Source: a virus
IMG/VR virus record: IMGVR_UViG_3300024496_000013
Location: 86,708-150,707 of that record
DNA: 64,000 nt
Reading direction: 5' to 3' (one strand)
Shown: positions 1 through 64,000 of the stretch, in pieces
Layout of the letters: every line of letters starts with the position of its first letter
Numbering within the stretch: the first letter of the stretch is position 1
Translations under genes and position numbers: made by a program
Notes under the pieces: generated by a model
What the model was told of the DNA's origin: nothing
What the model saw: the letters and a program-made list of their open reading frames with translations, nothing else
Database searches by the model: none

Positions 1-3000
1 GGGTTCCAAGTGACTGGCAATGGTATCGGTAGCGGAGCAACTGTAGTCAGCATAGTAGGCTATGTTGTCACACTCAGTCAACCTAATACCAGCAATATCA
101 CTACAGGAACTGGAGCAATTACATTCAGTTCATATTTTGTACCTCAGACACAGACTGGTTCGATGACTGCTGAAATAGTAGCAGAACCACCAAATGACAC
201 ATTCTGGGGTAGATTGAATTCAGGCATTAAATGGACTAATTCTTGGGTAACCGACATAGACTATTTCTTAGGTGATGCTGTTCGCTATGGACCAAATAGT
301 TACATCTGTATACAACAACATCATTCATTGACCAGCAACAGACCAGACAATGATGTGACAGGAACTTTCTGGAACTTGTTGGCTAATGGTCAGGAATCAT
401 CAGTATTGACCACACAAGGTGATCTAGTTTACTTCGGCGGTTCTGGACCTACAAGATTGCCAATAGGGCAAGATGGTCAAGTGCTGACAGTCAATGGTAA
501 TACATTGGCTCCAAATTGGAAGTTCTGGGGCAGCATCGATCAAGTTTATTATGTAGCTACTTCAGGTACAGACAGTGCTTATCCTATCTATGGTGCTACA
601 TTAGACAAACCATGGAAGACTATCAGATATGCTTGCGAACAGATATTAGCAGGACCTAGAAATCCTAATGCTGCTTATCTTATAAATGTTAACAGACAGT
701 TCATCCAACGAGAAACTGTAAATTGGATCAACTATCAAATCGCTAACAATATATCTCCTTTCACTACTGGTTTCACTTATGATCAAACCAAATGCGAAAG
801 AGATACAGGTTATGTAATCGATGCTTTAGTCTGGGACTTAACACACGGCGGCAATGTGAGATCTAGAGCGGCAGCATTAAGCTATGTTGGCGGAACATAT
901 ACTTTATTATCTTCACAGAAAACACAAACCAACGCAGCACTAAATTATGCTATCAATAATGTGTTAGTCGCCGCAGTATTAGCTAACGCAGCACCTTTCC
1001 AAAACTATCAAGTACTAAATGGAGTAGCTGTTGGTTCTCGTATCAATCAAGTTATCAATACAAATTATACTTCAGAAACTGTATCATCAGATATTACTGC
1101 TTTATTAAAAATAATCACAGATGCTATAACAGCAGGTGTATCTACTAATATTCCTGCTCAGGTACAACCAAATTATACTATCTTGGCTAAAACTGGAGTA
1201 TATTATGAAACATTACCTATCGTTGTGCCAGCGTTTACCGCGATAGTAGGAGACGAATTAAGATCTACAAACATACGTCCAGCTGCTTCGCAAGTAGCTG
1301 CTGGTGATGTCACTTACAGTCTAGCAGCATTGGCTTATATCAAGACTATAATCAGCAATGTAGTGACTGGTACCACAGTAACTACTAATCAAATCACATA
1401 TTCACAAGATAAAACACTGCCTTTGGCTACAGGTACTGAAGGAACTACCGTACAGAATCTTGTACAAAATATCATCGACTATATTAATTTCTATATCAAT
1501 AGCACAGGCAGTGCTCCAGCTATGACTGGTACCAACACACCGGCTAGCACTTACGATCCGTATGCCGCTGCTAGATTGTTAGAATTGAACAGAAACTTTA
1601 TCGTAGCTCAAACTAATGCCTATATAGCAGCGACATATCCTGCTTATAGTTACAATGTGGCATCATGTTCTAGGGACGTTAATCGTTATATAGATGCTCT
1701 TAAATATGATCTAGTCTATACAGGAAATTATAAAACATTAACATACGCAAAACTATATGTCAATGCGGTAACTGGCAGTCTCTTACAAAATATGTTCTTG
1801 GTAAGAAATGCCTGTGGTCTAAGAAATTGTACCGTACAAGGATTGACAGGTACATTAGGATCAGCCAACGCATATGGAACTAAGAGACCTAGTGCTGGAG
1901 CCTATGTCAGCCTAGATCCAGGCTATGGACCAAACGATTCGGATGCTTGGGTAACCACAAGATCTACATATGTACAAAACGTGACTACATTTGGCACGGC
2001 GGCAATCGGTCTTAAGATCGATGGTAATTTACATAACGGTGGCAATAAATCTGTTGTTGCTAACGACTTTACACAGGTCATCAGCGATGGTATCGGTGTA
2101 TGGTGTACCAATAATGGGTTGACAGAACTTGTGTCTGTGTTCTCGTATTATGGACACATGGGATACCTAGCAGAAGCTGGTGGTAAGATACGTGCTACTA
2201 ACGGTAACTCATCATATGGTGATTACGGTACTGTGTCTGAGGGTGTTGATGCGACAGAAGTTCCGATCACTGCTCAGATTGACAATAGAGCATCCGCAGC
2301 ACAAGTTGGGTTGACAGTACAAAACGGCAATGCTATACAGAGATTAGAATTTACTAATGCTGGTATAAACTATAATAATTCTGCTACATTTACTTTCAAC
2401 GGGGCAGGTATTAATGCGGCAGCAGTATTTGACGAAACTAGAGATAATGCTATTTTTGAAGCTAGACAATTACAGTTAGCAGCAGATGGTTCAGATGGCA
2501 TGTATGGCGGATCATCATACTATACAGCACAGAACGTTGCCCAGGCGGGCGGTCTATATCAGATCACGCTAGCTGCTACAGATAGCCAAACTTCTAGCGG
2601 TTATCTGGGAATGAGAATAGTCACTGTATCAGGTACTGGTGCAGCTCAACAGGCTAAGATCATCAACTACAACGCAGGTAACAAGATCGCTCTTGTGGCT
2701 AAAGAATCATTCGCAGATATCACAGTTACTGGTAGCACTATCAGTGGTAACACTTTGACTACTACTGCCGCAGAACAAGATAGATTGTATGCTAACATGC
2801 CATTGTATCTTAGCGCAGCTATTGGTGGGTTGAGTGCTAACTCTTTATATTATGTGGTTGGTTCTAGTATCGCTACACCCGGAACTACTTTCCAAGTTTC
2901 AACAGCACCGAGCGGATCTGCTGCTACGATAACAGCTACAACAACAGGACAAAACGTCACATTATATCAAGCAGGTTGGGAAGGAGCTATCAACGGTACC

Positions 3001-5739
3001 ACTATCACATCACCGGATCCTTCTACATTATATTTGATCGAACCGAGAGTAACATTTGCTGCTCCAGGATTTAAACAAAACGCTACAGGCACACTACCGA
3101 CCGTAGCTGTTGGATATAAAGATGGTGTGTTTAGTCAGACAAGATCTACTCATACAGGAGTGTCAGCGAGCGGTGGCGCTGGTTCAAGCGCAACCTTCAA
3201 CATTACTAGAGTAGGATTGGTTTATACTGTAACATTAAACAACGGTGGTACGGGCTATGCTGTGGGAAATACTCTAACTATTTTAGGAACCAGTGTCGAC
3301 GGTGCTACTCCAAGGAATGACATCACGATAACAGTTACAAAAGTTACAAGTCCTACAGGAGTTATCAGTGCGTTCAGCTCTACTGGTTTAGGTAGAGGTG
3401 GACAGTTCTTTGCTTTACCAAACAGTGGAGCAACAGGTGCATATTCAAGGGATGGCAGTACATGGACATCTACTACTATCACTAACCAATCTTGGGGAAC
3501 AGTAGCTACTGGTACTATTAGTAACGTGGATTATGTACAAATATTGCCAGGTAGTGGATCGGCTAATTTCCAATACAGCACCAATGGAGGACAAACGTGG
3601 ACAAGTTCTACGCTGCCAACTACACAATCATGGACCAGTTCCGCATTTGGTAATGGTGTATTCATGGCAGTGTCCAGCACATCTAATACACCTATAACAT
3701 CATCAAATGGTACGAGCTGGGCTGTTACAGCCGGAAACCTTGGCGCTTTTACTAATTTAGTAGGAGTTGCTTACGGATTGGGTAGATTTATGGTATTGCC
3801 AGGATCAGCAGCTAACACAACAGCATCATACAGTCTCAATAACGGCACTACATTTGTGGCTACGACATTACCTTCCAGCCAGACATGGTCTGGTATAGCA
3901 TATGGTAATGGAAGATTTGTAGCCATAGCGTCAACTAATAGAGCAGGTGCTATCAGCATAGATGGTGTAAACTGGACAGCAGTAACACTACCGAATGGAA
4001 CTATGACCAAGATCAGATATGCTCAAGGTCTGTTTATGATGATAACTAGCGGTAGTGCTAATACTGTATGGACATCGCAAGATGGTATCAATTGGACTAA
4101 CAGGACATTTGCTACCAGCGATACGAGAGCATTCCCATTCTTTGGTGATCCAAACAATGTACCAAGCTGGATAGTTCTACCGTCGAGTGCTACTACTACA
4201 GGTATCATAGCAAAAACTGGTGCTACTGCTACAGGCAGAGTTTTAGTAACTAACAACAGTATTTCTCAAACTAGAATCGTTGAACCTGGTTCGGGATATC
4301 CGTTCGGATCTGTAACTAACGTAGGACCTACAACAACTATCACAGTAACCAGCGTATCAGGAACTACTATAACCACTTCAACAAACTTGACTACTGCTGG
4401 TATACTATCAGATCAACCTATAGTATTCAGCGCAGGATTAGGCAATATCGTCGGCGGCAGTACATATTATGTGTTAACGGCTAGTGGCACATCGATGACT
4501 ATTAGCTCTAGCTTACAAGGAACTGCTTTCACTGTAGGCACAGCATCTGGTACTATCACTGGTACTACTGCTAGCGTGATCAAAGTTGATCAAACTGATA
4601 ATCTAGTCAATGGTCAACCTGTGAACTTTACCAATTTAGCTGCGGTTGGCTTGTCTACTAATAAAGCATACTATGTGATCAGCGGTAGTATCACTACTAC
4701 CAGCTTCAGAGTTTCACAAAATACAGTATCTTCGACAGCGGCAACGCTGACCACACCAGCATCTAGTTTGGTGAATGCTTTTTATAACGCAGGCGGTGCT
4801 ATAACTATAACTGATCCGAACCGTGTGTTTGCTGCCCCTATACAAGTAAGAGCTGGATCTAGTGTATTGGCTAATCCTACATTTACCAATAGAGGTACTT
4901 TATGGACTACAGCTACAACAACAATATCAGGCGACGGTGTTGGAGATATATTCCAACCAGGTCAATATATCTCTATCAAGAACATTAGCTCACTGCCAAC
5001 AGTTGGATCGAATGTGGAATTCGCTTCATTACCGGGACAGTATTTCAAACTAGTTACTACCAGAAACTTGATAGGAACTGGTCCATATACTGCTACATTC
5101 CAGATCAGTCCGTTAATGTCCGTGACAGATTCTCCACCAGATGGCGATGCTATCACTGTAAGAATCAGATATAGCCAAGTGCGTCTAACTGGACATGATT
5201 TTTTGAGCATCGGTACTGGTAACTTTACCAATACAAATTATCCAGGAATACCACTGATCGCTTCTGATTCGGCCAAGCAGACCAAAGAGTCCGCCGGAGG
5301 TCGCGTGTTCTTTACCAGCACTGACCAAGACGGTAACTTCAACGTTGGTAACTTGTTCTCGGTACAACAGGCTACAGGTACTGCTACCCTAAATGCTAAC
5401 GCATTCAATCTAGCAGGACTACAGAGCTTGAGCTTAGGCTCAGTTAACGTGGGAGGTAGCGCAGGCGCTACTATCACTGAATTCAGTACAGATCCATATT
5501 TCACAGCTAATAGCGATGCTATATTGCCTACTCAACGAGCTATCAAGGCATATGTAGCTTCACAAATTGGTTCTGGATCCAGTACTTTGAACGTAAATAC
5601 ACTTACTGCTGGTTCGATCTTTGTAAGCGGAAACACCATTACAACCACTACAAACCTCGAAATCAAAGTAACTACAAAATTGAATTTCATCAAGGGTGTG
5701 GATGGTTATCCAGTGGCCTTGAATTTGTTCTTAACATAA
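1..5739 (+). CDS. Giant tail fibre protein (5' end cut by window)
   Basis: The reading frame is open from base 1, and the first residues read as the middle of a fibre domain, so the true start lies upstream; the GTG at 10 is probably not the start. At least 1,900 residues are low-complexity Thr/Ser/Gly/Asn beta-structure. From about residue 183 there is a block starting with a YYVATSGTD-type motif and KPWKTI, as seen at the head of right-handed beta-helix domains of marine phage fibres. Residues about 1145-1415 hold six Asp-box-like repeats (S-x-N-x-G-x-T-W and variants). Near the C-terminus LPTQRAIKAYV resembles a fibre trimerisation motif. It probably binds the host surface. It is the first gene of a fibre cluster. 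The family is clear; receptor and assembly position are unknown. Confidence 0.8.
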   Translation, partial: GFQVTGNGIGSGATVVSIVGYVVTLSQPNTSNITTGTGAITFSSYFVPQTQTGSMTAEIVAEPPNDTFWGRLNSGIKWTNSWVTDIDYFLGDAVRYGPNSYICIQQHHSLTSNRPDNDVTGTFWNLLANGQESSVLTTQGDLVYFGGSGPTRLPIGQDGQVLTVNGNTLAPNWKFWGSIDQVYYVATSGTDSAYPIYGATLDKPWKTIRYACEQILAGPRNPNAAYLINVNRQFIQRETVNWINYQIANNISPFTTGFTYDQTKCERDTGYVIDALVWDLTHGGNVRSRAAALSYVGGTYTLLSSQKTQTNAALNYAINNVLVAAVLANAAPFQNYQVLNGVAVGSRINQVINTNYTSETVSSDITALLKIITDAITAGVSTNIPAQVQPNYTILAKTGVYYETLPIVVPAFTAIVGDELRSTNIRPAASQVAAGDVTYSLAALAYIKTIISNVVTGTTVTTNQITYSQDKTLPLATGTEGTTVQNLVQNIIDYINFYINSTGSAPAMTGTNTPASTYDPYAAARLLELNRNFIVAQTNAYIAATYPAYSYNVASCSRDVNRYIDALKYDLVYTGNYKTLTYAKLYVNAVTGSLLQNMFLVRNACGLRNCTVQGLTGTLGSANAYGTKRPSAGAYVSLDPGYGPNDSDAWVTTRSTYVQNVTTFGTAAIGLKIDGNLHNGGNKSVVANDFTQVISDGIGVWCTNNGLTELVSVFSYYGHMGYLAEAGGKIRATNGNSSYGDYGTVSEGVDATEVPITAQIDNRASAAQVGLTVQNGNAIQRLEFTNAGINYNNSATFTFNGAGINAAAVFDETRDNAIFEARQLQLAADGSDGMYGGSSYYTAQNVAQAGGLYQITLAATDSQTSSGYLGMRIVTVSGTGAAQQAKIINYNAGNKIALVAKESFADITVTGSTISGNTLTTTAAEQDRLYANMPLYLSAAIGGLSANSLYYVVGSSIATPGTTFQVSTAPSGSAATITATTTGQNVTLYQAGWEGAINGTTITSPDPSTLYLIEPRVTFAAPGFKQNATGTLPTVAVGYKDGVFSQTRSTHTGVSASGGAGSSATFNITRVGLVYTVTLNNGGTGYAVGNTLTILGTSVDGATPRNDITITVTKVTSPTGVISAFSSTGLGRGGQFFALPNSGATGAYSRDGSTWTSTTITNQSWGTVATGTISNVDYVQILPGSGSANFQYSTNGGQTWTSSTLPTTQSWTSSAFGNGVFMAVSSTSNTPITSSNGTSWAVTAGNLGAFTNLVGVAYGLGRFMVLPGSAANTTASYSLNNGTTFVATTLPSSQTWSGIAYGNGRFVAIASTNRAGAISIDGVNWTAVTLPNGTMTKIRYAQGLFMMITSGSANTVWTSQDGINWTNRTFATSDTRAFPFFGDPNNVPSWIVLPSSATTTGIIAKTGATATGRVLVTNNSISQTRIVEPGSGYPFGSVTNVGPTTTITVTSVSGTTITTSTNLTTAGILSDQPIVFSAGLGNIVGGSTYYVLTASGTSMTISSSLQGTAFTVGTASGTITGTTASVIKVDQTDNLVNGQPVNFTNLAAVGLSTNKAYYVISGSITTTSFRVSQNTVSSTAATLTTPASSLVNAFYNAGGAITITDPNRVFAAPIQVRAGSSVLANPTFTNRGTLWTTATTTISGDGVGDIFQPGQYISIKNISSLPTVGSNVEFASLPGQYFKLVTTRNLIGTGPYTATFQISPLMSVTDSPPDGDAITVRIRYSQVRLTGHDFLSIGTGNFTNTNYPGIPLIASDSAKQTKESAGGRVFFTSTDQDGNFNVGNLFSVQQATGTATLNANAFNLAGLQSLSLGSVNVGGSAGATITEFSTDPYFTANSDAILPTQRAIKAYVASQIGSGSSTLNVNTLTAGSIFVSGNTITTTTNLEIKVTTKLNFIKGVDGYPVALNLFLT
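3430..4240 (+). repeat. Six Asp-box (BNR-like) repeats inside the giant fibre
   Basis: Six copies of a Ser-x-Asp/Asn-(x)-Gly-x-Thr/Asn-Trp turn motif recur about every 41 codons, starting near bases 3447, 3580, 3704, 3832, 3955 and 4075. Examples are SRDGSTW, STNGGQTW, SIDGVNW and SQDGINW. Asp-boxes mark the blades of beta-propellers in sialidases and photosystem assembly proteins. Six spaced copies would fit a six-bladed propeller within the fibre, perhaps a glycan-binding head. No catalytic sialidase residues could be identified by eye. Confidence 0.55.
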
Positions 5740-5752
5740 CGGAGAAAAATAA

Positions 5753-6076
5753 ATGGCAACAGGAGTTTTGGGCACATACGATCATACCGCAGGAGCTTGG
5801 TTTGCTCTATATACGGTCCCAGCCACTACATTTTCGGTGGTCAGCTTGTCAATGTGTAACAGAAGCAATCAAGCTGTGAACGTAAGAGTAGCAGTTTCTA
5901 CAAGTTCAGTTAGCCCTGCTAACGGCGAAATCATCGAATTTGATACAGAAGTATTAGGAAAAGGTGTGCTAGAAAGGACCGGTATCGTGATGGATGCCGG
6001 TAAAGTGCTTCTAGTTTACTCAAATGCTGCGGGCGTTAGCTCGGTAGCATTTGGAATCGAAACATCAACTGTATAA
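5753..6076 (+). CDS. Small beta-rich virion/fibre-associated protein
   Basis: This 107-residue protein starts at an ATG preceded by a GGAG Shine-Dalgarno eight bases upstream. It follows the giant fibre by 13 bases and is probably co-transcribed with it. It has no signal peptide or membrane segment. The sequence is mostly alternating Val/Ser/Ala beta-strands (e.g. FSVVSLSMCNRSNQAVNVRVAV), like small decorating or fibre-tip proteins near marine phage fibres. I recognise no catalytic motif. Function is inferred from position only. Confidence 0.6.
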   Translation: MATGVLGTYDHTAGAWFALYTVPATTFSVVSLSMCNRSNQAVNVRVAVSTSSVSPANGEIIEFDTEVLGKGVLERTGIVMDAGKVLLVYSNAAGVSSVAFGIETSTV

Positions 6077-6082
6077 TAAATA
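6075..6082 (+). promoter_or_regulatory. T4-type late promoter (AATAAATA) with SD leader
   Basis: AATAAATA overlaps the stop codon of the previous gene. The predicted start of transcription, six bases after the box, leaves a leader of about 15 bases containing AGGGGAA before the ATG at 6103. Unlike the leaderless set elsewhere in this window, this one supplies a ribosome-binding site. Confidence 0.6.
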
Positions 6083-6102
6083 TAGCATCAGGGGAATAAA
6101 CA

Positions 6103-6435
6103 ATGGGAAGATATCTTACAACTACAGGAACAGCAGGCAATACGGTCAGAGAGATCTCAGGAGCCTACTCTGCAGTAGTCAACGACAGAATTTTAGCTAA
6201 TACTGCTAGTAGCGGTTTTACTATAACACTGCCTGCTAACAGCACATTATTTTTGAATGATACTATTCAGATCATTGACGTAGCAGGAAACGCAGCTATT
6301 AACAACATCACTATCGCTAGAAACAGCTCTAAGATCAACAATATCGCAGACGATTTCGTGATTGACGTTAACTATGCTGTGATCACGTTGATCTATACAG
6401 GATCAACATATGGTTGGATCGTAGCCAACGCTTAA
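6103..6435 (+). CDS. Small fibre-type protein
   Basis: This 110-residue beta-rich protein starts at ATG 6103 behind an AGGGGAA ribosome-binding site and a late promoter box. It contains the segment ITLPANSTLFLNDTIQI followed by NNITIARNSSKINN, a pattern common in phage fibre tip or head-binding domains (an ITLP strand followed by Asn-rich turns). No enzyme motif is visible. It lies between the giant fibre and the three Cys-rich proteins and is probably part of the adhesin apparatus. Confidence 0.65.
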   Translation: MGRYLTTTGTAGNTVREISGAYSAVVNDRILANTASSGFTITLPANSTLFLNDTIQIIDVAGNAAINNITIARNSSKINNIADDFVIDVNYAVITLIYTGSTYGWIVANA

Positions 6436-6453
6436 TGAAGGATAAAGACGGGT

Positions 6454-7425
6454 ATGCCAACCTCGCTTAAAGCAACTAACGGTTTTAAAAGTCAGGCTTT
6501 CTGGAATCAGGAAACTAATCTAGAAAGAGGGACTATACATGTTTACACCCCAGGTAACGACTTCCAAAGTTTCCCCTGCTGCGGATGTTTCGTCGCACCT
6601 AGCTGTGGTACAGCAGTCATAGAAATCTGGGGAGCTGGCGGAAGCGGTTCTCGTATGTGCTGCTGTGGTGGCGGCATGCCAGGAAATTCAGGTGCCTATG
6701 CCAAAAAGACTATCAGAATGGGCGCAGGCTGTTATATCTATTTCTATGTAGGCATGGCCTGCGGTAACGCAGACTCTTTATGTTATAGAGGCTGTTCAGA
6801 AGCTACCTGTCTATGTTGGTTTGGTAACCAAGGACTTAGTGGCTGTATGTGCGCACAAGGTGGACAGGGCGGTATCAGTTACTGTTCTACAGGTACTTCT
6901 ATGTACTGCTGCTATGCGGCCAATAGTTGGCCAACTACAAACTTAGGCAATGGTTGCGGAATCGTCTGTAATAATTGCTCAGGATCATATCAAGCATGTG
7001 CCTACGGTGGAGACGTTAACCTCTGTAGTAGGATTTCCTGCGTGGTCTATCTAGGCTGCTTGCCCAGCTGCGTATGTAACATCAATTGGAGCATGGCTAT
7101 CCCCGCAGGACAATTTTCAAAATGCGGAGGCTATGTCAGCTACACGACAGAAAATAACCAAGACTACGCTAACTGGGTCGGTGTAGGACAACATAATCAT
7201 ATCATGGCACTGAATGCTGCCAGTCGTTGGCCACAACAGGGTATGCCATGGGCATACTGCTGGGGGTTTGGCGGTGGTTGCGGCTGTTACGAAAACGAAG
7301 GCTGTACAGGATTTGTTCCACCAGGACATCCTGGAATGGGACCGCTTCCATGTCCAGATGTGAGAGATCATGCTAGAAAAGGCGGCAGTGGCATGGTAAG
7401 AATTAAATTTATACCGGGAACATAA
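6454..7425 (+). CDS. Cys/Gly-rich adhesin-like protein, copy 1 of 3
   Basis: The protein has 323 residues with roughly 33 cysteines. The N-terminal 35 residues are followed by a GAGGSGxxMCCCGGG block (around residue 65) and many paired or spaced cysteines (YCC, CGIVCNNC, PSCVC). A conserved C-terminus reads PCPDVRDHAxxGGxGxVRIKF. The Gly-rich turns resemble the glycine-rich motifs of T-even gp38-type adhesins, and related Cys-rich proteins occur in marine phages, but no enzyme fold is recognised. It shares this layout with the next two genes, so the three arose by tandem duplication. Because the cytoplasm is reducing, the cysteines may bind metal or form disulfides only in the virion. A host-recognition role is inferred. 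Confidence 0.7.
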   Translation: MPTSLKATNGFKSQAFWNQETNLERGTIHVYTPGNDFQSFPCCGCFVAPSCGTAVIEIWGAGGSGSRMCCCGGGMPGNSGAYAKKTIRMGAGCYIYFYVGMACGNADSLCYRGCSEATCLCWFGNQGLSGCMCAQGGQGGISYCSTGTSMYCCYAANSWPTTNLGNGCGIVCNNCSGSYQACAYGGDVNLCSRISCVVYLGCLPSCVCNINWSMAIPAGQFSKCGGYVSYTTENNQDYANWVGVGQHNHIMALNAASRWPQQGMPWAYCWGFGGGCGCYENEGCTGFVPPGHPGMGPLPCPDVRDHARKGGSGMVRIKFIPGT

Positions 7426-7426
7426 G

Positions 7427-8407
7427 ATGCCAACTTCGATTAGAACATGGACACAAACTAGACTAAACTTCATCGCAGATAATGAAGAAAACTTAGAACG
7501 AGGTTCGATCTATCTGTTCAGCGGTTCTGCTGAAAGAACGAATTTTAGTAACGGTGGTTTTTGCTGGGTAGCACCTGCTACCGGACAGGCTATCGTAGAC
7601 ATTTGGGGAGCTGGTGGTAGCGGTGCTCGTATGTGCTGCTGCGGTGGCGGTCTTCCGGGCAATCCAGGAGCATTTGCTAGAAAATGTCTATGTATACAGT
7701 CTGGCTGCTGGATCTGCGGATTTACTGGTATGAGCTGCGGCTCACCAGATCTTTGCTTTAGAGGTTGTTCGGAATATTCAGGTATCTGCTGGCAAGCTAG
7801 CGGTACAAACGGTTGTGTATGCGCCCAAGGTGGCCGCGGAGGCACTAGCTACTGTTCTACAGGAACTTCTCTCTATTGCTGTTTTACAGCTGGTAACTTC
7901 TGTACTACACTAATCAACGCTAACTGTGGTGTTGTCTGTAACTATGGTTCAGGCACAGCCAGCTGCTGCGCACAAGCATTCGGTGGCGACATTAACTGTT
8001 TTGGCGGTTTTAGTTGTGTACTTTTCGCAGGTTGTCAACCAAGTTGTCCATGTTCAACAATCTATCACATAGCTACACCTCCATACTATTATTCAACATG
8101 CGGTGGAGTGATCACTTACACCTCTGAAGGTGATAGCGGAGCAGCTAACTGGTCGGGCGGTACATTGACAGGATACATACACGGTATGTCAGTCATGGGT
8201 CGTCAACCACATCACGGTACACCTCCAGAGCAATCTTGCTGGACTGGCGGTCGTACATGCGGATGTTACGAAGGTCAAGGATGTATTCCTTTTGTACCAG
8301 CAGGATTCCCAGGACCTGGTCCTTTGCCTTGCCCAGATGTTCGCGATATGGCATTCCGTGGCGGTCATGGTGCTGTAAGAATCAAATTCATAGCCGCAAC
8401 AGAATAA
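7427..8407 (+). CDS. Cys/Gly-rich adhesin-like protein, copy 2 of 3
   Basis: This 326-residue paralogue of the gene before it starts one base after that gene's stop, which suggests coupled translation. It has about 33 cysteines. The ARMCCCGGGLPGNPGAFARK block, the CAQGGRGGTSYCSTGTS block and the PCPDVRDMAFRGG C-terminus are all kept. The stretches between blocks diverge more, as expected if loops vary to match receptors while a Cys framework is kept. The N-terminus (first about 35 residues, ending NLERGSI) is shared by the three copies and may be the attachment part. Function is inferred from context. Confidence 0.7.
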   Translation: MPTSIRTWTQTRLNFIADNEENLERGSIYLFSGSAERTNFSNGGFCWVAPATGQAIVDIWGAGGSGARMCCCGGGLPGNPGAFARKCLCIQSGCWICGFTGMSCGSPDLCFRGCSEYSGICWQASGTNGCVCAQGGRGGTSYCSTGTSLYCCFTAGNFCTTLINANCGVVCNYGSGTASCCAQAFGGDINCFGGFSCVLFAGCQPSCPCSTIYHIATPPYYYSTCGGVITYTSEGDSGAANWSGGTLTGYIHGMSVMGRQPHHGTPPEQSCWTGGRTCGCYEGQGCIPFVPAGFPGPGPLPCPDVRDMAFRGGHGAVRIKFIAATE

Positions 8408-8419
8408 GGTGAAATAAGA

Positions 8420-9403
8420 ATGGCACAATCGCTTAATAGCTTAGTAAGATTAAAAACTCCAGATAGGAATGAAGATAACCTTGAATTAGGCCAGATCTTT
8501 GTGTTCAGTCCTGGCACCATGTATACCAACTTCTGTTATAACGGTGGTTCTGGTTTCTGTTGGAAAGCTCCAGGAACAGGTACAGCAGTTATCGAAATGT
8601 GGGGAGCTGGTGGTAGCGGTGCTAAGATGTGCTGCTGCGGCGGCGGAACTCCAGGAAATGCAGGTGCTTATGTAAGAAAAACTATTTCGGTTAACTCTAG
8701 CACATATGTTTGCGGTTGTACCGGATTTTCCTGTGGTAACTCAGACTCATTATGCTATAGAGGTTGCTCAGATCCTTCGGGATTAAACTGGGTGAATGGT
8801 ACTGGTGCGATAGGAGCTACCAGTGGCTGCTTATGTGCCCAAGGTGGTAACGGTGGCCTTAGCTGGTGTTCTACAGGTACTTCTATGTATTGTTGTATGG
8901 GGGCTAGCGGATGGTGTACCACTTATCTAGGTACAGGTTGCGGTGTGGTCTGTAATTACTGTAATGGTATGTGGATTGCCTGCGGGTTTGGTGGAGACAT
9001 TAACTGCTGCGGTCGATTCAGCTGTATTACCTATTATGGTTGTCTACCTAGCTGTATTTGTTTGTTCCAATATCATATTGCTGTACCGGCTAATTTCTTC
9101 TCATGCGGTTGCGGTAGTATGGCTAATTTCACAACAGAAAATGATAATAGGCATTCTAACTGGTCAGGCCAAGGTGTTAACCAACAGATGAACGCATTAG
9201 GAGCATTGAGTAGATCGCCGAGACAAGGTATTCCGCAAAGCTACTGCTGGCGTTCAGATCGTAAGTGTGGATGTTATAATATGCAGGGCTGTATGAACTA
9301 TAACCCACCTGGTGTGGGCGGTGTCGGACCAGCTCCGTGCCCAGACGTCCGCGATCACGCTATGCGTGGTGGAATGGGCGCAGTGCGTATTAGATTCTTT
9401 TGA
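8420..9403 (+). CDS. Cys/Gly-rich adhesin-like protein, copy 3 of 3
   Basis: Third tandem paralogue, 327 residues, about 33 cysteines, starting at ATG 8420 behind an AAGGTGA ribosome-binding site. The shared motifs are present in order: NLELGQI near residue 25, AKMCCCGGGTPGNAGAYVRK near 70, CAQGGNGG near 140, CGVVCNYC near 175, CGCY near 288 and PCPDVRDHAMRGG near the end. A small insertion before the CAQGG block distinguishes it from the other copies. It is followed by a late promoter box overlapping its stop region. Confidence 0.7.
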   Translation: MAQSLNSLVRLKTPDRNEDNLELGQIFVFSPGTMYTNFCYNGGSGFCWKAPGTGTAVIEMWGAGGSGAKMCCCGGGTPGNAGAYVRKTISVNSSTYVCGCTGFSCGNSDSLCYRGCSDPSGLNWVNGTGAIGATSGCLCAQGGNGGLSWCSTGTSMYCCMGASGWCTTYLGTGCGVVCNYCNGMWIACGFGGDINCCGRFSCITYYGCLPSCICLFQYHIAVPANFFSCGCGSMANFTTENDNRHSNWSGQGVNQQMNALGALSRSPRQGIPQSYCWRSDRKCGCYNMQGCMNYNPPGVGGVGPAPCPDVRDHAMRGGMGAVRIRFF

Positions 9404-9409
9404 TAAATA
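9402..9409 (+). promoter_or_regulatory. T4-type late promoter (GATAAATA) with SD leader
   Basis: GATAAATA overlaps the stop codon of the third Cys-rich gene. The leader to the ATG at 9425 contains AGAGGA, a good ribosome-binding site. It drives the 216-residue gene that follows. Confidence 0.6.
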
Positions 9410-9424
9410 GTTTAGAGGATAAAA

Positions 9425-10075
9425 ATGAGAAAGTTATTTCAAATTACATTGCCCGACGAACCATACAAAACAGCCACTACTAAAAATCAAAAAGTAGACT
9501 GTATGTATGTGGGCCCACGATATATGGTACTTTGTATCGATAATACTACTGATTTAGTAAAATATGTAGGTAGACGTGCTGACACGATCGAAGAAGCAGA
9601 ATTAGATAATCACGTAGAAGATGATCATTATCATGTTTTGCTAGATGCTTCTGTGAATACATTTGAAGCAGCATATCTTACAGGACAGTACGAACACGGT
9701 GAGATAGAGAATTATACCGAAACGTTACCTACAAAAAACGCAGCAGGTGAGTTCGAAACTTATACATATCACTATGATGATTACAGAGGTATTATAGGAC
9801 AGATTTATTGGAATCAGGTTCTTTATTACAATCCTTCAAATAAAACTTTCAAAGAACCCGCAAGAAGAGAACATGCTACTGACTGGGATCAAGTAGTAAA
9901 AACTACTAAAGATGGGGCTGCTGAAATACGTAAAATGTTAGAAGCTAATGATTATTTTCCAGCTCAATTAGCAGTTATCAATGAATATCTAGATTGGGTT
10001 GATACTTTTGAAGAAAAGTATGCTGATGTAGATCATTGGAAAGTTCCATTTCCACCATATCCAAACATGGCTTAA
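9425..10075 (+). CDS. Conserved phage protein of unknown function, fibre cluster
   Basis: This 216-residue, acidic, Tyr-rich protein has no signal peptide or membrane helix. I do not recognise the family with confidence. Visible features are a compact N-terminal half (CMYVGPRYMVLCIDN, KYVGRRADTIEEAE), a Tyr/His-rich middle (TYTYHYDDYRGIIGQIYW) and a Pro-rich end (KVPFPPYPNM). It lies directly after the Cys-rich triplet with its own late promoter, so a role in fibre attachment or assembly is plausible but unproven. It could also be an assembly chaperone. Confidence 0.6.
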   Translation: MRKLFQITLPDEPYKTATTKNQKVDCMYVGPRYMVLCIDNTTDLVKYVGRRADTIEEAELDNHVEDDHYHVLLDASVNTFEAAYLTGQYEHGEIENYTETLPTKNAAGEFETYTYHYDDYRGIIGQIYWNQVLYYNPSNKTFKEPARREHATDWDQVVKTTKDGAAEIRKMLEANDYFPAQLAVINEYLDWVDTFEEKYADVDHWKVPFPPYPNMA

Positions 10076-10082
10076 TTTAGTC

Positions 10083-10140
10083 TGGACCAGATCTAGGTCG
10101 ACTGTTACCGTATAGCTAATATATAGTAGCACTCGACCTA
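10083..10140 (+). promoter_or_regulatory. Dyad-rich leader before the GT9/carbamoyltransferase operon
   Basis: The 81-base gap contains an 8-base inverted repeat, TAGGTCGA (10094-10101) and TCGACCTA (10133-10140), separated by 31 bases. A smaller palindrome, TCTGG-A-CCAGA, lies at 10081-10091. The loop is AT-rich (TAATATATAG). It could be an operator, an RNA stem in the leader, or a promoter with TATATA as -10. A GGAG Shine-Dalgarno follows just before the ATG at 10157. Confidence 0.4.
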
Positions 10141-10156
10141 TATTCTTGGAGACTAA

Positions 10157-11113
10157 ATGGAACAGCAACAACCAACACAGCGATCAAAAGCCTTTTTCTT
10201 AAATGGCGGCGCTGGCAGAGTTCTATGCTCTATCCCGGCATTAGAAAAATACGAAGAAGAATCAGGGGATAAAGATTTCATCATAGTGTGCGAAGGTGGT
10301 ACGGAAGTGTTCAAAGGACATCCTACACTAGACAGCAGAACATATGACAATTGGCACAAGAATCTTTTTGTAGAAAAAATCAAAGATCGCGATTGTGTAA
10401 CACCCGAGCCTTATAGAGTTTGGGAATATTACAATCAAAAATGCGATCTAGCACAGGCATTTGATATCGAAATCAATAGAAAAGGCATTAGAGAATTACC
10501 TAAACCTAATCTAAGATTGAGCAAAGACGAATTGTTAGTAGGTAGACAGCTAATCGCCGACGTCAAGAAAAAAATCAAGAAAGAAAAAATCATAGTTTTC
10601 CAACCATTTGGCCGAGGCATAGACTATGTCGATGGTTCTTTTGTAGATCGTACTAACAGAAGCTTTGAATTTAAAGATGTAAAATCAATCATACGAAAAC
10701 TTCAAGAAGCCAATTACGGTGTCGTAATGATGGGAGAAATGCGGCTCGATCTTACCAGCGAAAAACTAAAAGATGATGTAGCAGCACCAGAAAACACTAC
10801 CATAAGACAGTGGGCAGCTATCATCAAATACGCAGATCATTTCTTGGGCTGTGACAGTGTGGGTCAACACCTAGCCTATATCGTAGGCAAACAATCTACT
10901 GTAGTATTCGGATCTACATATCCAGTTAACGTGTCTTACCCTAATTGTAAGTACATGAATCTTCTAGATATGGCTGAAGAAATAAGAGAATATAGTCCTA
11001 TCAGGATTACACTAGACGAACGTATTGATAGAAAACTAGAAGGAGTTATGTCCATGACTCCGGAAATTGTTGATTATGTAGTGAATGCTGTTTTAGGGAA
11101 GAAACAAAAATGA
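10157..11113 (+). CDS. GT9/heptosyltransferase-like glycosyltransferase
   Basis: This 318-residue protein has the layout of GT-B fold family 9 enzymes, which move heptose from ADP-heptose to LPS core sugars. The N-terminus shows a Gly-rich loop (NGGAGRVLCSIPALEKY, residues 13-29). The C-terminal half shows the donor-site pattern of this family: AIIKYADHFLGCDSVGQHLAYIVGKQ, then a VVFGSTYP-like turn at about residues 220-255. It starts behind a GGAG site and overlaps the carbamoyltransferase by 4 bases (ATGA), so the two are coupled. The ADP-heptose genes at 21.7 kb could supply the donor. The acceptor is unknown. A GT9 relative using another sugar is the main alternative. Confidence 0.65.
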   Translation: MEQQQPTQRSKAFFLNGGAGRVLCSIPALEKYEEESGDKDFIIVCEGGTEVFKGHPTLDSRTYDNWHKNLFVEKIKDRDCVTPEPYRVWEYYNQKCDLAQAFDIEINRKGIRELPKPNLRLSKDELLVGRQLIADVKKKIKKEKIIVFQPFGRGIDYVDGSFVDRTNRSFEFKDVKSIIRKLQEANYGVVMMGEMRLDLTSEKLKDDVAAPENTTIRQWAAIIKYADHFLGCDSVGQHLAYIVGKQSTVVFGSTYPVNVSYPNCKYMNLLDMAEEIREYSPIRITLDERIDRKLEGVMSMTPEIVDYVVNAVLGKKQK

Positions 11114-12924
11114 GTGAAAGCAAGAATCCAATGTTAAACACTGGCTGGATCGCAGCCATAGCTAGAGGTCATAATTCAGGTATCTGTCTATTCAAAGACG
11201 GAGAGATCGTTTTTTCTGCTGAAGAAGAAAGATTTACCAGACAGAAATACGACGGCGGTCCGTATGCTTCGATGATGAAAATCAAAGAATACACAGACAA
11301 AATCGATTATCTAGTAGTAGCACACACACAAAAATTAAATGAAACTGCGGGTCGTGTTGACTATTCTGGTGATGATGTATACACAGGATTAGCTCGTAAG
11401 ATGAATCTTATTGATCGAAAAGCTGATTTACATAATCATCCTCAAGTAATTGACCTTAGTTTTATGCATCATAAGCTACACGCTGCTTGTGCGTTTTATC
11501 GTTCGGGATTTGATGATGCTGTAGCATTGATTGTAGATGGTGCCGGTACTTTCATCCAGATGTCTTATGCTAACCAACCTATATGGGTATGGGAAGTAGA
11601 AAGTATCGTAGACTGTTCATATCCATCAAAGTTCAAAACTTTGTACAAGCATTATGGTACTAGAGAGCCTATTGCTGGTGCTATCGAAACTAGCATTCCG
11701 TCTGATCAGTACGGTGAAGTAAATGATTTTCATGCTGCCGTATTATCAGACAGAGCAGGTATCGTTAAGACTTACGAAGCAGTCACAGAATATTGTGGGT
11801 TCAGTGCTATCGAAGCAGGCAAGACTATGGGATTGTTCCCATACGGACAGAAAAACGATAAGATTCCTCCATTGTTTGATTTTACATCTAAGGTACCCTT
11901 ATCAAACAGAAATGTTATAGTTCCAGCATATCCTTCGTCTGCTAGAGTCAACGCACAACTATTTGATTATTTGGACGAAGAAATTCCAGAAGGAGTAGAT
12001 CCTACTAAATTACAAAGTCGTAGAGATTTGGCTTATGCTTGTCAAACACAGACTCAAGACCAAGTAGTGAGATTGATACGAAAAGCTGTAGAAATTAGCG
12101 GCAAGAAGAAAGTAGTGATCAGCGGTGGCTATGGTCTTAACTGTGTGGCCAATTATCATTATCTAGAAGCATTGAAAGACGGGGGTATCGAAATTTATGT
12201 AGAACCTATCTCTAACGATGCCGGAACAGCTATGGGAGCAGGACTGATGTTTTGGCATGCCATGACTGACAACACAGACATACAGAAACTAGATACCCTT
12301 TACCTCGGACCTAAGTACGAATATACACAGGAAGAAATTGCGGAAAAGGTCAAGTACGCAGGTGGCGAGTTGACAGACGCTACCAATGAACAAGTAGTAG
12401 AACTGCTACGTTCTAAGAATATCGTGACGATCTTCCAAGGTAGATCAGAAAACGGTCCGAGGGCCCTAGGCAATAGAAGTGTTTTATTTGATCCTACATT
12501 TCCAGATGGAAAGGATTTTGTAAACACTGTCAAACGTCGAGAATATTTCCGTCCTTTTGCGGGCAGCATTATACATGATGTTGTACATGATTGGTTTGAT
12601 CTGCGCGGCATGGATGAAAGTCCTCACATGATGTATGCTGTAAACTGTAAGCCCGGAATCGCAGAAAAGATACCCAGCATCATACACGTAGACGGTACCT
12701 GTAGAATACAGACTGTAAAACGTGAGCAAAATCCTCATTATTATGATTTGATCAAGGCTTTTTATACAGCTACAGGAATTCCTATCCTGTTTAATACCAG
12801 CTTTAATTTGGGCGGTGATCCGCTAGTAGAAACACTAGATGATGCTATAGATACCTTGATACGCAGCGATATAGAGTATCTGTACCTGCCAGAATACGGC
12901 AAACTGATCAAAATAGCCAACTGA
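11110..12924 (+). CDS. O-carbamoyltransferase, NodU/CmcH/TobZ family
   Basis: This 604-residue protein matches the usual two-domain length of this family, which transfers a carbamoyl group from carbamoyl phosphate via carbamoyl-AMP to a sugar or antibiotic hydroxyl. The N-terminal ASKHA/Kae1-like domain begins with AIARGHNSGICLFKDGEIVFSAEEERFTRQK and has the metal-binding MHHKLHAACAFY (about residue 119) and a VDGAGTF phosphate loop. The YrdC-like C-terminal part has GRSENGPRALGNRSVLFDP (about residue 446) and FNTSFNLGGDPLVET near the end. All look intact. It is co-translated with the GT9-like gene and ends at a strong terminator. The likely substrate is a glycan made by the neighbouring transferase. 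Confidence 0.88.
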   Translation: MSESKNPMLNTGWIAAIARGHNSGICLFKDGEIVFSAEEERFTRQKYDGGPYASMMKIKEYTDKIDYLVVAHTQKLNETAGRVDYSGDDVYTGLARKMNLIDRKADLHNHPQVIDLSFMHHKLHAACAFYRSGFDDAVALIVDGAGTFIQMSYANQPIWVWEVESIVDCSYPSKFKTLYKHYGTREPIAGAIETSIPSDQYGEVNDFHAAVLSDRAGIVKTYEAVTEYCGFSAIEAGKTMGLFPYGQKNDKIPPLFDFTSKVPLSNRNVIVPAYPSSARVNAQLFDYLDEEIPEGVDPTKLQSRRDLAYACQTQTQDQVVRLIRKAVEISGKKKVVISGGYGLNCVANYHYLEALKDGGIEIYVEPISNDAGTAMGAGLMFWHAMTDNTDIQKLDTLYLGPKYEYTQEEIAEKVKYAGGELTDATNEQVVELLRSKNIVTIFQGRSENGPRALGNRSVLFDPTFPDGKDFVNTVKRREYFRPFAGSIIHDVVHDWFDLRGMDESPHMMYAVNCKPGIAEKIPSIIHVDGTCRIQTVKREQNPHYYDLIKAFYTATGIPILFNTSFNLGGDPLVETLDDAIDTLIRSDIEYLYLPEYGKLIKIAN

Positions 12925-12952
12925 AAAAAGCCCCGCAAGGGGCTTTTTTATT
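12925..12952 (+). terminator. Intrinsic terminator after the carbamoyltransferase
   Basis: AAAAAAGCCCC pairs with GGGGCTTTTTT across a GCAA tetraloop, directly after the stop codon, with a run of six T. The A-tract/T-tract symmetry would also make it work on the opposite strand. Confidence 0.92.
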
Positions 12953-12965
12953 ATGTCCGAAATCA

Positions 12966-12973
12966 GTTAAATA
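12966..12973 (+). promoter_or_regulatory. T4-type late promoter (GTTAAATA) with SD leader
   Basis: GTTAAATA follows the terminator. The predicted transcript has a leader of about 15 bases with AAGAGAG before the ATG at 12994. Confidence 0.5.
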
Positions 12974-12993
12974 CATAATACAAGAGAGTGACC

Positions 12994-14541
12994 ATGACTG
13001 ATTTCAACAAGTTTTTTAACATAGACGTAAAGAACACATTAGGGTTAAAAAACGGGGTGAACTTTAACTATAAAGGGCCCTGGGTACAGGTCTATGAAAA
13101 TACAGAACTAGATCGTTGGTATGTTGGTGATTTTGCCAGCGCCAATTATCATATTTCTATCGAATTCAACTCTAACAAAAAAGAAACATTATCAGTTTTA
13201 GTAGTTGCCCGCCCAGGGTATGCCAACTATACAGTTTACGGGCGTGTGGCTATCGACGATGAATTAGTTGATATATCTGCGGTGGTTAATAATAACCATC
13301 TATCTTTGATATTGAATCCAAAAGTAGCAGCATACAAAGGTATGCGAGCAATATTTACAGCCACATATGCTGGTACGTTGACCGCACTATCTATACCTGC
13401 TACCCCGACATTTTTAGTCCCAGATACTAGTCCAAATTCAGGCAGCGGAACTCCTGGTACCGGCAGTTCGGCTATAGATCTAACCAGCATCACTACAGAT
13501 GTAGTACCTTTAGATACCGGAGTTAAAGACCTAGGCAAAACAGGAAAACGCTGGAGAGATCTTTTCATCAGCGGAAATTTAAACATCAATGGCGCTATCA
13601 TTGGTGCTTCTAACAATGCTGTCGATTTACCAACAGGTAGCACTATCGGCGGATCTACGTTAAAATCTTTTTCTACGGTTTCGGTAGCAGGACAAAACAG
13701 TATAACAACTTCTTTAGTAGGTGACAGTTTTACTATAGCAGCAGGAACTGGTATTTCTTTAACCACCGATTCTATTAATAAAGTATTAACTATAACCAAC
13801 ACAGGATCCGGCAGCAGCAGTGGTGGAACTACAGTTTCTGCGTCAGGTTTTGGCATCATAGCGGTTTCTGGACAGAACAATGTGTTGGCTACTAGATCGA
13901 CAGACTCAGTACAGTTCATAGCCGGTAGTGGTATGACTATTACCACTAACCCTACGAACAAAACGATAACTTTTGTGTCATCGGGCGGAAGTGGTGGCAG
14001 TGGCGGAACAGCAACACAGGCCATAATCAATGAAATCACGACAGGTGAATATCCGATGGTGCTAGCTGCCGGTATCGATCCTTTGTCTGGCAAGGCTCTT
14101 TATGCTAACACAAACTATAAGCTCAATATCGATACCGGCGTATTAAGTGTATCGTCTACTAGTTCTCGATGGGCAGACTTAGCAGAAAATTATCTAGCTG
14201 ATCGAGACTATGCTCCGGGTACCGTTGTAGAATTTGGTGGACAATTAGAAATTACCCAAGCTGGCGTAGTATCAAAAAAGATAGCAGGAATCATATCAAC
14301 TAGACCGGCACACCTCATGAATGGAGAATTGAAAGGCGAGTATGTAAAACCTGTAGCACTAGCAGGAAGAGTTCCGTGTAAAGTAACAGGTAAGGTTAAA
14401 AAAGGTGACATGATGGTCAGTGCCGGGGGCGGAAAAGCCAAGGCATCTTCTAATCCCGAAATAGGCTCAGTTATCGGAAAAGCATTAGAAGATTTTGATG
14501 GGGTTGACGGTACGATAGAAGTCGTAGTCGGTAGAATTTGA
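12994..14541 (+). CDS. Tail fibre with Peptidase_G2-like C-terminal domain
   Basis: I chose ATG 12994 (515 residues) over the in-frame GTG six bases upstream because it is better spaced from AAGAGAG. Residues 1-130 form a compact N-terminal domain. DLGKTGKRWRDLFISGNL at about 178 is a motif common in marine phage fibres. The middle is Ser/Gly-rich beta repeats. From about residue 388, SSRWADLAENYLADRDYAPGTVV through VPVKV-like strands to the end resembles the Peptidase_G2/intramolecular chaperone-type domain found at the end of fibres. It probably helps trimerisation and may be cleaved off. The next fibre gene follows 30 bases later behind its own late promoter. Confidence 0.78.
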   Translation: MTDFNKFFNIDVKNTLGLKNGVNFNYKGPWVQVYENTELDRWYVGDFASANYHISIEFNSNKKETLSVLVVARPGYANYTVYGRVAIDDELVDISAVVNNNHLSLILNPKVAAYKGMRAIFTATYAGTLTALSIPATPTFLVPDTSPNSGSGTPGTGSSAIDLTSITTDVVPLDTGVKDLGKTGKRWRDLFISGNLNINGAIIGASNNAVDLPTGSTIGGSTLKSFSTVSVAGQNSITTSLVGDSFTIAAGTGISLTTDSINKVLTITNTGSGSSSGGTTVSASGFGIIAVSGQNNVLATRSTDSVQFIAGSGMTITTNPTNKTITFVSSGGSGGSGGTATQAIINEITTGEYPMVLAAGIDPLSGKALYANTNYKLNIDTGVLSVSSTSSRWADLAENYLADRDYAPGTVVEFGGQLEITQAGVVSKKIAGIISTRPAHLMNGELKGEYVKPVALAGRVPCKVTGKVKKGDMMVSAGGGKAKASSNPEIGSVIGKALEDFDGVDGTIEVVVGRI

Positions 14542-14544
14542 TCA

Positions 14545-14552
14545 AATAAATA
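14545..14552 (+). promoter_or_regulatory. T4-type late promoter (AATAAATA) with SD leader
   Basis: AATAAATA lies just after the previous stop. A leader of about 14 bases with AGCGGG precedes the ATG at 14572. Confidence 0.55.
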
Positions 14553-14571
14553 TAGGGCTAGCGGGTAAAAA

Positions 14572-15120
14572 ATGACTACAAACAGCAAAAGATTAAGCTC
14601 AGATTATGGATTTAAAAGTCCTGGATTTTCTGTAGATTCAAACGGAAACATCACCGGTACCAGTTTAGGTATAAAAGGTGTAAGTATCATCGATAGCACA
14701 GGAGCATTGACATCCAACGTCAAAATTACTTCTATCGAAGTCCTGGGATCTTTACAAAATCTCGATGTCAATGGCAATGTAAACATACGTAATGGCAGTG
14801 TTTCTAGACTGTCAGTTAACGCAGGAAGAGTAGTGATCAAAAGTGGTACTACTGGCACTATCGACAATATGAATATCGGTACTATAACACCTGGAACAGT
14901 ATCAACATATAATCTCAGTATAGTCAATAATGGCTCTAGTCCAGGTAATCTCAATGTCAGTGGCGCAGATATAGTAGCTAATAATGCTACAATTTCGGGT
15001 AATATAATTGCCACAGGCTATATCTTGTTAGCCAATAGTCCAACCGCAGCCACTCACGCAGTTAGAAAAGACTATGTGGATTCTAGCGCGATTACATACG
15101 CAGTAGCTTTTGGAGCATAA
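14572..15120 (+). CDS. Short tail fibre / fibre-tip protein
   Basis: This 182-residue protein is rich in Ile/Asn/Gly beta repeats (SLGIKGVSIIDSTGALTSN, then repeated NxNGNVNIRNGS-type turns), typical of a beta-helical fibre shaft. The C-terminus ATHAVRKDYVDS is the common fibre motif in which a preceding helix registers three chains (compare LPTQRAIKAYV in the first fibre). It has no enzyme motif. It lies between the Peptidase_G2-type fibre and the second giant fibre, 7 bases upstream of the latter. Confidence 0.72.
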   Translation: MTTNSKRLSSDYGFKSPGFSVDSNGNITGTSLGIKGVSIIDSTGALTSNVKITSIEVLGSLQNLDVNGNVNIRNGSVSRLSVNAGRVVIKSGTTGTIDNMNIGTITPGTVSTYNLSIVNNGSSPGNLNVSGADIVANNATISGNIIATGYILLANSPTAATHAVRKDYVDSSAITYAVAFGA

Positions 15121-15127
15121 GTAAAAG

Positions 15128-18100
15128 ATGGCAAAGAAAAAAATAGACAACTATGTGTTTAGACCGGGTATAGGCTATAACAGCTATCTATATCCCAATG
15201 CTTATGCTTCTCTAAATAACAACTTAAATTTTATACAGGCAGAAGTAACAGCATACTTAGACTACAAAATAGCTCAAGACACTGCGGTCAATTTGCTGCC
15301 TAATGCTGTAGCACTATTGACTAATAATAGACTTTGGTTAGCCAATGAAATAACAGCCTATATCGCATATAATGTTAGTCAAGGTACTCCAGGGTTTACT
15401 GGTCGAACTTATGATGCTGCTAAATGTACCAGCGACGTATCTAAAGTTATTACCGCATATATAAACGATTTACGATATGGCGGAAATGAAAATACTATAA
15501 CGGCTATTTCATATTATTGGGTAGGTTCTGTTCCGCAGATTGCCGGCACAAGATTTTTAGAAATAGCAGGATATACCTATCTAAAATCTCTGATAGCTAA
15601 TTATGTGTTTACAAGAACAGCACCTCCCACAGTCTATCAATCAGGAACAGGTCTGACCCAAAACACATCAGGCTCAAATGCTGAATCATCAGCGGTAACT
15701 AAGATGAATGTTCTAACACAGAACACTATCGATGTTATTACTAGCGGATTGGGCAGCTTGCCGGCTACACAGTTAAAGACAGCTACATTTGCCAACTATA
15801 CCTATGATTCTCAGTTGTGTATCAGAGATTTAAATTTTGTATTAAATGCCTATCTACATGATATACGTTACGGCGGCAATGAACAGACTGTCTATGTTGT
15901 AGGATTTTACTGGAACGGTACAGTTGCGCAAGTTAACGGAAGTAGACAACCGGAAATACAAGCACACACCTATGTCTATCAATTGATAGCCAATTATATT
16001 ATTAAAAATCTTCAGACACCTACGCCTTATCAAGGTATAGTACCGCAGGTTATCGTACCGTCGTTGACATACGAAAGTGCGGCTGGCGCACAAGTCACTT
16101 ATCTAGGTTCTACACTAGTTTCGGTTATTGCTAATGGGTTGTCTTCTTTACCGTCTATAATTCCAGCTACTAATGGACAGTTAAAAATACAAGGTAATTA
16201 CACCTTAAGTGATTTCCTATTAATTACTAATACAACCACTAACACCATTATCTATAACTTTACTAATCCTGCCAACGGCGGTGTTATAGTTACTAACAGT
16301 TCAGAATTTTCTGATCCTATGGTTAACAGTGGCGGCAACTTCCCCGATAATCCTATCACAGATAGTGATTTCCCTCAGTTTAGGCAGATAACAGATACAG
16401 TAACATTCATAGAATTTATATCAGATACTTCATCTATGAGCAGCACAGACAGTCTACAGATATTTGTAGAAGTGCCAGAGCTTACTGTAAGGCCATACGA
16501 TTTTGGAACTGATGCTATCGAGCGTATGCGTGTGGCTACACCACAGTCCATGCTTGACGCTGACTTTGAATACGGACTTCAGCCTACCAAGTGGCAAGCT
16601 ATAGCTATGGCTAGAGGATACCCTAGCATATACGAAATTCCTGGAACAGATCAGAATCTAATTTCTATTATAACTGATGCTTCAACAGGCACCAGTGGTG
16701 TAGGTGGCAGTCTTATCACTGTTACCACTGCTAGCAATCACGGATTTAGCACAGGACAACCTATAACAGTGAGAGGTCTAGATCCTTCTGTGTTTGGTTT
16801 TGCTAGAGCAGAAGGTAGTTATATCATCACGGCTGTACCAACGACAAAAAGTTTTTCATATTATGCCAAAGCAAAAGTAGGTACTGTTGCCAGCACATCG
16901 TTATTAACAACCTATACTAGTGTAAGACAGGGTGGGTTTTTTACCGGAGCTGAAATAGGTACGCCATCTTTTACTGTGCTCAGCAACGGATCTACAGGTA
17001 CTGTTACTACAGTATTTGCGACCAATTCTGGCAGTAACAGGTTTGCGTTCACTACCGCAGGTGCTCCATCTATTGGTGCTCCAATCTCCGGAACTGGTAT
17101 TCCTACAGGATCACAGATAACCAGTATCGTGGGTTCAGGTGGAGTTATTGTTACTCCTATATTAACTTCAGATTATCTAGCAGGAGTTTCGGAAATAGAT
17201 GTTGCTAGTACAGCAAACATTCTCATCGGTGAAGCAGTAAACAATGGTGTAGGCACAGCTATATTTGTCACAGCAATCAACAATAATACTTTGACATTCA
17301 GCGCACCTTTCCAGGCACCTTTAATAGGAAATACAGTGACTTATTCTACTGTATCAGGCACTAATATTGTTGGAACAGGTAATGGTGCTACTTTCAATGT
17401 GACTAGGAATTCTACAGTTGATTATACTGTAGCTGTCAACGCAGCCGGTACTGGTTATGCTGTTGGAGATACTATAAAAATCCTCGGCAGCAATGTAGGT
17501 GGAGTCACACCAGTCCACGATTTCTATGTCACTGTTTCTGGATTATCTGGCAGCGGTATACTAACAGTAAACATAACCGGAGGAGTTGCTAATCCTATTG
17601 ATAACCAAACTATTTCGGCAGATAACACTGTCTATACGACTGCTAGCACCGGAACTAATGCTGTATTTTCAGTGACACGCGGAGTATCAGCTTACACCGT
17701 TAACATCACCAATGGTGGCAGTGGCTATAGTATCAATGAAACTTTTACAATCTTAGGAACAGCATTTACCTTTGGTGCTACGACTGCCAATGATGTTACT
17801 ATAACAGTAGTAGATGTTTCTGCGTCATACACGGGTGTCAGTGGTACAGTTTCACCAGCAGGTGGTAATGGAGCTACTTTCAATGTTACTAGAGTAAACG
17901 CAGTCTATACATTGGTCACCTTGGTTAATCCTGGAACTAACTATTCTCTAGGCGATACTATCACTATATTAGGAACAGATCTAGGTGGTACTACCACGAC
18001 TAACGATCTTACCATATCAGTGTCAGGAATTGGTGTCACAGGTAATGTGGCGTCATTTACGTTCTCAGGTACAGCCGGCGGGACTGGAGCGGTAGCCACT

Positions 18101-21100
18101 ATCAGTGTCTCAGGCACAGCTAACTCGATCACGACTTATTCGGCTGTTTCTGGAACTAACGTAGAATCACAAGGATCACTAGCAAGTTTCAACATCACAC
18201 GACAGACGTCGCTTTACTCTTCGGTCACGCTAGCAACTAATGGTATAGGCTATGCTACTGGAAATAGAATATTAATATTAGGAACAGCTCTAGGAGGAGC
18301 AAGTCCTGCTAACGATCTAGTTATAACTGTCGGTTCTGTCAACGGTGTCGGAGTTATATCTACAGTGTCGTATGATACGGGACAAGCAGCAGCAGGTGGC
18401 ACCACTTTTGCTCTTTATTCTACCATTACATTCAGTGACGTTACATCGCAAGCAGTGCCAGCTAGCACATCTATCAATTATGCAGCACTGGCTACTATAC
18501 GTGTTGACTTTGCTAATTACCACGGATTCGTACCAGGTAGCTCGATCATTGTAGCGGTCACTTCAGATAACGGAGTGAACAATCACAATCTTGCCGGCGG
18601 TAGTTATTTTATTACACAGGTACCAACAGCGACATCGATACAATTTTTTGCTAGAGCAGCGGGAACTATTACAGGCACGATACTTGGTAGAGTTTATGCT
18701 AGACCCGACAGCTTCTTTGTACACAGACCGTTCGACGGTGGTGTACAGCTAGGCACCAGCGGACCACAACATGGCGCACAGGCTATACGTCAAAGCAAGA
18801 AATATATTCGTTATCAATCAGGTAAAGGTATCATGTATACTACAGGTGCGTTATTCGCGCCCAGTTATACATTACAAAGTGCTACAGCATCACCTAATGT
18901 AGAAGTAGGAACTATACTAACATTTACCACAGACGACACTGATCATGGTCTACAGATAAATGGTAGGATCAGAATATCAGGAATAACTACACCTGGTTAT
19001 GATGGGGATTATGACGTTTATAATATTGTCAACGAAAGAACTTTCCAAGTAGTGTCATTATATAGATTAGGTTCTCAAACAGCACAGTTAGGTAATGACG
19101 CAGTCGTTTCTGTCTTGAACTGGCAAGGTGCTGCTGTTCGAGCAGGCACATTTGACGACCAAAATGGAATTTTTTGGGAATACGACGGAGCAAATCTATG
19201 GGCAGTACAAAGATCAGCTACCAAACAGCTAGCAGGTACTGTAGCAGCAATACCCAATAGTAATTTAATCACAGGAACTAACACTAGATTTAGAGATCAA
19301 TTAAAAGCCGGCGATACTCTGGTAATACGTGGTATGACCCATGTAGTGACTTCAGTCGTTGATCAAACTACTATGTATGTAACTCCTGATTATCGAGGAG
19401 TTAACAACGTAAGCGGAGCTAAGATCTGTGCGGTTACAGAAAAACGTGTTCCACAATATCAATGGAATATCGATAGGCTAGATGGTAGAGGTCCTAGCGG
19501 ATATAAACTAGACATCACAAAGATGCAGATGATCGGATTACAATGGTCATGGTATGGTGCTGGTTTTATCGATTGGATGTTAAGAGGATCGAACGGTAAT
19601 TTCATATTCTGCCATAGAATGAGAAATTCCAATGTTAACTACGAAGCATACATGCGAACTGGTAACATGCCTGTTCGTTACGAAGTACAGAATTATACAA
19701 AAAATGCCGCGTTAGCAGCAGATATGACTGCTACACAAAATACCATAGTCTTAGATGATGCTACGACATTTCCTACATTCGGAACTGTCTATATCGATAA
19801 TGAATTGATGTACTACAGCGGTAAAACCAATAACACACTGACTGGTGTTACCAGACAAGCTCAACTGAATAATTTTACAGCAGGAGCAGCAAGAAGTTAT
19901 ACAGCAGGACCTTCTACTACACACAGCACAAGAACCGGAGTAGTACTAGTCAGTAACACCGTAACTCCTCAGATTAGCCACTGGGGTTCTGCGATGATCA
20001 CTGATGGAAGATTCGATGAGGATAGAGGATATTTGTTCAGCTATACCAGTTCAGGAACTAGTATTTCCACTACTAAAGTCACTGCGTTCTTGATTAGATT
20101 GGCTCCTAGCGTTAGTAACGCGGTAGTAGGAGATCTTGGTGATAGAGAGTTGATTAATAGAGCTCAGTTATTGCTACAAGAAATTTCTATCACGACAGAA
20201 GCTAACGCTTCGGGCGGTGTAGTTATCGAAGGTATATTAAATCCGCAAAACTATCCAACTAACCCCGGCGATATCACTTGGGGTGGATTGAGTGGTCTGT
20301 CACAAGGTGGTCAGCCAAGCTTCGCACAGATCGCTCCTGGTGGTTCTGTAAACTGGAACGGTGGTGCTACTACAACTACTGCTACGATAACAGTGATTAA
20401 TCCGATTACTACTACCGTTACTGTGCCTACTGGCACAGCATTCAATAGATCTAGCGGTACCAGTTTCTTCTATGTAACTAAAACATCATGGGATACTGCT
20501 GGAGCATTCAATGGCATCAATATCAGCGATGGTAAATTTACCACAACCGGTACCAAGGTTTCTAGCGTTACTGCTAGCCCGGCACCCCAGGCTACCACTT
20601 TACCTCTAGTCGTGGGATCGGCTACTATAGCTTTCTCCCAAAGTAATAATCAAAATGTACAATATTTTACACAGACTAGTTGGCAAAATCTAAACGCAAA
20701 GGTCGGATATAGTGTATACACATTAGATAATTCATTCCCATCTGGTACAACTATAACACAGATACAGGGACCTTTTAATTTTTCAGGAATCAACTATTAT
20801 CAAGTAACCTTTAGCCAACTGTCTCAGCAGCAGAAAAATCAAGGATCGACTGTACAATTCCAATTTGGTGGCACAGTGAATGCTGGTACACAGACTCTGT
20901 ATTTTACACAAAGTTCTTGGGCAGCAAGACCTATAGATACTACCACAGGACAGACCACAAACAGCATTTATTTTACCAACGGTACTACCATAAGCACAAT
21001 AGGTAGTTTAGATACGTTTGCTGGGTCTGGATTCTTTCCAGTAACATTTAGTACCGGTACACTCACTTCAGTGGCCGGTGCCGCCACTGTGGTGTTTACA

Positions 21101-21646
21101 GGTACATCATATTATACTATTGGCACTAACTTTGTGTCAACTTCTGCGGTCAACAGCGGACAGACAGTGACATTGGCTGTGTCATCTCCTAGCGGTAACA
21201 CATCAGTCGTTTATGTTACTTCTGCGAGCTGGGAAGCTACTGGTGCTACGATCGGTACTTCTGTAGCTGCTACTGAAACTAAATTCCCAGCAGGTACGGC
21301 GGTATCATCGGTGAGCACATTACAAACATTTAACAGTGTTACTTATTATTCTGTAACATTTACTCAGAGTTCAAATACGGCAATCAATGCTGCCGCAACA
21401 ATTACATTGAGCTTTGGTAATCCAGCTTTTGCTCAGCCAGGAGAAAAAGTATTTTCATTCATTGCTTCTCCGGGTACATCGGATAGTTTGGATCTAAGCA
21501 GCTTAAAAGAATTGACTGTGACTGCTCTAGGTGGTCGAGGTACATATCCAAACGGTCCAGACGTTTTGGCTATCAACGTTTATAAAACATCAGGAACGGC
21601 CGTTACTGCTAACTTGATTCTTCGTTGGTCTGAAGCACAAGCCTAA
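15128..21646 (+). CDS. Second giant tail fibre / structural protein (2172 aa)
   Basis: This large beta-rich virion protein begins with two repeats of a YDxxxCxxDxxxxxxAxxxDLRYGGN-type domain (residues about 95-260), also found in the first giant fibre. A conserved block at residues about 464-508 (IERMRVATPQSMLDADFEYGLQ) and another at about 1465-1525 (LQWSWYGAGFIDWMLRGSNG, then GNMPVRYEVQNY) are hallmarks of marine T4-like phage structural proteins. Between them lie four tandem GATFNVTR-type repeats. The C-terminal part (about 1775-2100) carries four YFTQSSW-type repeats. It was probably extended by internal duplication. The likely role is a long fibre or baseplate-attached spike; the receptor is unknown. 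Confidence 0.8.
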   Translation: MAKKKIDNYVFRPGIGYNSYLYPNAYASLNNNLNFIQAEVTAYLDYKIAQDTAVNLLPNAVALLTNNRLWLANEITAYIAYNVSQGTPGFTGRTYDAAKCTSDVSKVITAYINDLRYGGNENTITAISYYWVGSVPQIAGTRFLEIAGYTYLKSLIANYVFTRTAPPTVYQSGTGLTQNTSGSNAESSAVTKMNVLTQNTIDVITSGLGSLPATQLKTATFANYTYDSQLCIRDLNFVLNAYLHDIRYGGNEQTVYVVGFYWNGTVAQVNGSRQPEIQAHTYVYQLIANYIIKNLQTPTPYQGIVPQVIVPSLTYESAAGAQVTYLGSTLVSVIANGLSSLPSIIPATNGQLKIQGNYTLSDFLLITNTTTNTIIYNFTNPANGGVIVTNSSEFSDPMVNSGGNFPDNPITDSDFPQFRQITDTVTFIEFISDTSSMSSTDSLQIFVEVPELTVRPYDFGTDAIERMRVATPQSMLDADFEYGLQPTKWQAIAMARGYPSIYEIPGTDQNLISIITDASTGTSGVGGSLITVTTASNHGFSTGQPITVRGLDPSVFGFARAEGSYIITAVPTTKSFSYYAKAKVGTVASTSLLTTYTSVRQGGFFTGAEIGTPSFTVLSNGSTGTVTTVFATNSGSNRFAFTTAGAPSIGAPISGTGIPTGSQITSIVGSGGVIVTPILTSDYLAGVSEIDVASTANILIGEAVNNGVGTAIFVTAINNNTLTFSAPFQAPLIGNTVTYSTVSGTNIVGTGNGATFNVTRNSTVDYTVAVNAAGTGYAVGDTIKILGSNVGGVTPVHDFYVTVSGLSGSGILTVNITGGVANPIDNQTISADNTVYTTASTGTNAVFSVTRGVSAYTVNITNGGSGYSINETFTILGTAFTFGATTANDVTITVVDVSASYTGVSGTVSPAGGNGATFNVTRVNAVYTLVTLVNPGTNYSLGDTITILGTDLGGTTTTNDLTISVSGIGVTGNVASFTFSGTAGGTGAVATISVSGTANSITTYSAVSGTNVESQGSLASFNITRQTSLYSSVTLATNGIGYATGNRILILGTALGGASPANDLVITVGSVNGVGVISTVSYDTGQAAAGGTTFALYSTITFSDVTSQAVPASTSINYAALATIRVDFANYHGFVPGSSIIVAVTSDNGVNNHNLAGGSYFITQVPTATSIQFFARAAGTITGTILGRVYARPDSFFVHRPFDGGVQLGTSGPQHGAQAIRQSKKYIRYQSGKGIMYTTGALFAPSYTLQSATASPNVEVGTILTFTTDDTDHGLQINGRIRISGITTPGYDGDYDVYNIVNERTFQVVSLYRLGSQTAQLGNDAVVSVLNWQGAAVRAGTFDDQNGIFWEYDGANLWAVQRSATKQLAGTVAAIPNSNLITGTNTRFRDQLKAGDTLVIRGMTHVVTSVVDQTTMYVTPDYRGVNNVSGAKICAVTEKRVPQYQWNIDRLDGRGPSGYKLDITKMQMIGLQWSWYGAGFIDWMLRGSNGNFIFCHRMRNSNVNYEAYMRTGNMPVRYEVQNYTKNAALAADMTATQNTIVLDDATTFPTFGTVYIDNELMYYSGKTNNTLTGVTRQAQLNNFTAGAARSYTAGPSTTHSTRTGVVLVSNTVTPQISHWGSAMITDGRFDEDRGYLFSYTSSGTSISTTKVTAFLIRLAPSVSNAVVGDLGDRELINRAQLLLQEISITTEANASGGVVIEGILNPQNYPTNPGDITWGGLSGLSQGGQPSFAQIAPGGSVNWNGGATTTTATITVINPITTTVTVPTGTAFNRSSGTSFFYVTKTSWDTAGAFNGINISDGKFTTTGTKVSSVTASPAPQATTLPLVVGSATIAFSQSNNQNVQYFTQTSWQNLNAKVGYSVYTLDNSFPSGTTITQIQGPFNFSGINYYQVTFSQLSQQQKNQGSTVQFQFGGTVNAGTQTLYFTQSSWAARPIDTTTGQTTNSIYFTNGTTISTIGSLDTFAGSGFFPVTFSTGTLTSVAGAATVVFTGTSYYTIGTNFVSTSAVNSGQTVTLAVSSPSGNTSVVYVTSASWEATGATIGTSVAATETKFPAGTAVSSVSTLQTFNSVTYYSVTFTQSSNTAINAAATITLSFGNPAFAQPGEKVFSFIASPGTSDSLDLSSLKELTVTALGGRGTYPNGPDVLAINVYKTSGTAVTANLILRWSEAQA
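17383..18345 (+). repeat. Four tandem GATFNVTR...ILGT repeats in the giant fibre
   Basis: Four diverged copies of a unit of about 57 codons start near 17383, 17650, 17863 and 18170. Each reads Gly-x-x-Ala-x-Phe-Asn-Val-Thr-Arg, a beta strand, Gly-x-Gly-Tyr-x-x-Gly-Asp-Thr-Ile-x-Ile-Leu-Gly-Thr, then Gly-Gly-x-Thr/Pro-x-Asn-Asp-x-Thr-Ile. A fifth copy lies in the first giant fibre near 3181-3345. They look like small beta-sandwich or shaft modules that are copied within and between fibres. Confidence 0.75.
20455..21425 (+). repeat. Four YFTQSSW-type repeats near the end of the giant fibre
   Basis: Four diverged units, beginning with FFYVTKTSW, YFTQTSW, YFTQSSW and VYVTSASW, each continue with F-x-x-G-T-x-I and a strand ending YxVTFSQ or FPVTFS. 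The spacing is about 75-90 codons. They form a repeated beta module before the final globular end. Confidence 0.6.
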
Positions 21647-21672
21647 ATCATTGTATCACTGAACTGGTCATC

Positions 21673-21680
21673 GATAATTA
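21673..21680 (+). promoter_or_regulatory. Possible variant late promoter (GATAATTA) for hldE
   Basis: GATAATTA matches the late consensus TATAAATA at six of eight positions. It ends exactly five bases before the hldE ATG, the same spacing as the strong leaderless promoters of this window. No Shine-Dalgarno is visible upstream of hldE. It is tentative because of the two mismatches. Confidence 0.35.
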
Positions 21681-21685
21681 CTAGC

Positions 21686-22960
21686 ATGATACTAGTAATC
21701 GGTGATCTAATCTTAGACGTTTTCCAAAAAGGCAAAAGCCGCAGACTCAGCCCCGAAGCTCCTGTGCCTGTAATAACAGGTATGTCGAGAAAAATCTATC
21801 CGGGAGGTGCTGCTAATTTAGCACTCAATCTAGCCGACATGGGAATAATAACTACAATCCGTGGACAGCTAGGTCGTGATGAAGAAGCTTATATATTAGA
21901 CAATATGATCACACAGCATCCAAATATCAGATCCGCTATAGGATTTCAAGATGATGCTAACACTACTGTAAAAACTAGGATAATTGCTAATGGACAGCAG
22001 ATAGCTAGATTAGACGTAGACGGTATCTATTATCCAATTTCTATATTAGAAGTTTTTGAAAGAGAAGAAATAGAATTTGATATAGTTGTAGTCAGCGATT
22101 ATGATAAAGGTGTTATAGGAGATCTTTCTCAAGAACTTAAAATTTTAAAAGATCGAGGTATACGCACACTCATAGATCCTAAGAAAGATTTTGATCATTA
22201 CAAAAATGCTTGGTTGATAAAACCTAATCTAAAAGAGTTTTTTGATTTTGTAGGACCAGCAGAAGATCCAGATCATATGTATGATCTAGGTAGTAAAGCT
22301 CTTAGAAAATATAATATAGAATATATGTTAGTGACATTAGGTCATCAAGGTATGGCACTGATATCACAACGAGAAATACAACATTTTCCTGCTCTTGAGT
22401 GCGATGTTTATGATATCACTGGCGCTGGTGATTCTGCCCTAGCAGGATTAGTCTATGGACTTAATAAAGGAAAGTCTTTAATAGACAGTATAGAATTAGC
22501 GCAAAAAGCTGCTAGCGTAGCCATTTCACATCATGGTGTTTATAGAGTAACTGAAAAAGAATTAAAAAATAAAACAGTATTTGCTAATGGTGTCTTCGAT
22601 ATACTACATGCTGGGCATATAAAATTGTTAGAACAAGCACGTAGATTAGGTGATCGATTAATAGTTGGTATCAATTCAGATACCAGTGTTAAAAAATTAA
22701 AAGGCGATAACCGTCCAATCAACGACGAAAAAACAAGAGCACATACATTAAAACAATTTAGTTGTGTAGATGATGTGATTGTTTTTGACGAAGATACTCC
22801 TTATGACTTGATAAAAAAATTAAAACCTGATATAATAGTCAAGGGAGGCGATTATACTGTAGACCAGGTAGTAGGAAAAGAATTGGTAGATGAAGTAGTG
22901 ATAATACCTCTCGAAGAAGGATACAGTACTACTAAAATAATAGGAAATATAAATGGATAG
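21686..22960 (+). CDS. hldE: Bifunctional heptose-7-P kinase / heptose-1-P adenylyltransferase HldE
   Basis: This 424-residue protein is slightly short of the cellular enzyme (about 475). HldE phosphorylates heptose 7-phosphate at C1 and then adds AMP to make ADP-heptose. The N-terminal PfkB kinase domain (1-280) has GGAANLALNLADMG and the catalytic DITGAGDS at about 242-250. The C-terminal nucleotidyltransferase (from about 295) has ANGVFDILHAGH (the HxGH signature, about 298-309), a GINSDTSVKKLKGDNRP block and STTKII near the end. All key motifs are present. It is followed by a cupin and hldD with short overlaps, forming one operon. GmhA and GmhB are not in this window, so the host or another phage region would supply them. 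Confidence 0.92.
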   Translation: MILVIGDLILDVFQKGKSRRLSPEAPVPVITGMSRKIYPGGAANLALNLADMGIITTIRGQLGRDEEAYILDNMITQHPNIRSAIGFQDDANTTVKTRIIANGQQIARLDVDGIYYPISILEVFEREEIEFDIVVVSDYDKGVIGDLSQELKILKDRGIRTLIDPKKDFDHYKNAWLIKPNLKEFFDFVGPAEDPDHMYDLGSKALRKYNIEYMLVTLGHQGMALISQREIQHFPALECDVYDITGAGDSALAGLVYGLNKGKSLIDSIELAQKAASVAISHHGVYRVTEKELKNKTVFANGVFDILHAGHIKLLEQARRLGDRLIVGINSDTSVKKLKGDNRPINDEKTRAHTLKQFSCVDDVIVFDEDTPYDLIKKLKPDIIVKGGDYTVDQVVGKELVDEVVIIPLEEGYSTTKIIGNING

Positions 22961-23342
22961 GATCACAGGAAAAGTAGATAAAGGTTGGGGCATGGAATTG
23001 ATCTGGGCCTCAAATGATGAATATTGCGGAAAGATATTAGTATTCAATAACGCTGGTTCTAAGTTTTCGATGCATTTCCACAAAGACAAAGACGAAACTT
23101 GGTTTGTCAATCAGGGAAGATTTAAAGTGCGTTGGATAGATACTAAGACAGCAGTTTTATACGAAAAAGAACTTAACGAGGGAGATGTATGGCATAATCC
23201 TAGATTACAACCTCATCAGTTAGAAGCTATGGTTGGCAATTCATCTATCACTGAAGTAAGTACAGCCGACAGTCCAGATGACAACTATCGTATTATACCC
23301 GGAGACAGTCAAGCTGAAATAATGCCCAAGGAAGAAAAATGA
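22953..23342 (+). CDS. Small cupin protein (sugar-isomerase-like)
   Basis: This 129-residue single cupin domain shows the metal-ligand pattern SMHFHKDKDETWFVNQG (H-x-H, then E; residues about 31-47). A second motif is GDVWHNPRLQPHQLEA (about 69-84). The opening KVDKGWGMELIWASNDEYCGK resembles the cupin half of mannose-6-phosphate isomerase/GDP-mannose pyrophosphorylases. It overlaps hldE by 8 bases and hldD by 4, so it is translated with the heptose genes. It may act on a heptose intermediate or bind sugar; a specific reaction cannot be claimed. Confidence 0.75.
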   Translation: MDRITGKVDKGWGMELIWASNDEYCGKILVFNNAGSKFSMHFHKDKDETWFVNQGRFKVRWIDTKTAVLYEKELNEGDVWHNPRLQPHQLEAMVGNSSITEVSTADSPDDNYRIIPGDSQAEIMPKEEK

Positions 23343-24205
23343 TCGTAGTTACTGGTGCTGGCGGATTTATCGGATCTAATATAGTTCGACGGTTAAACGA
23401 CCAAGGTCGTGACGATATCATCGTTGTAGATAATGTGATCGATAATCTAAAAGATTGTAAATTCCAAGAACATATTTTGATCACGAAATTTTATAGTTTT
23501 TTTAAACGCTGGGATCAGGTCGAAATCGTCTATCACGAAGGTGCTGCATCAGATACTACAATACAGATAATGGATGTTTTTTCTCAGATGAACATCGGTC
23601 CTTCTAGATTTCTGCTAGAAAAGAGCAAACATCACGAGTTCTTATTATCAATGGCTTCATCGGCATCTGTTTATGGAAATCAAAGTAATTTTAAAGAAAC
23701 AGATGAAATGGATCCTATGTGTCCATATGCTTACAGCAAAGCAGTTATAGATGAAATGATAGACGATGATTTATCTAATGTTCAGTCATTTAGATATTTT
23801 AACGTGTACGGTCCTGCCGAACAGCATAAAAAACATCAGGCTAGCCCAATAACTAAATTTTATCTACAGGCTAAAAAAACAGGAATGATAGAAATTTTTG
23901 AAGGTTCCGAAAATTTCAAAAGAGATTTTGTATGTGTAAATGATTTGATAGATATAAAATTCCGAATGGCAGAAAAGAAAGTAAAAGGAATTTATAATAT
24001 CGGTACAGGACAACCAAGATCATTCGCAGAGGTGGCAGAAATAATTGCGAACAAAACTAACGCAGAAATCAAGATCATTCCTTTCCCTGAAAATCTAAAA
24101 AATCAATATCAATCGTATACCTGTGCGGATACAACATTATTGAAATCTGTTATAGGTGAATATCAGTTTACTACTGTCGAACAGTACGTTGATAGTCTTG
24201 AATAA
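23339..24205 (+). CDS. hldD: ADP-L-glycero-D-manno-heptose 6-epimerase HldD
   Basis: This 288-residue extended SDR enzyme epimerises ADP-D,D-heptose to ADP-L,D-heptose, the precursor for LPS core. It has the Rossmann GAGGFIGSNIV at residues 6-16, catalytic Ser plus Tyr-x-x-x-Lys (ASSASVYG and YAYSK, about 107 and 131), FNVYGP, and FKRDFVCVNDL. The FPENLKNQYQSYTCAD stretch near the end is distinctive for HldD/RfaD. It is slightly shorter than the about 310-residue cellular enzymes. It is the third gene of the heptose operon and its end overlaps the convergent gene at 24171 by 35 bases. Confidence 0.92.
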   Translation: MIVVTGAGGFIGSNIVRRLNDQGRDDIIVVDNVIDNLKDCKFQEHILITKFYSFFKRWDQVEIVYHEGAASDTTIQIMDVFSQMNIGPSRFLLEKSKHHEFLLSMASSASVYGNQSNFKETDEMDPMCPYAYSKAVIDEMIDDDLSNVQSFRYFNVYGPAEQHKKHQASPITKFYLQAKKTGMIEIFEGSENFKRDFVCVNDLIDIKFRMAEKKVKGIYNIGTGQPRSFAEVAEIIANKTNAEIKIIPFPENLKNQYQSYTCADTTLLKSVIGEYQFTTVEQYVDSLE

Positions 24206-24449
24206 AAAATTCAAGATCTTTCTTTGATTCTATTAATTTGAATTTATAAAGATTGTGGTTTTCAAAACCCATCGGTTCGAATGCTAGGTTTCCGGCAGAT
24301 TGATCTAAGTCTCTAGCACAATCTAAAAATCTTTTGTATAGTTTTAGAAAACTATTTTTTGTTTTTTCTTCAGTCAGTGACTCTAAAAAATTATCGTATT
24401 TTGCGCAGTCATTGACATAGTGTATACTATTTCTTATAGACATAGTCAT
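24171..24449 (-). CDS. Small hypothetical protein, end of neck operon
   Basis: This 92-residue protein has a charged helical middle (ESLTEEKTKNSFLKLYKRFLDC). Its ATG overlaps the stop of the upstream gene as ATGA, which supports translational coupling and hence a real gene. A second in-frame ATG follows two codons later. Its end runs 35 bases into the convergent hldD. I do not recognise a family. No signal peptide, membrane helix or metal motif is visible. Confidence 0.55.
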   Translation of the reverse strand: MTMSIRNSIHYVNDCAKYDNFLESLTEEKTKNSFLKLYKRFLDCARDLDQSAGNLAFEPMGFENHNLYKFKLIESKKDLEFFIQDYQRTVRQ

Positions 24450-24832
24450 GCTGATTTCTCCATCAACAAAATAGTATCTATCTTTGTTTGTGTAATCTTG
24501 CTAGCTAATGTAGACTTTAAACCGGAATGAAGATTTTTTGGTAATAAGGACATGTTAGCCCAACAAAATGTCTGGTCTGCTTCTGATATAAATTCTTCTT
24601 CTACTAGACAGATATAAGTTGAAAATTCAAAACCTTGATCTTGGCTAAGATACAACTCAATAGGGATCAATCTATAGGCGCTGCTTTTATACAATGCGAT
24701 AAGATCTTTTGAATCATCTACAACAGTTGTAGATCTTGAAAATGTTGGCACAGTCCATTTTGAATCATCTAGGATTAACATCACTCTAGATGTTTTTTTA
24801 CTAATAAAAAGTATGCCAGCACGTTTTTGCAT
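24446..24832 (-). CDS. Nudix-fold protein lacking a recognisable Nudix box
   Basis: This 128-residue protein starts RAGILFISKKTSRVMLILDDSKWTVP, which resembles the first strands of Nudix hydrolases found in T4-like phages. It has the late Nudix pattern FCWANMSLLPKNLHSGLKSTL at about residues 89-109. The catalytic box G-x5-E-x7-REUxEExGU expected between them is not seen; instead there is a shortened segment (TTVVDDSKDLIALYKSS). It is probably an inactive or repurposed member. The start is supported by a GATACATA late-type box exactly five bases upstream. It lies between gp15 and a small gene. Confidence 0.55.
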   Translation of the reverse strand: MQKRAGILFISKKTSRVMLILDDSKWTVPTFSRSTTVVDDSKDLIALYKSSAYRLIPIELYLSQDQGFEFSTYICLVEEEFISEADQTFCWANMSLLPKNLHSGLKSTLASKITQTKIDTILLMEKSA

Positions 24833-24837
24833 ACTAT

Positions 24838-24845
24838 TATGTATC
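24838..24845 (-). promoter_or_regulatory. Variant late promoter (GATACATA) at leaderless spacing
   Basis: On the minus strand GATACATA ends five bases before the ATG of the Nudix-like gene and overlaps the stop of gp15. It has two mismatches to TATAAATA. No ribosome-binding site lies between it and the ATG. Confidence 0.4.
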
Positions 24846-26298
24846 AGGGTTCTAAAATCATTCTCCAGAAACCGGATTGATACTCACCTTCGAATGATCT
24901 TAGCCACTGTACACCGTCCCACTTGTATTGGATCTTGGTTTTAAGATTTTGTAAGTAACGAATATTTGGATCCTCGGCAGACGCAAAGATCACATTCCAC
25001 CGATTGCCGTTCCACTCTATAATATCGTTGGCATTTGCGACTAAATCTTGATTAGATGTTCCTTTCCAAGCATCAGCACCATCAGTATTGATTTCAGATC
25101 CTATATCTTCTAGTATAAGATATCTAGTACCTGTTGGAATGTTTGCTTTTCCTTCCCAAAAAGTCAAGGGATTAAATGTTTGAGGATTGATAATTCCAGT
25201 CACATAAGGTATATCAGAATCGTTAGTTGGCAACGTATCCGCAAAGAAGTTGATTACTAGGTAAGTTGGATCAAGCTCGTTGATCGTAAATGTACCAACA
25301 ATTTCATAGCCTGTTTGTTGTAAAAATCTAATTTGGCTGATTCCTGCCTGATATCCGGGATCTCTCTGTAAAATTATTTCCCAGTTTAATTTTTCACCGC
25401 TGTGTACCGGAATGTTTATTAACCCACCTTCGGTAATTTCTGTAGGATCTATTATGCTAAGATAATATTGTCCAGTATCGACTCCTGTGACAGCTAGACT
25501 AGATAGTAACAATACTTTGAATCTATCAGGAGACAATACTAAACTCTTACCTCCTATATTTGGTTCGTCTGAATTATAAACTATATCATTTAAAGTCTTA
25601 AGACTACCATCCGAATTCATAACATTCATAACAATACTTTTGACAACGCCTAATTTCTTGACTTTGGCTGGCGGTGAAATAAACACAGGCATTTCAAAAT
25701 CTAATGAACACACATCTATATCCTGTTCCGTGCCTTGAGGTATAGTCCTGCTACTAAAAGAAACATTATTCAGCATCACAGTGCTCAAACTGGTCCAGTC
25801 GATATAGTTGTCTGTGAATTGTACTTCTAGACTAGGGTTGAACAATACTAAAATTTGTTCTAGTATCTGTAGTTTTTGATCAGTATTACTAGTCCAGATG
25901 TCTGCCTTGACAGTCATCTTATATGGAGTAGGCATAAGTCTTTCTACAGTATATCCTCCACCTTGTGCGTTATTGTATTCTATAACATTATTTCCGTTTT
26001 CATCAGTAACTGTACCGTAATCTCTTTCTCTGATATTAACTTTCGAAACAAAAGATGCATCCGATAATCTTGCTGTGTCTAATTCTAATGCGGTGACATA
26101 ACATGATATTTTAGGTACACTAGGCATCTTATTCTCAGAATTTTCTCTGATAATATTGGCTACCTGTCTGCTTAGATCACCGTAAGACACTGGTACTTGT
26201 TTCAACGTTCCGTCACCGGCTTGATATTTGAAACCGATAAAAATACGCATGAACTGTGTTATGAAACGTCTTATCTGTCCGTCGTAGAAAAAATCCAT
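24844..26298 (-). CDS. gp15: Tail completion / sheath-stabilising protein gp15
   Basis: The N-terminal half of this 484-residue protein follows the order of T4 gp15, which caps the tail and joins it to the neck: FFYDGQIRRFITQFMRIF, a VPVSYGDLSRQVANI strand, then VPKISCYVTALELDTAR. It continues with PTPYKMTVKADIWTSN and LEQILVLFNPSLEVQF, ending the core near FEMPVFISPPAKV (about residue 213). T4 gp15 is 272 residues. The extra 200 or so residues here are beta-rich and include an end WDGVQWLRSFEGEYQ. The start overlaps the upstream stop (TAATG), so translation is coupled to the gp14-like gene. Confidence 0.85.
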   Translation of the reverse strand: MDFFYDGQIRRFITQFMRIFIGFKYQAGDGTLKQVPVSYGDLSRQVANIIRENSENKMPSVPKISCYVTALELDTARLSDASFVSKVNIRERDYGTVTDENGNNVIEYNNAQGGGYTVERLMPTPYKMTVKADIWTSNTDQKLQILEQILVLFNPSLEVQFTDNYIDWTSLSTVMLNNVSFSSRTIPQGTEQDIDVCSLDFEMPVFISPPAKVKKLGVVKSIVMNVMNSDGSLKTLNDIVYNSDEPNIGGKSLVLSPDRFKVLLLSSLAVTGVDTGQYYLSIIDPTEITEGGLINIPVHSGEKLNWEIILQRDPGYQAGISQIRFLQQTGYEIVGTFTINELDPTYLVINFFADTLPTNDSDIPYVTGIINPQTFNPLTFWEGKANIPTGTRYLILEDIGSEINTDGADAWKGTSNQDLVANANDIIEWNGNRWNVIFASAEDPNIRYLQNLKTKIQYKWDGVQWLRSFEGEYQSGFWRMILEP

Positions 26299-27620
26299 TA
26301 TTCGTCTGCCTTGGGTCTAAGAGCTTTTGACAGGCTCTGTTTTTCTTTGATAGTTTTACCGTTGATCACGGTAGTTTTTTCGTTATTAATAAATGTACCT
26401 TTTTGGTTCAGTCTTACTTTATCGGTATCAGTAGTGTCAGAGAAACCTGTTTCGCTGACGGTCATCCTTACGTTGTCTGAGTATCTGACCCAATTTCTTC
26501 CATCGTATCTAAACAATCTCTTAGGAAAGTAATCTGTTCGCAAACAATATTGTCCAGGAACAGGATTAGCTGGAAAATAGATACCGCTGGTAAAAGCAGC
26601 ACCATTGGGCGGCAGTCCTTCCTCGAGGTACTGTTGATATCCTGGAGCTACAGGGTGTGCTACTATCATGCTGGCATCGTCATAAGTTTCTGATGCCGGC
26701 ACTGTAGTAGTATCAACTGTTTGTAGTGCTATCCTTCCTGTCTCTGGATCTACAGGAACAGTATAATATGTAGTAGTATCATACCCGGCTTTAGGTACAT
26801 CTAGTTCTGCTTGTTCAAGCACGGCTTGAGTTATACCAAGTTCAGTTTTGTAAGTACTAGTCACATCTCTGAGACTGTCTGCCAGTTTATAATAATTTGT
26901 GTTTGGCGGCGCGATATCTGTTACAGGAGCAGTTACGGTATATTTTTTACCATCTGGACCTGTTACAACATCGCCGATCTGATAGGTATAACCAGGACGA
27001 TACACACCTACATCGCTGTCTGTGTCGGCTATACCGTCTAGTATCTGTTTGAATTCTTGGCTGTCTACCAGTGGAGTACATTTGGCACGATACAAGTGTG
27101 GGTACCAAGTTACTGAAAATCCCTGTGCTGCTCTATTAACTTCTTGAATAACATAAAATCTTTTGAGAGCAAACTTAAGATCGTTAAGAGCATGATAATC
27201 TTTAAGGTGTGGCAATTCTAGTACATCGCCTGGCATAATCTTCCTGCCTAATTTTTCCACAGTATCATTGATGTGGAATGTAATGAATACCGTGTCGTTT
27301 TGTAAAAATAAACCAAATTGACTGAGATTAAAATCTATATCCTGTATATTGTAATGACCTCGCAAAATGTAAACATTAGGGTCATATTTTCTATCTCTGT
27401 TTTCTAAAAACAGCAAATCTTGTATATGCGTTTCAGGAGTAGAAGTTCCTGTATAATTAGGTAAACTAGGGCTGCTTTCCCCAGGCAATGGATCTCCAGG
27501 ACCGGCATATTTGTGTACTAGAACATCCGTACCGCCAACTTGGAACATCTCCCAAATATTGCGGTCAAAAAACTTGTAATCGTTGCCTTTTTCGGGCTTG
27601 TATAAACTGAGTCTTGGCAT
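26298..27620 (-). CDS. Neck protein, gp14-like
   Basis: I place the start at ATG 27620 (440 residues, MPRLSLYKPEKG) rather than the in-frame ATG at 27662. The former lies just after a late promoter box and does not run into the divergent gene at 27654. The motif GDVLELPHLKDYHALNDLKFALKRFYVIQE, then GFSVTWYPHLYRAKC (residues about 128-180) resembles T4-like gp14 neck proteins, where a beta-rich core joins head to tail. The C-terminal half holds Pro/Gly-rich beta repeats (LRTDYFPKRLFRYDGRNWVRY). It precedes gp15, as expected for head-tail joining proteins. The gp14 assignment is moderate. Confidence 0.6.
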   Translation of the reverse strand: MPRLSLYKPEKGNDYKFFDRNIWEMFQVGGTDVLVHKYAGPGDPLPGESSPSLPNYTGTSTPETHIQDLLFLENRDRKYDPNVYILRGHYNIQDIDFNLSQFGLFLQNDTVFITFHINDTVEKLGRKIMPGDVLELPHLKDYHALNDLKFALKRFYVIQEVNRAAQGFSVTWYPHLYRAKCTPLVDSQEFKQILDGIADTDSDVGVYRPGYTYQIGDVVTGPDGKKYTVTAPVTDIAPPNTNYYKLADSLRDVTSTYKTELGITQAVLEQAELDVPKAGYDTTTYYTVPVDPETGRIALQTVDTTTVPASETYDDASMIVAHPVAPGYQQYLEEGLPPNGAAFTSGIYFPANPVPGQYCLRTDYFPKRLFRYDGRNWVRYSDNVRMTVSETGFSDTTDTDKVRLNQKGTFINNEKTTVINGKTIKEKQSLSKALRPKADE

Positions 27621-27627
27621 AGTATTA

Positions 27628-27635
27628 TATTTACC
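27628..27635 (-). promoter_or_regulatory. Late promoter (GGTAAATA) for the gp14-like operon
   Basis: On the minus strand GGTAAATA ends seven bases before the ATG at 27620, giving a predicted leader of only about two bases. It stands back to back with the late promoter of the divergent gp13-like gene. Confidence 0.55.
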
Positions 27636-27640
27636 GCCAC

Positions 27641-27648
27641 GATAAATA
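27641..27648 (+). promoter_or_regulatory. Leaderless late promoter (GATAAATA) for the gp13-like gene
   Basis: GATAAATA-ACAGT-ATG places the start codon exactly five bases after the box. In T4 the transcript starts six bases after the last base of the box, which is here the A of the ATG. No Shine-Dalgarno lies between. Confidence 0.7.
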
Positions 27649-27653
27649 ACAGT

Positions 27654-28418
27654 ATGAGCCAACTAGATGAAGAAAAACAGAAGGTCTATGACTATTGTAA
27701 GACCATGCTGGGCGACGGCATGATCGACGTCGAACTAGATCCTATACACTATCAAACAGCCCTTGATAGGTCATTAGCTATTTTTAGGCAAAGATCGGAC
27801 AATTCTGTAGAAGAATCTTTCGCATATCTAACGCTGGAAATAGACAAAAACGAGTACATACTGCCTAAAGAAATACAGGTAGTACGTGAAATCTATAGGC
27901 GTTCGATAGGTTCTAGATCCGGCGGCGGCACGGGAGGCACAGTATTTGAACCATTCAATCTAGCCTATACAAATACCTATCTATTAAGCTCGACAAACAT
28001 GGGCGGTCTTCTAACTTATGAACTGTTTGCTCAATATCAAGAACGTGTGGGTAAGATGTTCGGTAGCTTCATACAGTTTACATGGCATCCACAAACGCAC
28101 AAACTGACTATACACCAAAGACCGCGTTCTATGGAACAAGTCATGTTATGGGTTTACAATACTCGCCCAGATCATGCTATCTTGACAGATACGTATGCTA
28201 ACATATGGATCAAAGATTACACACTAGCTAACTGTAAAATGATGCTAGGACAAGCACGTGAAAAATTCCAAACTATCGCAGGCCCAGGCGGCGGAACCAG
28301 CCTAAACGGGCAAGCATTAAAACAAGAAGCACAAGCAGATATCGAACGACTGACAGCAGAACTGGTCAACTTTGTACCAGGCACTGCTATGGCCGGATAT
28401 ACATTCGTTATTGGTTAA
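27654..28418 (+). CDS. Neck / head-completion protein, gp13-like
   Basis: This 254-residue protein opens KVYDYCKTMLGDGMIDVELDPIHYQTALDRSLAIF. The order YC-(x)-LG, then V-E-(L)-x-P, then a helix of a small adaptor domain is the N-terminal pattern of T4 gp13-type neck proteins and their marine relatives. The middle (FGSFIQFTWHPQTHKLTIHQRP) is beta-rich and the end is helical with Ala/Glu repeats. It is divergent from the gp14-like/gp15 operon and next to gp1, so all neck genes sit together. A connector role at the head-tail joint is the best reading; assignment between gp13 and another neck protein is not certain. Confidence 0.6.
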   Translation: MSQLDEEKQKVYDYCKTMLGDGMIDVELDPIHYQTALDRSLAIFRQRSDNSVEESFAYLTLEIDKNEYILPKEIQVVREIYRRSIGSRSGGGTGGTVFEPFNLAYTNTYLLSSTNMGGLLTYELFAQYQERVGKMFGSFIQFTWHPQTHKLTIHQRPRSMEQVMLWVYNTRPDHAILTDTYANIWIKDYTLANCKMMLGQAREKFQTIAGPGGGTSLNGQALKQEAQADIERLTAELVNFVPGTAMAGYTFVIG

Positions 28419-28425
28419 ACCACAC

Positions 28426-28454
28426 TTGACAGCAGCATAGACGACCTGTATTAT
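28426..28454 (+). promoter_or_regulatory. Sigma70-type early promoter for gp1
   Basis: TTGACA at 28426-28431 is followed by 17 bases and then TATTAT at 28449-28454. The -35 is perfect and the -10 has one mismatch. The leader contains AGGGGG before the ATG at 28476. This host-type promoter fits early expression of a nucleotide-metabolism gene. Confidence 0.8.
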
Positions 28455-28475
28455 ATACTTTAAACAGGGGGCTCT

Positions 28476-29156
28476 ATGATTATAGGTATCTGCGGTTTCA
28501 TAGGCAGTGGTAAAGACACTATTGCCGACTATCTAGTAAATTTCCATGAATTTAGGCGTGAGAGTTTTGCCAATACTCTCAAAGATGCGTGTGCGGCTGT
28601 GTTTGGCTGGGATCGTACACTGTTAGAAGGAAGAACTAAACAAGCCCGCGAGTGGCGTGAACAGCGCGACGAGTGGTGGAGCCAACGTCTAGGAATGGAT
28701 ATTACTCCTAGATGGATACTACAATACTGGGGAACTGAGGTTTGCCGCAGGGGTTTCCACGACGATATCTGGATTGCCAGTTTAGAAAATAAACTGCGTA
28801 ACAGCAAAGACAATGTTGTTATAAGCGACTGCCGCTTCCCAAACGAAATTACCAGTATCAAGAACGCAGGCGGCAAGATTATTTGGGTACAGCGCGGTCC
28901 CTTACCGGATTGGTACGATCTTGCTGTTCAAGAAAATGTACACGGCTCTGAAGAAGCTAAGTTTGAATTGATCAAGCGTAAAGTACACGCCAGCGAAACC
29001 AGTTGGGTTGGAACAGATTTTGATGTCATCTTAGACAACAATGGTACTATTGACGAGCTGTATAAACAGGTCAAAAGTCTGGTGTTAGATCTCCCTGACG
29101 CCAACGAACGTTCTCTTTATGTAGGACTCTCTGACAGTTTGCGCATACTGACTTGA
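28476..29156 (+). CDS. gp1: Deoxynucleoside monophosphate kinase gp1
   Basis: This 226-residue P-loop kinase converts phage dNMPs to dNDPs for DNA synthesis. The Walker A loop GICGFIGSGKDTIADYL is at residues 3-19 (Lys14). The family features FANTLKDACAAVFGWDR, a Leu-Glu-Gly lid region with PRWILQYWGTEVCRRG, and VVISDCRFPNEI (Walker B-like, about 108-119) are all present in the T4 gp1 order, with length near T4's 241. It has its own sigma70-type promoter, consistent with early expression. Its 3' end overlaps the convergent HNH-like gene by 86 bases. Confidence 0.88.
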   Translation: MIIGICGFIGSGKDTIADYLVNFHEFRRESFANTLKDACAAVFGWDRTLLEGRTKQAREWREQRDEWWSQRLGMDITPRWILQYWGTEVCRRGFHDDIWIASLENKLRNSKDNVVISDCRFPNEITSIKNAGGKIIWVQRGPLPDWYDLAVQENVHGSEEAKFELIKRKVHASETSWVGTDFDVILDNNGTIDELYKQVKSLVLDLPDANERSLYVGLSDSLRILT

Positions 29157-29406
29157 GATTGCTAGGGCGGCAATTATCGAGATTTTCGTCTATATGATAG
29201 ACCGCAAAAACTTCTTTGTGAGGAGATTTAAATCCGCATCGATCACACTGAAGTTTCAAACGGTACCCTGCTCTATACCATCTAGGGATACCGTGATTTT
29301 TTCCATGCTTTAGGCAAATTTCACATAGTGACCTATAATAGGTCTTGCCATTTTTATGGTAGTTGACTGCTGCCGGCCTAAATCCGCAGCTACAAAGCGG
29401 TCTCAT
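29071..29406 (-). CDS. HNH-like zinc-ribbon protein
   Basis: This 111-residue protein has six or more cysteines in pairs (LCSCGF, CEICLKHG, CDRCGF, CANCQ) and a core H-x-x-x-x-N-N/D-C pattern (YHIDENLDNCRPSNLKSVCANCQ, about residues 71-93). This matches small HNH-endonuclease-type proteins common in T4-like genomes. It ends RQGDLTPDF, as in related phage proteins, which supports the long 3' overlap with gp1 being real. The start is fixed by a late promoter box five bases upstream. It may nick DNA or be a packaging helper; activity is not assured because the first His of the motif is not certain. Confidence 0.65.
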   Translation of the reverse strand: MRPLCSCGFRPAAVNYHKNGKTYYRSLCEICLKHGKNHGIPRWYRAGYRLKLQCDRCGFKSPHKEVFAVYHIDENLDNCRPSNLKSVCANCQRVLHKENVRWRQGDLTPDF

Positions 29407-29411
29407 AAAAA

Positions 29412-29419
29412 TATTTACC
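29412..29419 (-). promoter_or_regulatory. Leaderless late promoter (GGTAAATA), minus strand
   Basis: GGTAAATA-TTTTT-ATG on the minus strand gives the same 5-base spacing seen at other late genes. No ribosome-binding site is present between box and ATG at 29406. Confidence 0.65.
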
Positions 29420-29512
29420 CTTTTCTACCCCTTTAGAACTAGTTATAAAGGTACATTTTCTCCAAAACACGCTAAATATTTTAACAAGATTTAACCTTCA
29501 GGAGATAACGGA

Positions 29513-32500
29513 ATGGCCCTTCAATCACCAGGCGTACAGGTTACGGTAGTTAACGAAAGTTACTACACAACAAACACACAGGGGACAGTACCTCTGTTTG
29601 TCGTAGCTACTGCGCAAAACAAGAACAACTCTAGCGGCACAGGTATTGCTGCTGGCACACTAAAAGCAAACGCAGAATCAGTTTATACAGTAGCTAGTCA
29701 AAGAGAGCTATCAGACTATTTTGGAACACCAAAATTCAAGACAGCCATCGACGGCAGTCCGATACACGGTGCTGAACAAAACGAATATGGCTTACAAGCA
29801 GCATACAGCTTCTTGGGCGTTTCAAATCCTGCTTATATTGTAAGAGCGGATCTAAACCTAAATGAACTAACAGCACAAGATAAAGCTCCTGGTTCTGAAC
29901 CAGCAAATGGTCAATGGTGGCTAGATACTGCTAGCACACAATGGGGTATCTTTGAATGGGATTCAACACCCGTTAGATTGAATGGCCAAAAATTCGTACA
30001 CAAAGTACCTACCGTAATCAACGATACTGACGTTGATATGCTAGACGACGTTGGCGGAGTTATGTATCCAAAAGCCAGCGTGGGCAAGTCAGGAGATTAC
30101 GCTGTAGTTTCCGCTTCTGATGTGATTAGATATTTTTACAAAGGCACAGATTATACAACTTCAGGTAATCCTATTTCATGGCAGCTAATCGGTACCAAAC
30201 AATGGAGAAAGTTTTGGCCAACATTTGTTTCAGCTGGATATAACCCTCCAACAAGTGGTGATATCAGCATAACAATCAATGGTAGATTAGTAACAGTACC
30301 TAACAACAGCACATTAAATGACGTAGTCACTTTGATCAATTCGTTAGTTATCACTGGAGTCAAAGCAGCCAATATTGGTGGAAATCTAAACTTGTTCGTC
30401 ACTGACAAGACTGACGATGTAGGCGACTCTACAGACAGTATTTTGATCCTTATGGAGGACAGCACTGTTGGTTCAGTTGCTGCTTTGTTTGATGTACCAG
30501 CAGGCGAATACTTTGGTCCAGAATTGACCATAGCTCCACATACTTCAGTTCCACAGTGGAAGGCCGGAGACTCATATCCAAGACCAAGCGGTTCTGTATG
30601 GGTTAAATCTACAGATCCAAATCTAGGTGCTAGATACAGGATCAAGAAATATAATTCTTCTACTAAAGCATGGGCAGAAGTGCGTACAGGCCTAAATGCC
30701 ACTCCTCAAGCTGCTATCTATGCGTTAGATAGAACAGGTGGCGGAGTTAATATTCCTGTAGATCAAGTATTCGTACAATATAACTATTCAGAAGATACTG
30801 GATATGATAATACTCCACAAACTACCAGCTTCAAGATTTTCGTAAGAAAGAATGCTGGTGTAAATGCTACAAGTATCACTTCAGATGCTGTAACTAACCA
30901 GCTATCAGCAGGTTCAAAGACTATCTTTATCCGTGAAAGTCTAAAAGGCAGTCCTACACTCGGTCCGGTAACACAGATTAACTTTACCGCAGCTGGTAAT
31001 TCAGCAGATGCTAATGCGATCGCTGTAGCTATCAACTCTTCTTCACTGACCAATATCAGAGCATCTGTTGCATCAGGTAGATTGACTATCGTACACACAT
31101 TAGGTGGCGAATTTAGAATCACTGATACTTCAGGAGCATTGGCTGCGATTGGTTTTACAACATTCAACTATGAAGATGGTTCAGGTACACCAAATCTATA
31201 TGCTGTGCCAGCAGGTTCTGTAGTAGACGAAAATGATGTTGAAGTTCTCGAAACTTTCGTAGCATCTAGCTGGTTGCCACTGGCTGGATCATTGACTGGT
31301 TACATTTCTGCTAAGAATGCTCCAGAAGCCGAAGCTAGCGACGGTCAGCTTTGGTATTCGAATGTAGTTAATGAAGTGGATATCATGATTCATAACGGAA
31401 CTACTTGGGTTGGATACCTAGATAGTACTTCACCATACTACAAAGGTTCTTCAAGTCAACAAACAGACCCAAGTGGTCCTATCGTAAGTGCTACACGCCC
31501 ATTGCTACAAAGCGACGGTACAGTATTGGTTACTGGAGACATTTGGATTGATACCAGCGATTTGGAAAATTATCCAGTGATCTATAGATTTAACAATGAT
31601 TTATCAGATACTCCTGTAGCAAACAGATGGGTATTGATAGACAACACAGACCATACATCAGAAAATGGTGTATTGTTTGCTGATGCTAGAGCAGGAACTA
31701 CAGGTGGTGATGCTACTACAGCACCATCCGGCACTATCAAAGAATTGTTAGTCAGCAACTTCGTAGATTTCGATGCCCCAGATCCAGCACTATATCCACG
31801 TGGTATGATGCTATGGAATACACGTCGTAGCGGTTTCAATGTAAAAGTTTATAGACATACTTACGTAGATACCACAGCAGACAACATAAGATTCAATGAC
31901 GAATCGATGGCTCTATACCATAGATCGCGCTGGGTTACAGAATCAGCTGATAAGTTTGGTCGTCATGCTCAGCGTCATGTTGTAGTAACGGCTCTCAAGA
32001 AAGTTATAGCTACTAGCCAGCAGCTAAGGGAAACTGAAGTGAGACAGTTTAACTTGCTAGCTTGCCCAGGCTATCCAGAAGTACTACAAAACTTGATCGA
32101 TCTAAACGCAGATCGTGGCGATACAGCGTTTATCGTTGGTGATTCACCATTCAGATTGCCAGCAGATTCGACTTCATTAACCAGTTGGGGTACTAACGCA
32201 AAAGGCGCAGCAGATAACGATGAAAATTCATTAGTATCTTATGATGCTTATACGGCTGTATTTTATCCAAGCGGATTGACCACAGATAACGTGGGCAATT
32301 CAGTAGTAGTACCTGCTAGCCACATGATGCTCAAGACTATGGCTGTCAGCGATCAAGTAAGTTACCCATGGTTTGCTCCAGCAGGTATACGTCGCGGCGC
32401 TATTACTAACGCAACATCGGTTGGTTATATCGATAAGACAACCGGATCTTTCAAGACTGTAGCTCTAACAGAAGGACAAAGAGATACTCTTTACAATGTT

Positions 32501-32911
32501 GGGGTTAACCCATTAACATACTTCAACGGTGTTGGACTAGTCAACTATGGTCAAAAGACCCGTGCTAACACAGCTTCTGCGCTAGATAGGATCAATGTAG
32601 CAAGACTTGTGATTTATCTAAGAACACAGCTAAACAAATTAGCAAAACCATATGTGTTTGAGCCAAATGACAAGATCACACGTGACGAAATCAAGCAGGC
32701 AGTTGAAAGTCTATTGTTAGAACTAGTTGGTTTAAGAGCTCTATATGACTATGCCGTTGTTTGTGACGAAACAAACAACACACCTGATAGAATCGATCGA
32801 AACGAACTGTATGTTGATATTGCTATTGAACCAGTCAAAGCAATTGAGTTCATCTACATTCCATTGAGATTGAAGAACACAGGAGAAATTCAACAATCCT
32901 CGACTAGATAA
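29513..32911 (+). CDS. gp18: Tail sheath protein gp18 (enlarged)
   Basis: This 1132-residue protein is far longer than T4 gp18 (659). The N-terminus ALQSPGVQVTVVNESYY, the internal VPLFVVATAQNK and the C-terminal contractile core agree with myovirus sheaths. The C-terminal end reads LNKLAKPYVFEPND, then YAVVCDETNNTPDRIDRNELYVDIAIEPVKAIEFIYIPLRL. The extra length lies in the middle (about 200-750) and contains repeated beta-domains with WLDTASTQWGIFEWDST-type and WYSNVVNEVDIMIHN-type segments, suggesting surface-exposed domains on the sheath. A Shine-Dalgarno (CAGGAG) precedes the ATG by eight bases. It is followed by gp19. Confidence 0.92.
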   Translation: MALQSPGVQVTVVNESYYTTNTQGTVPLFVVATAQNKNNSSGTGIAAGTLKANAESVYTVASQRELSDYFGTPKFKTAIDGSPIHGAEQNEYGLQAAYSFLGVSNPAYIVRADLNLNELTAQDKAPGSEPANGQWWLDTASTQWGIFEWDSTPVRLNGQKFVHKVPTVINDTDVDMLDDVGGVMYPKASVGKSGDYAVVSASDVIRYFYKGTDYTTSGNPISWQLIGTKQWRKFWPTFVSAGYNPPTSGDISITINGRLVTVPNNSTLNDVVTLINSLVITGVKAANIGGNLNLFVTDKTDDVGDSTDSILILMEDSTVGSVAALFDVPAGEYFGPELTIAPHTSVPQWKAGDSYPRPSGSVWVKSTDPNLGARYRIKKYNSSTKAWAEVRTGLNATPQAAIYALDRTGGGVNIPVDQVFVQYNYSEDTGYDNTPQTTSFKIFVRKNAGVNATSITSDAVTNQLSAGSKTIFIRESLKGSPTLGPVTQINFTAAGNSADANAIAVAINSSSLTNIRASVASGRLTIVHTLGGEFRITDTSGALAAIGFTTFNYEDGSGTPNLYAVPAGSVVDENDVEVLETFVASSWLPLAGSLTGYISAKNAPEAEASDGQLWYSNVVNEVDIMIHNGTTWVGYLDSTSPYYKGSSSQQTDPSGPIVSATRPLLQSDGTVLVTGDIWIDTSDLENYPVIYRFNNDLSDTPVANRWVLIDNTDHTSENGVLFADARAGTTGGDATTAPSGTIKELLVSNFVDFDAPDPALYPRGMMLWNTRRSGFNVKVYRHTYVDTTADNIRFNDESMALYHRSRWVTESADKFGRHAQRHVVVTALKKVIATSQQLRETEVRQFNLLACPGYPEVLQNLIDLNADRGDTAFIVGDSPFRLPADSTSLTSWGTNAKGAADNDENSLVSYDAYTAVFYPSGLTTDNVGNSVVVPASHMMLKTMAVSDQVSYPWFAPAGIRRGAITNATSVGYIDKTTGSFKTVALTEGQRDTLYNVGVNPLTYFNGVGLVNYGQKTRANTASALDRINVARLVIYLRTQLNKLAKPYVFEPNDKITRDEIKQAVESLLLELVGLRALYDYAVVCDETNNTPDRIDRNELYVDIAIEPVKAIEFIYIPLRLKNTGEIQQSSTR

Positions 32912-32912
32912 G

Positions 32913-32936
32913 ATTTAGGGGATTTATCCCCTAAAT
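32913..32936 (+). terminator. Hairpin between sheath and tube genes (weak terminator)
   Basis: ATTTAGGGGA pairs with TCCCCTAAAT over a TTTA loop, ten base pairs. No T-run follows, so it may reduce read-through, protect the 3' end of the sheath mRNA, or both. Confidence 0.5.
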
Positions 32937-32942
32937 TGGATT

Positions 32943-32950
32943 GATAAATA
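32943..32950 (+). promoter_or_regulatory. T4-type late promoter (GATAAATA) for gp19, with leader
   Basis: GATAAATA is followed by a leader of about 16 bases with CGGAG ahead of the ATG at 32973. This is one of the leadered late promoters, at a gene needed in high copy number. Confidence 0.65.
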
Positions 32951-32972
32951 ATTATAACGGAGCAAAAATAAT

Positions 32973-33614
32973 ATGGCGATTTCAACACTATCAAAACTAA
33001 CAGTGCCGTTAGCTTCAGACCAAAGTTCAGCAACTCAAGGTCTGTTGATGCCAAAGCTCAAGTATCGCTTTAGAGTGGTACTAAGTGGATTTGGTGCTAA
33101 TGGTTCTGTAGCTACAGAATTAACTAAGCAGGTCGTAGACGTAACTCGTCCTAAGGTCAGCTTTGAAGAAATGGAAATTCCTATCTACAACAGCAGAATT
33201 TATCTGGCTGGTAGACATCAATGGGAAGCGATCACTTTAAATATCAGAGATGATGCTAGTGGTGCTGTACAGAGACTGTGCGGTGAGCAGGTACAGAAGC
33301 AGTTTGACTTCTTTGAACAGGCATCTGCTGCTTCAGGTCAGGACTATAAATTTACTACCAGAATCGAAATCTTAGATGGTGGTAACGGCGCACAAACACC
33401 AAATGTTCTTGAAACATTTGAAGTATATGGCTGTTTTGTACAAAATATCGATTACGGTGAACTTGCGTATGGTACAAACGAAGCAGCTCAGATACAGTTG
33501 AGCATCAGATATGATAACGCTATCCAGTACAGAGGCGGATCAGTAGATGGCATCGGACGTAACATCGGTGCTAGAACTATCGGTTCACTAACTACAGGCG
33601 GCGGTAATATCTAA
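32973..33614 (+). CDS. gp19: Tail tube protein gp19
   Basis: This 213-residue protein is close to the T4 tube protein (163) but longer. It forms stacked hexameric rings inside the sheath. MPKLKYRFRVVLSGFG, then TKQVVDVTRPKVSFEEMEIPIYNSRIYLAGRHQWEAITLNIRDD (residues 26-90) is the diagnostic tube core. A beta-hairpin region ends FEVYGCFVQNIDYGELAYG. It follows the sheath gene and ends at a strong terminator, which together with its own promoter allows a separate high-level transcript. Confidence 0.93.
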   Translation: MAISTLSKLTVPLASDQSSATQGLLMPKLKYRFRVVLSGFGANGSVATELTKQVVDVTRPKVSFEEMEIPIYNSRIYLAGRHQWEAITLNIRDDASGAVQRLCGEQVQKQFDFFEQASAASGQDYKFTTRIEILDGGNGAQTPNVLETFEVYGCFVQNIDYGELAYGTNEAAQIQLSIRYDNAIQYRGGSVDGIGRNIGARTIGSLTTGGGNI

Positions 33615-33636
33615 AATAATCCGTTGAATTCGCCTT

Positions 33637-33668
33637 AAAAAGCCCAGCTTAAAACCTGGGCTTTTTTT
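33637..33668 (+). terminator. Intrinsic terminator after gp19
   Basis: AAGCCCAG (33640-33647) pairs with CTGGGCTT (33656-33663), followed by seven T. The A-run before the stem extends the pairing. Confidence 0.9.
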
Positions 33669-33671
33669 ATT

Positions 33672-33679
33672 AATAAATA
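33672..33679 (+). promoter_or_regulatory. Leaderless late promoter (AATAAATA)
   Basis: AATAAATA-ATGTT-ATG: the start codon at 33685 is five bases after the box, at the predicted first base of the transcript. It follows the gp19 terminator directly. Confidence 0.7.
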
Positions 33680-33684
33680 ATGTT

Positions 33685-34803
33685 ATGGCAAACTATTTCA
33701 CACGATTCTTAGTCGGTCTAGGACAAGGACTAACAAACCCCAAAGGCAACATGGGGGACTTCCAACATGCATCTAGAGTATTTGTAGATAATACGTTCCG
33801 TCTAGCACCAAGGACTAAATTTACATTTCATGTATACCTTGATATAAATCCTCTAGCTCTACAAGCTTCTAATTGGAAAGCACAGCATCATAAAGAAGCA
33901 GGAATGTTAGTAAAAACAGCCGACCTTCCTAAATTTACATTACAAACAGAAGTCAAAAATCAGTATAATAAAAAGAAAATAGTTTACAAAGACATCACAT
34001 ACGATCCAGTTAATATCACGTTCCATGACGATAATCTAGGTCTTATAAATTCTTTATGGGCACAGTATATGGCCTATATCAGTCCCGATCGACTAAATCC
34101 TAGAGCAGCGTATAACGCAAAATCTATTAATGTATATAGATCTACAGGACAAGGATCAGTAACAGCCGACGAAGCCAGGGATGGCGCAACTACGACAGGC
34201 AGTACTGGGGGCGGATTTGATTTTTATAGATACGGTCTAGACAAGGACGGATACACAGAACCGTTCTTTAGATCGATTACCATTTATACATTAGCAAGAA
34301 AACGATTCAACAGTTATACGTTGGTTAATCCTATGATAACCTCGTGGACTACTGGTCAGATGGATTATAACCAAAGCAATGGTATGAACGAAATGACCAT
34401 GAGCTTACAGTATGAAACTGTTTTTTATGGTTATGGAACTGTCACCAGGGGAGTAGAACCAAATGGCTTTGCTGACCTACATTATGACACCGCACCTAGC
34501 CCGTTGACTATAGGTGGTGGTGGCACCAGCACTGTTTTTGGACCAAATGGTGTCCTTGGAGGATTATATGGTTCAGGACTCGCCGGAGCGCAACTGATAT
34601 TCAGGAATGATTTTGGAAATATCAACGGAACACCAAACTTCTTCGGTGCAGCCATTAATGCTATTAATACCTATAGAAGTCTTTCTAATATTAACCTCAA
34701 TACTATCAAGCAAGAAGCTGTAAACATACTAACAGTGCCTAACAATTATGTCAATAATTTAGGACCATTGCCTGGGGTAGTTATTAATTCAGGACCAAGA
34801 TAA
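33685..34803 (+). CDS. Second tail-tube-fold protein (gp19/gp54-like)
   Basis: The core of this 372-residue protein (residues about 75-240) has tube-like order: MLVKTADLPKFTLQTEVKNQYN, KKIVYKDITYDPVNITFHDDNLGLINSLWAQYM, then FFRSITIYTLARKRF, NPMITSWTTGQMDY and MTMSLQYETVFYG. This is the pattern of tube-fold proteins that join baseplate to tube, such as T4 gp54 or gp48, and of long phage tube proteins. The Gly-rich C-terminal tail (about 270-372) lacks the core. It sits between gp19 and gp4. I favour a tube-initiation or tube-end protein over a second major tube protein, but I cannot choose from sequence alone. Confidence 0.6.
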   Translation: MANYFTRFLVGLGQGLTNPKGNMGDFQHASRVFVDNTFRLAPRTKFTFHVYLDINPLALQASNWKAQHHKEAGMLVKTADLPKFTLQTEVKNQYNKKKIVYKDITYDPVNITFHDDNLGLINSLWAQYMAYISPDRLNPRAAYNAKSINVYRSTGQGSVTADEARDGATTTGSTGGGFDFYRYGLDKDGYTEPFFRSITIYTLARKRFNSYTLVNPMITSWTTGQMDYNQSNGMNEMTMSLQYETVFYGYGTVTRGVEPNGFADLHYDTAPSPLTIGGGGTSTVFGPNGVLGGLYGSGLAGAQLIFRNDFGNINGTPNFFGAAINAINTYRSLSNINLNTIKQEAVNILTVPNNYVNNLGPLPGVVINSGPR

Positions 34804-34805
34804 TT

Positions 34806-35186
34806 ATGGCTGAGACTACTTTTAGTAATTTACCACCTGTACCTAAAACAGACAGCACCGCAAGAACTCTCTTGTATTATAATAACTATGCGGATAAAGG
34901 TCAGGAATATAAAGCCGAAGATGTAGATTCAACTGTAGGTTTTCTAACGTCTAAAGGATTTAGCAATACTGCTGCTACTACTACTGCTATGGTTTTGTTG
35001 CGTCAAGCCAAAGTAGATCAACTGTCTACATATTCTTTGTTAGAAACACTAAAAGGATTAGACAGTCTTCAATTAAGTTTTCTAGTTGGTCAGATCCTGA
35101 ATCAAAATCGTTCACCGACTTCGGCATTGGGATACCGAGCTACTGCTGCTGTACAAACTTATCAGAATAGAAATATATTACCCTGA
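34806..35186 (+). CDS. Conserved virion-associated protein of T4-like marine phages
   Basis: This 126-residue mostly helical protein follows the tube-like gene by two bases and shares one base with gp4's start, so it is part of the same transcript. The middle reads STVGFLTSKGFSNTAATTTAMVLLRQAKVDQLS, and the end reads ALGYRATAAVQTYQNRNIL. I know this pattern from other aquatic T4-like phages but no function is assigned. Its place between tail and head-completion genes suggests a structural or assembly role. Confidence 0.65.
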   Translation: MAETTFSNLPPVPKTDSTARTLLYYNNYADKGQEYKAEDVDSTVGFLTSKGFSNTAATTTAMVLLRQAKVDQLSTYSLLETLKGLDSLQLSFLVGQILNQNRSPTSALGYRATAAVQTYQNRNILP

Positions 35187-35626
35187 TGCCTAGATTTGCC
35201 CAAGGTCACTTTACTATGAAAAACCCCGATAAGTATATCGGGAAAAAAACTCCACTAGCACGTAGCAGTTGGGAGTTTGTTTTTATGAAAATGCTAGATG
35301 AGCATCCAGGTGTACAAAATTGGGCTAGCGAAAGTATACAGATACCCTATAGGGATCCATTAACTGGTAGATATACGATTTATGTTCCTGATTTTTTTAT
35401 AGTTTATGTAGATAAAGATAAAAAGAAACATGCTGAGCTTGTAGAAATAAAACCAGCCAGCCAAACACTAAGAGAAAAAGTGGGCAAGAGTGTGTTTAAT
35501 CAAGCACAGTTTATCAAAAATCAAGCCAAATGGGAAGCAGCTAATGCTTGGTGTAGACAGCAAGGGATACGTTTCCGTGTAGTTAATGAGGGCGATATTT
35601 TCCATCAGGGCTCCAAAAAACGATAA
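35186..35626 (+). CDS. gp4: Head completion protein gp4 (nuclease-like)
   Basis: This 146-residue protein matches the length of T4 gp4 (150). The motif order G-x-F-x(2)KNPDKYIGKKTPLARSSWEFVFMKMLDEHPGVQNWASESIQIPY, then YVPDFFIVYVDK and ELVEIKPASQT is that of T4 gp4, and the D...E-x-K signature resembles a PD-(D/E)xK nuclease core (Asp around 71, Glu-x-Lys around 90). gp4 seals or trims DNA-filled heads before tail joining. The start overlaps the upstream stop (TGATG). Confidence 0.88.
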   Translation: MPRFAQGHFTMKNPDKYIGKKTPLARSSWEFVFMKMLDEHPGVQNWASESIQIPYRDPLTGRYTIYVPDFFIVYVDKDKKKHAELVEIKPASQTLREKVGKSVFNQAQFIKNQAKWEAANAWCRQQGIRFRVVNEGDIFHQGSKKR

Positions 35627-35629
35627 GTA
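35622..35629 (+). promoter_or_regulatory. Possible variant late promoter (GATAAGTA) for gp16
   Basis: GATAAGTA overlaps the gp4 stop codon and ends five bases before the gp16 ATG, matching TATAAATA at six of eight positions with the same spacing as the clear leaderless promoters. Confidence 0.4.
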
Positions 35630-35634
35630 ATTGT

Positions 35635-36108
35635 ATGACTAAGAAATTAGAAGAATTGTTCAATTTAGAAGAGTCTTTGCCAGCAAACGTAGAAACACCA
35701 GAAGCTAGCAAGGATAATATCACTTCGTTAGAACGCAGCTATAAAGAAGTAGAGCAGATAGCATCTACACTGCCTGCTATTGATGATTTAGAAAGCCTAG
35801 ACGAAAGCGAATTAGATTCGTTAGCTAAAAAAGCAGAAACTGCCTATGACGATCTAATGGATTTGGGCATGAACGTAGAAGTACGCTACAGCGGACGTAT
35901 ATTTGAAGTAGCAGGTACTATGCTTAAGAATGCTATAGATGCCAAGGCTGTTAAGATCAATAACAAACTAAAAGCTGTAGATCTCAAGCTGAAAAAGCTG
36001 AAAATTGACAGAGATTCCGGTGATGAAGAACCGGGCATGATGAATGGGCAAGGATTTGTTATCACTGATCGTAATGCCTTGCTCAAAAAACTAAGCGGAA
36101 AAGAATAA
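35635..36108 (+). CDS. gp16: Terminase small subunit gp16
   Basis: This 157-residue helical protein, close to T4 gp16 (164), recognises phage DNA and stimulates the gp17 motor. The N-terminus KKLEELFNLEESLP is typical of marine gp16 proteins. The central coiled-coil (LDSLAKKAETAYDDLMDLGMNVEVRYSGRIFEVAGTMLKNAIDAKAVKINNKLKAVDLKLKKLKIDRD) and the end DRNALLKKL follow the family order. It precedes gp17 with two genes between them. A variant late promoter box may drive it. Confidence 0.78.
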   Translation: MTKKLEELFNLEESLPANVETPEASKDNITSLERSYKEVEQIASTLPAIDDLESLDESELDSLAKKAETAYDDLMDLGMNVEVRYSGRIFEVAGTMLKNAIDAKAVKINNKLKAVDLKLKKLKIDRDSGDEEPGMMNGQGFVITDRNALLKKLSGKE

Positions 36109-36111
36109 ATA
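36104..36111 (+). promoter_or_regulatory. Leaderless late promoter (AATAAATA) that fixes a start codon
   Basis: AATAAATA-TGAGT-ATG: the box ends five bases before ATG 36117. The earlier in-frame ATG at 36111 overlaps the box itself, so it cannot be on the transcript; this decides the start. Confidence 0.65.
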
Positions 36112-36116
36112 TGAGT

Positions 36117-36692
36117 ATGAAATCACTAAAAGACTATCTTACAGAAAGCCAAAAAACTTACAGTTTCCGTATCAAAGTAGCTGGTAAGTATAATGAAGGT
36201 TTCGTTGAAGCTGCTAAACAGGCTATGAGCAAGTATGGTTGCGCAAAGTTTGAAAAAGTCAGCGATATTCCTATTGCTAACAAGCATTTGGATTTTCCAC
36301 AGCTAGAAAATATAGATGTGTCTGTATACGAAACTGATTGTACATATCCTGTAACACCTATCGAAATTTCTGCGTTACTACACGAAGTAACTAAAATCCC
36401 AGAAGTGTATTTCAAAGTTAGAAACCTAGGTGATACTACAGACATCTATATTCCTGTAGATGCGCAAAAGAGTGGTAAAGCTCTATTAGATGATCCAGAA
36501 TACAAAGAACATCCCAAGTTTGCTTCAAAAGATTACTTCGGTGATGATTTCAACAGATCGTTCTTGAAAGACCTAGCCAAGCAAAGCAAGGCACAGAAAA
36601 AAGAAATAGGCCAGAACGAAGAATACAAATTACCAAAAACTAAAGCAGATAAGGCAGGTGTATCTAGTCCTATCTCAAGGAGTCCTAGATGA
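36117..36692 (+). CDS. Conserved phage protein, gp16-gp17 interval
   Basis: Starting at ATG 36117 (191 residues) the protein begins MKSLKDYLTESQKTYSFRIKVAGKY, as expected for small T4-like structural proteins that open MKxLKxYLxE. It then has two alternating alpha/beta units (SKYGCAKFEKVSDIPIANK; VTPIEISALLHEVTKIPEVYFKVRN) ending in a charged tail KADKAGVSSPISRSPR. I recognise the type from other T4-like phages but know no function. It overlaps the next gene by four bases. The late promoter suggests a virion role. Confidence 0.62.
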   Translation: MKSLKDYLTESQKTYSFRIKVAGKYNEGFVEAAKQAMSKYGCAKFEKVSDIPIANKHLDFPQLENIDVSVYETDCTYPVTPIEISALLHEVTKIPEVYFKVRNLGDTTDIYIPVDAQKSGKALLDDPEYKEHPKFASKDYFGDDFNRSFLKDLAKQSKAQKKEIGQNEEYKLPKTKADKAGVSSPISRSPR

Positions 36693-37207
36693 ATTTCAAC
36701 GAATTATACAAGAAGATAGCAGACTTAGATCAGCCAGTCTCTGAACAGAAAGTAGACGAGTGCGGTGAAATGCCCTCGATGCAATCTTCGATGGATCAGC
36801 CATCAGTTAGCGTCAATCTTAATGCTAGAGGTTTAGACAATATCGAGCATTTGATGGCATTGTTTACTAAAGTCAATCCTGACATGATGCCAAAAGGTGA
36901 TGCTCCGATGCCAAAGATGGTCGATCCGGCAGCTCACATGTCCAGTCTAAAGCAAAAGCTATTCGGTGACGGTGAAGAAATGGATGCTGAAGAAGATGCC
37001 GCCGGTGGATTTGATTCTGCTTCAACCGCTCCTGATGAGAAAGTAGCAGATTTTACAGCCGCTATACCAGCAGGCGATGATTTCCATAAAGAAAAGAAAA
37101 TGTATCCTAGAGCACAACCAGGAGATAATCCACGTGCTATGGAAAGCCTAGTAGACAAGATCAAAGAACAACTATTAGCTGATCTACAAAGTCATAAAAA
37201 TCAATAA
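36689..37207 (+). CDS. Acidic hypothetical virion-type protein before gp17
   Basis: This 172-residue protein overlaps the upstream gene by 4 bases (ATGA). It is acidic and Met/Asp/Glu-rich, with a disordered middle (DGEEMDAEEDAAGGFDS) and a C-terminal helix ESLVDKIKEQLLADLQSHKNQ. Such ends (xSLxxxIKEQLxxDLQ) occur in prohead-core or minor virion proteins of this group. No enzyme motif is visible. A terminator follows, so this gene ends the gp16 unit. Confidence 0.6.
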   Translation: MNFNELYKKIADLDQPVSEQKVDECGEMPSMQSSMDQPSVSVNLNARGLDNIEHLMALFTKVNPDMMPKGDAPMPKMVDPAAHMSSLKQKLFGDGEEMDAEEDAAGGFDSASTAPDEKVADFTAAIPAGDDFHKEKKMYPRAQPGDNPRAMESLVDKIKEQLLADLQSHKNQ

Positions 37208-37222
37208 AGATTTAAAAATACC

Positions 37223-37250
37223 AAATAGGCCCATTAGGGCCTATTTTTTT
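37223..37250 (+). terminator. Intrinsic terminator before gp17
   Basis: AAATAGGCCC pairs with GGGCCTATTT over an ATTA loop, followed by T7. It separates the gp16 unit from the gp17 promoter that begins two bases later. Confidence 0.92.
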
Positions 37251-37251
37251 C

Positions 37252-37259
37252 ATTAAATA
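37252..37259 (+). promoter_or_regulatory. Leaderless late promoter (ATTAAATA) for gp17
   Basis: ATTAAATA-TAGTC-ATG: five-base spacing to the gp17 start at 37265, immediately after the upstream terminator's T-run. No Shine-Dalgarno lies in the gap. Confidence 0.65.
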
Positions 37260-37264
37260 TAGTC

Positions 37265-38854
37265 ATGAGTAAAAGTTTAGATGGCGTATTAATCAAGAAG
37301 GCGCATAAGCCGGAAAGATATACTCTCGAAGAAGTCAAACACCTAGAAGCATGTTTAGATCCGATAGACGGACCATTATACTTCTGTAAGAACTTCTTAA
37401 AGATTCAACATCCGACTAAAGGTTCTATTCCTTTCGAACCTTACGAGTATCAAGAAGAATTAATACGTGCTTATCATAATCATACCTACACGATAGCGAT
37501 GTTGCCGCGTCAGATGGGTAAAACTACCTGTGCTAGCGGTTATCTACTTTGGTATACAATGTTTGTACCTGAAGCACAGGTACTAATTGCTGCCCACAAA
37601 TACACAGGTGCGCAAGATATCATGAATCGTTATCGCTATGGTTACGAAAATCTTCCTGATTTTATACGTGCTGGTGTATATTCATATAACAGAAATACTA
37701 TCGAATTCGACAATGGCGCACGTATACAAGCAACTACAACGACAGAAAACACAGGTCGTGGTAAATCTCTTTCGCTAATATACTGCGACGAGTTTGCGTT
37801 CGTACAACCTCCAGAAAAAGCCAAAGAGTTCTGGACTGCTTTATCACCAACATTGTCAACGGGTGGTAAGTGTATTATCACATCAACACCAAATTCAGAC
37901 GAAGATCAGTTTGCTATGATCTGGACTGAAGCTAACAAAAAATTCGACGAGTATGGTAACGAAAGAGAAGTAGGCACTAACGGATTCTACCCATACTTTG
38001 CTCCATGGAGCGAACATCCGGATCGTGATGAAGAATGGGCTAAGGTAGAACGTGCCAAGATTGGTGAAGAGCGTTTCCGTCGTGAATTTGACTGCGAGTT
38101 CTTGATCTTTGATGAAACACTGATCAACGCAGTAAAATTAACTGAGCTTAAAGGTGTAGACCCTATAATGACTATGGGTCAAACACGTTGGTACAAAGAT
38201 ATCGATCCTCGTTGTACCTATCTCGTAGCACTAGACCCTAGTTTGGGTACAGGCGGCGACTATGGTGCTATCCAAGTATTTGAAATGCCTACTATGGAGC
38301 AGGTCGCAGAATGGCGTCATAATTTAACTCCGATACAGGCACAAGTTAAGCATATGCGAGAAATCATAAAATATATCGCAGAACGCGGTGAAGAAAAAGG
38401 TGGAGCATCTCCACAGATCTATTACAGTGTTGAAAACAATACACTAGGTGAAGCAGCTCTAGTAGTGATCAATGATTTAGGTGAAGAAAATTTCCGAGGA
38501 TTATTTTTAAGTGAACCCATCCGTAAAGGTCATGTGCGTAAGTTCCGTAAAGGGTTTAACACTACGCATCGCACTAAAATCTCTGCTTGTGCTATATTCA
38601 AAAATCTGATAGAAACACACAGGATGAAAATATTCTCTAAACCGTTAATATCTGAGCTAAAAACGTTCGTAGCACACGGTGTAGGGTTTGGAGCTAAAAC
38701 GGGTGAGCACGACGACTTAGTTTCAGCTATGCTATTAATCATACGCATGGCGGGCATACTCAGTGATTGGGATCCGCAGATCTATGAAAAAATGACGGAA
38801 CAGCTCACTGAAGATCAATTGCCTATGCCTATCTTTGTAAGTACAGGATTCTGA
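37265..38854 (+). CDS. gp17: Terminase large subunit gp17 (packaging ATPase/nuclease)
   Basis: This 529-residue protein packages DNA into the prohead and cuts it. The N-terminal ATPase has Walker A MLPRQMGKTT (about residues 80-89), Walker B SLIYCDEFAF (about 168-177) and coupling motif ITSTPN. The C-terminal RNase H-like nuclease has VALDPSLGTGGDYGAI (Asp at about 321) and HDDLVSAM (about 481) with the acidic residues for metal binding. Length is below T4's 610 but normal for marine relatives. It starts right after a late promoter, with the small subunit upstream behind a terminator. Confidence 0.95.
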   Translation: MSKSLDGVLIKKAHKPERYTLEEVKHLEACLDPIDGPLYFCKNFLKIQHPTKGSIPFEPYEYQEELIRAYHNHTYTIAMLPRQMGKTTCASGYLLWYTMFVPEAQVLIAAHKYTGAQDIMNRYRYGYENLPDFIRAGVYSYNRNTIEFDNGARIQATTTTENTGRGKSLSLIYCDEFAFVQPPEKAKEFWTALSPTLSTGGKCIITSTPNSDEDQFAMIWTEANKKFDEYGNEREVGTNGFYPYFAPWSEHPDRDEEWAKVERAKIGEERFRREFDCEFLIFDETLINAVKLTELKGVDPIMTMGQTRWYKDIDPRCTYLVALDPSLGTGGDYGAIQVFEMPTMEQVAEWRHNLTPIQAQVKHMREIIKYIAERGEEKGGASPQIYYSVENNTLGEAALVVINDLGEENFRGLFLSEPIRKGHVRKFRKGFNTTHRTKISACAIFKNLIETHRMKIFSKPLISELKTFVAHGVGFGAKTGEHDDLVSAMLLIIRMAGILSDWDPQIYEKMTEQLTEDQLPMPIFVSTGF

Positions 38855-38860
38855 TAAATA
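38853..38860 (+). promoter_or_regulatory. Leaderless late promoter (GATAAATA)
   Basis: GATAAATA-TTAAC-ATG: the box overlaps the gp17 stop codon and ends five bases before the ATG at 38866. Confidence 0.7.
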
Positions 38861-38865
38861 TTAAC

Positions 38866-40524
38866 ATGGAAGATAATGTCAAAAGCGTAGCCACTGATTT
38901 ATTCTACAAAGTTAGAAGCCGTTTTTCTGGCTTAAAACTAGGGAAAGAAACCGGTGAAGTAACAATAAATCCCGAAGAAGCTGTATTTTTCGACTTTGAT
39001 TATATGGAGGGCGAAAACCCATTAGGACACGTGAGTGTGAGCCTAGCAGAGCCCGGAAGCATGAAAGTCTATTATAGTACAGGTATCACAGAATCAATGA
39101 ACCCTTTACAGAAAAACAATTGGTATGATTTTCTTAGAGGTTTAAGAGAATTTGCTAAACGCAGATTGATGACTTTTGACACCAGAGATATCACAAAAGA
39201 TTATCTAGACAAGAGAGACTTCGCTTTCTTGTCTCAGTACTCAAACAATTCACAGGTCGGAGAATCGGTTATGAAAGAAGGAATGTATGGTAGCTCAAAG
39301 ACTAGCTATCAAAAATTAGAAAATACGAAATTAATCGTCAAGCACAGTAAACAAGTAGACGAAAATTCTCCAGGTTCAAGGACCAGGAATATCGTAGGAC
39401 TGTTCATCGAAAACAGCGCAGGAGAAAGATTCAAATATCCTTTCATCCATTTAGCTGGAGCGAGAGCGATGCAACGTCATGTACAAGAAGGTGGTTTGCC
39501 TTATGATCCAATTGGCAAGCATATCGTAGGCATCAGTGAACAAATAGCACAATTGAAAAATTTCAATAACTATGTAACAAAAAACAATCTAATCACAGTA
39601 GAAACTATCAACATCATGGATAGGAGCAAAGGCGCACTTGACAAGTTGAGAGAAGAGATACAAAAACTATCGAGAAAATCTTATTACGAGCAATTCAAGA
39701 CTAACTTTAAAGAATCTTCTCTACAAGAAATTCCAGAGGATGTAATCGAAGATCTAACAAATAAATTCACAGTAAAGAATTTCAAAGAAGATATCAAATC
39801 CGTGTTTCCTATCATTTATAACTTGATGCAAGAGGAAAACGGTTTAGGCTATGACGACATAGTCGCAATTGATTTAGTAGATCAAGACGAGCCAGTACAA
39901 GAAGAAACACATGAGTATGTTTCTAACTTTGACAAGTTTGAATCATGGGTATTCAACCTAGGTGAAGAAAGTGCTATACTCAGCACAGACGAAGATGAAA
40001 GATCGGCTGCTGTAACCAAACTGGGTGAATTGATCAATCAACATTTTCCAGCAGGCACCGATGGCACTAACGCTATAGAGGCATTAAATGGTATCATCGA
40101 TGATCCAGGCCTAAACAGTCAGATCAAGGCTGCTGCCAAGCAAGATCCAGATGCGTGTGTAAGACCATTAGTATACGAGTGGTTACAACAACATGCTCCT
40201 GAGATAGTCAACGAACTAGATTTTGGTGATATGGAGCAGCCACAAGAATCTCAAGAAGAAGAACCAGAACAAGAAGAACCAGAAACCACAGAATCTTATA
40301 CTGTGAAAGATTTGGCAGAATTCATTGGTTCATTCTACGATAAAGAAGCAGGCGCATTTCCTAAAGGCCCAGAAGGTGTATCAATCATGGTAGGCAAAAA
40401 GTTTGGCGAAAGAGCTGAACAGATCGCAAGAAAGATGGTCGAAAGAATGGCTCCTCAGCAAACACATGAAAAGAATCCACAACTAGCAGAACTGTCAAGA
40501 ATTAAATCATTGGCAGGCATCTAA
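38866..40524 (+). CDS. Large conserved virion-type protein of T4-like phages
   Basis: This 552-residue protein lies directly after gp17. It has an alpha/beta N-terminal domain (SVATDLFYKVRSRFSGL, VFFDFDYMEG), a helical middle, an acidic Gln/Glu-rich segment (about 460-480, EEEPEQEEPET) and an end LAELSRIKSLAGI. The latter is a short C-terminal motif seen on many prohead and virion proteins of this group. I know similar proteins in aquatic T4-like genomes without assigned function. It is not the portal: no portal signature is visible. A virion protein, possibly carried inside the capsid, is the best guess. Confidence 0.65.
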   Translation: MEDNVKSVATDLFYKVRSRFSGLKLGKETGEVTINPEEAVFFDFDYMEGENPLGHVSVSLAEPGSMKVYYSTGITESMNPLQKNNWYDFLRGLREFAKRRLMTFDTRDITKDYLDKRDFAFLSQYSNNSQVGESVMKEGMYGSSKTSYQKLENTKLIVKHSKQVDENSPGSRTRNIVGLFIENSAGERFKYPFIHLAGARAMQRHVQEGGLPYDPIGKHIVGISEQIAQLKNFNNYVTKNNLITVETINIMDRSKGALDKLREEIQKLSRKSYYEQFKTNFKESSLQEIPEDVIEDLTNKFTVKNFKEDIKSVFPIIYNLMQEENGLGYDDIVAIDLVDQDEPVQEETHEYVSNFDKFESWVFNLGEESAILSTDEDERSAAVTKLGELINQHFPAGTDGTNAIEALNGIIDDPGLNSQIKAAAKQDPDACVRPLVYEWLQQHAPEIVNELDFGDMEQPQESQEEEPEQEEPETTESYTVKDLAEFIGSFYDKEAGAFPKGPEGVSIMVGKKFGERAEQIARKMVERMAPQQTHEKNPQLAELSRIKSLAGI

Positions 40525-40528
40525 CAAC

Positions 40529-40555
40529 TAGGGCACTTCGGTGCCCTATCTTTTT
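40529..40555 (+). terminator. Intrinsic terminator with TTCG loop
   Basis: TAGGGCAC pairs with GTGCCCTA across a TTCG tetraloop (40529-40548), followed by TCTTTTT. UUCG loops are among the most stable, so this is a strong stop after the late structural unit. Confidence 0.93.
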
Positions 40556-40575
40556 GGCGAAATTCCTGTAAACTT

Positions 40576-40628
40576 TTTACGCAGTAAAACGTTCTATATA
40601 TAACACAGATAGTTTTCTGTGTCTTTTA
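40576..40628 (+). promoter_or_regulatory. Sigma70-like promoter followed by a leader hairpin
   Basis: TTTACG (40576-40581) and TATAAC (40599-40604) are 17 bases apart. Just downstream ACACAGA and TCTGTGT form a stem with CTTTT after it, which could act as an attenuator or a weak terminator in the leader. An AAAAGGAA ribosome-binding site then precedes the ATG at 40642. Confidence 0.5.
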
Positions 40629-40641
40629 AAAGGAATTTCAT

Positions 40642-40839
40642 ATGAAATCGATCGTAGCATTATTCGCATCACTAGCATTCGCATCTGTAGCACTAGCCGC
40701 AGAACCAGCTAAGAAAGAAGAAAAGAAGGTAGAAGCCAAGCCAGCAGCCGCAGCACCCGCAGCTAAAGACGCTAAGGCCCCAGCCGCTAAAAGCGATACC
40801 AAGCCTGCTGATAAAAAAGCCGAAGCTCCTAAGAAGTAA
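40642..40839 (+). CDS. Short secreted Ala/Lys/Pro-rich peptide
   Basis: This 65-residue protein has a textbook signal peptide: MKS, a hydrophobic core (IVALFASLAFASVALA) and cleavage after ALA (about residue 19). The mature part is an Ala/Lys/Pro/Glu-rich, likely unfolded chain (EPAKKEEKKVEAKPAAAA...). It resembles small periplasmic proteins of proteobacteria more than usual T4-like phage genes, so it may be host-derived. It has a host-type promoter and a Shine-Dalgarno, which suggests early or middle expression. Possible roles are envelope stress tolerance or superinfection exclusion; none is shown by the sequence. Confidence 0.7.
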   Translation: MKSIVALFASLAFASVALAAEPAKKEEKKVEAKPAAAAPAAKDAKAPAAKSDTKPADKKAEAPKK

Positions 40840-41041
40840 TCCAACAAGAAGGTCACTCATCGTCAACGGAGATGATCTAGGTTATCTAATAGACGATGAG
40901 GATCTGCTGTCAGGATACAGAACTCCTGAACTAGTCAAAAGAAAAAAATCAGAAGATGATGATCTTTCAGATTACGTTAGATGGAGATTGTTCTTAGCAA
41001 GGCAACTGGCTTTGTTAAAGTACCGAGAAAAGTGGACATGA
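40838..41041 (+). other. Open frame without a normal start (possible frameshift product)
   Basis: From at least 40838 to the TGA at 41039-41041 a second frame stays open and encodes a protein-like acidic segment (LGYLIDDEDLLSGYRTPEL) ending DYVRWRLFLARQLALLKYREKWT. No ATG, GTG or TTG lies in frame before about 40988. The frame is open across the end of the secreted-peptide gene, so a shift from that gene would add this tail; alternatively a rare start codon, a broken gene or a sequencing error is responsible. The last 23 residues look like conserved small phage proteins. Confidence 0.35.
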
Positions 41042-41055
41042 GCCACTTTTCTTTT
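41027..41055 (+). terminator. Intrinsic terminator upstream of gp32
   Basis: GAAAAGTGG pairs with CCACTTTTC (41027-41035 and 41043-41051) over a 7-base loop, followed by TTTT. It overlaps the end of the start-less frame and lies 24 bases before the gp32 promoter. Confidence 0.8.
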
Positions 41056-41078
41056 GGTAGAAAAAAATCACAATTAAG

Positions 41079-41107
41079 TTGACTTTACTAAATAAAACAC
41101 GCATACT
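41079..41107 (+). promoter_or_regulatory. Sigma70-like promoter for gp32
   Basis: TTGACT and CATACT are separated by 17 bases. The leader has a small stem (TATGC/GCATA around 41113-41127) and a strong AAGGAGG site ten bases before the ATG. T4 gp32 represses its own translation at a leader structure; whether the stem here does so is not known. Confidence 0.6.
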
Positions 41108-41159
41108 AACACTATGCGCAAGGCATACATTTTAAGGCATATAAAGGAGGCAAATTAAA

Positions 41160-42146
41160 ATGGCTACACTAGCAGAAATCCGTGCTAAACTTCAAGAAGC
41201 ACAATCACGCCAAGGCGGCACATCTACAGGCGGCGGCGACAACGCAATTTACCCCCACTGGAATATGGAAGAAGGCAAGGAAGCCACTGTTCGATTCTTA
41301 CCGGACGGTGATCCTAACAACACATTCTTCTGGGCAGAACGTGCGATGATCAAGCTGCCATTCGCAGGCATTAAAGGTGACACTTCCAGTAAGCCAGTTA
41401 CTGTACAAGTTCCCTGTGTTGAGATGTGGAATGAAACCTGTCCAATCCTAAGCGAAGTACGTGGTTGGTTTAAGGACAAGGCTCTAGAAGATATGGGCCG
41501 TAAGTATTGGAAGAAGCGTTCTTATATCTTCCAAGGTTTCGTTGTTAAGAGTCCTATCGCTGAAGATACGACACCAGCAAATCCGATCCGCCGATTTATT
41601 ATCGGTCCTCAGATCTTTACGATCATCCGTTCAGCATTGATGGATCCAGAACTCAACGAACTGCCAACTGATTTCTTACATGGTGTGGATTTCCGCATCG
41701 CTAAGACTTCTAAGGGCGGGTATGCTGACTACTCTACTTCTAAGTGGAGCCGTAATGAACGTGCTCTATCTCCAGAAGAATCGGCTGCTATCGAAGCAAA
41801 TGGCTTGTTCAATCTAAAAGACTTCTTGCCCAAGAAGCCAACAGATGTTGAACTCAAGGTCATGAAAGAAATGTTCGAAGCATCAGTTGACGGTGAAGCA
41901 TACGACATGGATCGTTGGGGTCAATATTTCAAACCAGCCGGCATGAGCCAGCAAACTGGTGATCCATTGAAGCAAAATGGTGCGGCTCAGGCAGCAACAA
42001 CACAAGCATCTGAAGATTATGATGATGAGCCAACACAGGCTGCTCCTGCGGCTAAGGCAGCACCTGCTCCTACTAACACTAATTCTGAATCAGCAAGTCG
42101 CGCACAAGATATCTTGGCGATGATTCGTAACCGTCAGAAGCAGTAA
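41160..42146 (+). CDS. gp32: Single-stranded DNA-binding protein gp32
   Basis: This 328-residue protein, close to T4 gp32 (301), coats ssDNA during replication and recombination. The order YPHWNMEEGKEATVRFLPDGDP, then PCVEMWNETCPI, RKYWKKRSYIFQGFV, IRRFIIGPQIF and TDFLHGVDFRI is the gp32 core. Only two cysteines (about 81-89) remain in the region where T4 has its His-Cys3 zinc site, so zinc binding may be absent or changed. The acidic/Ala-rich C-terminal tail (from about 270) with a terminal helix AQDILAMIRNRQ would contact other replication proteins. It is followed by uvsX, as expected for one recombination unit. Confidence 0.92.
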   Translation: MATLAEIRAKLQEAQSRQGGTSTGGGDNAIYPHWNMEEGKEATVRFLPDGDPNNTFFWAERAMIKLPFAGIKGDTSSKPVTVQVPCVEMWNETCPILSEVRGWFKDKALEDMGRKYWKKRSYIFQGFVVKSPIAEDTTPANPIRRFIIGPQIFTIIRSALMDPELNELPTDFLHGVDFRIAKTSKGGYADYSTSKWSRNERALSPEESAAIEANGLFNLKDFLPKKPTDVELKVMKEMFEASVDGEAYDMDRWGQYFKPAGMSQQTGDPLKQNGAAQAATTQASEDYDDEPTQAAPAAKAAPAPTNTNSESASRAQDILAMIRNRQKQ

Positions 42147-42154
42147 TAACACGG

Positions 42155-42193
42155 CTCGGGCCTCTGAGACATAGTTCTTACGCCCGAGTTTTT
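42155..42193 (+). terminator. Terminator after gp32 with a large loop
   Basis: CTCGGGC (42155-42161) pairs with GCCCGAG (42182-42188), followed by TTTTTC. The 20-base loop is unusual but the stem and T-run are convincing. Confidence 0.7.
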
Positions 42194-42210
42194 CATCTAG
42201 GAGATTAATA

Positions 42211-42402
42211 ATGGCAAAACTAACAAAACTAGCAAAAGTCAGTGAATCTATCACTATCAATCGTTATGACAACGCATGGATGGTTGAAATTGGTGGACGT
42301 GACAAGAAAGAAGATTGGAAAAATACTAAGACAGTATGTAATACTGAACAAGAGTTAGTTGATCTAATCAAAGAATATAATACGATGGAGTTGGATAATT
42401 GA
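42211..42402 (+). CDS. Small conserved protein before uvsX
   Basis: This 63-residue protein starts at ATG 42211 behind an AGGAG site. It reads as a compact alpha/beta unit (SESITINRYDNAWMVEIGGRD, TKTVCNTEQELVDLIKEYN). Small proteins of this type sit in the same place in other T4-like phages. It ends one base before uvsX, so it is translated with it. No function is known to me. Confidence 0.7.
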   Translation: MAKLTKLAKVSESITINRYDNAWMVEIGGRDKKEDWKNTKTVCNTEQELVDLIKEYNTMELDN

Positions 42403-42403
42403 T

Positions 42404-43477
42404 ATGGCTAATAAACCGTTTGACGTTTCAAAATTTAGAAAAAATCTAACAAAGAGTATCGACGGTCTTAGCATTGGCTTCAACGATCCGACGGATTGGA
42501 TTTCAACTGGCAACTATGCCTTGAACTATCTTATCAGTGGCGATTTCAACAGAGGCGTGCCATTAGGCAAAGTCACTGTGTTCGCAGGTGAATCAGGCGC
42601 AGGTAAAAGTTTTATCTGTTCTGGTAATCTTGTACGTCACGCACAAGAACAAGGTATATTTGTAGTTCTCGTCGACAGCGAAAATGCTCTAGACGAAAAT
42701 TGGTTGAAAGCATTGAACGTAGATACCAGCGAAGAAAAACTACTCAAACTCAACATGGCTATGATCGATGATGTTGCTAAGACTATCAACGAGTTCATGT
42801 CAGAATACAAAGCTATGCCCGATGGTGATCGACCAAAGGTATTGTTTGTTATCGACAGTCTAGGTATGTTGTTGACTCCAACTGATGTTAATCAGTTTGA
42901 AGCAGGTGATTTGAAAGGTGACATGGGTCGTAAACCTAAGGCACTGACAGCACTTGTTCGTAACTGTGTTAATATGTTTGGCAGTCATAATGTTGGCCTA
43001 GTAGCAACTAATCATACATACGCAAGTCAAGACATGTTCGATCCTGACGACAAGATTTCAGGTGGGCAGGGTTTTATCTATGCGTCAAGCATTGTAGTTG
43101 CTATGAAAAAGCTCAAGCTCAAAGAAGATGATGATGGCAACAAGATTTCAGAAGTTAGAGGTATCCGTGCCGCATGTAAGATCATGAAGACACGTTATGC
43201 TAAACCTTTTGAATCAGTACAGGTAAAAATTCCTTACGAAACAGGTATGAATCCATATAGTGGACTGGTCGACTTGTTTGAAGCTAAAGGTATGCTCAAG
43301 AAAGAAGGAAATGCTTTGGCCTATACAACCAGCGATGGCGAGATCATCAAACAGTTCCGTAAGGCTTGGGAAAAGAATGAGAAAGAAGGTCTAGACAAAA
43401 TCATGGAAGACATTTCAAATCATGGCGAAAAATCCGTTTCAGAGATAATTACAACTGTTGAAACGGAGACTATCTAA
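42404..43477 (+). CDS. uvsX: RecA-like recombinase UvsX
   Basis: This 357-residue protein, near T4 UvsX (391), forms filaments on ssDNA and carries out strand exchange for recombination-dependent replication. Walker A GESGAGKSF is at about residues 62-70 and Walker B VLFVIDSLGML at about 146-156. The RecA-type motifs VLVDSENALDE (about 88) and NHTYASQDMFDPDDKISGGQGF (about 203-224) are present. It follows gp32 and precedes a UvsY-like gene, so the three T4 recombination partners lie together. Confidence 0.93.
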   Translation: MANKPFDVSKFRKNLTKSIDGLSIGFNDPTDWISTGNYALNYLISGDFNRGVPLGKVTVFAGESGAGKSFICSGNLVRHAQEQGIFVVLVDSENALDENWLKALNVDTSEEKLLKLNMAMIDDVAKTINEFMSEYKAMPDGDRPKVLFVIDSLGMLLTPTDVNQFEAGDLKGDMGRKPKALTALVRNCVNMFGSHNVGLVATNHTYASQDMFDPDDKISGGQGFIYASSIVVAMKKLKLKEDDDGNKISEVRGIRAACKIMKTRYAKPFESVQVKIPYETGMNPYSGLVDLFEAKGMLKKEGNALAYTTSDGEIIKQFRKAWEKNEKEGLDKIMEDISNHGEKSVSEIITTVETETI

Positions 43478-43479
43478 CC

Positions 43480-43734
43480 ATGAAAGAAGACCTGATTGCT
43501 GATCTTTGGACCACGCTTGTCGAATTTATTCCTGAAAAACAAAAGAAGGAAGCCGCACAGAATTTTGTAGATATACTATTAGACTATGGTATCAAAGAAT
43601 CTGTGTTAGATGATTTGCTAGGCGTTGATCCGTATCTCGATCAAGCTATTGATTATGTCGCAGACGAAAAAGGCTACGATGACAGTGAAGAAGACTATCA
43701 CGACGATGACGATTCTTACGATGACGAGGACTAA
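43480..43734 (+). CDS. Small acidic protein between uvsX and uvsY-like
   Basis: This 84-residue protein has a helical N-terminal part (IADLWTTLVEFIPEKQKKEAAQNFVDILLDYG) and an acidic tail (about 64-84, SEEDYHDDDDSYDDED). It starts three bases after uvsX and its stop overlaps the next start (TAATG). A protein like this sits between uvsX and the uvsY position in related phages. The tail may contact DNA-binding partners such as UvsX or act as a DNA mimic; this is inference. Confidence 0.72.
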   Translation: MKEDLIADLWTTLVEFIPEKQKKEAAQNFVDILLDYGIKESVLDDLLGVDPYLDQAIDYVADEKGYDDSEEDYHDDDDSYDDED

Positions 43735-44189
43735 TGAATTGGTACGATAAAATATCCAAAGATATTTCTAATATCCCAGATGCTGTAGCTTATTTTGAAT
43801 CTGAGCTACAGCAAGCAAGGATAGAATGTAAGATCTTTGGAAACATCGAAAAGGCTTCGGCATCTATGCCTGGTATAGTAGAAAATCGCTTTGGTCAATT
43901 ACAAGAGATCGAAGCGATTCTCGAATACCTTAATATAGAGTTACGTCGACTAAAAAGTCAACATTTTAGAAAATATCTTGAAAACTATCAACGTGCTTTG
44001 TCATCTAGAGACTGTGAAAAGTTTGTAGACGGCGAAGCAGACGTTGTAGATTTTGAAAAGATTATCAATGAATTTGCTCTACTACGCAACAAATGGTTAG
44101 GTATTACCAAAGCACTTGATCAGAAACAATGGCAATTGACTAATATAGTCAAACTCAGAATTGCCGGCATGGAAGACGCCACTCTGTAA
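43734..44189 (+). CDS. uvsY: UvsY-like recombination mediator
   Basis: This 151-residue, nearly all-helical protein is close to T4 UvsY (137). UvsY loads UvsX onto gp32-covered ssDNA. The pattern VENRFGQLQEIEAILEYLNIELRRLKSQHFRKYLENYQRALSSRDCEKFVDGE, then INEFALLRNKWLGITKALDQKQWQLTNIVKLRIAG resembles the mediator from aquatic T4-like phages. It is the second gene after uvsX, in line with that role. The assignment rests mainly on position, length and helical pattern, so moderate confidence. Confidence 0.6.
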   Translation: MNWYDKISKDISNIPDAVAYFESELQQARIECKIFGNIEKASASMPGIVENRFGQLQEIEAILEYLNIELRRLKSQHFRKYLENYQRALSSRDCEKFVDGEADVVDFEKIINEFALLRNKWLGITKALDQKQWQLTNIVKLRIAGMEDATL

Positions 44190-44207
44190 TACCACAAAAA
44201 CATAGCA

Positions 44208-44215
44208 TATAAATA
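44208..44215 (+). promoter_or_regulatory. Perfect leaderless late promoter (TATAAATA) for the sugar cluster
   Basis: TATAAATA-TTGCT-ATG: an exact T4 consensus box five bases before ATG 44221, with no Shine-Dalgarno. It starts the 44.2-50.2 kb glycan gene cluster, so that cluster is probably expressed late, with the structural genes. Confidence 0.78.
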
Positions 44216-44220
44216 TTGCT

Positions 44221-44979
44221 ATGAAAATAGTTTTAGTAACAGGTGGTTTTGATCCGATACATTCCGGACACATCTCATATCTCAAATCCGCAAAATCTCT
44301 AGGAGACAAACTGGTCGTTGGACTAAACAGCGACAGTTGGTTGGCCAGAAAGAAAGGCGCTGCGTTCATGCCCATAGAAGAACGCAAAGTTATTCTTAAA
44401 GCTATCAAGCCTGTAGATTATGTTTTAGAATTTAATGATACTGATGGCACAGCATTAGATGCTATCCGAAAGACTAGGTTAAATTTTCCCGGAGATAGTA
44501 TAATATTCGCCAATGGCGGGGATAGAACCAAAGATAATATTCCAGAAATGACTACTGACGATTACGATACTACATTCGTTTTCGGAGTAGGCGGTGATGA
44601 TAAGAAAAATTCCAGCAGCTGGATATTACAAGAGTGGAAAGCACCGAAGACCGAACGTCCATGGGGATATTATCGTGTGTTACACGAAATTCCCGGAACA
44701 AAGGTAAAAGAACTTACAGTCAATCCTGGACAAAGTCTCAGTATGCAAAAACATCAGTCAAGGGCAGAATACTGGCACGTAGCATCGGGTTCGTGTGTGG
44801 TAAATGCCATCATGGCCAGCGGATATGTTTTACCTTCTAAAACTTTAGAACAACATGACGAATATAAAGTACCTCTAGGGGAATGGCATCAATTGACAAA
44901 TCCTTTTGATGAACCTTGTAAGATCGTAGAAATACAGTATGGCGAGCGATGTGTAGAAGAAGACATTGAAAGAAAATGA
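44221..44979 (+). CDS. Sugar nucleotidyltransferase fused to a cupin
   Basis: The N-terminal domain of this 252-residue protein (1-140) is an HxGH-family nucleotidyltransferase: VTGGFDPIHSGH, GLNSDSWLARKKGAAFMP and FANGGDRTKDN. It is akin to the adenylyl half of HldE and to glycerol-3-phosphate cytidylyltransferases. The C-terminal domain (about 140-245) is a type II mannose-6-phosphate isomerase cupin: ERPWGYYRVL, KHQSRAEYWHVASG, PLGEWHQLTNPFDEP and KIVEIQYG. The likely job is to isomerise and activate a hexose or heptose phosphate. It overlaps the next gene by four bases. The exact substrate is not clear. Confidence 0.82.
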   Translation: MKIVLVTGGFDPIHSGHISYLKSAKSLGDKLVVGLNSDSWLARKKGAAFMPIEERKVILKAIKPVDYVLEFNDTDGTALDAIRKTRLNFPGDSIIFANGGDRTKDNIPEMTTDDYDTTFVFGVGGDDKKNSSSWILQEWKAPKTERPWGYYRVLHEIPGTKVKELTVNPGQSLSMQKHQSRAEYWHVASGSCVVNAIMASGYVLPSKTLEQHDEYKVPLGEWHQLTNPFDEPCKIVEIQYGERCVEEDIERK

Positions 44980-45776
44980 AAGATTGGATTTTCTTAAGCA
45001 AAGATGGCCAAGATGAATATATCAATATGTTTGCCAAAGGATGTGGATCAGAATCCGTAAACACAGAAGACTTTGATTATGATTCTAGCGATCTTCCTAT
45101 AGTTCTAAGAGGCATTCTAAAACACAAGATAATGAAACGCTGTTGGGAAGATCGAAGAGACTTTTACTATGTAGATACCGGATATTTTGGCAACGAACGC
45201 ACTACAAATAATCCTAACGGTTGGAAATATTGGCACAGGATAGTTAAAAACAATCTTCAACATGGGGAAATAATATCAAGGCCAGATGATAGATTTCGCA
45301 GGTTCGGAAAAAAATTCCAACCGTGGAAAAAGACCGGTAAGAAAATACTAATAGCTAAACCAGATGTCAAACCTTGTAAATTTTACGGTGTAGATCTAGA
45401 ACAATGGACTACTGATACTATAGCAGAGATCAAAAAACACACAGACAGGCCTGTAGAGGTTCGTGAAAGAGCACCCAAGCGTATTGATAGAATAAAGACA
45501 TCTACGTTACAACAAGCATTAGATGATGATGTATTTGCTCTAGTAACATTTAACAGTGTAGCTGCTGTAGAAAGCATATTTCACGGAATACCTGCGTTTA
45601 CTTTAGCTCCTGCTAATGCTGCTAGCCCTGTTAGTTTACAAGACATTAGCCAAATAGAAAAACCCTACTATCCAGACAGCGATAAATTATATGCGTGGGC
45701 CTGTCATCTAGCTTATGGTCAGTTCCATGTGTCGGAATTAAAAAATGGTGCGGCTAGGGAGATGTTAAATGCCTGA
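44976..45776 (+). CDS. Capsule-type glycosyltransferase-like protein, paralogue A
   Basis: The N-terminal half of this 266-residue protein is unfamiliar. The C-terminal half (about 130-260) has ILIAKPDVKPCKFYG, EIKKHTDRPVEVRER, DDVFALVTFNSVAAVESIFHGIPAF and a W-x-x-HLAYGQFHVSEL end. This arrangement (NSVAAVExIxxGIP) resembles the donor half of KpsS-like capsule/Kdo-type transferases with GT-B folds. It shares the pattern, in order, with the gene at 47211, so the two are paralogues. It overlaps genes on both sides by 4-8 bases. Donor and acceptor are unknown. Confidence 0.58.
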   Translation: MKDWIFLSKDGQDEYINMFAKGCGSESVNTEDFDYDSSDLPIVLRGILKHKIMKRCWEDRRDFYYVDTGYFGNERTTNNPNGWKYWHRIVKNNLQHGEIISRPDDRFRRFGKKFQPWKKTGKKILIAKPDVKPCKFYGVDLEQWTTDTIAEIKKHTDRPVEVRERAPKRIDRIKTSTLQQALDDDVFALVTFNSVAAVESIFHGIPAFTLAPANAASPVSLQDISQIEKPYYPDSDKLYAWACHLAYGQFHVSELKNGAAREMLNA

Positions 45777-47214
45777 AATGATCAAGGTATTTGTAGGTTT
45801 TGATTCTAGAGAAGAAATCGCCTACGAAGTCTGTAAACATTCAATTTTAAAACACAATAAGAACGTAAAAGTTTCTCCGTTGAAACAAGACCATCTAAGA
45901 AGATTGGGATTATATTGGAGACCAACTGATCCGTTATCAAGCACCGAATTTACCTTTACAAGATTCTTAGTACCGGCACTTTGTAACTATCAAGGCTGGG
46001 CAGTTTTTTGTGATTGCGATTTTATATGGACTGAAGACATTGCCAATTTACTAGCCAAGGCTGATCCTAAGTATGCTGTGATGTGTGTACATCATGACTA
46101 CACTGTAAAAAATACAGTCAAGATGGATGGAAAAGAACAGACTATCTATCCTAGGAAAAACTGGAGTTCGATGGTGTTATTCAACTGCGGACATCCATCT
46201 AATCGAACATTAACCGCAGATTTAGTTAATAAAGAAACGGGCAAGTATCTACATAGATTTGGTTGGTTAAAAGATGAAGAGATTGGCGAAATATCTCATG
46301 AATGGAATTGGTTAGTTGGTGTATATTCTGAATCAACTGGCGGAAAACCTAGAGCTATACATTATACAGAAGGCGGCCCGTGGTTCGATAATTATAGAAC
46401 TTGTGAATATGCTGATGTATGGAATAACTATCTTCTATCGTATTCGTTAGATATCATACAAAAGGATAAACAAGCAGACATTGATATTCCTATAACATGG
46501 GTCACAAGTCTTAGTAGAGAATATTGGAACATAATTGCCGAAGCCACATTGCCTACATGGAGTAATCTCCCTGGACAGGTAGTATTTGTTTGGGACGATA
46601 AACCAAAAGATCTAGGATTTGGTTACAATTTTATGTTCAGCAAAGACGTATGTCCGGATTCCGATCCTTGGATACGAGAAAAGATGGGTTCTTACAAGTC
46701 TGACAGATTTTGGAAAAAGAGCCGTGTACAAGTATGGGCAGCACGTAAATTTAAAGGTCTAGTAGTTTGGTTAGATGCCGATATATCTGTTAAGAACAAT
46801 ATTGATCTTGATACCGCTATTAAACTTTTACATCCCAGAGAAAAAGTATGTGGTATATTAGATTGTGGCGGCGAATGGGACGTTGACACTGGGCTCGTTA
46901 CTTTTAATACTGACCACGTAGCTATACACGACTTTATCAGCAAGTATTCATTGATGTGGTACAATGGGCAGATATCTACACTTCCTCAACCTTATGACCA
47001 TTATGCTATGAGTAAATTGAGAAATAGCATAGCAATGAAAACATACGTGTTACCTAAGGAACAATGGAGAGAAACCCCAACTGAAAACATAAACAGATCA
47101 GCTATGCGTAATAGCATTTTCGATTATCACTTCGAACATCACTTAGGTATAGAAAATAAAGATGAAGTTCGTAGTAAATTTAGACAAATACCTTTAGTGA
47201 GTAGCAAACAATGA
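45769..47214 (+). CDS. Two-domain glycosyltransferase (GT-A fold, two DxD sites)
   Basis: This 481-residue protein starts at ATG 45769 behind AGGGAG. Domain 1 (1-230) has KVFVGFDSREEIAYEVCKHS, a DPLSSTEFTFTRFLVP loop and a CDCDF (DxD, about 80-84), as in GT8-like phage enzymes. Domain 2 (about 245-481) begins ITWVTSLSREYWNIIAEATLPTW and has a second DxD (VVWLDADISV, about 329), then TGLVTFNT and YDHYAMSKL. Domain 2 is of the same type as the separate genes at 48779 and 49447. It may add two sugars in turn. It overlaps both neighbours by a few bases. Confidence 0.75.
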   Translation: MPEMIKVFVGFDSREEIAYEVCKHSILKHNKNVKVSPLKQDHLRRLGLYWRPTDPLSSTEFTFTRFLVPALCNYQGWAVFCDCDFIWTEDIANLLAKADPKYAVMCVHHDYTVKNTVKMDGKEQTIYPRKNWSSMVLFNCGHPSNRTLTADLVNKETGKYLHRFGWLKDEEIGEISHEWNWLVGVYSESTGGKPRAIHYTEGGPWFDNYRTCEYADVWNNYLLSYSLDIIQKDKQADIDIPITWVTSLSREYWNIIAEATLPTWSNLPGQVVFVWDDKPKDLGFGYNFMFSKDVCPDSDPWIREKMGSYKSDRFWKKSRVQVWAARKFKGLVVWLDADISVKNNIDLDTAIKLLHPREKVCGILDCGGEWDVDTGLVTFNTDHVAIHDFISKYSLMWYNGQISTLPQPYDHYAMSKLRNSIAMKTYVLPKEQWRETPTENINRSAMRNSIFDYHFEHHLGIENKDEVRSKFRQIPLVSSKQ

Positions 47215-48128
47215 AAGTAGTTTGTTATATCTCAGCAATCCCGCCTAACAATAAAAATCAAGAAAAGAAAGATCTACATGTTCTTTTTGATCAAGGAGTT
47301 AAAACGATCGGTGACGAATCATTTTTGATGCATGGCACACAGATAATGGACTGTGATGTAGCATTACTACAAGGATGGGTACATGAAGGTTCTAAAAATG
47401 CTCCACACTTAAGATTGCGACAGGGAGTGATAGATCATCAACGCAATACAGGAAAGCATGTATTAATAGCTGATAGCAATCTTTTCCTTTATACCGACAA
47501 AGACAATCCTTTACATTATCTCAGATACAGTTTCGATGGCGTTTTTCCTACAACAGGAATTTATTTTGATAGAACGGTAGATCCTTCAAGATGGCAACAG
47601 ATTAAAAGAGATCACAAAATAGATATCAAAGACTGGAAAACAGATGGTGAATATATTCTTATTTGTACTCAAAGAAATGGCGGATGGAGCATGGGGTCTT
47701 TTGCTGTAACCAGCTGGTTAGATATGATAATCAGAGAAATACGACGGTATACTGATAGACCTATAGTAGTAAGAGGACATCCTGGAGACAGAAACACTGC
47801 GATATATCTAAAAGATTATGATCCAAGGTATACTTTAAGTAAAAATCCTAGTATACTAGATGATTTTAAAAATGCTAAAGCAGTTATCACTTATAATAGC
47901 AGTCCAGGCGTGGCTGCTGCTATAGAAGGTATTCCAGTTTTTGTAACAGACGATATGGCACAGAATAGTCAAGCATATGCTGTAGCAAATACTAACCTTT
48001 CGATGATAGAAAATCCCATCATGACTAATAATCGACAAGCATGGATCGAAAAAATCTGTATGAGTCACTGGAATTTTGAAGAACTTAGGTCAGGTAAGGC
48101 CTGGGCACATTTTAAACAGTATGTCTGA
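47211..48128 (+). CDS. Capsule-type glycosyltransferase-like protein, paralogue B
   Basis: The middle of this 305-residue protein (about 140-270) contains YILICTQRNGGWSMGS, REIRRYTDRPIVVRGHPGDR, FKNAKAVITYNSSPGVAAAIEGIPVFV and an end WIEKICMSHWNFEELRSG. This matches the order in the gene at 44976 (TDRP then R; NS then GIP; HW/GQF-EL ends), so it is its paralogue. The pattern resembles KpsS/KpsC-like Kdo or capsule transferases. It overlaps genes on both sides. A GT-B sugar transferase is likely; the sugar is unknown. Confidence 0.6.
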   Translation: MKVVCYISAIPPNNKNQEKKDLHVLFDQGVKTIGDESFLMHGTQIMDCDVALLQGWVHEGSKNAPHLRLRQGVIDHQRNTGKHVLIADSNLFLYTDKDNPLHYLRYSFDGVFPTTGIYFDRTVDPSRWQQIKRDHKIDIKDWKTDGEYILICTQRNGGWSMGSFAVTSWLDMIIREIRRYTDRPIVVRGHPGDRNTAIYLKDYDPRYTLSKNPSILDDFKNAKAVITYNSSPGVAAAIEGIPVFVTDDMAQNSQAYAVANTNLSMIENPIMTNNRQAWIEKICMSHWNFEELRSGKAWAHFKQYV

Positions 48129-48789
48129 CGCTATAACAAAATTAAATTTAGAATTTAGAGAAAGTAAAGCCCACGGCGGCAGTTGGCTTTGGCCTAACGA
48201 CGACACGGTAGCTTGGTCATACCTTAATAAAGCAGCACATAGACATTTGCCCCACAAGATTTCTCAATTTTGTGATAGAAAATCATTGGTTATACAAGCA
48301 GGTGGTAACGCAGGTCTATATCCTAAACAATATGCTTCCTTATTCCAACAGGTAATAACTATAGAACCAGATTATAGAAACTTTTTTTGTCTTTGTTACA
48401 ATGTTCCTGATGCTAATGTATTCAAATTCCAAGCATGTCTTGGTGATAGCAACAAGATGTTAGGATTAGATTACAATCCTCGATGGAATAATGAAAACCG
48501 AGGAGCGATGAAAGTATCTAGTTCTGGTATCATTCCACAAATAACCATCGACAGTTTCAATCTAGCACCGGATCTAATACATCTTGACATAGAAGGTTAC
48601 GAAGGATTTGCTCTCAACGGTGCTATTGATACCATTACCAAACACAAACCATTGATAGTGCTAGAAACGAATGGTTCAGGGGATGAATATGGATGGCCGC
48701 AGAACAAAATTGATGAATTATTGTTTTCTTTAGGTTATAAAATTCTAGAAAACTGGGGTCATGATACGGTGTACAAAAATGAAACGTGA
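48121..48789 (+). CDS. FkbM-family O-methyltransferase
   Basis: I place the start at ATG 48121 (222 residues), which overlaps the previous stop by 8 bases, rather than the ATG at 48076 lying deeper in the preceding gene. The SAM-binding motif LVIQAGGNAGLYPKQYASLF is followed by ITIEP, and the family pattern is complete with ITIDSFNLAPDLIHLDIEGYEGFALNGA. FkbM enzymes methylate sugar hydroxyls of secreted glycans or antibiotics. In this cluster it would finish the glycan made by the neighbouring transferases. Confidence 0.82.
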   Translation: MSDAITKLNLEFRESKAHGGSWLWPNDDTVAWSYLNKAAHRHLPHKISQFCDRKSLVIQAGGNAGLYPKQYASLFQQVITIEPDYRNFFCLCYNVPDANVFKFQACLGDSNKMLGLDYNPRWNNENRGAMKVSSSGIIPQITIDSFNLAPDLIHLDIEGYEGFALNGAIDTITKHKPLIVLETNGSGDEYGWPQNKIDELLFSLGYKILENWGHDTVYKNET

Positions 48790-49450
48790 TATTTTATGGG
48801 TTACTGGATTTAGCGAGAGTTATTATAATGCTGTAGGAAAAATTACCTTAGGCACATGGAATTTTCTCACTAACGATCACATATTTTTTAGCGAAAGTCG
48901 TATTTCTCATAAAGGTACGATTTATATCGGCGAAGAAATGAAAAATTATCATCCAGATTTACAAAATAAGATTTTTAATGAAAGTAAAAAGACATATAAA
49001 TTTTTCAAGAAAGCATTTTGTATCTGGTATGCTCTAAAAAACTATCAAGACAAGTATAAGTCTATTATTTGGTTAGACACAGATGTGTTAGTTAAAAAAC
49101 CTTTTGATGTAAATGAATTTTTACCAAACCAAGATCAGATTTTTTCTACTATCATCCACGGACAACATGGCTGCGACTCGGGTTTCGTAGCATTTAACAC
49201 TGATTATCCAGATTTTGACAAATTTGTCGACGAATATATCGATTACTATTTGTCAGGTAGGATATATCAGATGCACAATCCATGGGATGCTTATATCCTC
49301 GAAGACTTTTCTAAAAGGATGCCAGTAAAAAATCTATTTTCTGGTAAGCCCTCTAAAGAAGATTGCGGATTCCAAAACACTTTGTTAGATCCTTATCTCG
49401 ATCATTACTGGGGAAAGAAAGGAAAAATAGAATTGGAGTCTAAATCATGA
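48779..49450 (+). CDS. DxD glycosyltransferase, type shared with the two-domain enzyme (1)
   Basis: I take ATG 48779 (223 residues, MKRDILWVTGFSESYYNAVGK) as start because the ATG 18 bases upstream adds residues with no counterpart in the other copies. It begins with a W-x-T/S-x-SxxYYN strand like domain 2 of the 45769 gene and the 49447 gene, has IIWLDTDVLVKKPFD (DxD, about 98), GCDSGFVAFNTDYPDFDKF and a W-D-AYILEDF acidic loop. It is probably a GT-A fold enzyme with a Mn2+ nucleotide-sugar site. It overlaps the next gene by four bases. Confidence 0.68.
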   Translation: MKRDILWVTGFSESYYNAVGKITLGTWNFLTNDHIFFSESRISHKGTIYIGEEMKNYHPDLQNKIFNESKKTYKFFKKAFCIWYALKNYQDKYKSIIWLDTDVLVKKPFDVNEFLPNQDQIFSTIIHGQHGCDSGFVAFNTDYPDFDKFVDEYIDYYLSGRIYQMHNPWDAYILEDFSKRMPVKNLFSGKPSKEDCGFQNTLLDPYLDHYWGKKGKIELESKS

Positions 49451-50181
49451 AATATACCGTAAAATGGTCGGGATTAGCTGATTCGAAATACTATGAATAT
49501 ATTGCTAAATTTTGTTTACCTTCATGGACAATGTTGCCAGGAGAAAAATTCGTCATTCATGATGGCAACTTGATCAACATACCAGGTATCAATGTAGTAC
49601 CATGGGAAGGAATACCCAACGAACAGTCAAAATTTATCGCCAATCAGCCTAAGAAGAAACCTTGGAACTTCTGGCGGAAGATGCAGAGCCAAGTACACGC
49701 AGTAAGAACACAAAAAGATTGCGATTTTTTGGTTTTGTTAGACACCGACATCGAAGTTTTTGATTTTAATGCGAAATTATTTTCACAAGAGTTAGAAAAT
49801 TTACTAACATCGGGGCTAGTATGGGCTACTGGTCAATCTCAATTGAGAAAATTAGATGCCGGTTTCATCATCATTAACATGAAACACCCATCCAGAGAAC
49901 AGTTGATAAACGATTATGAAGATATTTGGGAATCTGGTAAAATTTATACACTAGAAAAAGGCTACGATGGAGATGCTGTCGAAAGTCTTTTTGAAAAATA
50001 TCCTTCATACAGATTAAAAAACAGAGATTACGGGTCTGGCCTACATGTTTACGATCTAGGAGTGATACATTGGGGTAGCAAACTACCAAAAGAACTAAGA
50101 GCTGCGTGGCAAGGAGATGCTAAAAGTCTTCTTGATAAAAGATTATCAGAGATAGTGATCAAAGAATATAAAAATCGCTAA
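49447..50181 (+). CDS. DxD glycosyltransferase, same family (2)
   Basis: This 244-residue protein begins YTVKWSGLADSKYYEYIAKFCLPSWTMLPG, matching domain 2 of the 45769 enzyme (YWNIIAEATLPTWSNLPG). It has the DxD LVLLDTDIEVFDF (about 97), a LDAGFIIINMKHPSREQ strand and EKGYDGDAVESLFEKYP acidic region. It ends by overlapping the convergent gene at 50178 by four bases. It is the last plus-strand gene of the sugar cluster. Confidence 0.68.
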   Translation: MKYTVKWSGLADSKYYEYIAKFCLPSWTMLPGEKFVIHDGNLINIPGINVVPWEGIPNEQSKFIANQPKKKPWNFWRKMQSQVHAVRTQKDCDFLVLLDTDIEVFDFNAKLFSQELENLLTSGLVWATGQSQLRKLDAGFIIINMKHPSREQLINDYEDIWESGKIYTLEKGYDGDAVESLFEKYPSYRLKNRDYGSGLHVYDLGVIHWGSKLPKELRAAWQGDAKSLLDKRLSEIVIKEYKNR

Positions 50182-50987
50182 GACACCCAATAGCTTTCTT
50201 GTCTGTTTACCCTAAGATCAGTGATTTTGCTTTTTCCTAAGTCTTTTCTAGCACCTTTTAAATGATCTAGGTAAGCTCCCCAAGCAGAATTTATCAAAGG
50301 ATGACCTTCACCTTTGATCAAACCTCTACTCCAATCGTGTTGTTTGAGAAAAGGCATCCTTAACCTAACGTCATCAAAAACAAAACTGTCATGCCACTCT
50401 GTAAGACGGAAAATTCCGGTCTCTGCGTGGTCATACATCCTTTGAAATTCTCTTAAAAAATCTAATGTTTGGAGATTTTTAAGATTCATAGAATACAACC
50501 CACATTCGGACCATTTATTTTCTCTACCTAAAAAACATATGTCTTGTTCTTTTGGTATCAATTGTTCAATAGCTACTAAATTTATGGGACTATGACATAT
50601 TGTGTCAGCATCCATCCATAATAAAATGTCACTTTCACAGTTTTTAGCACAATGAAATATAGCATAGACCTTATGACTGAATCTTACAGCATCCCATCTA
50701 AAGCCTATACCGGGCTGTTTACCACCTTTACCGATCGGACCTGTAGCAAGGTTTCCTGTAGCTCGTGGATCATCTTTCCATTTTTGTTTGAAGGAAACTA
50801 ATTCAGGACTGCTAGAGTGTAAATCACGTACTACAAGGTTTTTTGCCTGTTCAACTACTTGGCAGTTTTCACTATATGCGTACAGCGTAACTTCTTCGGG
50901 CCAATTTTTTATAAAACTATTGATCATGTTTCGGCCATATTTTTCATAGCCGGATTGATTGAATGTAGTAACCACGGAAATTTTCAT
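50178..50987 (-). CDS. DxD glycosyltransferase on the minus strand
   Basis: This 269-residue protein has the opening MKISVVTTFNQSGYEKYGRNMINSFIKNWP, the DxD site ILLWMDADTICHSPIN (about residue 124) and GLYSMNLKNLQTLDFLREFQRMYD, typical of a GT-A transferase that may act on sugars or peptides. The conserved GFRWDAVRFSHKVYAI lies before the DxD. It is transcribed against the cluster from a perfect late promoter. The 4-base end-to-end overlap suggests tight packing. Confidence 0.7.
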   Translation of the reverse strand: MKISVVTTFNQSGYEKYGRNMINSFIKNWPEEVTLYAYSENCQVVEQAKNLVVRDLHSSSPELVSFKQKWKDDPRATGNLATGPIGKGGKQPGIGFRWDAVRFSHKVYAIFHCAKNCESDILLWMDADTICHSPINLVAIEQLIPKEQDICFLGRENKWSECGLYSMNLKNLQTLDFLREFQRMYDHAETGIFRLTEWHDSFVFDDVRLRMPFLKQHDWSRGLIKGEGHPLINSAWGAYLDHLKGARKDLGKSKITDLRVNRQESYWVS

Positions 50988-50992
50988 ATTGA

Positions 50993-51000
50993 TATTTATA
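50993..51000 (-). promoter_or_regulatory. Perfect leaderless late promoter (TATAAATA), minus strand
   Basis: On the minus strand TATAAATA-TCAAT-ATG repeats the exact geometry of 44208: five bases to the start codon at 50987, with no Shine-Dalgarno. Confidence 0.78.
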
Positions 51001-51025
51001 GATGGTAAAAAAGTGAATTTTTTTC

Positions 51026-51054
51026 TTGATCTTTGAGGTCAGAGAAGTTAATAT
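51026..51054 (+). promoter_or_regulatory. Possible sigma70-type promoter for the uvsW-linked unit
   Basis: TTGATC and TAATAT are separated by 17 bases. The -10 ends six bases before ATG 51061, so its transcript would also begin at or next to the start codon. Two mismatches in each hexamer make it tentative. Confidence 0.35.
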
Positions 51055-51060
51055 TATATA

Positions 51061-52248
51061 ATGATCTCAACACAACCTATCGATAAAATCTTTGAGGACT
51101 TTGCCAACAGTGTGGTGTTCGGAAACATCCGTGTGGACACCGCAGATGAAAGTCCTGTTTATAGTTTTCATACGGTTGTCACACAAAATACCCCATTAAC
51201 TAAGAAACAGAGTCTCTATGTTTTGAGGTTATTGAGGAAGTATCAGACACCCTACGAACAATACAGTAAAAAATCTATCACACATGCTTTGGCCAATCCT
51301 ACATGGACACATCCATTTAGAGAATTAGATCCTAGCAAGAAAATCTATGTGGAAGAAATTGGAAAAATCACCTGGATTTTTGCTAAATTTCCATATGCCC
51401 TTAAAGAAGAATTTGCCAAGGAATTCAAGGTGTATGGAAAGATGATGTGGGATCCTGAGACCAAATCACAGAGAGCAAGATTGTATGACATCAATGTCGT
51501 ACATCTTCATAGTTTTGGTCAAAAACATGGTTTTGAATTCGATGAAAAATTCCAAAATCTTGTAGAATCGGTTGAAGAAATATGGCAACGTGAAAATGAA
51601 ATCACACGCTCATGTATAGTCGAAAGTGACCATGTCAAGCTGATTAATGCTACAGAATCAGCTCAGGAATATTTTGACAAGAATAAGAAAAACAGCTTAA
51701 AATCTGACCTATTTTTAGCCAGAATGTTAGGTCACAAATTTATCACTGATAAAACACAAAATAGAATAGAAACACTGTGCTCAAAGAAAAAATCTAAATT
51801 TTGGTTTCGAGATATCAATGTTCTCATGTCAGTGGTTAAAGACCTAGACCATCACCCTGTTTTGATATTTTTAGATAGAACCACCGATGTAGTTGACTAT
51901 GCTAAAAAGTTTGTAGAAGCAGGAATAAATGCCGGGATACCAAATGAATATTTCCGAATTCTTTTTAGATTCAAGAACGATGAAGAACAGGGTCAACGGT
52001 TTAACGAATGGATCAAAGAAAACAATCTCGGCGGTGAAGTCGAAACTGGCAAGATATTCATTTGCCAACACAAACCACCAAAATGGATGATTAAGTCTAA
52101 TTTACAGCCATCTTTACTGATAAGTAATACACTCAATCCGCATACAAATACATCAACCATTTCAATGATCAACCAGCACCACACTGTGTTTTACGTTGGT
52201 AACATCAGACCCACTGTGTCGAAGGAGACTGAAGTTGTCCATTTGTAA
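51061..52248 (+). CDS. Conserved phage protein upstream of UvsW
   Basis: This 395-residue protein is of a kind I have seen only in aquatic T4-like phages, next to uvsW. It opens PIDKIFEDFANSVVFGNIRVDTADESPVYSF. The C-terminal half has RDINVLMSVVKDLDHHPVLIFLDRTTDVVDYAKKFVEAG (about 250-295) and a Rossmann-like strand/turn pattern but no Walker motif. Overlap with uvsW by 14 bases points to shared use, perhaps in repair or recombination. The function is not established by the sequence. Confidence 0.62.
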   Translation: MISTQPIDKIFEDFANSVVFGNIRVDTADESPVYSFHTVVTQNTPLTKKQSLYVLRLLRKYQTPYEQYSKKSITHALANPTWTHPFRELDPSKKIYVEEIGKITWIFAKFPYALKEEFAKEFKVYGKMMWDPETKSQRARLYDINVVHLHSFGQKHGFEFDEKFQNLVESVEEIWQRENEITRSCIVESDHVKLINATESAQEYFDKNKKNSLKSDLFLARMLGHKFITDKTQNRIETLCSKKKSKFWFRDINVLMSVVKDLDHHPVLIFLDRTTDVVDYAKKFVEAGINAGIPNEYFRILFRFKNDEEQGQRFNEWIKENNLGGEVETGKIFICQHKPPKWMIKSNLQPSLLISNTLNPHTNTSTISMINQHHTVFYVGNIRPTVSKETEVVHL

Positions 52249-53692
52249 ACTAATCATTAAAGACGAAGTCAATGTAAAGATAGAAGGACTCGCTTTAGAA
52301 ACTAGACGTAAGCTGGCTAATAAATTCAAGATTGATGTACCGTGGGCACGTTATCAACCGGCATATAGATTAGGCCGGTGGGACGGTACCGTAGCTTTCT
52401 TCGGCATAGGAGGCACAGGCTATATGTGCCATATCGAAGAAATCGTAGAAGTATTAACCAATGACGGCTATGAAATAGAAATAGAAGATCAAAGACAGCA
52501 CCTGGATCTTAAGTTTACTAAAGTCACCGAAAACTACTGGGCAGACAAAGGAAAGGTATGGCCCAAAGGACATAGGTTTGAAGGAGAACCTATCGTGCTA
52601 CGTGATTATCAATATGATGCTGTCAACAAGTTCTTAGAGAATCCACAATGCTTACAAGAAATCGCAACAGGTGCGGGTAAAACTATTACAACAGCAACAC
52701 TCAGTCATTGTTGTGAGCCATATGGTAGAACTGTAGTCATCGTACCTAACAAATCACTCGTCGAACAGACAGAAGAAGACTTTCGCAATGTCGGGCTCGA
52801 TGTAGGCGTCTATTACGGTGATCGAAAAGAATTAGGAAAGACTCACACTATCTGTACTTGGCAGAGTCTAAATGTATTAGATAAGAAAAGTCATGATGCT
52901 GAAGAAGCATTGACTTTGAAAGAATTCTTCCATGATGTCGTAGCAGTCATCGTCGATGAAGTACACATGGCTAAAGCCGAAGTGTTAAAAAACATATTAA
53001 CACAAGACTTGGCAAACTGTCCTATACGTTGGGGATTAACTGGAACCATACCAAAAGAAAAATTTGAATTTGTCAGCATATTAGCTGCTATAGGACCAGT
53101 TATCAATCGTATCACTGCGCATGATCTACAACAGAAAGATGTTCTAGCTCAATGTCATGTGGAAGTACTACAGACCATAGAAATCAAAGAATTTCGTTCT
53201 TATCCTGAAGAACTGAAATACCTAGTCACAGATCCTGTTAGGATTGACTGGGTAGCTGAAAAAATAAAAAACATAGCTGCTACAGGAAATACACTGGTGC
53301 TCATAGACCGAATAGAGACCGGAGACAAGCTGTGTGAAAGAATACCAGAAGCTGTGTTTATCAGCGGAAAGGTCAAAACAAAAGATAGGAAAGAAGAATA
53401 CGATGAGGTACAATCTGTGGATGATAAGATCATTATTGCTACTTATGGTGTTGCCGCCGTTGGGATTAACATTCCTCGCATTTTTAATCTTATTCTTATT
53501 GAACCAGGCAAATCTTTTGTAAGAGTAATACAAAGTATTGGACGAGGAATCCGCAAAGCAGAAGATAAAGATTTTGTCCAGATATGGGACATCACTGGCG
53601 GTACGAAATATGCTAAACGTCACTTAACTGAACGTAAAAAGTTTTACAAGGATGCTCACTATCCTTTTAATATAACCAAGGTAACAATATGA
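52235..53692 (+). CDS. uvsW: DNA/RNA helicase UvsW
   Basis: I use TTG 52235 (485 residues), preceded by AAGGAGA at a good distance, rather than ATG 52196, which would give 13 residues that do not fit the family and has no ribosome-binding site. UvsW is an SF2 helicase that unwinds branched DNA and R-loops. Walker A ATGAGKTIT is at about 144, the DEVH box VIVDEVHMA at about 239 and motif III GLTGTIP at about 266. Motif VI QSIGRGIRKAEDK is at about 431. The N-terminal DNA-binding domain (YQPAYRLGRWDGTVAFF) is present. Length agrees with T4 UvsW (503). Confidence 0.9.
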   Translation: MSICKLIIKDEVNVKIEGLALETRRKLANKFKIDVPWARYQPAYRLGRWDGTVAFFGIGGTGYMCHIEEIVEVLTNDGYEIEIEDQRQHLDLKFTKVTENYWADKGKVWPKGHRFEGEPIVLRDYQYDAVNKFLENPQCLQEIATGAGKTITTATLSHCCEPYGRTVVIVPNKSLVEQTEEDFRNVGLDVGVYYGDRKELGKTHTICTWQSLNVLDKKSHDAEEALTLKEFFHDVVAVIVDEVHMAKAEVLKNILTQDLANCPIRWGLTGTIPKEKFEFVSILAAIGPVINRITAHDLQQKDVLAQCHVEVLQTIEIKEFRSYPEELKYLVTDPVRIDWVAEKIKNIAATGNTLVLIDRIETGDKLCERIPEAVFISGKVKTKDRKEEYDEVQSVDDKIIIATYGVAAVGINIPRIFNLILIEPGKSFVRVIQSIGRGIRKAEDKDFVQIWDITGGTKYAKRHLTERKKFYKDAHYPFNITKVTI

Positions 53693-54195
53693 GAATTTTA
53701 ACTTTAAACAACACATCATTTGATCTGAATGAACTACCAGAAGACGTAGAAGAAGATACAAGATTTTCGGTACTAGACAATTCAACACCTAGTGAACCCG
53801 ATTTCTTTTTTGTTCCTCTTATCTTTCTTGAATCATTTAATGCTCCTGCTATCGTACTAAAGATAGGTGGGCATGAAGTACAAATGCCGTTAGATTGGAG
53901 CATGGTAGTAGGCGATAAAGAATGTGGAGCAGATCCAGAAGTACTACCATTAACTAGTCTAAATGAACGAGGATTTGACGCATTAATATTCAATCCTATT
54001 AAAGGATTCAAGGTAGAATACGCACCAGTTGAAATTGTCAATATCTATCAAGACGTCAAATGGTATTTCCCTAAGATGAAAAACAATCAACTATTGACGG
54101 TGCCTATTCGTGAAGGGATCAATCCGCCGTGTGCTTATTTTGTCAAAGAAATTTCTAGACAGAGCGAGATAGTCCAGATAGATAAAATTTTATGA
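53689..54195 (+). CDS. Conserved phage protein downstream of UvsW
   Basis: This 168-residue acidic protein has a conserved middle and end I recognise from other aquatic T4-like phages: FLESFNAPAIVLKIG, VQMPLDWSMVVGD, LPLTSLNERGFDALIFNPI and INPPCAYFVKEISRQSE. It overlaps uvsW by four bases and the next gene by four, so it is part of a tightly coupled series. No catalytic motif can be named and no function is known to me. Confidence 0.65.
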   Translation: MRILTLNNTSFDLNELPEDVEEDTRFSVLDNSTPSEPDFFFVPLIFLESFNAPAIVLKIGGHEVQMPLDWSMVVGDKECGADPEVLPLTSLNERGFDALIFNPIKGFKVEYAPVEIVNIYQDVKWYFPKMKNNQLLTVPIREGINPPCAYFVKEISRQSEIVQIDKIL

Positions 54196-54452
54196 TACCA
54201 GGAACAGATTTTTCTAGAAGATACTGGGGTCAAAACTACGATCATTTCGAACGTGTCGCTGCGTGGGGCGAAGAGTTTTTCTGGCTTCCAAAGCGTTGTT
54301 ATGTTACCAAAAAGCTTCTATGGCTAGTGACAGCATATCGAGGCGTAGCGATGTACACTGGACCAGGGGAGGCCGTCGTAGAGTTTCGTTTTTATTCTAA
54401 AGAGTCATTCATGATGAAAGCCTTGCGAGGAGAACTAAGGTGGGATCATTAA
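54192..54452 (+). CDS. Small Trp/Phe-rich hypothetical protein
   Basis: This 86-residue protein is rich in aromatic residues (YWGQNYDHFERVAAWGEEFFWLPKRC). Overlaps with neighbours by 4 and 13 bases support it as a real, coupled gene. It has no signal peptide or metal motif. I do not recognise a family. It may be a small regulator or partner of the nearby replication proteins. Confidence 0.6.
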   Translation: MIPGTDFSRRYWGQNYDHFERVAAWGEEFFWLPKRCYVTKKLLWLVTAYRGVAMYTGPGEAVVEFRFYSKESFMMKALRGELRWDH

Positions 54453-54700
54453 AACCAGGAGCGACTTATGTCTATGAACGTGTAGACGACACAATATATG
54501 CCCGTGAGCTAGGCGCTGATCCAAAAGATCGTTTTGTGATTGGCTATGATTATAAAATACGTCAAGAAGTAGAAAATAGATTTAGGCCGTTTAAGTGGGT
54601 CGATATGATGCGTGAAGCAAGACATAACGAAGCTTTACAAAAAGCCATAGACCATGCTATACTAATATATGAGTTAAGCAGAAAATACGATGCCAAATAA
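54440..54700 (+). CDS. Small hypothetical protein with GTG start
   Basis: This 86-residue protein starts with GTG 54440, with a GGAG sequence nine bases upstream. It overlaps the genes on both sides by 13 and 11 bases. The sequence is alpha/beta with a helical end (WVDMMREARHNEALQKAIDHAILIYELSRKYD). The function is unknown. Similar small genes occupy the uvsW-gp61 region of related phages. Confidence 0.58.
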   Translation: MGSLKPGATYVYERVDDTIYARELGADPKDRFVIGYDYKIRQEVENRFRPFKWVDMMREARHNEALQKAIDHAILIYELSRKYDAK

Positions 54701-55169
54701 ACATATAGACCTTTTCAAAGACATGATACCCGCAGTAGACATGGGTCTTAAAGACCTGTGGGAAGTCGCGTCGGAGGAAGGTCGTAAAGAAATCAAAGGT
54801 GATTTGTGGAATCTTAATCGTTATATCAGCAGTGTCAAATCCAATAACAGAGAATTACAAGAACACTATCTTATATTGGTTAATGAACTATATAACAAAA
54901 ACTATGCTTCGGCTAGTAAACATCCTAAACTGATGTGGTTGCTATTATGTTCTTGTCATCACGAAAGCAAGAAAACACATTTCCACGAATGGATACCTTT
55001 AAAAAGGACTAGCGATAATAAAAATATAAAATTATTGATGGACATTTATCCTACTGCCAAAGTCGAAGATCTAGAATTATTGTCTAAGATTTTAGGTGCT
55101 AAAGGACTGAGGCAGTTGGCTAGAGATCATGGATACAATGACAAACAAATCAAAGACCTTAAGCTATAG
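54690..55169 (+). CDS. Helical protein, possibly a clamp-loader small subunit (gp62-like)
   Basis: This 159-residue protein is helical, with LMWLLLCSCHHESKKTHFHEWIPLKR (about 89-114) followed by a pair of helices ending ILGAKGLRQLARDHGYNDKQIKDLKL. In T4-like phages the clamp-loader small subunit gp62 has a similar size (about 150-190) and a basic W-x-P/K-(K/R) turn in the middle. The gp45 clamp and gp44 ATPase are not in this window, so context does not settle it. I treat gp62 as one possibility only. Confidence 0.4.
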   Translation: MPNKHIDLFKDMIPAVDMGLKDLWEVASEEGRKEIKGDLWNLNRYISSVKSNNRELQEHYLILVNELYNKNYASASKHPKLMWLLLCSCHHESKKTHFHEWIPLKRTSDNKNIKLLMDIYPTAKVEDLELLSKILGAKGLRQLARDHGYNDKQIKDLKL

Positions 55170-55833
55170 TTGCGGCTACTGCGGAAAGTCTTTTACCAAA
55201 GAAAAAACATTGGCAGTACATGTCTGTGAAAAGAAACGCAGGCATATGAGTCGTGGTGAAAAACATGTACAGGCTGCTTTGATCGCATTTCAAAAGTTTT
55301 ATGAGATAGCGACTAGAAGTAAAAATAAAACATTTGATGAGTTTGTAGACAGCCCATATTACAATGCCTTTGTTAAGTTTGGCAGTTTCTTGGTAAATGC
55401 TAATCCTATATATCCTGAAAGATTTATCGAATGGGTTATAAAAAGTGGTATTAAACTTGATCACTGGTGTCGTGATGAATTATACGATCAATACGTTTGC
55501 GAACTGATAAAAACTGAACCAGCAGACGGTGCTATACAACGAACTATCGCTACCATGATAGATTGGGCCAATGATAATCAAGCACAATGGGAACATTATT
55601 TTCTTTATGTGAATACTAATAGAGCCACTAAGCATATTAAAGAAGGGCTAATCAGTCCTTGGGTATTGCTTAACTGTTCCGGTGGAAAGTCACTTTTAAA
55701 GAAATTAAATAACGAGCAGATAGAAATAATATCGCCTATACTAGATCCAGATCACTGGAGAAACAGATTTAGGAATTTACCAGCCGATTTAGAATTAGTA
55801 AAAGAACTAATTAAAGAAGCAAAAATATTATGA
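55129..55833 (+). CDS. Zinc-finger protein conserved in T4-like marine phages
   Basis: The N-terminus of this 234-residue protein is a single zinc finger: CGYCGKSFTKEKTLAVHVCEKKRRH (C-x2-C...H-x-C/H, about 14-40). The rest is helical with FVKFGSFLVNANPIYPERFIEWVIKSGIKLDHWCRDELY and an end WLRNLPADLELVKELI-type pattern. The start could be ATG 55129 or 55138; both overlap the upstream gene. The family is known from related phages without a function. The finger suggests DNA or RNA binding, perhaps in replication or late transcription. Confidence 0.65.
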   Translation: MDTMTNKSKTLSYSCGYCGKSFTKEKTLAVHVCEKKRRHMSRGEKHVQAALIAFQKFYEIATRSKNKTFDEFVDSPYYNAFVKFGSFLVNANPIYPERFIEWVIKSGIKLDHWCRDELYDQYVCELIKTEPADGAIQRTIATMIDWANDNQAQWEHYFLYVNTNRATKHIKEGLISPWVLLNCSGGKSLLKKLNNEQIEIISPILDPDHWRNRFRNLPADLELVKELIKEAKIL

Positions 55834-56057
55834 CAAAGAAAAAAACACAAGTCGAAAATCAAATAGAAGAACTAGCAGAAAATGAAGAATTTATTTCGGA
55901 AAGAGATGATCTTGATATCGAAGTAAGATTAGGAGAAGATAATTCAGTCATGGTAAGGTTTACAGGATTTGAGGATGAAGAAGAAGCAGACGAGTATGCT
56001 CAATTCTTAGCTGAAAACTTACCACTATTGCTATTTGAAACTACAAGGTTACAATAA
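55830..56057 (+). CDS. Small acidic protein with hydrophobic LLLFE end
   Basis: This 75-residue acidic protein (Glu/Asp about one third) ends NLPLLLFETTRLQ. It overlaps the neighbours (ATGA-like and a shared base). Similar small proteins with a LPLLLFE end occur in aquatic T4-like phages. In T4, gp33 and gp55 bind the sliding clamp through short C-terminal hydrophobic motifs, so a clamp-binding or coactivator role is possible, but no homology is claimed. Confidence 0.6.
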   Translation: MTKKKTQVENQIEELAENEEFISERDDLDIEVRLGEDNSVMVRFTGFEDEEEADEYAQFLAENLPLLLFETTRLQ

Positions 56058-56641
56058 TGCCAGATATAGACATAGACTTCGCTGATAGAAACAAAGCATT
56101 AGCTGTGTTAAAACATGTGCGAGCCAGCCGCTTTGATAAAAAAGAGCAGAAATTAGTTCCGCATAATACCGGAGTCTATTTCCATTCTGTGCCTAAGTAT
56201 AGTAAAGATAATCTATGTTCGTTAGAATATGAATCAGCAGAAGAATTAGGATTTTTTAAAATAGATTTTCTTAATGTAGGTATCTATGAAGGTGTAAGAA
56301 GTGAAGAGCATCTCATACAACTAATGGAGACTGAACCACTATGGGATCTACTAGAGCAAGACGACTTTACCCAACTCCTATTCCATGTGAATGGGCATGG
56401 GTCTATTCTGAGGAAAAGCAAACCAAAGTCTATAGAGCAATTGGCAGCAGTACTAGCGATGATCCGTCCCGCGAAGAGGAATTTGATTGGGAAGGATTGG
56501 ACGACGATTATGAACGAGGTTTGGACTAAACCTGACAATGATGAGTATTATTTCAAGAAGTCACACGCTATCGCTTATGCTACAGCAGTAGTAGTACAGA
56601 TGAATCTTATCTGTGAAAATATCAGCTACGAGTTCAGTTGA
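56057..56641 (+). CDS. Mini protein made of DnaE (Pol III alpha)-like segments
   Basis: This 194-residue protein has, in order, several signatures of bacterial replicative polymerase alpha: PDIDIDFADR (the aspartates that bind metal in DnaE), FFKIDFLNVG, LLFHVNGHG (compare VFQFES-type strand), SIEQLAAVLAMIRPAKR, and YYFKKSHAIAYATAVV (compare FNKSHAxAYA). A full DnaE has over 1000 residues, so this is a condensed relative with palm and fingers stretches only. Similar small proteins exist in other aquatic T4-like phages. It may not polymerise on its own; its role is unknown. Confidence 0.68.
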   Translation: MPDIDIDFADRNKALAVLKHVRASRFDKKEQKLVPHNTGVYFHSVPKYSKDNLCSLEYESAEELGFFKIDFLNVGIYEGVRSEEHLIQLMETEPLWDLLEQDDFTQLLFHVNGHGSILRKSKPKSIEQLAAVLAMIRPAKRNLIGKDWTTIMNEVWTKPDNDEYYFKKSHAIAYATAVVVQMNLICENISYEFS

Positions 56642-57013
56642 TTATTTGGCTTTTCTAACTAATGTGATACTTTTTCTTTTGATTCTTTTAGTGATTATGT
56701 CGTTAAGGCTAGTTACTGGTCCAAATAACACTTTGACATCTTTGGTGGAAAAATTTCTAATAATGTAACGGAAGGGCAACATATCTTTGTTCATAAAGAT
56801 ATTGATAGGAATTAATCTGTTAGATTCCCACCACCACTGTTCTCCTAGTTCTAAAAACTTGGCTTTTTGATCTTCTGTGTGGATCAACCCGTAGTCATAG
56901 AAACTGGTAACTTGTGAGTCTTGATTTATTAGTATTCCTACGTATTCGTGATCTATATAATTGATCACTGTTATAAAAGGAAAATTTTGTTGTAAATGCT
57001 CGCTTATTCTCAT
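56642..57013 (-). CDS. Conserved minus-strand protein of T4-like phages
   Basis: The conserved pattern of this 123-residue protein, HEYVGILINQDSQVTSFYDYGLI, then WWWESNRLIPINIFM, FRYIIRNF and the end KRIKRKSITLVRKAK, matches a small family found in related phages. It is convergent with the DnaE-like gene, whose stop abuts it, and divergent from the gene at 57044. No function or catalytic residue is known. It has no signal peptide. Confidence 0.65.
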   Translation of the reverse strand: MRISEHLQQNFPFITVINYIDHEYVGILINQDSQVTSFYDYGLIHTEDQKAKFLELGEQWWWESNRLIPINIFMNKDMLPFRYIIRNFSTKDVKVLFGPVTSLNDIITKRIKRKSITLVRKAK

Positions 57014-57014
57014 C

Positions 57015-57022
57015 GATAAATA
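57015..57022 (+). promoter_or_regulatory. T4-type late promoter (GATAAATA) with 16-base leader
   Basis: GATAAATA lies next to the start codon of the divergent gene and precedes the ATG at 57044. The leader is AT-rich with TGGGA as a weak ribosome-binding site. It makes the 57044 gene late, unlike its replication neighbours. Confidence 0.55.
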
Positions 57023-57043
57023 TGTTTCATACTGGGACTAATC

Positions 57044-57847
57044 ATGCAACTAAATCCGTGTTATTTATATCCAAATAAGATAGACGTTTACACAAATCTC
57101 GAGTCCTGGACTGACAGGAGGCAACGTAAAGTGTATCAAAGAACATTCAAAACTTACCGCGGTTGTGATAATAGATTAGACCTTCAGGTTAGAAACGGTG
57201 ATGAAAAACCTAGAAACATTTCAGGGTACACCGCCGTCTTCAATATAGTAGTTATCGACAGTAACGAATTGATTTTACAAAAAGACTGTGAAATATTAGA
57301 CGCTACTACAGGTAAGATTTATGTTCGTATCACTGAAACAGAAATGCTAACTCTGACGCAGGGTTCATATCTATTTTCTGTATATCTACAAGATGCCAAC
57401 GGTGTTAAGACTCCTTTATACGGTGATAGCCAATATGGTGCTATAGGTAGATTAGAAGTAGTAGCAGACATGGTAGGTGGTCCTGTTGCTAGCCAAACTA
57501 TCAACACTTTCAGTTATCTAGGTCCCGACATACACGGCGATCCTACAGATGTTTACTTCAGCGAAATAGTAGATGCCAAACCGCAATTCAATAATAACTC
57601 CGGACTACACACTTTCGCATTTTATATGACTAACTATTCGGGTGTCGTAACTATACAGGGCACTTTAGAAAATTCTGATAACATATTCGATTGGTGTGAC
57701 GTTGAAACTATCAACTTCAATGATAGCGGTATCGCTTATGCCAATATCACAGGTATATGGAGCCGTCTAAGAATCAAACATATGCCTACACTAGATAGGT
57801 TCGGAAATCCTTTAGGGACTATTGACAAAGTATTGTACAGATATTAA
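57044..57847 (+). CDS. Late-expressed structural/baseplate-type protein
   Basis: This 267-residue protein is beta-rich. Its order (KTYRGCDNRLDLQVRNGDEKPRNISGYTAVFNIV, ATTGKIYVRITETEMLTLTQGSYLFSVYLQDANG, then GRLEVVADMVGGP) resembles phage upper-baseplate or fibre-attachment domains that have an Ig-like first part. The C-terminal half (YMTNYSGVVTIQGTLENS) is a second beta domain. The late promoter agrees with a virion role although the flanking genes are replicative. No receptor-binding motif can be named. Confidence 0.65.
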   Translation: MQLNPCYLYPNKIDVYTNLESWTDRRQRKVYQRTFKTYRGCDNRLDLQVRNGDEKPRNISGYTAVFNIVVIDSNELILQKDCEILDATTGKIYVRITETEMLTLTQGSYLFSVYLQDANGVKTPLYGDSQYGAIGRLEVVADMVGGPVASQTINTFSYLGPDIHGDPTDVYFSEIVDAKPQFNNNSGLHTFAFYMTNYSGVVTIQGTLENSDNIFDWCDVETINFNDSGIAYANITGIWSRLRIKHMPTLDRFGNPLGTIDKVLYRY

Positions 57848-57856
57848 AATGTACTA

Positions 57857-58885
57857 ATGAGTCAGGTAGTCGAACTATTTAGAAAACACTTACCACCTAG
57901 AGCTAAACGTACACCCAGCGGCTGGATGAGCTTTAATGCTGTCTGTTGCCATAATAGAGGTGAAAGCCATGATGATCGCAAAAGAGGTGGGGTGTTATTC
58001 AGCGAAGGTTTTACCTATCACTGTTTTAACTGCGGATTCTCAGCTAGTTGGAAACCAGGCAGACCTGTAAGCCAAAAACTAAGAAATCTAATGACATGGT
58101 TGGGTGCTCCCGACGATGATATCAACAAAATGGTCTTTGAAGCCATGAAGACCGAAGCACCTGACTACACGCCCGAAGCACATCCTATATTTGCTCGTTT
58201 TCCGGAGAAGCAGTTACCTGAAGGCAGCATGACTATCAGCGATTGGATAGAAGCAGAAGTAGATGACGCAGAAGTACAGGAAAAACTAGCACAGGTAGTA
58301 GACTATCTTATACAGCGTGGGTTCGATCCATTAGACAAAAACTTCTGGTGGAGTCCGGCAGATGGATTCAAAGATCGACTGGTCATACCTTTCTTGTATG
58401 ACAGTAAAACTGTAGGCTATACAGCACGTAAAGTCACTAATGGTAAGCCCAAATATCTATCAGACCAAAGTCCTCATTTTGTTTTCAATATCGATTCAGT
58501 CACTGAAGATCAGAGATATGTATTTGTATGTGAAGGACCGTTTGACGCACTCAGTCTAGGCGGCATAGCATTACTACACAACGAAATCAGTGATGAGCAA
58601 GCAAGGCTGATCAACAAGCTGAACAAGACTGTGATAGTGGTGCCTGATCAAGATGAGCCTGGTTTAAAGTTAATCGCTGATGCTGAAAAGAATGGCTACC
58701 ATGTGGCATTTCCTAACTGGGAACAGGGCATAAAAGATGCTGCCGACGCTGTGGAAAAATATGGCTCTATTTTCGTCATTACAGACGCTATCAATACCGC
58801 AGTAGCGGGTAGTGTCAAGATACAGCTATATAAGAAGAAATTAGAAAAACAGCTGAAAAATCCTACGCTACAGGGGTCGCTATGA
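57857..58885 (+). CDS. gp61: DNA primase gp61
   Basis: This 342-residue protein, matching T4 gp61 (342), makes RNA primers with helicase gp41. The N-terminal zinc ribbon has CCHNRGESHDD and YHCFNCGFSASW (about residues 31-72). The toprim domain has YVFVCEGPFDALSLGGIAL (about 218-236; Glu is the catalytic one) and VVPDQDEPG (about 261-269, the metal-binding D-x-D). All expected residues appear present. The C-terminal about 40 residues are basic. gp41 follows two genes later. Confidence 0.9.
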   Translation: MSQVVELFRKHLPPRAKRTPSGWMSFNAVCCHNRGESHDDRKRGGVLFSEGFTYHCFNCGFSASWKPGRPVSQKLRNLMTWLGAPDDDINKMVFEAMKTEAPDYTPEAHPIFARFPEKQLPEGSMTISDWIEAEVDDAEVQEKLAQVVDYLIQRGFDPLDKNFWWSPADGFKDRLVIPFLYDSKTVGYTARKVTNGKPKYLSDQSPHFVFNIDSVTEDQRYVFVCEGPFDALSLGGIALLHNEISDEQARLINKLNKTVIVVPDQDEPGLKLIADAEKNGYHVAFPNWEQGIKDAADAVEKYGSIFVITDAINTAVAGSVKIQLYKKKLEKQLKNPTLQGSL

Positions 58886-58931
58886 CGGTTTTTTCAGCAT
58901 CAAAATAAAATATGGCATTCTAGGAGAGTAT

Positions 58932-59024
58932 ATGTTTAGACTGTTTAAAAAGATCGCTGACTGGTATAAGTGGAGGAAACGGATCAAAGAACTGCGCAAG
59001 CGTGATCCGTTTATCTACAAATGA
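58932..59024 (+). CDS. 30-residue basic protein between gp61 and the carbamoyltransferase
   Basis: This tiny gene starts at ATG 58932 behind TAGGAGAG and encodes a very basic helix rich in Arg/Lys/Trp, MFRLFKKIADWYKWRKRIK... ending RDPFIYK. Its TGA overlaps the next ATG (ATGA at 59021-59024), which strongly supports translation. Peptides with a similar KRDPFIYK end lie in the same region of related phages. It may bind nucleic acid or membrane; the function is unknown. Confidence 0.6.
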   Translation: MFRLFKKIADWYKWRKRIKELRKRDPFIYK

Positions 59025-59983
59025 TCTATTGGGGCATAAACGCACTAAATCATGGCAGCAGTATCGCTGTAGTGGGCGGTGCTAAAAATCTCACATTGAT
59101 CACAGATCAAAACGATAGGCTCAGCAGCAGCATGGTCACAGAAGCGATCAATGCCAGCCACTATCGAGGACCCGAGCGTATATTTTGGTATGAACGCCCC
59201 TGGGTCAAAAAGTTCCGTCAATTGTACGCAGGACAGTATAAAGAATTCTGGGATCGGTCTGTGCTGCCTAGGCGCCATGTCAATGATCTAAACATACGCT
59301 ATGCTCCTATCACATACACACCGCATCATGCCAGCCATGCGGCCGCAGGCTATTACACATCACCATTCAATCACTGTGCTGTGGTAGTACTAGATGCTAT
59401 AGGTGAATTTGAATGCGCCAGTATCTGGGAAGGTCGGCATGGCGAATTGACCAAACTATGGAGCAAGAGCTATCCCAACAGTTTGGGTCTATTTTATTCT
59501 GCGTTCACTGAACTGTTGGGCATGAAACCCATACGTGATGAATATCTACTACAGCAGTTGAGTGAGCAGGGCAACAGATACAAGCACAGTCATCTGATCG
59601 AAAGTTACTTTGACAACAGCCTTTCTGACCCTATAGAAGCTCGTGTGAACTTCCATCTAGGTGTGCCTGATTGGCCTTTTGAAATACGTGAATCAGATCG
59701 AGCAGACATAGCTGCTGGCGTACAGGAAGTGTTTGAAAACCAAGTGATGGATGTCATGCTGCTGGCCAAACGACTGACCAAGGCAGACTGTCTAGTCTAT
59801 ATGGGCGGCTGTGCTTTCAACAGCTTGGCCAACCAACGTGTGGTAGAACCTCTGTTTCCCTATCGTTGGAGCACACCTAATCCGGGCGATGCTTACAGCA
59901 GCCTAGGTGCTGTGCTTTACCATACTAAACATAGAGTGATACTGGAAAAACCTCTTGTAAAACATCTAGAGGTCAGTGTATAA
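59021..59983 (+). CDS. Carbamoyltransferase-type N-terminal domain only
   Basis: This 320-residue protein matches only the ASKHA/Kae1-like half of the NodU/CmcH family: GINALNHGSSIAVVGG, PHHASHAAAGYYTSPF (metal site), VVVLDAIGEFECASIWEG and the end MGGCAFNSLANQRVVEPL with STPNPGDAYSSLGAVLY. The YrdC-like domain that makes carbamoyl-AMP is missing, so it may need a partner such as the full-length enzyme at 11110, or do a different job. It sits between primase and helicase and overlaps the upstream 30-residue gene by four bases. Stretches look more GC-rich than the earlier glycan genes. Confidence 0.75.
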   Translation: MIYWGINALNHGSSIAVVGGAKNLTLITDQNDRLSSSMVTEAINASHYRGPERIFWYERPWVKKFRQLYAGQYKEFWDRSVLPRRHVNDLNIRYAPITYTPHHASHAAAGYYTSPFNHCAVVVLDAIGEFECASIWEGRHGELTKLWSKSYPNSLGLFYSAFTELLGMKPIRDEYLLQQLSEQGNRYKHSHLIESYFDNSLSDPIEARVNFHLGVPDWPFEIRESDRADIAAGVQEVFENQVMDVMLLAKRLTKADCLVYMGGCAFNSLANQRVVEPLFPYRWSTPNPGDAYSSLGAVLYHTKHRVILEKPLVKHLEVSV

Positions 59984-59984
59984 T
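59955..59984 (+). promoter_or_regulatory. Possible sigma70-type promoter for gp41
   Basis: TTGTAA (59955-59960) and a perfect TATAAT (59979-59984) are 18 bases apart, at the end of the preceding gene. The start codon ATG 59991 lies six bases after the -10, so the transcript would be almost leaderless. The -35 has two mismatches. Confidence 0.4.
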
Positions 59985-59990
59985 AATATT

Positions 59991-61418
59991 ATGATTAAGA
60001 ATTACGATTACGATGTACAAAAACTATATCTAGAGATCATGCTCACAGACGCAGAGACTTTCGTGCGTTGCCAGGGCATATTTGACGCTAGCCTGTTTGA
60101 TAGACGTTTACAGGAACCAGCAGAGTTTATTAAAACCTATACAGAACAGTATTCTGTGCTGCCAGATGCTGCCATGGTCAATGCGGCCTGTAAGACAGAA
60201 CTGGCACCTGTAGCAGATCTCAAAGATGGACACATAGATTGGTTCATGGATGACTTTGAACAGTTTATACGACACAAGAGCCTAGAACGTGCCATAATCA
60301 AATCCGCGGATCTGCTGGAAAAGAATGACTATGGTGCTGTGGAAGTCATGATCAAAGAAGCTGTACAGATCGGTCTTGCTCGCGACATGGGCACTGACTA
60401 TTTCGCAGATCCCCGTGCTCGACTGATGGGACTCAAAGACAAGAATGGACAGGTCAGTACAGGTTGGAGCAGCCTAGATCGCAAACTGTTTGGCGGCATG
60501 AATCGCGGAGAGCTGAATATCTTCGCAGGTGGTTCAGGCGCAGGCAAAAGTCTGTTCCTAGCCAACTTGGGCGTGAACTGGGCCTTGAACGGCTTGAATG
60601 TGGTTTATCTAACGCTGGAACTTTCAGAAGCATTGGTCAGTATGCGCATCGATAGTATGCTGACAGGCATCACTACCAAAGAGATCTTCAAGCAGATCGA
60701 TGACGTGGAAATGAAAGTGCGTATCATAGGCAAGAAATCCGGGCGTTTCCAAGTCAAGTACATGCCCTCAGGCAAGACTGCCAATGACATACGTGCTTAT
60801 CTAAAAGAGTATGAAATACAAATGGGCCAGAAAGTGGATGTGCTACTGGTAGACTATCTGGATCTGCTCATGCCCATTTCCAAGAAGATCTCGCCCGCAG
60901 ATCTCTTTATCAAGGACAAGTTTGTCAGTGAAGAACTGCGTAACTTGGCCATGGAAAAGCAGTGCGTGTTCGTCACAGCCGCACAGTTGAATCGGGGTGC
61001 TGTAGAAGAAGTAGAGTTTGATCACAGCCATATTTCAGGTGGACTTAGCAAGATACAGACAGCAGATAACGTGTTTGGTATCTTTACGTCACGTGCCATG
61101 CGTGAGCGTGGACGCTATCAGATACAGCTGATGAAGACTCGTTCGTCTAGCGGTGTTGGACAGAAGCTGGATCTAGAGTTTGACATAGACACTCTGCGCA
61201 TCAGTGACCTGCCCGAAGATCAGCAGACTGCGGATAACAGTCCCAGAACTGGCAGCATCATACAGCAGATCAAGAGCCGAGGCAGCACAGTGGTCGATGA
61301 GGACGGTGTAGTCACAGAAGATCCCACCCGAGGCGCAGAAGTGGGCCGTAGCCGTGCCATAGTGGAAAGTACCAAGTTGAGGCAGTTTATCAACGGACTG
61401 ACAGAAGATGAAGCATGA
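59991..61418 (+). CDS. gp41: Replicative DNA helicase gp41
   Basis: This 475-residue protein, from ATG 59991 rather than the GTG 15 bases earlier, is the T4-like DnaB-type hexameric helicase; T4 gp41 has 475 residues too. Walker A AGGSGAGKSLFLANLG is at about 177-192, and the DnaB motif VVYLTLELSEALVSMRIDSMLTG follows at about 203. VDVLLVDYLDLLMP (Walker B, about 282) and VFVTAAQLNRGA (sensor) are also present. The first about 140 residues are the helical N-terminal collar. It pairs with gp61 upstream to form the primosome. Confidence 0.92.
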   Translation: MIKNYDYDVQKLYLEIMLTDAETFVRCQGIFDASLFDRRLQEPAEFIKTYTEQYSVLPDAAMVNAACKTELAPVADLKDGHIDWFMDDFEQFIRHKSLERAIIKSADLLEKNDYGAVEVMIKEAVQIGLARDMGTDYFADPRARLMGLKDKNGQVSTGWSSLDRKLFGGMNRGELNIFAGGSGAGKSLFLANLGVNWALNGLNVVYLTLELSEALVSMRIDSMLTGITTKEIFKQIDDVEMKVRIIGKKSGRFQVKYMPSGKTANDIRAYLKEYEIQMGQKVDVLLVDYLDLLMPISKKISPADLFIKDKFVSEELRNLAMEKQCVFVTAAQLNRGAVEEVEFDHSHISGGLSKIQTADNVFGIFTSRAMRERGRYQIQLMKTRSSSGVGQKLDLEFDIDTLRISDLPEDQQTADNSPRTGSIIQQIKSRGSTVVDEDGVVTEDPTRGAEVGRSRAIVESTKLRQFINGLTEDEA

Positions 61419-61638
61419 TCGTGTGGAACTGTTTTCTTGGTATCAACAGCAGACAGATACCATAGACGTGCCCTGGGACAGGGTAGAACAGGCCCTGGGC
61501 GATCGCTGGCAGTGGCTACAGCAGCAGCCCCGTCATACCTGCCAAGTCATGGTGGAAAACACACTGGAACAGTATCGTTTGGTAGCGGAATTTTATCAGG
61601 ATCAAAAGCTAGCTGAGTATCACTGCTGTTTCGCATAA
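61408..61638 (+). CDS. Small Trp/Gln-rich protein after gp41
   Basis: This 76-residue protein overlaps gp41 by 11 bases, which supports coupled translation. It is rich in Trp, Gln and His (SWYQQQTDTIDVPW, DRWQWLQQQPRH), helical and close to neutral. I do not recognise a family or motif. It may assist the helicase, but this rests on position only. Confidence 0.55.
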   Translation: MKHDRVELFSWYQQQTDTIDVPWDRVEQALGDRWQWLQQQPRHTCQVMVENTLEQYRLVAEFYQDQKLAEYHCCFA

Positions 61639-61641
61639 ATA
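61634..61641 (+). promoter_or_regulatory. Leaderless late promoter (CATAAATA)
   Basis: CATAAATA-TACTC-ATG: five-base spacing to the start codon at 61647. The box overlaps the stop codon of the previous gene. Confidence 0.68.
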
Positions 61642-61646
61642 TACTC

Positions 61647-62027
61647 ATGAGAGCACATGAATTTATCACTGAAGCTGTACGCGGCCGTGTACCCCAGGAT
61701 CTCGTGGACAAAAGCCAGGGTTCTGTCAAACTGACACGCGACACGGGCGGCTACGATCGAGCTTATCATATGAATCGACTGATGATGGCCATGGCCATGT
61801 CAGATGGGGGTCGAGGCCCTGTGGACATGGACGCAGCTTCATGGTACGAAAAATACAACATCATGTTTCCCTACACAGATCTAGAAGCTGCCATGGTCAA
61901 TCAGGCTATCGCTACCATACCCACAGATACCAAGGGCGTGATCGCCCGAGGTAAATCAGTGGAAAATCCCGGCACTAACAAGACCAGTCCAGTGGCCCAA
62001 CAGAAAAAGAATCGTTACGGAGTATAA
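61647..62027 (+). CDS. Conserved late protein of T4-like phages
   Basis: This 126-residue protein opens MRAHEFITEAVRGRVPQDLVDKSQG, like many minor virion proteins of aquatic T4-like phages (MRAxEFIxE start). The helical middle DRAYHMNRLMMAMAMSDG, VDMDAASWYEKY and the end KTSPVAQQKKNRYGV are also typical of that set. It is late by promoter and lies one base before the nucleotidyltransferase-type gene. No enzyme motif is visible. Confidence 0.65.
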   Translation: MRAHEFITEAVRGRVPQDLVDKSQGSVKLTRDTGGYDRAYHMNRLMMAMAMSDGGRGPVDMDAASWYEKYNIMFPYTDLEAAMVNQAIATIPTDTKGVIARGKSVENPGTNKTSPVAQQKKNRYGV

Positions 62028-62028
62028 C

Positions 62029-62718
62029 ATGTGGTTGAGAGAAGTCACGCCCGCAGCAGCAGAAGTACAGATACATCGCGAGCTAAATCCCCGTCTGTGG
62101 GAAAACGGCTATCTCAAAACTGACGTAGCAGAACGGCTGCTGAAAATAGCTCGTGCTTTCGAAGAGTTCGTGGGCGTGGATTTTTCAGTCAAAGACATCA
62201 CACTGACGGGATCTAACGCAGGCTACACATATACAGCACACTCTGATCTAGATCTACATCTCATAGTGGAAGGTCCTTTCACAGAAGCTCAAGCAGAACT
62301 GTACAAGGCCAAGCGACAGGTATGGCAGCAGGAGCATGATCTAGCCATAGAAGGATCGCCTGTAGAATGTTATATACAGGACAGCAGAGAACCTCACTAC
62401 AGCCAAGGACAGTATTCGATCATAAACCGTCGTTGGATACGACAGCCCTCAAAGACACGCCCCAGCTTAGATGATGCTGCTATAGATGCTAAAACTCGTG
62501 ACTTTGCCATGATAGCACTACAGGTATTACAGTCAGGTGACAGAGAGCTACTAAAGAAGTACAGAGAACGGTTAAGCAAACTGCGCAGAGCAGGACTGGC
62601 TCGTGCTGGCGAATGGAGCACAGAAAACTATGTGTTCAAGAATCTACGCAAGCTGGGCATCATCGATCAAATCGGCGAACGAGAACGCGAACTGCTGGAT
62701 CAAGAGTTGAGCAACTAG
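62029..62718 (+). CDS. Predicted nucleotidyltransferase
   Basis: This 229-residue protein has the nucleotidyltransferase superfamily signature LTGSNAGYTYTAHSDLDLHLIV (G-S ... D-L-D, about residues 64-85), with Asp-x-Asp for two metals. Further on, CYIQDSREPHYSQGQYSI supplies a possible third carboxylate. The C-terminal half is helical and charged (LLKKYRERLSKLRRAGLARAG). Similar proteins occur in other aquatic T4-like phages. The substrate (tRNA, protein or small molecule) is unknown. A GC-rich hairpin follows the stop. Confidence 0.7.
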   Translation: MWLREVTPAAAEVQIHRELNPRLWENGYLKTDVAERLLKIARAFEEFVGVDFSVKDITLTGSNAGYTYTAHSDLDLHLIVEGPFTEAQAELYKAKRQVWQQEHDLAIEGSPVECYIQDSREPHYSQGQYSIINRRWIRQPSKTRPSLDDAAIDAKTRDFAMIALQVLQSGDRELLKKYRERLSKLRRAGLARAGEWSTENYVFKNLRKLGIIDQIGERERELLDQELSN

Positions 62719-62842
62719 CGCGAAGCGCGGCGCGGTTTTTTTGCTAAGACTGCGCGAAGCGCACAGCGGTAGCGATCAAACGGTAAGCAAGATCTTGCGT
62801 CCCTTGGCAGCAACAGTCATTCACAGTAATTAACACAGTCGC
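62719..62842. other. Gene-free gap with GC hairpins and a 12-bp palindrome
   Basis: Two copies of GCGCGAAGCGC (about 62719-62729 and 62753-62763) flank a T7 run, so the first copy plus T-run may terminate the nucleotidyltransferase gene. GCAAGATCTTGC at 62787-62798 is a perfect 12-base palindrome. The remainder to 62842 shows no gene or promoter I can support. Confidence 0.45.
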
Positions 62843-63061
62843 TTACAGCGGGCGATCTAATCGATCATGCCGTTTCTTGGCGGCGACCAAACGACGATAA
62901 AAGTCATTGAGTCTTATGCGATCGTATTGGAATACTTGTGCTAGATAGCTGGTCATGAAACCACGTGCCCATTGGCTGTGTAATAGTTCGTTATCAGGAT
63001 AGGGACTGGCTGCTAGCAGCAGTTTTTCTAGATAGTCACGTGTTTCTCGAAGATCGCTCAT
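62843..63061 (-). CDS. Small hypothetical protein
   Basis: This 72-residue protein, mostly helical and basic near the end (FYRRLVAAKKRHDRLDRPL), is rich in Leu, Tyr and Phe. The start is supported by a late-type promoter seven bases upstream on the minus strand. I recognise no family. It is divergent from the membrane-protein gene at 63113 and shares a symmetrical promoter region with it. Confidence 0.5.
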   Translation of the reverse strand: MSDLRETRDYLEKLLLAASPYPDNELLHSQWARGFMTSYLAQVFQYDRIRLNDFYRRLVAAKKRHDRLDRPL

Positions 63062-63068
63062 GGTATAA

Positions 63069-63083
63069 TATTTACGGTAAATA
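63069..63083. promoter_or_regulatory. Palindromic divergent late promoters (TATTTAC-G-GTAAATA)
   Basis: A 15-base palindrome contains CGTAAATA on the minus strand, seven bases before ATG 63061, and GGTAAATA on the plus strand. The plus-strand leader to ATG 63113 is about 24 bases long and holds CTAGGAG. One dyad would thus serve two late transcripts, or bind one factor in either direction. Confidence 0.55.
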
Positions 63084-63112
63084 CTGTCTAGATGTGATAT
63101 CTAGGAGTAACT

Positions 63113-63298
63113 ATGACAGAAACACACAAGAGAACTATAGCAAGAGCTGTATGCTGGCGTATTGTAGCTACAGCGATCACAGCAGCATATACAGGTATCG
63201 GTGGCGCTATAATCATTAACATTTGGATGACCCTAGCGCATTACATACATGAACGCTTATGGTTACGAGTCAATTGGGGTAGGCGACAAGAGCTTTAA
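63113..63298 (+). CDS. DUF2061-type small membrane protein
   Basis: This 61-residue protein has the DUF2061 pattern: ETHKRTIARAVCWRIVATAITAAYTGIGGAIIINIWMTLAHYIHERLWLRVNWG. Two hydrophobic segments (about 18-32 and 33-49) suggest two membrane helices, with the conserved R-A-x-C/T-W-R before them and H-Y-x-HERxW after. This family is common in bacteria and phages but its function is unknown. A Shine-Dalgarno precedes it and a terminator overlaps its stop. Confidence 0.78.
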   Translation: MTETHKRTIARAVCWRIVATAITAAYTGIGGAIIINIWMTLAHYIHERLWLRVNWGRRQEL

Positions 63299-63311
63299 TA
63301 GCTCTTTTTTT
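63288..63311 (+). terminator. Intrinsic terminator overlapping the DUF2061 stop
   Basis: AAGAGCT (63288-63294) pairs with AGCTCTT (63300-63306) with the stop codon TAA in the loop, followed by T5. Confidence 0.8.
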
Positions 63312-63494
63312 ATGGCATCCGAAAAGGGTCCTACAGGGTAAAAAATCGCCCGCGTAAAAAATTATAGGGAAGTACTTGAATTTTCATGATGGTGATTTGC
63401 TACCCCTGCCTGTTGTATTTTTGCAACACACGCATACGCTACTAGCCCCCCACCCCCCTGATGGTGGCCGACTGTTGCCGACCACCTGCTGACC
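63312..63494. other. Gene-free stretch with a C-rich run
   Basis: No supported gene. Around 63446-63460 CCCCCCACCCCCC is strand-biased and could be a recognition sequence or a slip-prone tract. Just before it, GCGTAAAAAATTATAGG around 63351 has no clear promoter. I see nothing else. Confidence 0.35.
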
Positions 63495-63755
63495 TCACAT
63501 GCTCCAGAACAGTTCTGTGCTAGGATCGCAGCTACGGGGAGTGTCACGTGCTATCCTGACCCACTCACCGGTCATCAGGTTCCGGACCAGCTTGGTATCA
63601 GATCCCTCTAGCTCGTTCTCAGCAGCAGTGTAGATAGCATAGATGTGATCGCGTATCTCAGCCTGCGTGGCCTTGCTCAAGCATAAGCTGCGAGCAGTCT
63701 GCTCTAGGCTATCCAATTGAGTGTCCAGTTGCTTGAGTAGTTCTGCTTGTGTCAT
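63495..63755 (-). CDS. Small helical hypothetical protein
   Basis: This 86-residue protein starts behind GGGAGC on the minus strand. The first 50 residues form a helix with heptad-like Leu spacing (LLKQLDTQLDSLEQTARSLCL), followed by NLMTGEWVRIARDTPRS. It lies 12 bases downstream of the next minus-strand gene, so they form one unit. No recognised family, signal peptide or metal motif. The base composition appears richer in GC than the sugar clusters. Confidence 0.55.
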   Translation of the reverse strand: MTQAELLKQLDTQLDSLEQTARSLCLSKATQAEIRDHIYAIYTAAENELEGSDTKLVRNLMTGEWVRIARDTPRSCDPSTELFWSM

Positions 63756-63767
63756 AGTCTGCTCCCG

Positions 63768-63965
63768 TCAGTTGTTTACAGTGTCGTTATTATATGCGTT
63801 TTGGATCTCAGTGTCAACCAAATGGGAAGCCAAGTTCCAAGTCATTCCTGCTGCGGTCAGGGCCACTGTGCGCTCACTGCCTGACAGGCTCATCAGCCAA
63901 TCCTGTAGTCCTTCTGGAGTCGTGGGCGTGTCAAACATGGGCTGTGGCTTTAGGGGATTGTTCAT
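63768..63965 (-). CDS. Small hypothetical protein
   Basis: This 65-residue protein begins MNNPLKPQPMFDTPTTPEGLQDWL and has a helical middle (SLSGSERTVALTAAGMTWNLASHLV). AAGGAGC precedes the ATG, a good Shine-Dalgarno. It is the first of two minus-strand genes read in series. The family is unknown to me. It could be a short helical regulator; there is no evidence for a specific function. Confidence 0.55.
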   Translation of the reverse strand: MNNPLKPQPMFDTPTTPEGLQDWLMSLSGSERTVALTAAGMTWNLASHLVDTEIQNAYNNDTVNN

Positions 63966-64000
63966 CTGTGCTCCTTAGAAATGTGCCTCGATACTGTCCA

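What the first reader, a model, noticed from the sequence alone, without database searches (positions are those of the whole stretch)
24838..61641. Late promoters fixed exactly 5 nt before start codons: widespread leaderless late mRNA
NNTAAATA followed by exactly five bases and ATG occurs at 27641, 33672, 36104, 37252, 38853, 44208 and 61634 on the plus strand, and at 29412 and 50993 on the minus strand. Variants with the same spacing occur at 21673, 35622 and 24838. In T4 the transcript begins six bases after the last base of TATAAATA, which here is the A of the ATG. None of these genes has a Shine-Dalgarno in the gap, while genes with the box further upstream do. Two host-type promoters (51026, 59955) show similar geometry. 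The phage may rely on leaderless initiation for many late proteins, giving 70S-type initiation and possibly selective translation. As far as I know T4 late messages usually carry leaders.
Basis: partly seen in the sequence, partly recalled or inferred. Interest (0 to 1): 0.85.

Follow-up and report, generated by a model that had tools for sequence, protein, structure and literature searches.

The report
Leaderless late genes in jumbo phages
In this giant phage many late genes have their promoter placed so close to the start codon that the message should begin exactly at the gene, with no ribosome-binding leader; the same spacing recurs in relatives and still needs RNA mapping.

Summary
Confirmed and extended. 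All nine TAAATA-N5-ATG sites and three variants are in the window; 9 against 1.63 expected, 0 of 100 shuffles reaching 9. In the 150.7-kb record 14 of 57 boxes lie 4-8 nt before an ATG opening 60 codons or more (1.3 expected, P 1e-10), none at 9-13; a second class at 14-40 mostly has Shine-Dalgarno sites. Published T4 geometry (box -13 to -6; PMC1524935) puts the first base on the A of ATG. In most orthologs spacing stays 5 (+/-1) while spacer letters drift. A gp55-type late sigma is encoded. T4, PA5oct and S-PM2 lack the signal; XacN1 and two contigs of 500 and 578 kb (93 and 57 genes) have it. Host-type promoters show a matching peak in some of these genomes. In the two largest, a third of these genes start with a tag like that of T4 internal head proteins. 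Best reading: a leaderless late regulon. No RNA 5' ends were examined; 70S initiation and selective translation are untested. New variant of a known kind.

The parts
27643..27656 (+). late box TAAATA + 5 nt + ATG of 27654-28418 (neck protein, Ad2-like)
   Evidence: gap 5 in 25 and gap 4 in 1 of 26 orthologs with a start, 2 more without ATG
27618..27633 (-). late box + 7 nt + ATG 27620 of the minus-strand gene 26298-27620, divergent from the box at 27643
   Evidence: longer TTG-started ORF to 27662; orthologs not examined
29404..29417 (-). late box + 5 nt + ATG of 29071-29406 (weak HNH match)
   Evidence: gap 5 in 36, gap 4 in 1, no box in 4 of 41 orthologs
33637..33666 (+). terminator-like hairpin ending 7 nt before the box of 33685
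33674..33687 (+). late box + 5 nt + ATG of 33685-34803 (tail-tube-like)
   Evidence: gap 5 in 55 and gap 4 in 3 of 58 orthologs with a start
35624..35637 (+). variant box TAAGTA + 5 nt + ATG of 35635-36108 (weak small-terminase match)
   Evidence: TAAATA itself in 0 of 67 orthologs, TAAGTA-type boxes seen among them, base before ATG T in 67 of 67
36106..36119 (+). late box (its TAA is the stop of 35635-36108) + 5 nt + ATG 36117 of 36117-36692
   Evidence: gap 5 in 68 and gap 7 in 2 of 70 orthologs
37223..37246 (+). terminator-like hairpin; its T-run ends 3 nt before the terminase box
37254..37267 (+). late box + 5 nt + ATG of 37265-38854 (large terminase)
   Evidence: gap 5 in 60, gap 4 in 16, gap 6 in 2, no box in 3 of 81 orthologs with a start
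38855..38868 (+). late box directly after the terminase stop + 5 nt + ATG of 38866-40524 (virion structural protein)
   Evidence: gap 5 in 79 and gap 4 in 2 of 81 orthologs
44210..44223 (+). late box + 5 nt + ATG of 44221-44979 (cytidylyltransferase-like + cupin)
   Evidence: gap 5 in 28, gap 26 in 1, no box in 4 of 33 orthologs
50985..50998 (-). late box + 5 nt + ATG of 50178-50987
   Evidence: only 2 orthologs seen, one at gap 4, one without box
61636..61649 (+). late box (its TAA is the stop of 61408-61638) + 5 nt + ATG of 61647-62027, N-terminus MRAHEFITEAVRG
   Evidence: one ortholog, at gap 4
21675..21688 (+). variant box TAATTA + 5 nt + ATG of 21686-22960 (PfkB kinase + cytidylyltransferase, HldE-like)
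   Evidence: no TAAATA in the one ortholog with a start
24830..24843 (-). variant box TACATA + 5 nt + ATG of 24446-24832; weakest of the set
   Evidence: no TAAATA in 2 of 2 orthologs
29473..29478 (+). leadered late box 34 nt before the sheath ATG (29513), SD present: contrast class
   Evidence: distance 31-36 in 42 of 42 orthologs with a start, SD in 42 of 42
32945..32950 (+). leadered late box 22 nt before the tube ATG (32973), SD present
   Evidence: TAAATA at 19-23 nt in 19 of 58 orthologs, none within 40 nt in 39; SD in 58 of 58
57822..57859 (+). host-type promoter TTGACA-17-TAAAAT-N6-ATG of 57857-58885 (Toprim, primase-like)
   Evidence: genes with similar N-termini in G001 (9504) and G004 (298706) have the same layout
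59955..59993 (+). host-type promoter TTGTAA-18-TATAAT-N6-ATG of 59991-61418 (DnaB-like helicase)
51026..51063 (+). host-type promoter TTGATC-17-TAATAT-N6-ATG of 51061-52248

Best explanation
The window is part of the late region of a T4-related phage of the jumbo type whose gp55-type late sigma should recognise TAAATA. At a large subset of late genes the box sits so that transcription starts on, or within a base or so of, the A of the start codon: a leaderless mRNA with no Shine-Dalgarno site. Other late genes (sheath, tube) keep the T4 layout, box 19-36 nt upstream plus SD. The layout is inherited in a clade and reaches about 90 genes in one genome. Shown here: spacing, enrichment, near-empty interval at 9-13 nt, scarcity of SD, conservation across orthologs, a late sigma gene, dependence on lineage. 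Inferred: the transcription start (from T4 geometry), AUG-dependent leaderless initiation, possibly by 70S ribosomes.
For: (1) Boxes 4-8 nt before an ATG-ORF against same-composition hexamers: own 14 of 57, P 1e-10; G001 28 of 145, 8e-17; G004 43 of 229, 2e-23; G018 26 of 200, 3e-8; G019 93 of 171, 1e-52; G015 57 of 180, 5e-23; XacN1 19 of 133 (16 distinct), 9e-6; T4 5 of 225, 0.54; PA5oct 4 of 611, 0.94; S-PM2 1 of 171, 0.82; boxes at 9-13 nt in the first seven: 0, 3, 2, 1, 1, 3, 0. (2) Ortholog spacing stays 5 while spacer letters vary and codon-position constraint begins after the ATG. (3) SD (4 or more matched) in 6 of 73 leaderless-type against 82 of 128 leadered starts in own+G001+G004, P 1e-15; G019 6 of 93 against 27 of 48, G015 2 of 57 against 37 of 64. 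(4) In 80 loci of the window's clade the base before ATG at gap 5 is T or C in 345 of 345. (5) In G019 box+5 of SD-leadered promoters is a purine in 20 of 26 and the main leaderless gap is 4; in XacN1 box+6 is a purine in 25 of 34 and the gaps are 5-6. (6) Terminator-like hairpins end 7 nt before the boxes of 33685 and 37265, so read-through leaders are unlikely there. (7) gp55-type sigma in 10 of 11 and 7 of 8 records searched, T4 among them.
Against: No RNA was examined. The start-site argument (5) is not general: SD-leadered promoters of G001, G004 and G015 show no clear initiator (box+5 purine 20 of 37, 15 of 31, 19 of 34; box+6 21 of 37, 13 of 31, 20 of 34), own record 10 of 14 at box+6. 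In the L212 clade the gap is 5-8 (56, 140, 90, 72), so the start shifts or 1-3-nt leaders exist, and at gap 5 the pyrimidine before ATG is lost (16 of 56); XacN1 lacks that bias (10 of 16). In G019 G precedes ATG in 45 of 72 gap-4 starts. Non-ATG starts are rare at these gaps, not absent: GTG/TTG at gaps 4-6 are 0 in own, G001, G004, but 4 in G019, 3 in G015, 4 in XacN1 and 4 against 383 ATG in the 80 loci. Low 5' structure is not general: significant in G004 and G015, not in own, G001, G019, XacN1. Over whole records G017 shows little (72 at N4-8, reversed control 68, 56 at N10-14) and G006 and G005 are weak at N4-6 (19 and 24, controls 11 and 16). PA5oct sits inside the clade on the terminase tree but lacks the trait. 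No gp55 hit in G018 (130 kb) or G007 (162 kb), both possibly fragments. In 40 of 70 (36117) and 32 of 41 (29406) orthologs an SD-like match lies upstream of the ATG, which a read-through transcript could use. The host is unknown.
Confidence: 0.81

Rival explanations
1. TAAATA is not a promoter here but an AU-rich translation signal on the mRNA (a non-SD ribosome-binding element), so the fixed spacing reflects ribosome geometry.
For: Fixed distance to ATG and scarcity of SD would also fit.
Against: The same box occurs 14-40 nt upstream with SD and looser spacing (sheath 31-36); terminator-like hairpins stand just before two boxes; the box is the core of the published T4 late consensus and a gp55-type sigma is encoded; the near-empty 9-13 interval follows from a promoter plus room for an SD, not from an RNA signal.
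Confidence: 0.06
2. Translational coupling: ribosomes finishing the upstream gene reinitiate at the nearby ATG; TAA of the box is the upstream stop.
For: The box TAA ends a same-strand open frame of 100+ codons in 1 of 14 (own), 5 of 28, 5 of 44, 6 of 26, 17 of 93, 10 of 57, 4 of 19 (XacN1); some such stop lies within -40..+12 of the ATG in 5 of 14, 12 of 28, 15 of 44, 12 of 26, 49 of 93, 25 of 57, 13 of 19.
Against: Most cases have no such stop in the box; genes after a terminator or divergent genes cannot be coupled; coupling does not need TAAATA at a fixed distance.
Confidence: 0.05
3. The box is a promoter but transcripts start 1-5 nt upstream of ATG, giving ultra-short leaders rather than strictly leaderless mRNA.
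For: Gaps of 6-8 in the L212 clade and G at -1 in 45 of 72 gap-4 starts of G019.
Against: Mode of exactly 5 with pyrimidine -1 and A +1 in the window's clade.
Confidence: 0.08

Closest known systems
T4 gp55-dependent late promoters (TATAAATA)
   Same: Core box, no -35 element needed, late structural genes, gp55-type sigma present (passages of PMC1524935 and PMC2988020).
   Different: In T4 the boxes before ATG-ORFs pile up around 21-29 nt and show no excess at 4-8 nt.
Leaderless middle/late mRNAs of Thermus phage phiYS40
   Same: A lytic phage said to make most middle/late mRNAs without leaders (review PMC3594737, passage read; original paper not held).
   Different: There the host group is rich in leaderless genes (PMC3160421, passages) and the promoters are, as far as I recall, not of T4 late type; the IF2/IF3 shift reported there is not testable here, and no IF3_C homolog was found in 15 records.
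Leaderless genes of Actinobacteria and Deinococcus-Thermus (TANNNT about 12 nt before the start)
   Same: Same inference from promoter-to-start distance (PMC3160421, passages); in mycobacteria backed by mapped starts (PMC4633059, passages).
   Different: Cellular genes with a sigma70-type -10 box, not a phage late sigma; mycobacteria also accept GTG.
CBB/GAP32 late motif ATAAATA
   Same: Late motif before structural genes of a distant jumbo relative (PMC5259590, passages).
   Different: No leaderless geometry in CBB (8 at N4-6 against 16 at N10-12); the word leaderless has 0 occurrences in that text.
Jumbo phage AR9
   Same: Jumbo phage with mapped promoters; its paper remarks that phage transcripts are often leaderless (PMC5312081, passages).
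   Different: AR9 leaders are 26-491 nt by that paper; unrelated promoters.

Membership tests
T4-type late promoter | TAAATA core upstream of late genes | tested here: met
T4-type late promoter | cognate gp55-type sigma encoded | tested here: met
   G000:43700-44473, E 5e-79
T4-type late promoter | transcription start 6 nt after the box; gp33/gp45 dependence | not testable with these tools
   no RNA data; gp33 and gp45 of this phage were not searched
Leaderless mRNA gene | promoter box at the distance that puts +1 on the start codon | tested here: met
Leaderless mRNA gene | no Shine-Dalgarno | tested here: met
   SD in 1 of 12 in own record, 6 of 73 over three genomes
Leaderless mRNA gene | AUG start | tested here: met
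   no GTG/TTG at gaps 4-6 in own, G001, G004; 3 GTG/TTG against 345 ATG at gap 5 in 80 loci; a few in G019, G015, XacN1
Leaderless mRNA gene | mapped 5' end within 0-5 nt of AUG | not testable with these tools
   no transcript data
phiYS40-type leaderless programme | altered IF2/IF3 balance during infection | not testable with these tools
   no phage IF3_C homolog in 15 records

The most novel reading that the evidence does not exclude
These phages have moved a large share of gene expression, from host-type and late promoters alike, to leaderless initiation. In the largest of them a cassette of about 40 bp (late box + 4-5 nt + ATG + capsid-targeting tag ending in L/I-x-E) makes an ORF at once late-transcribed, translated without SD and packed into the head, and is repeated on dozens of unrelated genes.
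Probability: 0.33. Interest if true: 0.88.

Novelty: new variant of a known kind. Interest (0 to 1): 0.76.

Why it matters
If right, a large group of uncultured jumbo phages translates many of its virion genes from mRNAs that SD-based gene finding treats as exceptions. It gives a natural set of dozens of co-regulated leaderless genes per genome, with leadered genes under the same sigma as internal control, for asking when leaderless translation is favoured, whether infection changes ribosomes or initiation factors, and how promoter position evolves into translation control.

Tried and rejected
Chance or composition: rejected. A general T4-like property: rejected; T4, PA5oct and S-PM2 show no excess at 4-8 nt, and N4-6 against N10-12 counts are CBB 8/16, Vibrio 2.275 9/14, RaK2 13/15, XaC1 9/8, KVP40 3/5, P-SSM2 13/21, Melnitz-3 7/11. 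Munch (20/9), Atu_ph07 (25/15) and Phosso (6/2) lean upward but their reversed-pattern controls are 24, 47 and 5, so I count them as not shown. RAS14, near XacN1 by terminase, shows no excess (15 at N4-8, control 23). Phage-encoded IF3: none in 15. bS21 is present in G001, G004 and PA5oct, not found in the other 12; PA5oct lacks the trait, so bS21 does not explain it. Weak 5' structure as a general mark: rejected. Host inference: one MAG contig only, possibly misbinned, so host left open. ADP-ribosyltransferase identity of some tagged proteins: an impression from YHGT-like strings; Pfam matched 0 of 10, so not claimed. One tagged protein had no relative in viral contigs beyond its own contig, so no fold was attempted. 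The XacN1 terminase query found nothing in viral contigs.

Caveats on counts: ORFs were called mechanically (ATG, 60 codons or more). XacN1 counts include copies in its terminal repeats: 19 boxes are 16 distinct, so its P is too small. Only the best 80 of 573, 516 and 101 relatives per scan were held. In one search only alignments starting within 12 residues of the N-terminus were kept, orthologs without a nearby ATG were set aside, and where several ATGs were possible the script preferred one at gap 4-7, which favours my reading. One search used gap-5 rows only (except 35635), so the box there is conserved by construction. The terminase tree holds 64 of 254 sequences and is the quick version (the careful search did not finish); the tool warned of long branches, PA5oct with L363 among them. 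The N-terminal tag pattern was written after seeing the sequences, and its comparison set (all other ATG frames) holds many false frames, so the P values for it are too small; the fairer comparison with leadered starts (looser pattern) is G019 37 of 93 against 3 of 48 and G015 21 of 57 against 5 of 64. Habitat of the contigs was shown by no call.

Literature: seven full-text searches of the held open-access library touch leaderless phage messages (of I saw 25 of 124 rows, 12 of 64). None of the listings or passages I saw describes leaderless late genes in T4-like or jumbo phages; subscription papers are mostly not held.
Full report
What was checked. The nine TAAATA-N5-ATG sites and three variants are in the window at the stated places. 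Nine matches stand against 1.63 expected, and none of 100 dinucleotide shuffles reaches nine. The window is bases 86708-150707 of a 150,707-base IMG/VR record; the rest was fetched and read together with it.

Shape of the signal. In the whole record TAAATA occurs 57 times. Counting ATGs that open 60 codons or more, 14 different boxes lie 4-8 nt before one (2 at 4, 10 at 5, 2 at 7), none at 9-13, and 20 such ATGs lie at 14-40. The 14 other hexamers of the same composition predict 1.3 at 4-8 nt (P 1e-10). The empty interval is what a promoter starting about 6 nt after its box should leave: either no leader, or a leader long enough to hold a Shine-Dalgarno site. The second class mostly holds one: 14 of 20 against 1 of 12 of the gap-4-to-6 class; over own record, G001 and G004, 82 of 128 against 6 of 73 (P 1e-15).

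Why the start should be on the ATG. The T4 late box is reported at -13 to -6 (PMC1524935, passages read), which puts +1 on the sixth base after the box, the A of ATG at gap 5. In 80 loci of the window's clade the base before the ATG at gap 5 is T or C in 345 of 345, whereas the same position after leadered boxes is mixed; pyrimidine at -1 and purine at +1 is, from general knowledge, the usual bacterial start context. The initiator suggested by SD-leadered promoters differs with the leaderless gap in two genomes: in G019 box+5 is a purine in 20 of 26 and the main gap is 4; in XacN1 box+6 is a purine in 25 of 34 and gaps are 5-6; in T4 box+6 is a purine in 23 of 31 and there is no leaderless class. 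G001, G004 and G015 show no clear initiator, so this point is suggestive only.

Genes and conservation. The affected window genes include a neck protein, a tail-tube-like protein, the large terminase and a structural protein. Orthologs in 80 loci plus G001 and G004 mostly keep the gap: 27654 25 of 26 at 5; 33685 55 of 58 (3 at 4); 36117 68 of 70 (2 at 7); terminase 60 of 81 at 5, 16 at 4, 2 at 6, 3 without a box; 38866 79 of 81; 44221 28 of 33; 29406 36 of 41. For 50987 and 61647 only two and one orthologs were seen (one of two, and one, at gap 4), and the variant-box genes 21686 and 24832 get no support from theirs. The sheath box lies at 31-36 nt in 42 of 42 and the sheath start has an SD in 42 of 42; the tube start has TAAATA within 40 nt in 19 of 58 only, SD in 58 of 58. 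Spacer letters drift, and third-codon-position freedom starts directly after the ATG. Terminator-like hairpins end 7 nt before two of the boxes (33637-33666, 37223-37246), so upstream transcripts should not supply a leader there.

Who else has it. In 10 of 10 relatives the gap-5 pattern outnumbers its reversed control, and 11 of 11 records of the clade have more N4-6 than N10-12 hits (14/0, 28/5, 46/3, 24/8, 27/6, 19/8, 19/5, 20/6, 18/1, 11/8, 23/1), though G005 and G006 are weak against the reversed control (24/16, 19/11). A group with 60-69% terminase identity (81 loci), which includes one contig binned as Betaproteobacteria TMED41 (L212), has gaps of 5, 6, 7 and 8 in 56, 140, 90 and 72 cases and 8 at 14-35. 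In the terminase tree (64 tips, quick method) a 42-tip clade (SH-aLRT 93, below the tool's 95 mark) has the terminase at gap 4-7 in 38 of 42 tips; PA5oct, L016, L032 and L062 lack it; five changes are needed over all 64 tips. The trait also appears outside that clade: G019 (499,572 b, 57% GC) has 93 of 171 boxes and G015 (578,292 b, 59% GC) 57 of 180 at 4-8 nt, and the isolate XacN1 has 19, of which 16 distinct; its annotated CDS starts agree in 3 of 4 looked at. Against that, G017 shows little over the whole record (72 at N4-8, reversed control 68) although its terminase is at gap 5. T4, PA5oct and S-PM2 have none beyond chance.

Machinery. A gp55-type late sigma is found in 10 of 11 and 7 of 8 records searched (T4, PA5oct, XacN1 and RAS14 included), in this phage at G000:43700-44473. 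No IF3-like gene was found (0 of 15). bS21 was found in 3 of 15, among them PA5oct, which lacks the trait.

Not only late promoters. Requiring 5 of 6 bases of TTGACA and 4 of 6 of TATAAT, the distance from -10 box to ATG peaks at 6 (-7) in G004 (9 at 6), G001 (5) and XacN1 (13 and 9, terminal-repeat copies included), less clearly in G018 (3 and 3), G019 (4) and G015 (2 and 2); the own record has 1 at 6, and T4 and PA5oct show no peak. That suggests a general tolerance for leaderless messages in these phages or their hosts, not a late-only device.

A linked surprise. In G019, 33 of 93 leaderless-type genes start with M[RK]x3-7[LI]xE against 38 of 5,305 other ATG frames; in G015 21 of 57 against 33 of 5,768; own record 2 of 14 against 8 of 792; elsewhere it is weak (G001 4 of 28, G004 4 of 44, G018 2 of 26, XacN1 2 of 19). 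With a looser pattern and leadered starts as control, G019 gives 37 of 93 against 3 of 48, G015 21 of 57 against 5 of 64, but G004 only 2 of 44 against 4 of 53. The pattern was written after seeing the sequences. Of seven T4 frames that fit it, two are ipII and ipIII, annotated internal virion proteins (MKTYQEFIAEA); the other five were not looked up. That T4's prohead protease cuts after L/I-x-E is my recollection. A prohead protease homolog is present in 9 of 10 records. Pfam matched 0 of 10 leaderless-type G019 proteins (8 of them tagged) and PHROGs none of five tagged ones.

Judgement. Leaderless late messages are the best reading (0.81). What remains unproved is the physical 5' end and how ribosomes start. 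Precedents exist for each half: T4-type late promoters, and leaderless late messages in phage phiYS40 (review PMC3594737, passage read). Their union as a conserved regulon was not met in the searches listed under Tried and rejected.

Noticed in passing
G019 (via L350) and G015 (via L299); window 61647 and 36117: Leaderless-type late genes are enriched for a short N-terminal tag M[RK]..(L/I)xE resembling the start of T4 internal head proteins ipII/ipIII; 33 of 93 and 21 of 57 genes in the two largest contigs.
   Followed up: partly
window 57822-57859, 59955-59993, 51026-51063; G001, G004, XacN1: Host-type -35/-10 promoters whose -10 box lies 6 nt before ATG, two of the window's three in front of replication-type genes: leaderless geometry outside the late class.
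   Followed up: partly
window 27618-27656; G001:252941-252981, G004:281412-281456: Divergent gene pairs with two late boxes close together or overlapping, each 4-7 nt before its ATG.
   Followed up: no
G001:292290-292445, G004:33352-33510: Phage-encoded ribosomal protein bS21 next to a gene with a host-type promoter at leaderless distance (exoribonuclease-like in G004, same N-terminus in G001).
   Followed up: no
window 29513-32911: Tail sheath of 1,132 aa, far longer than T4 gp18 (659 aa from its CDS 98536-100515).
   Followed up: no
window 21686-22960 and 44221-44979: Sugar-nucleotide type enzymes (PfkB kinase fused to cytidylyltransferase; cytidylyltransferase fused to cupin) under late-type boxes.
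   Followed up: no
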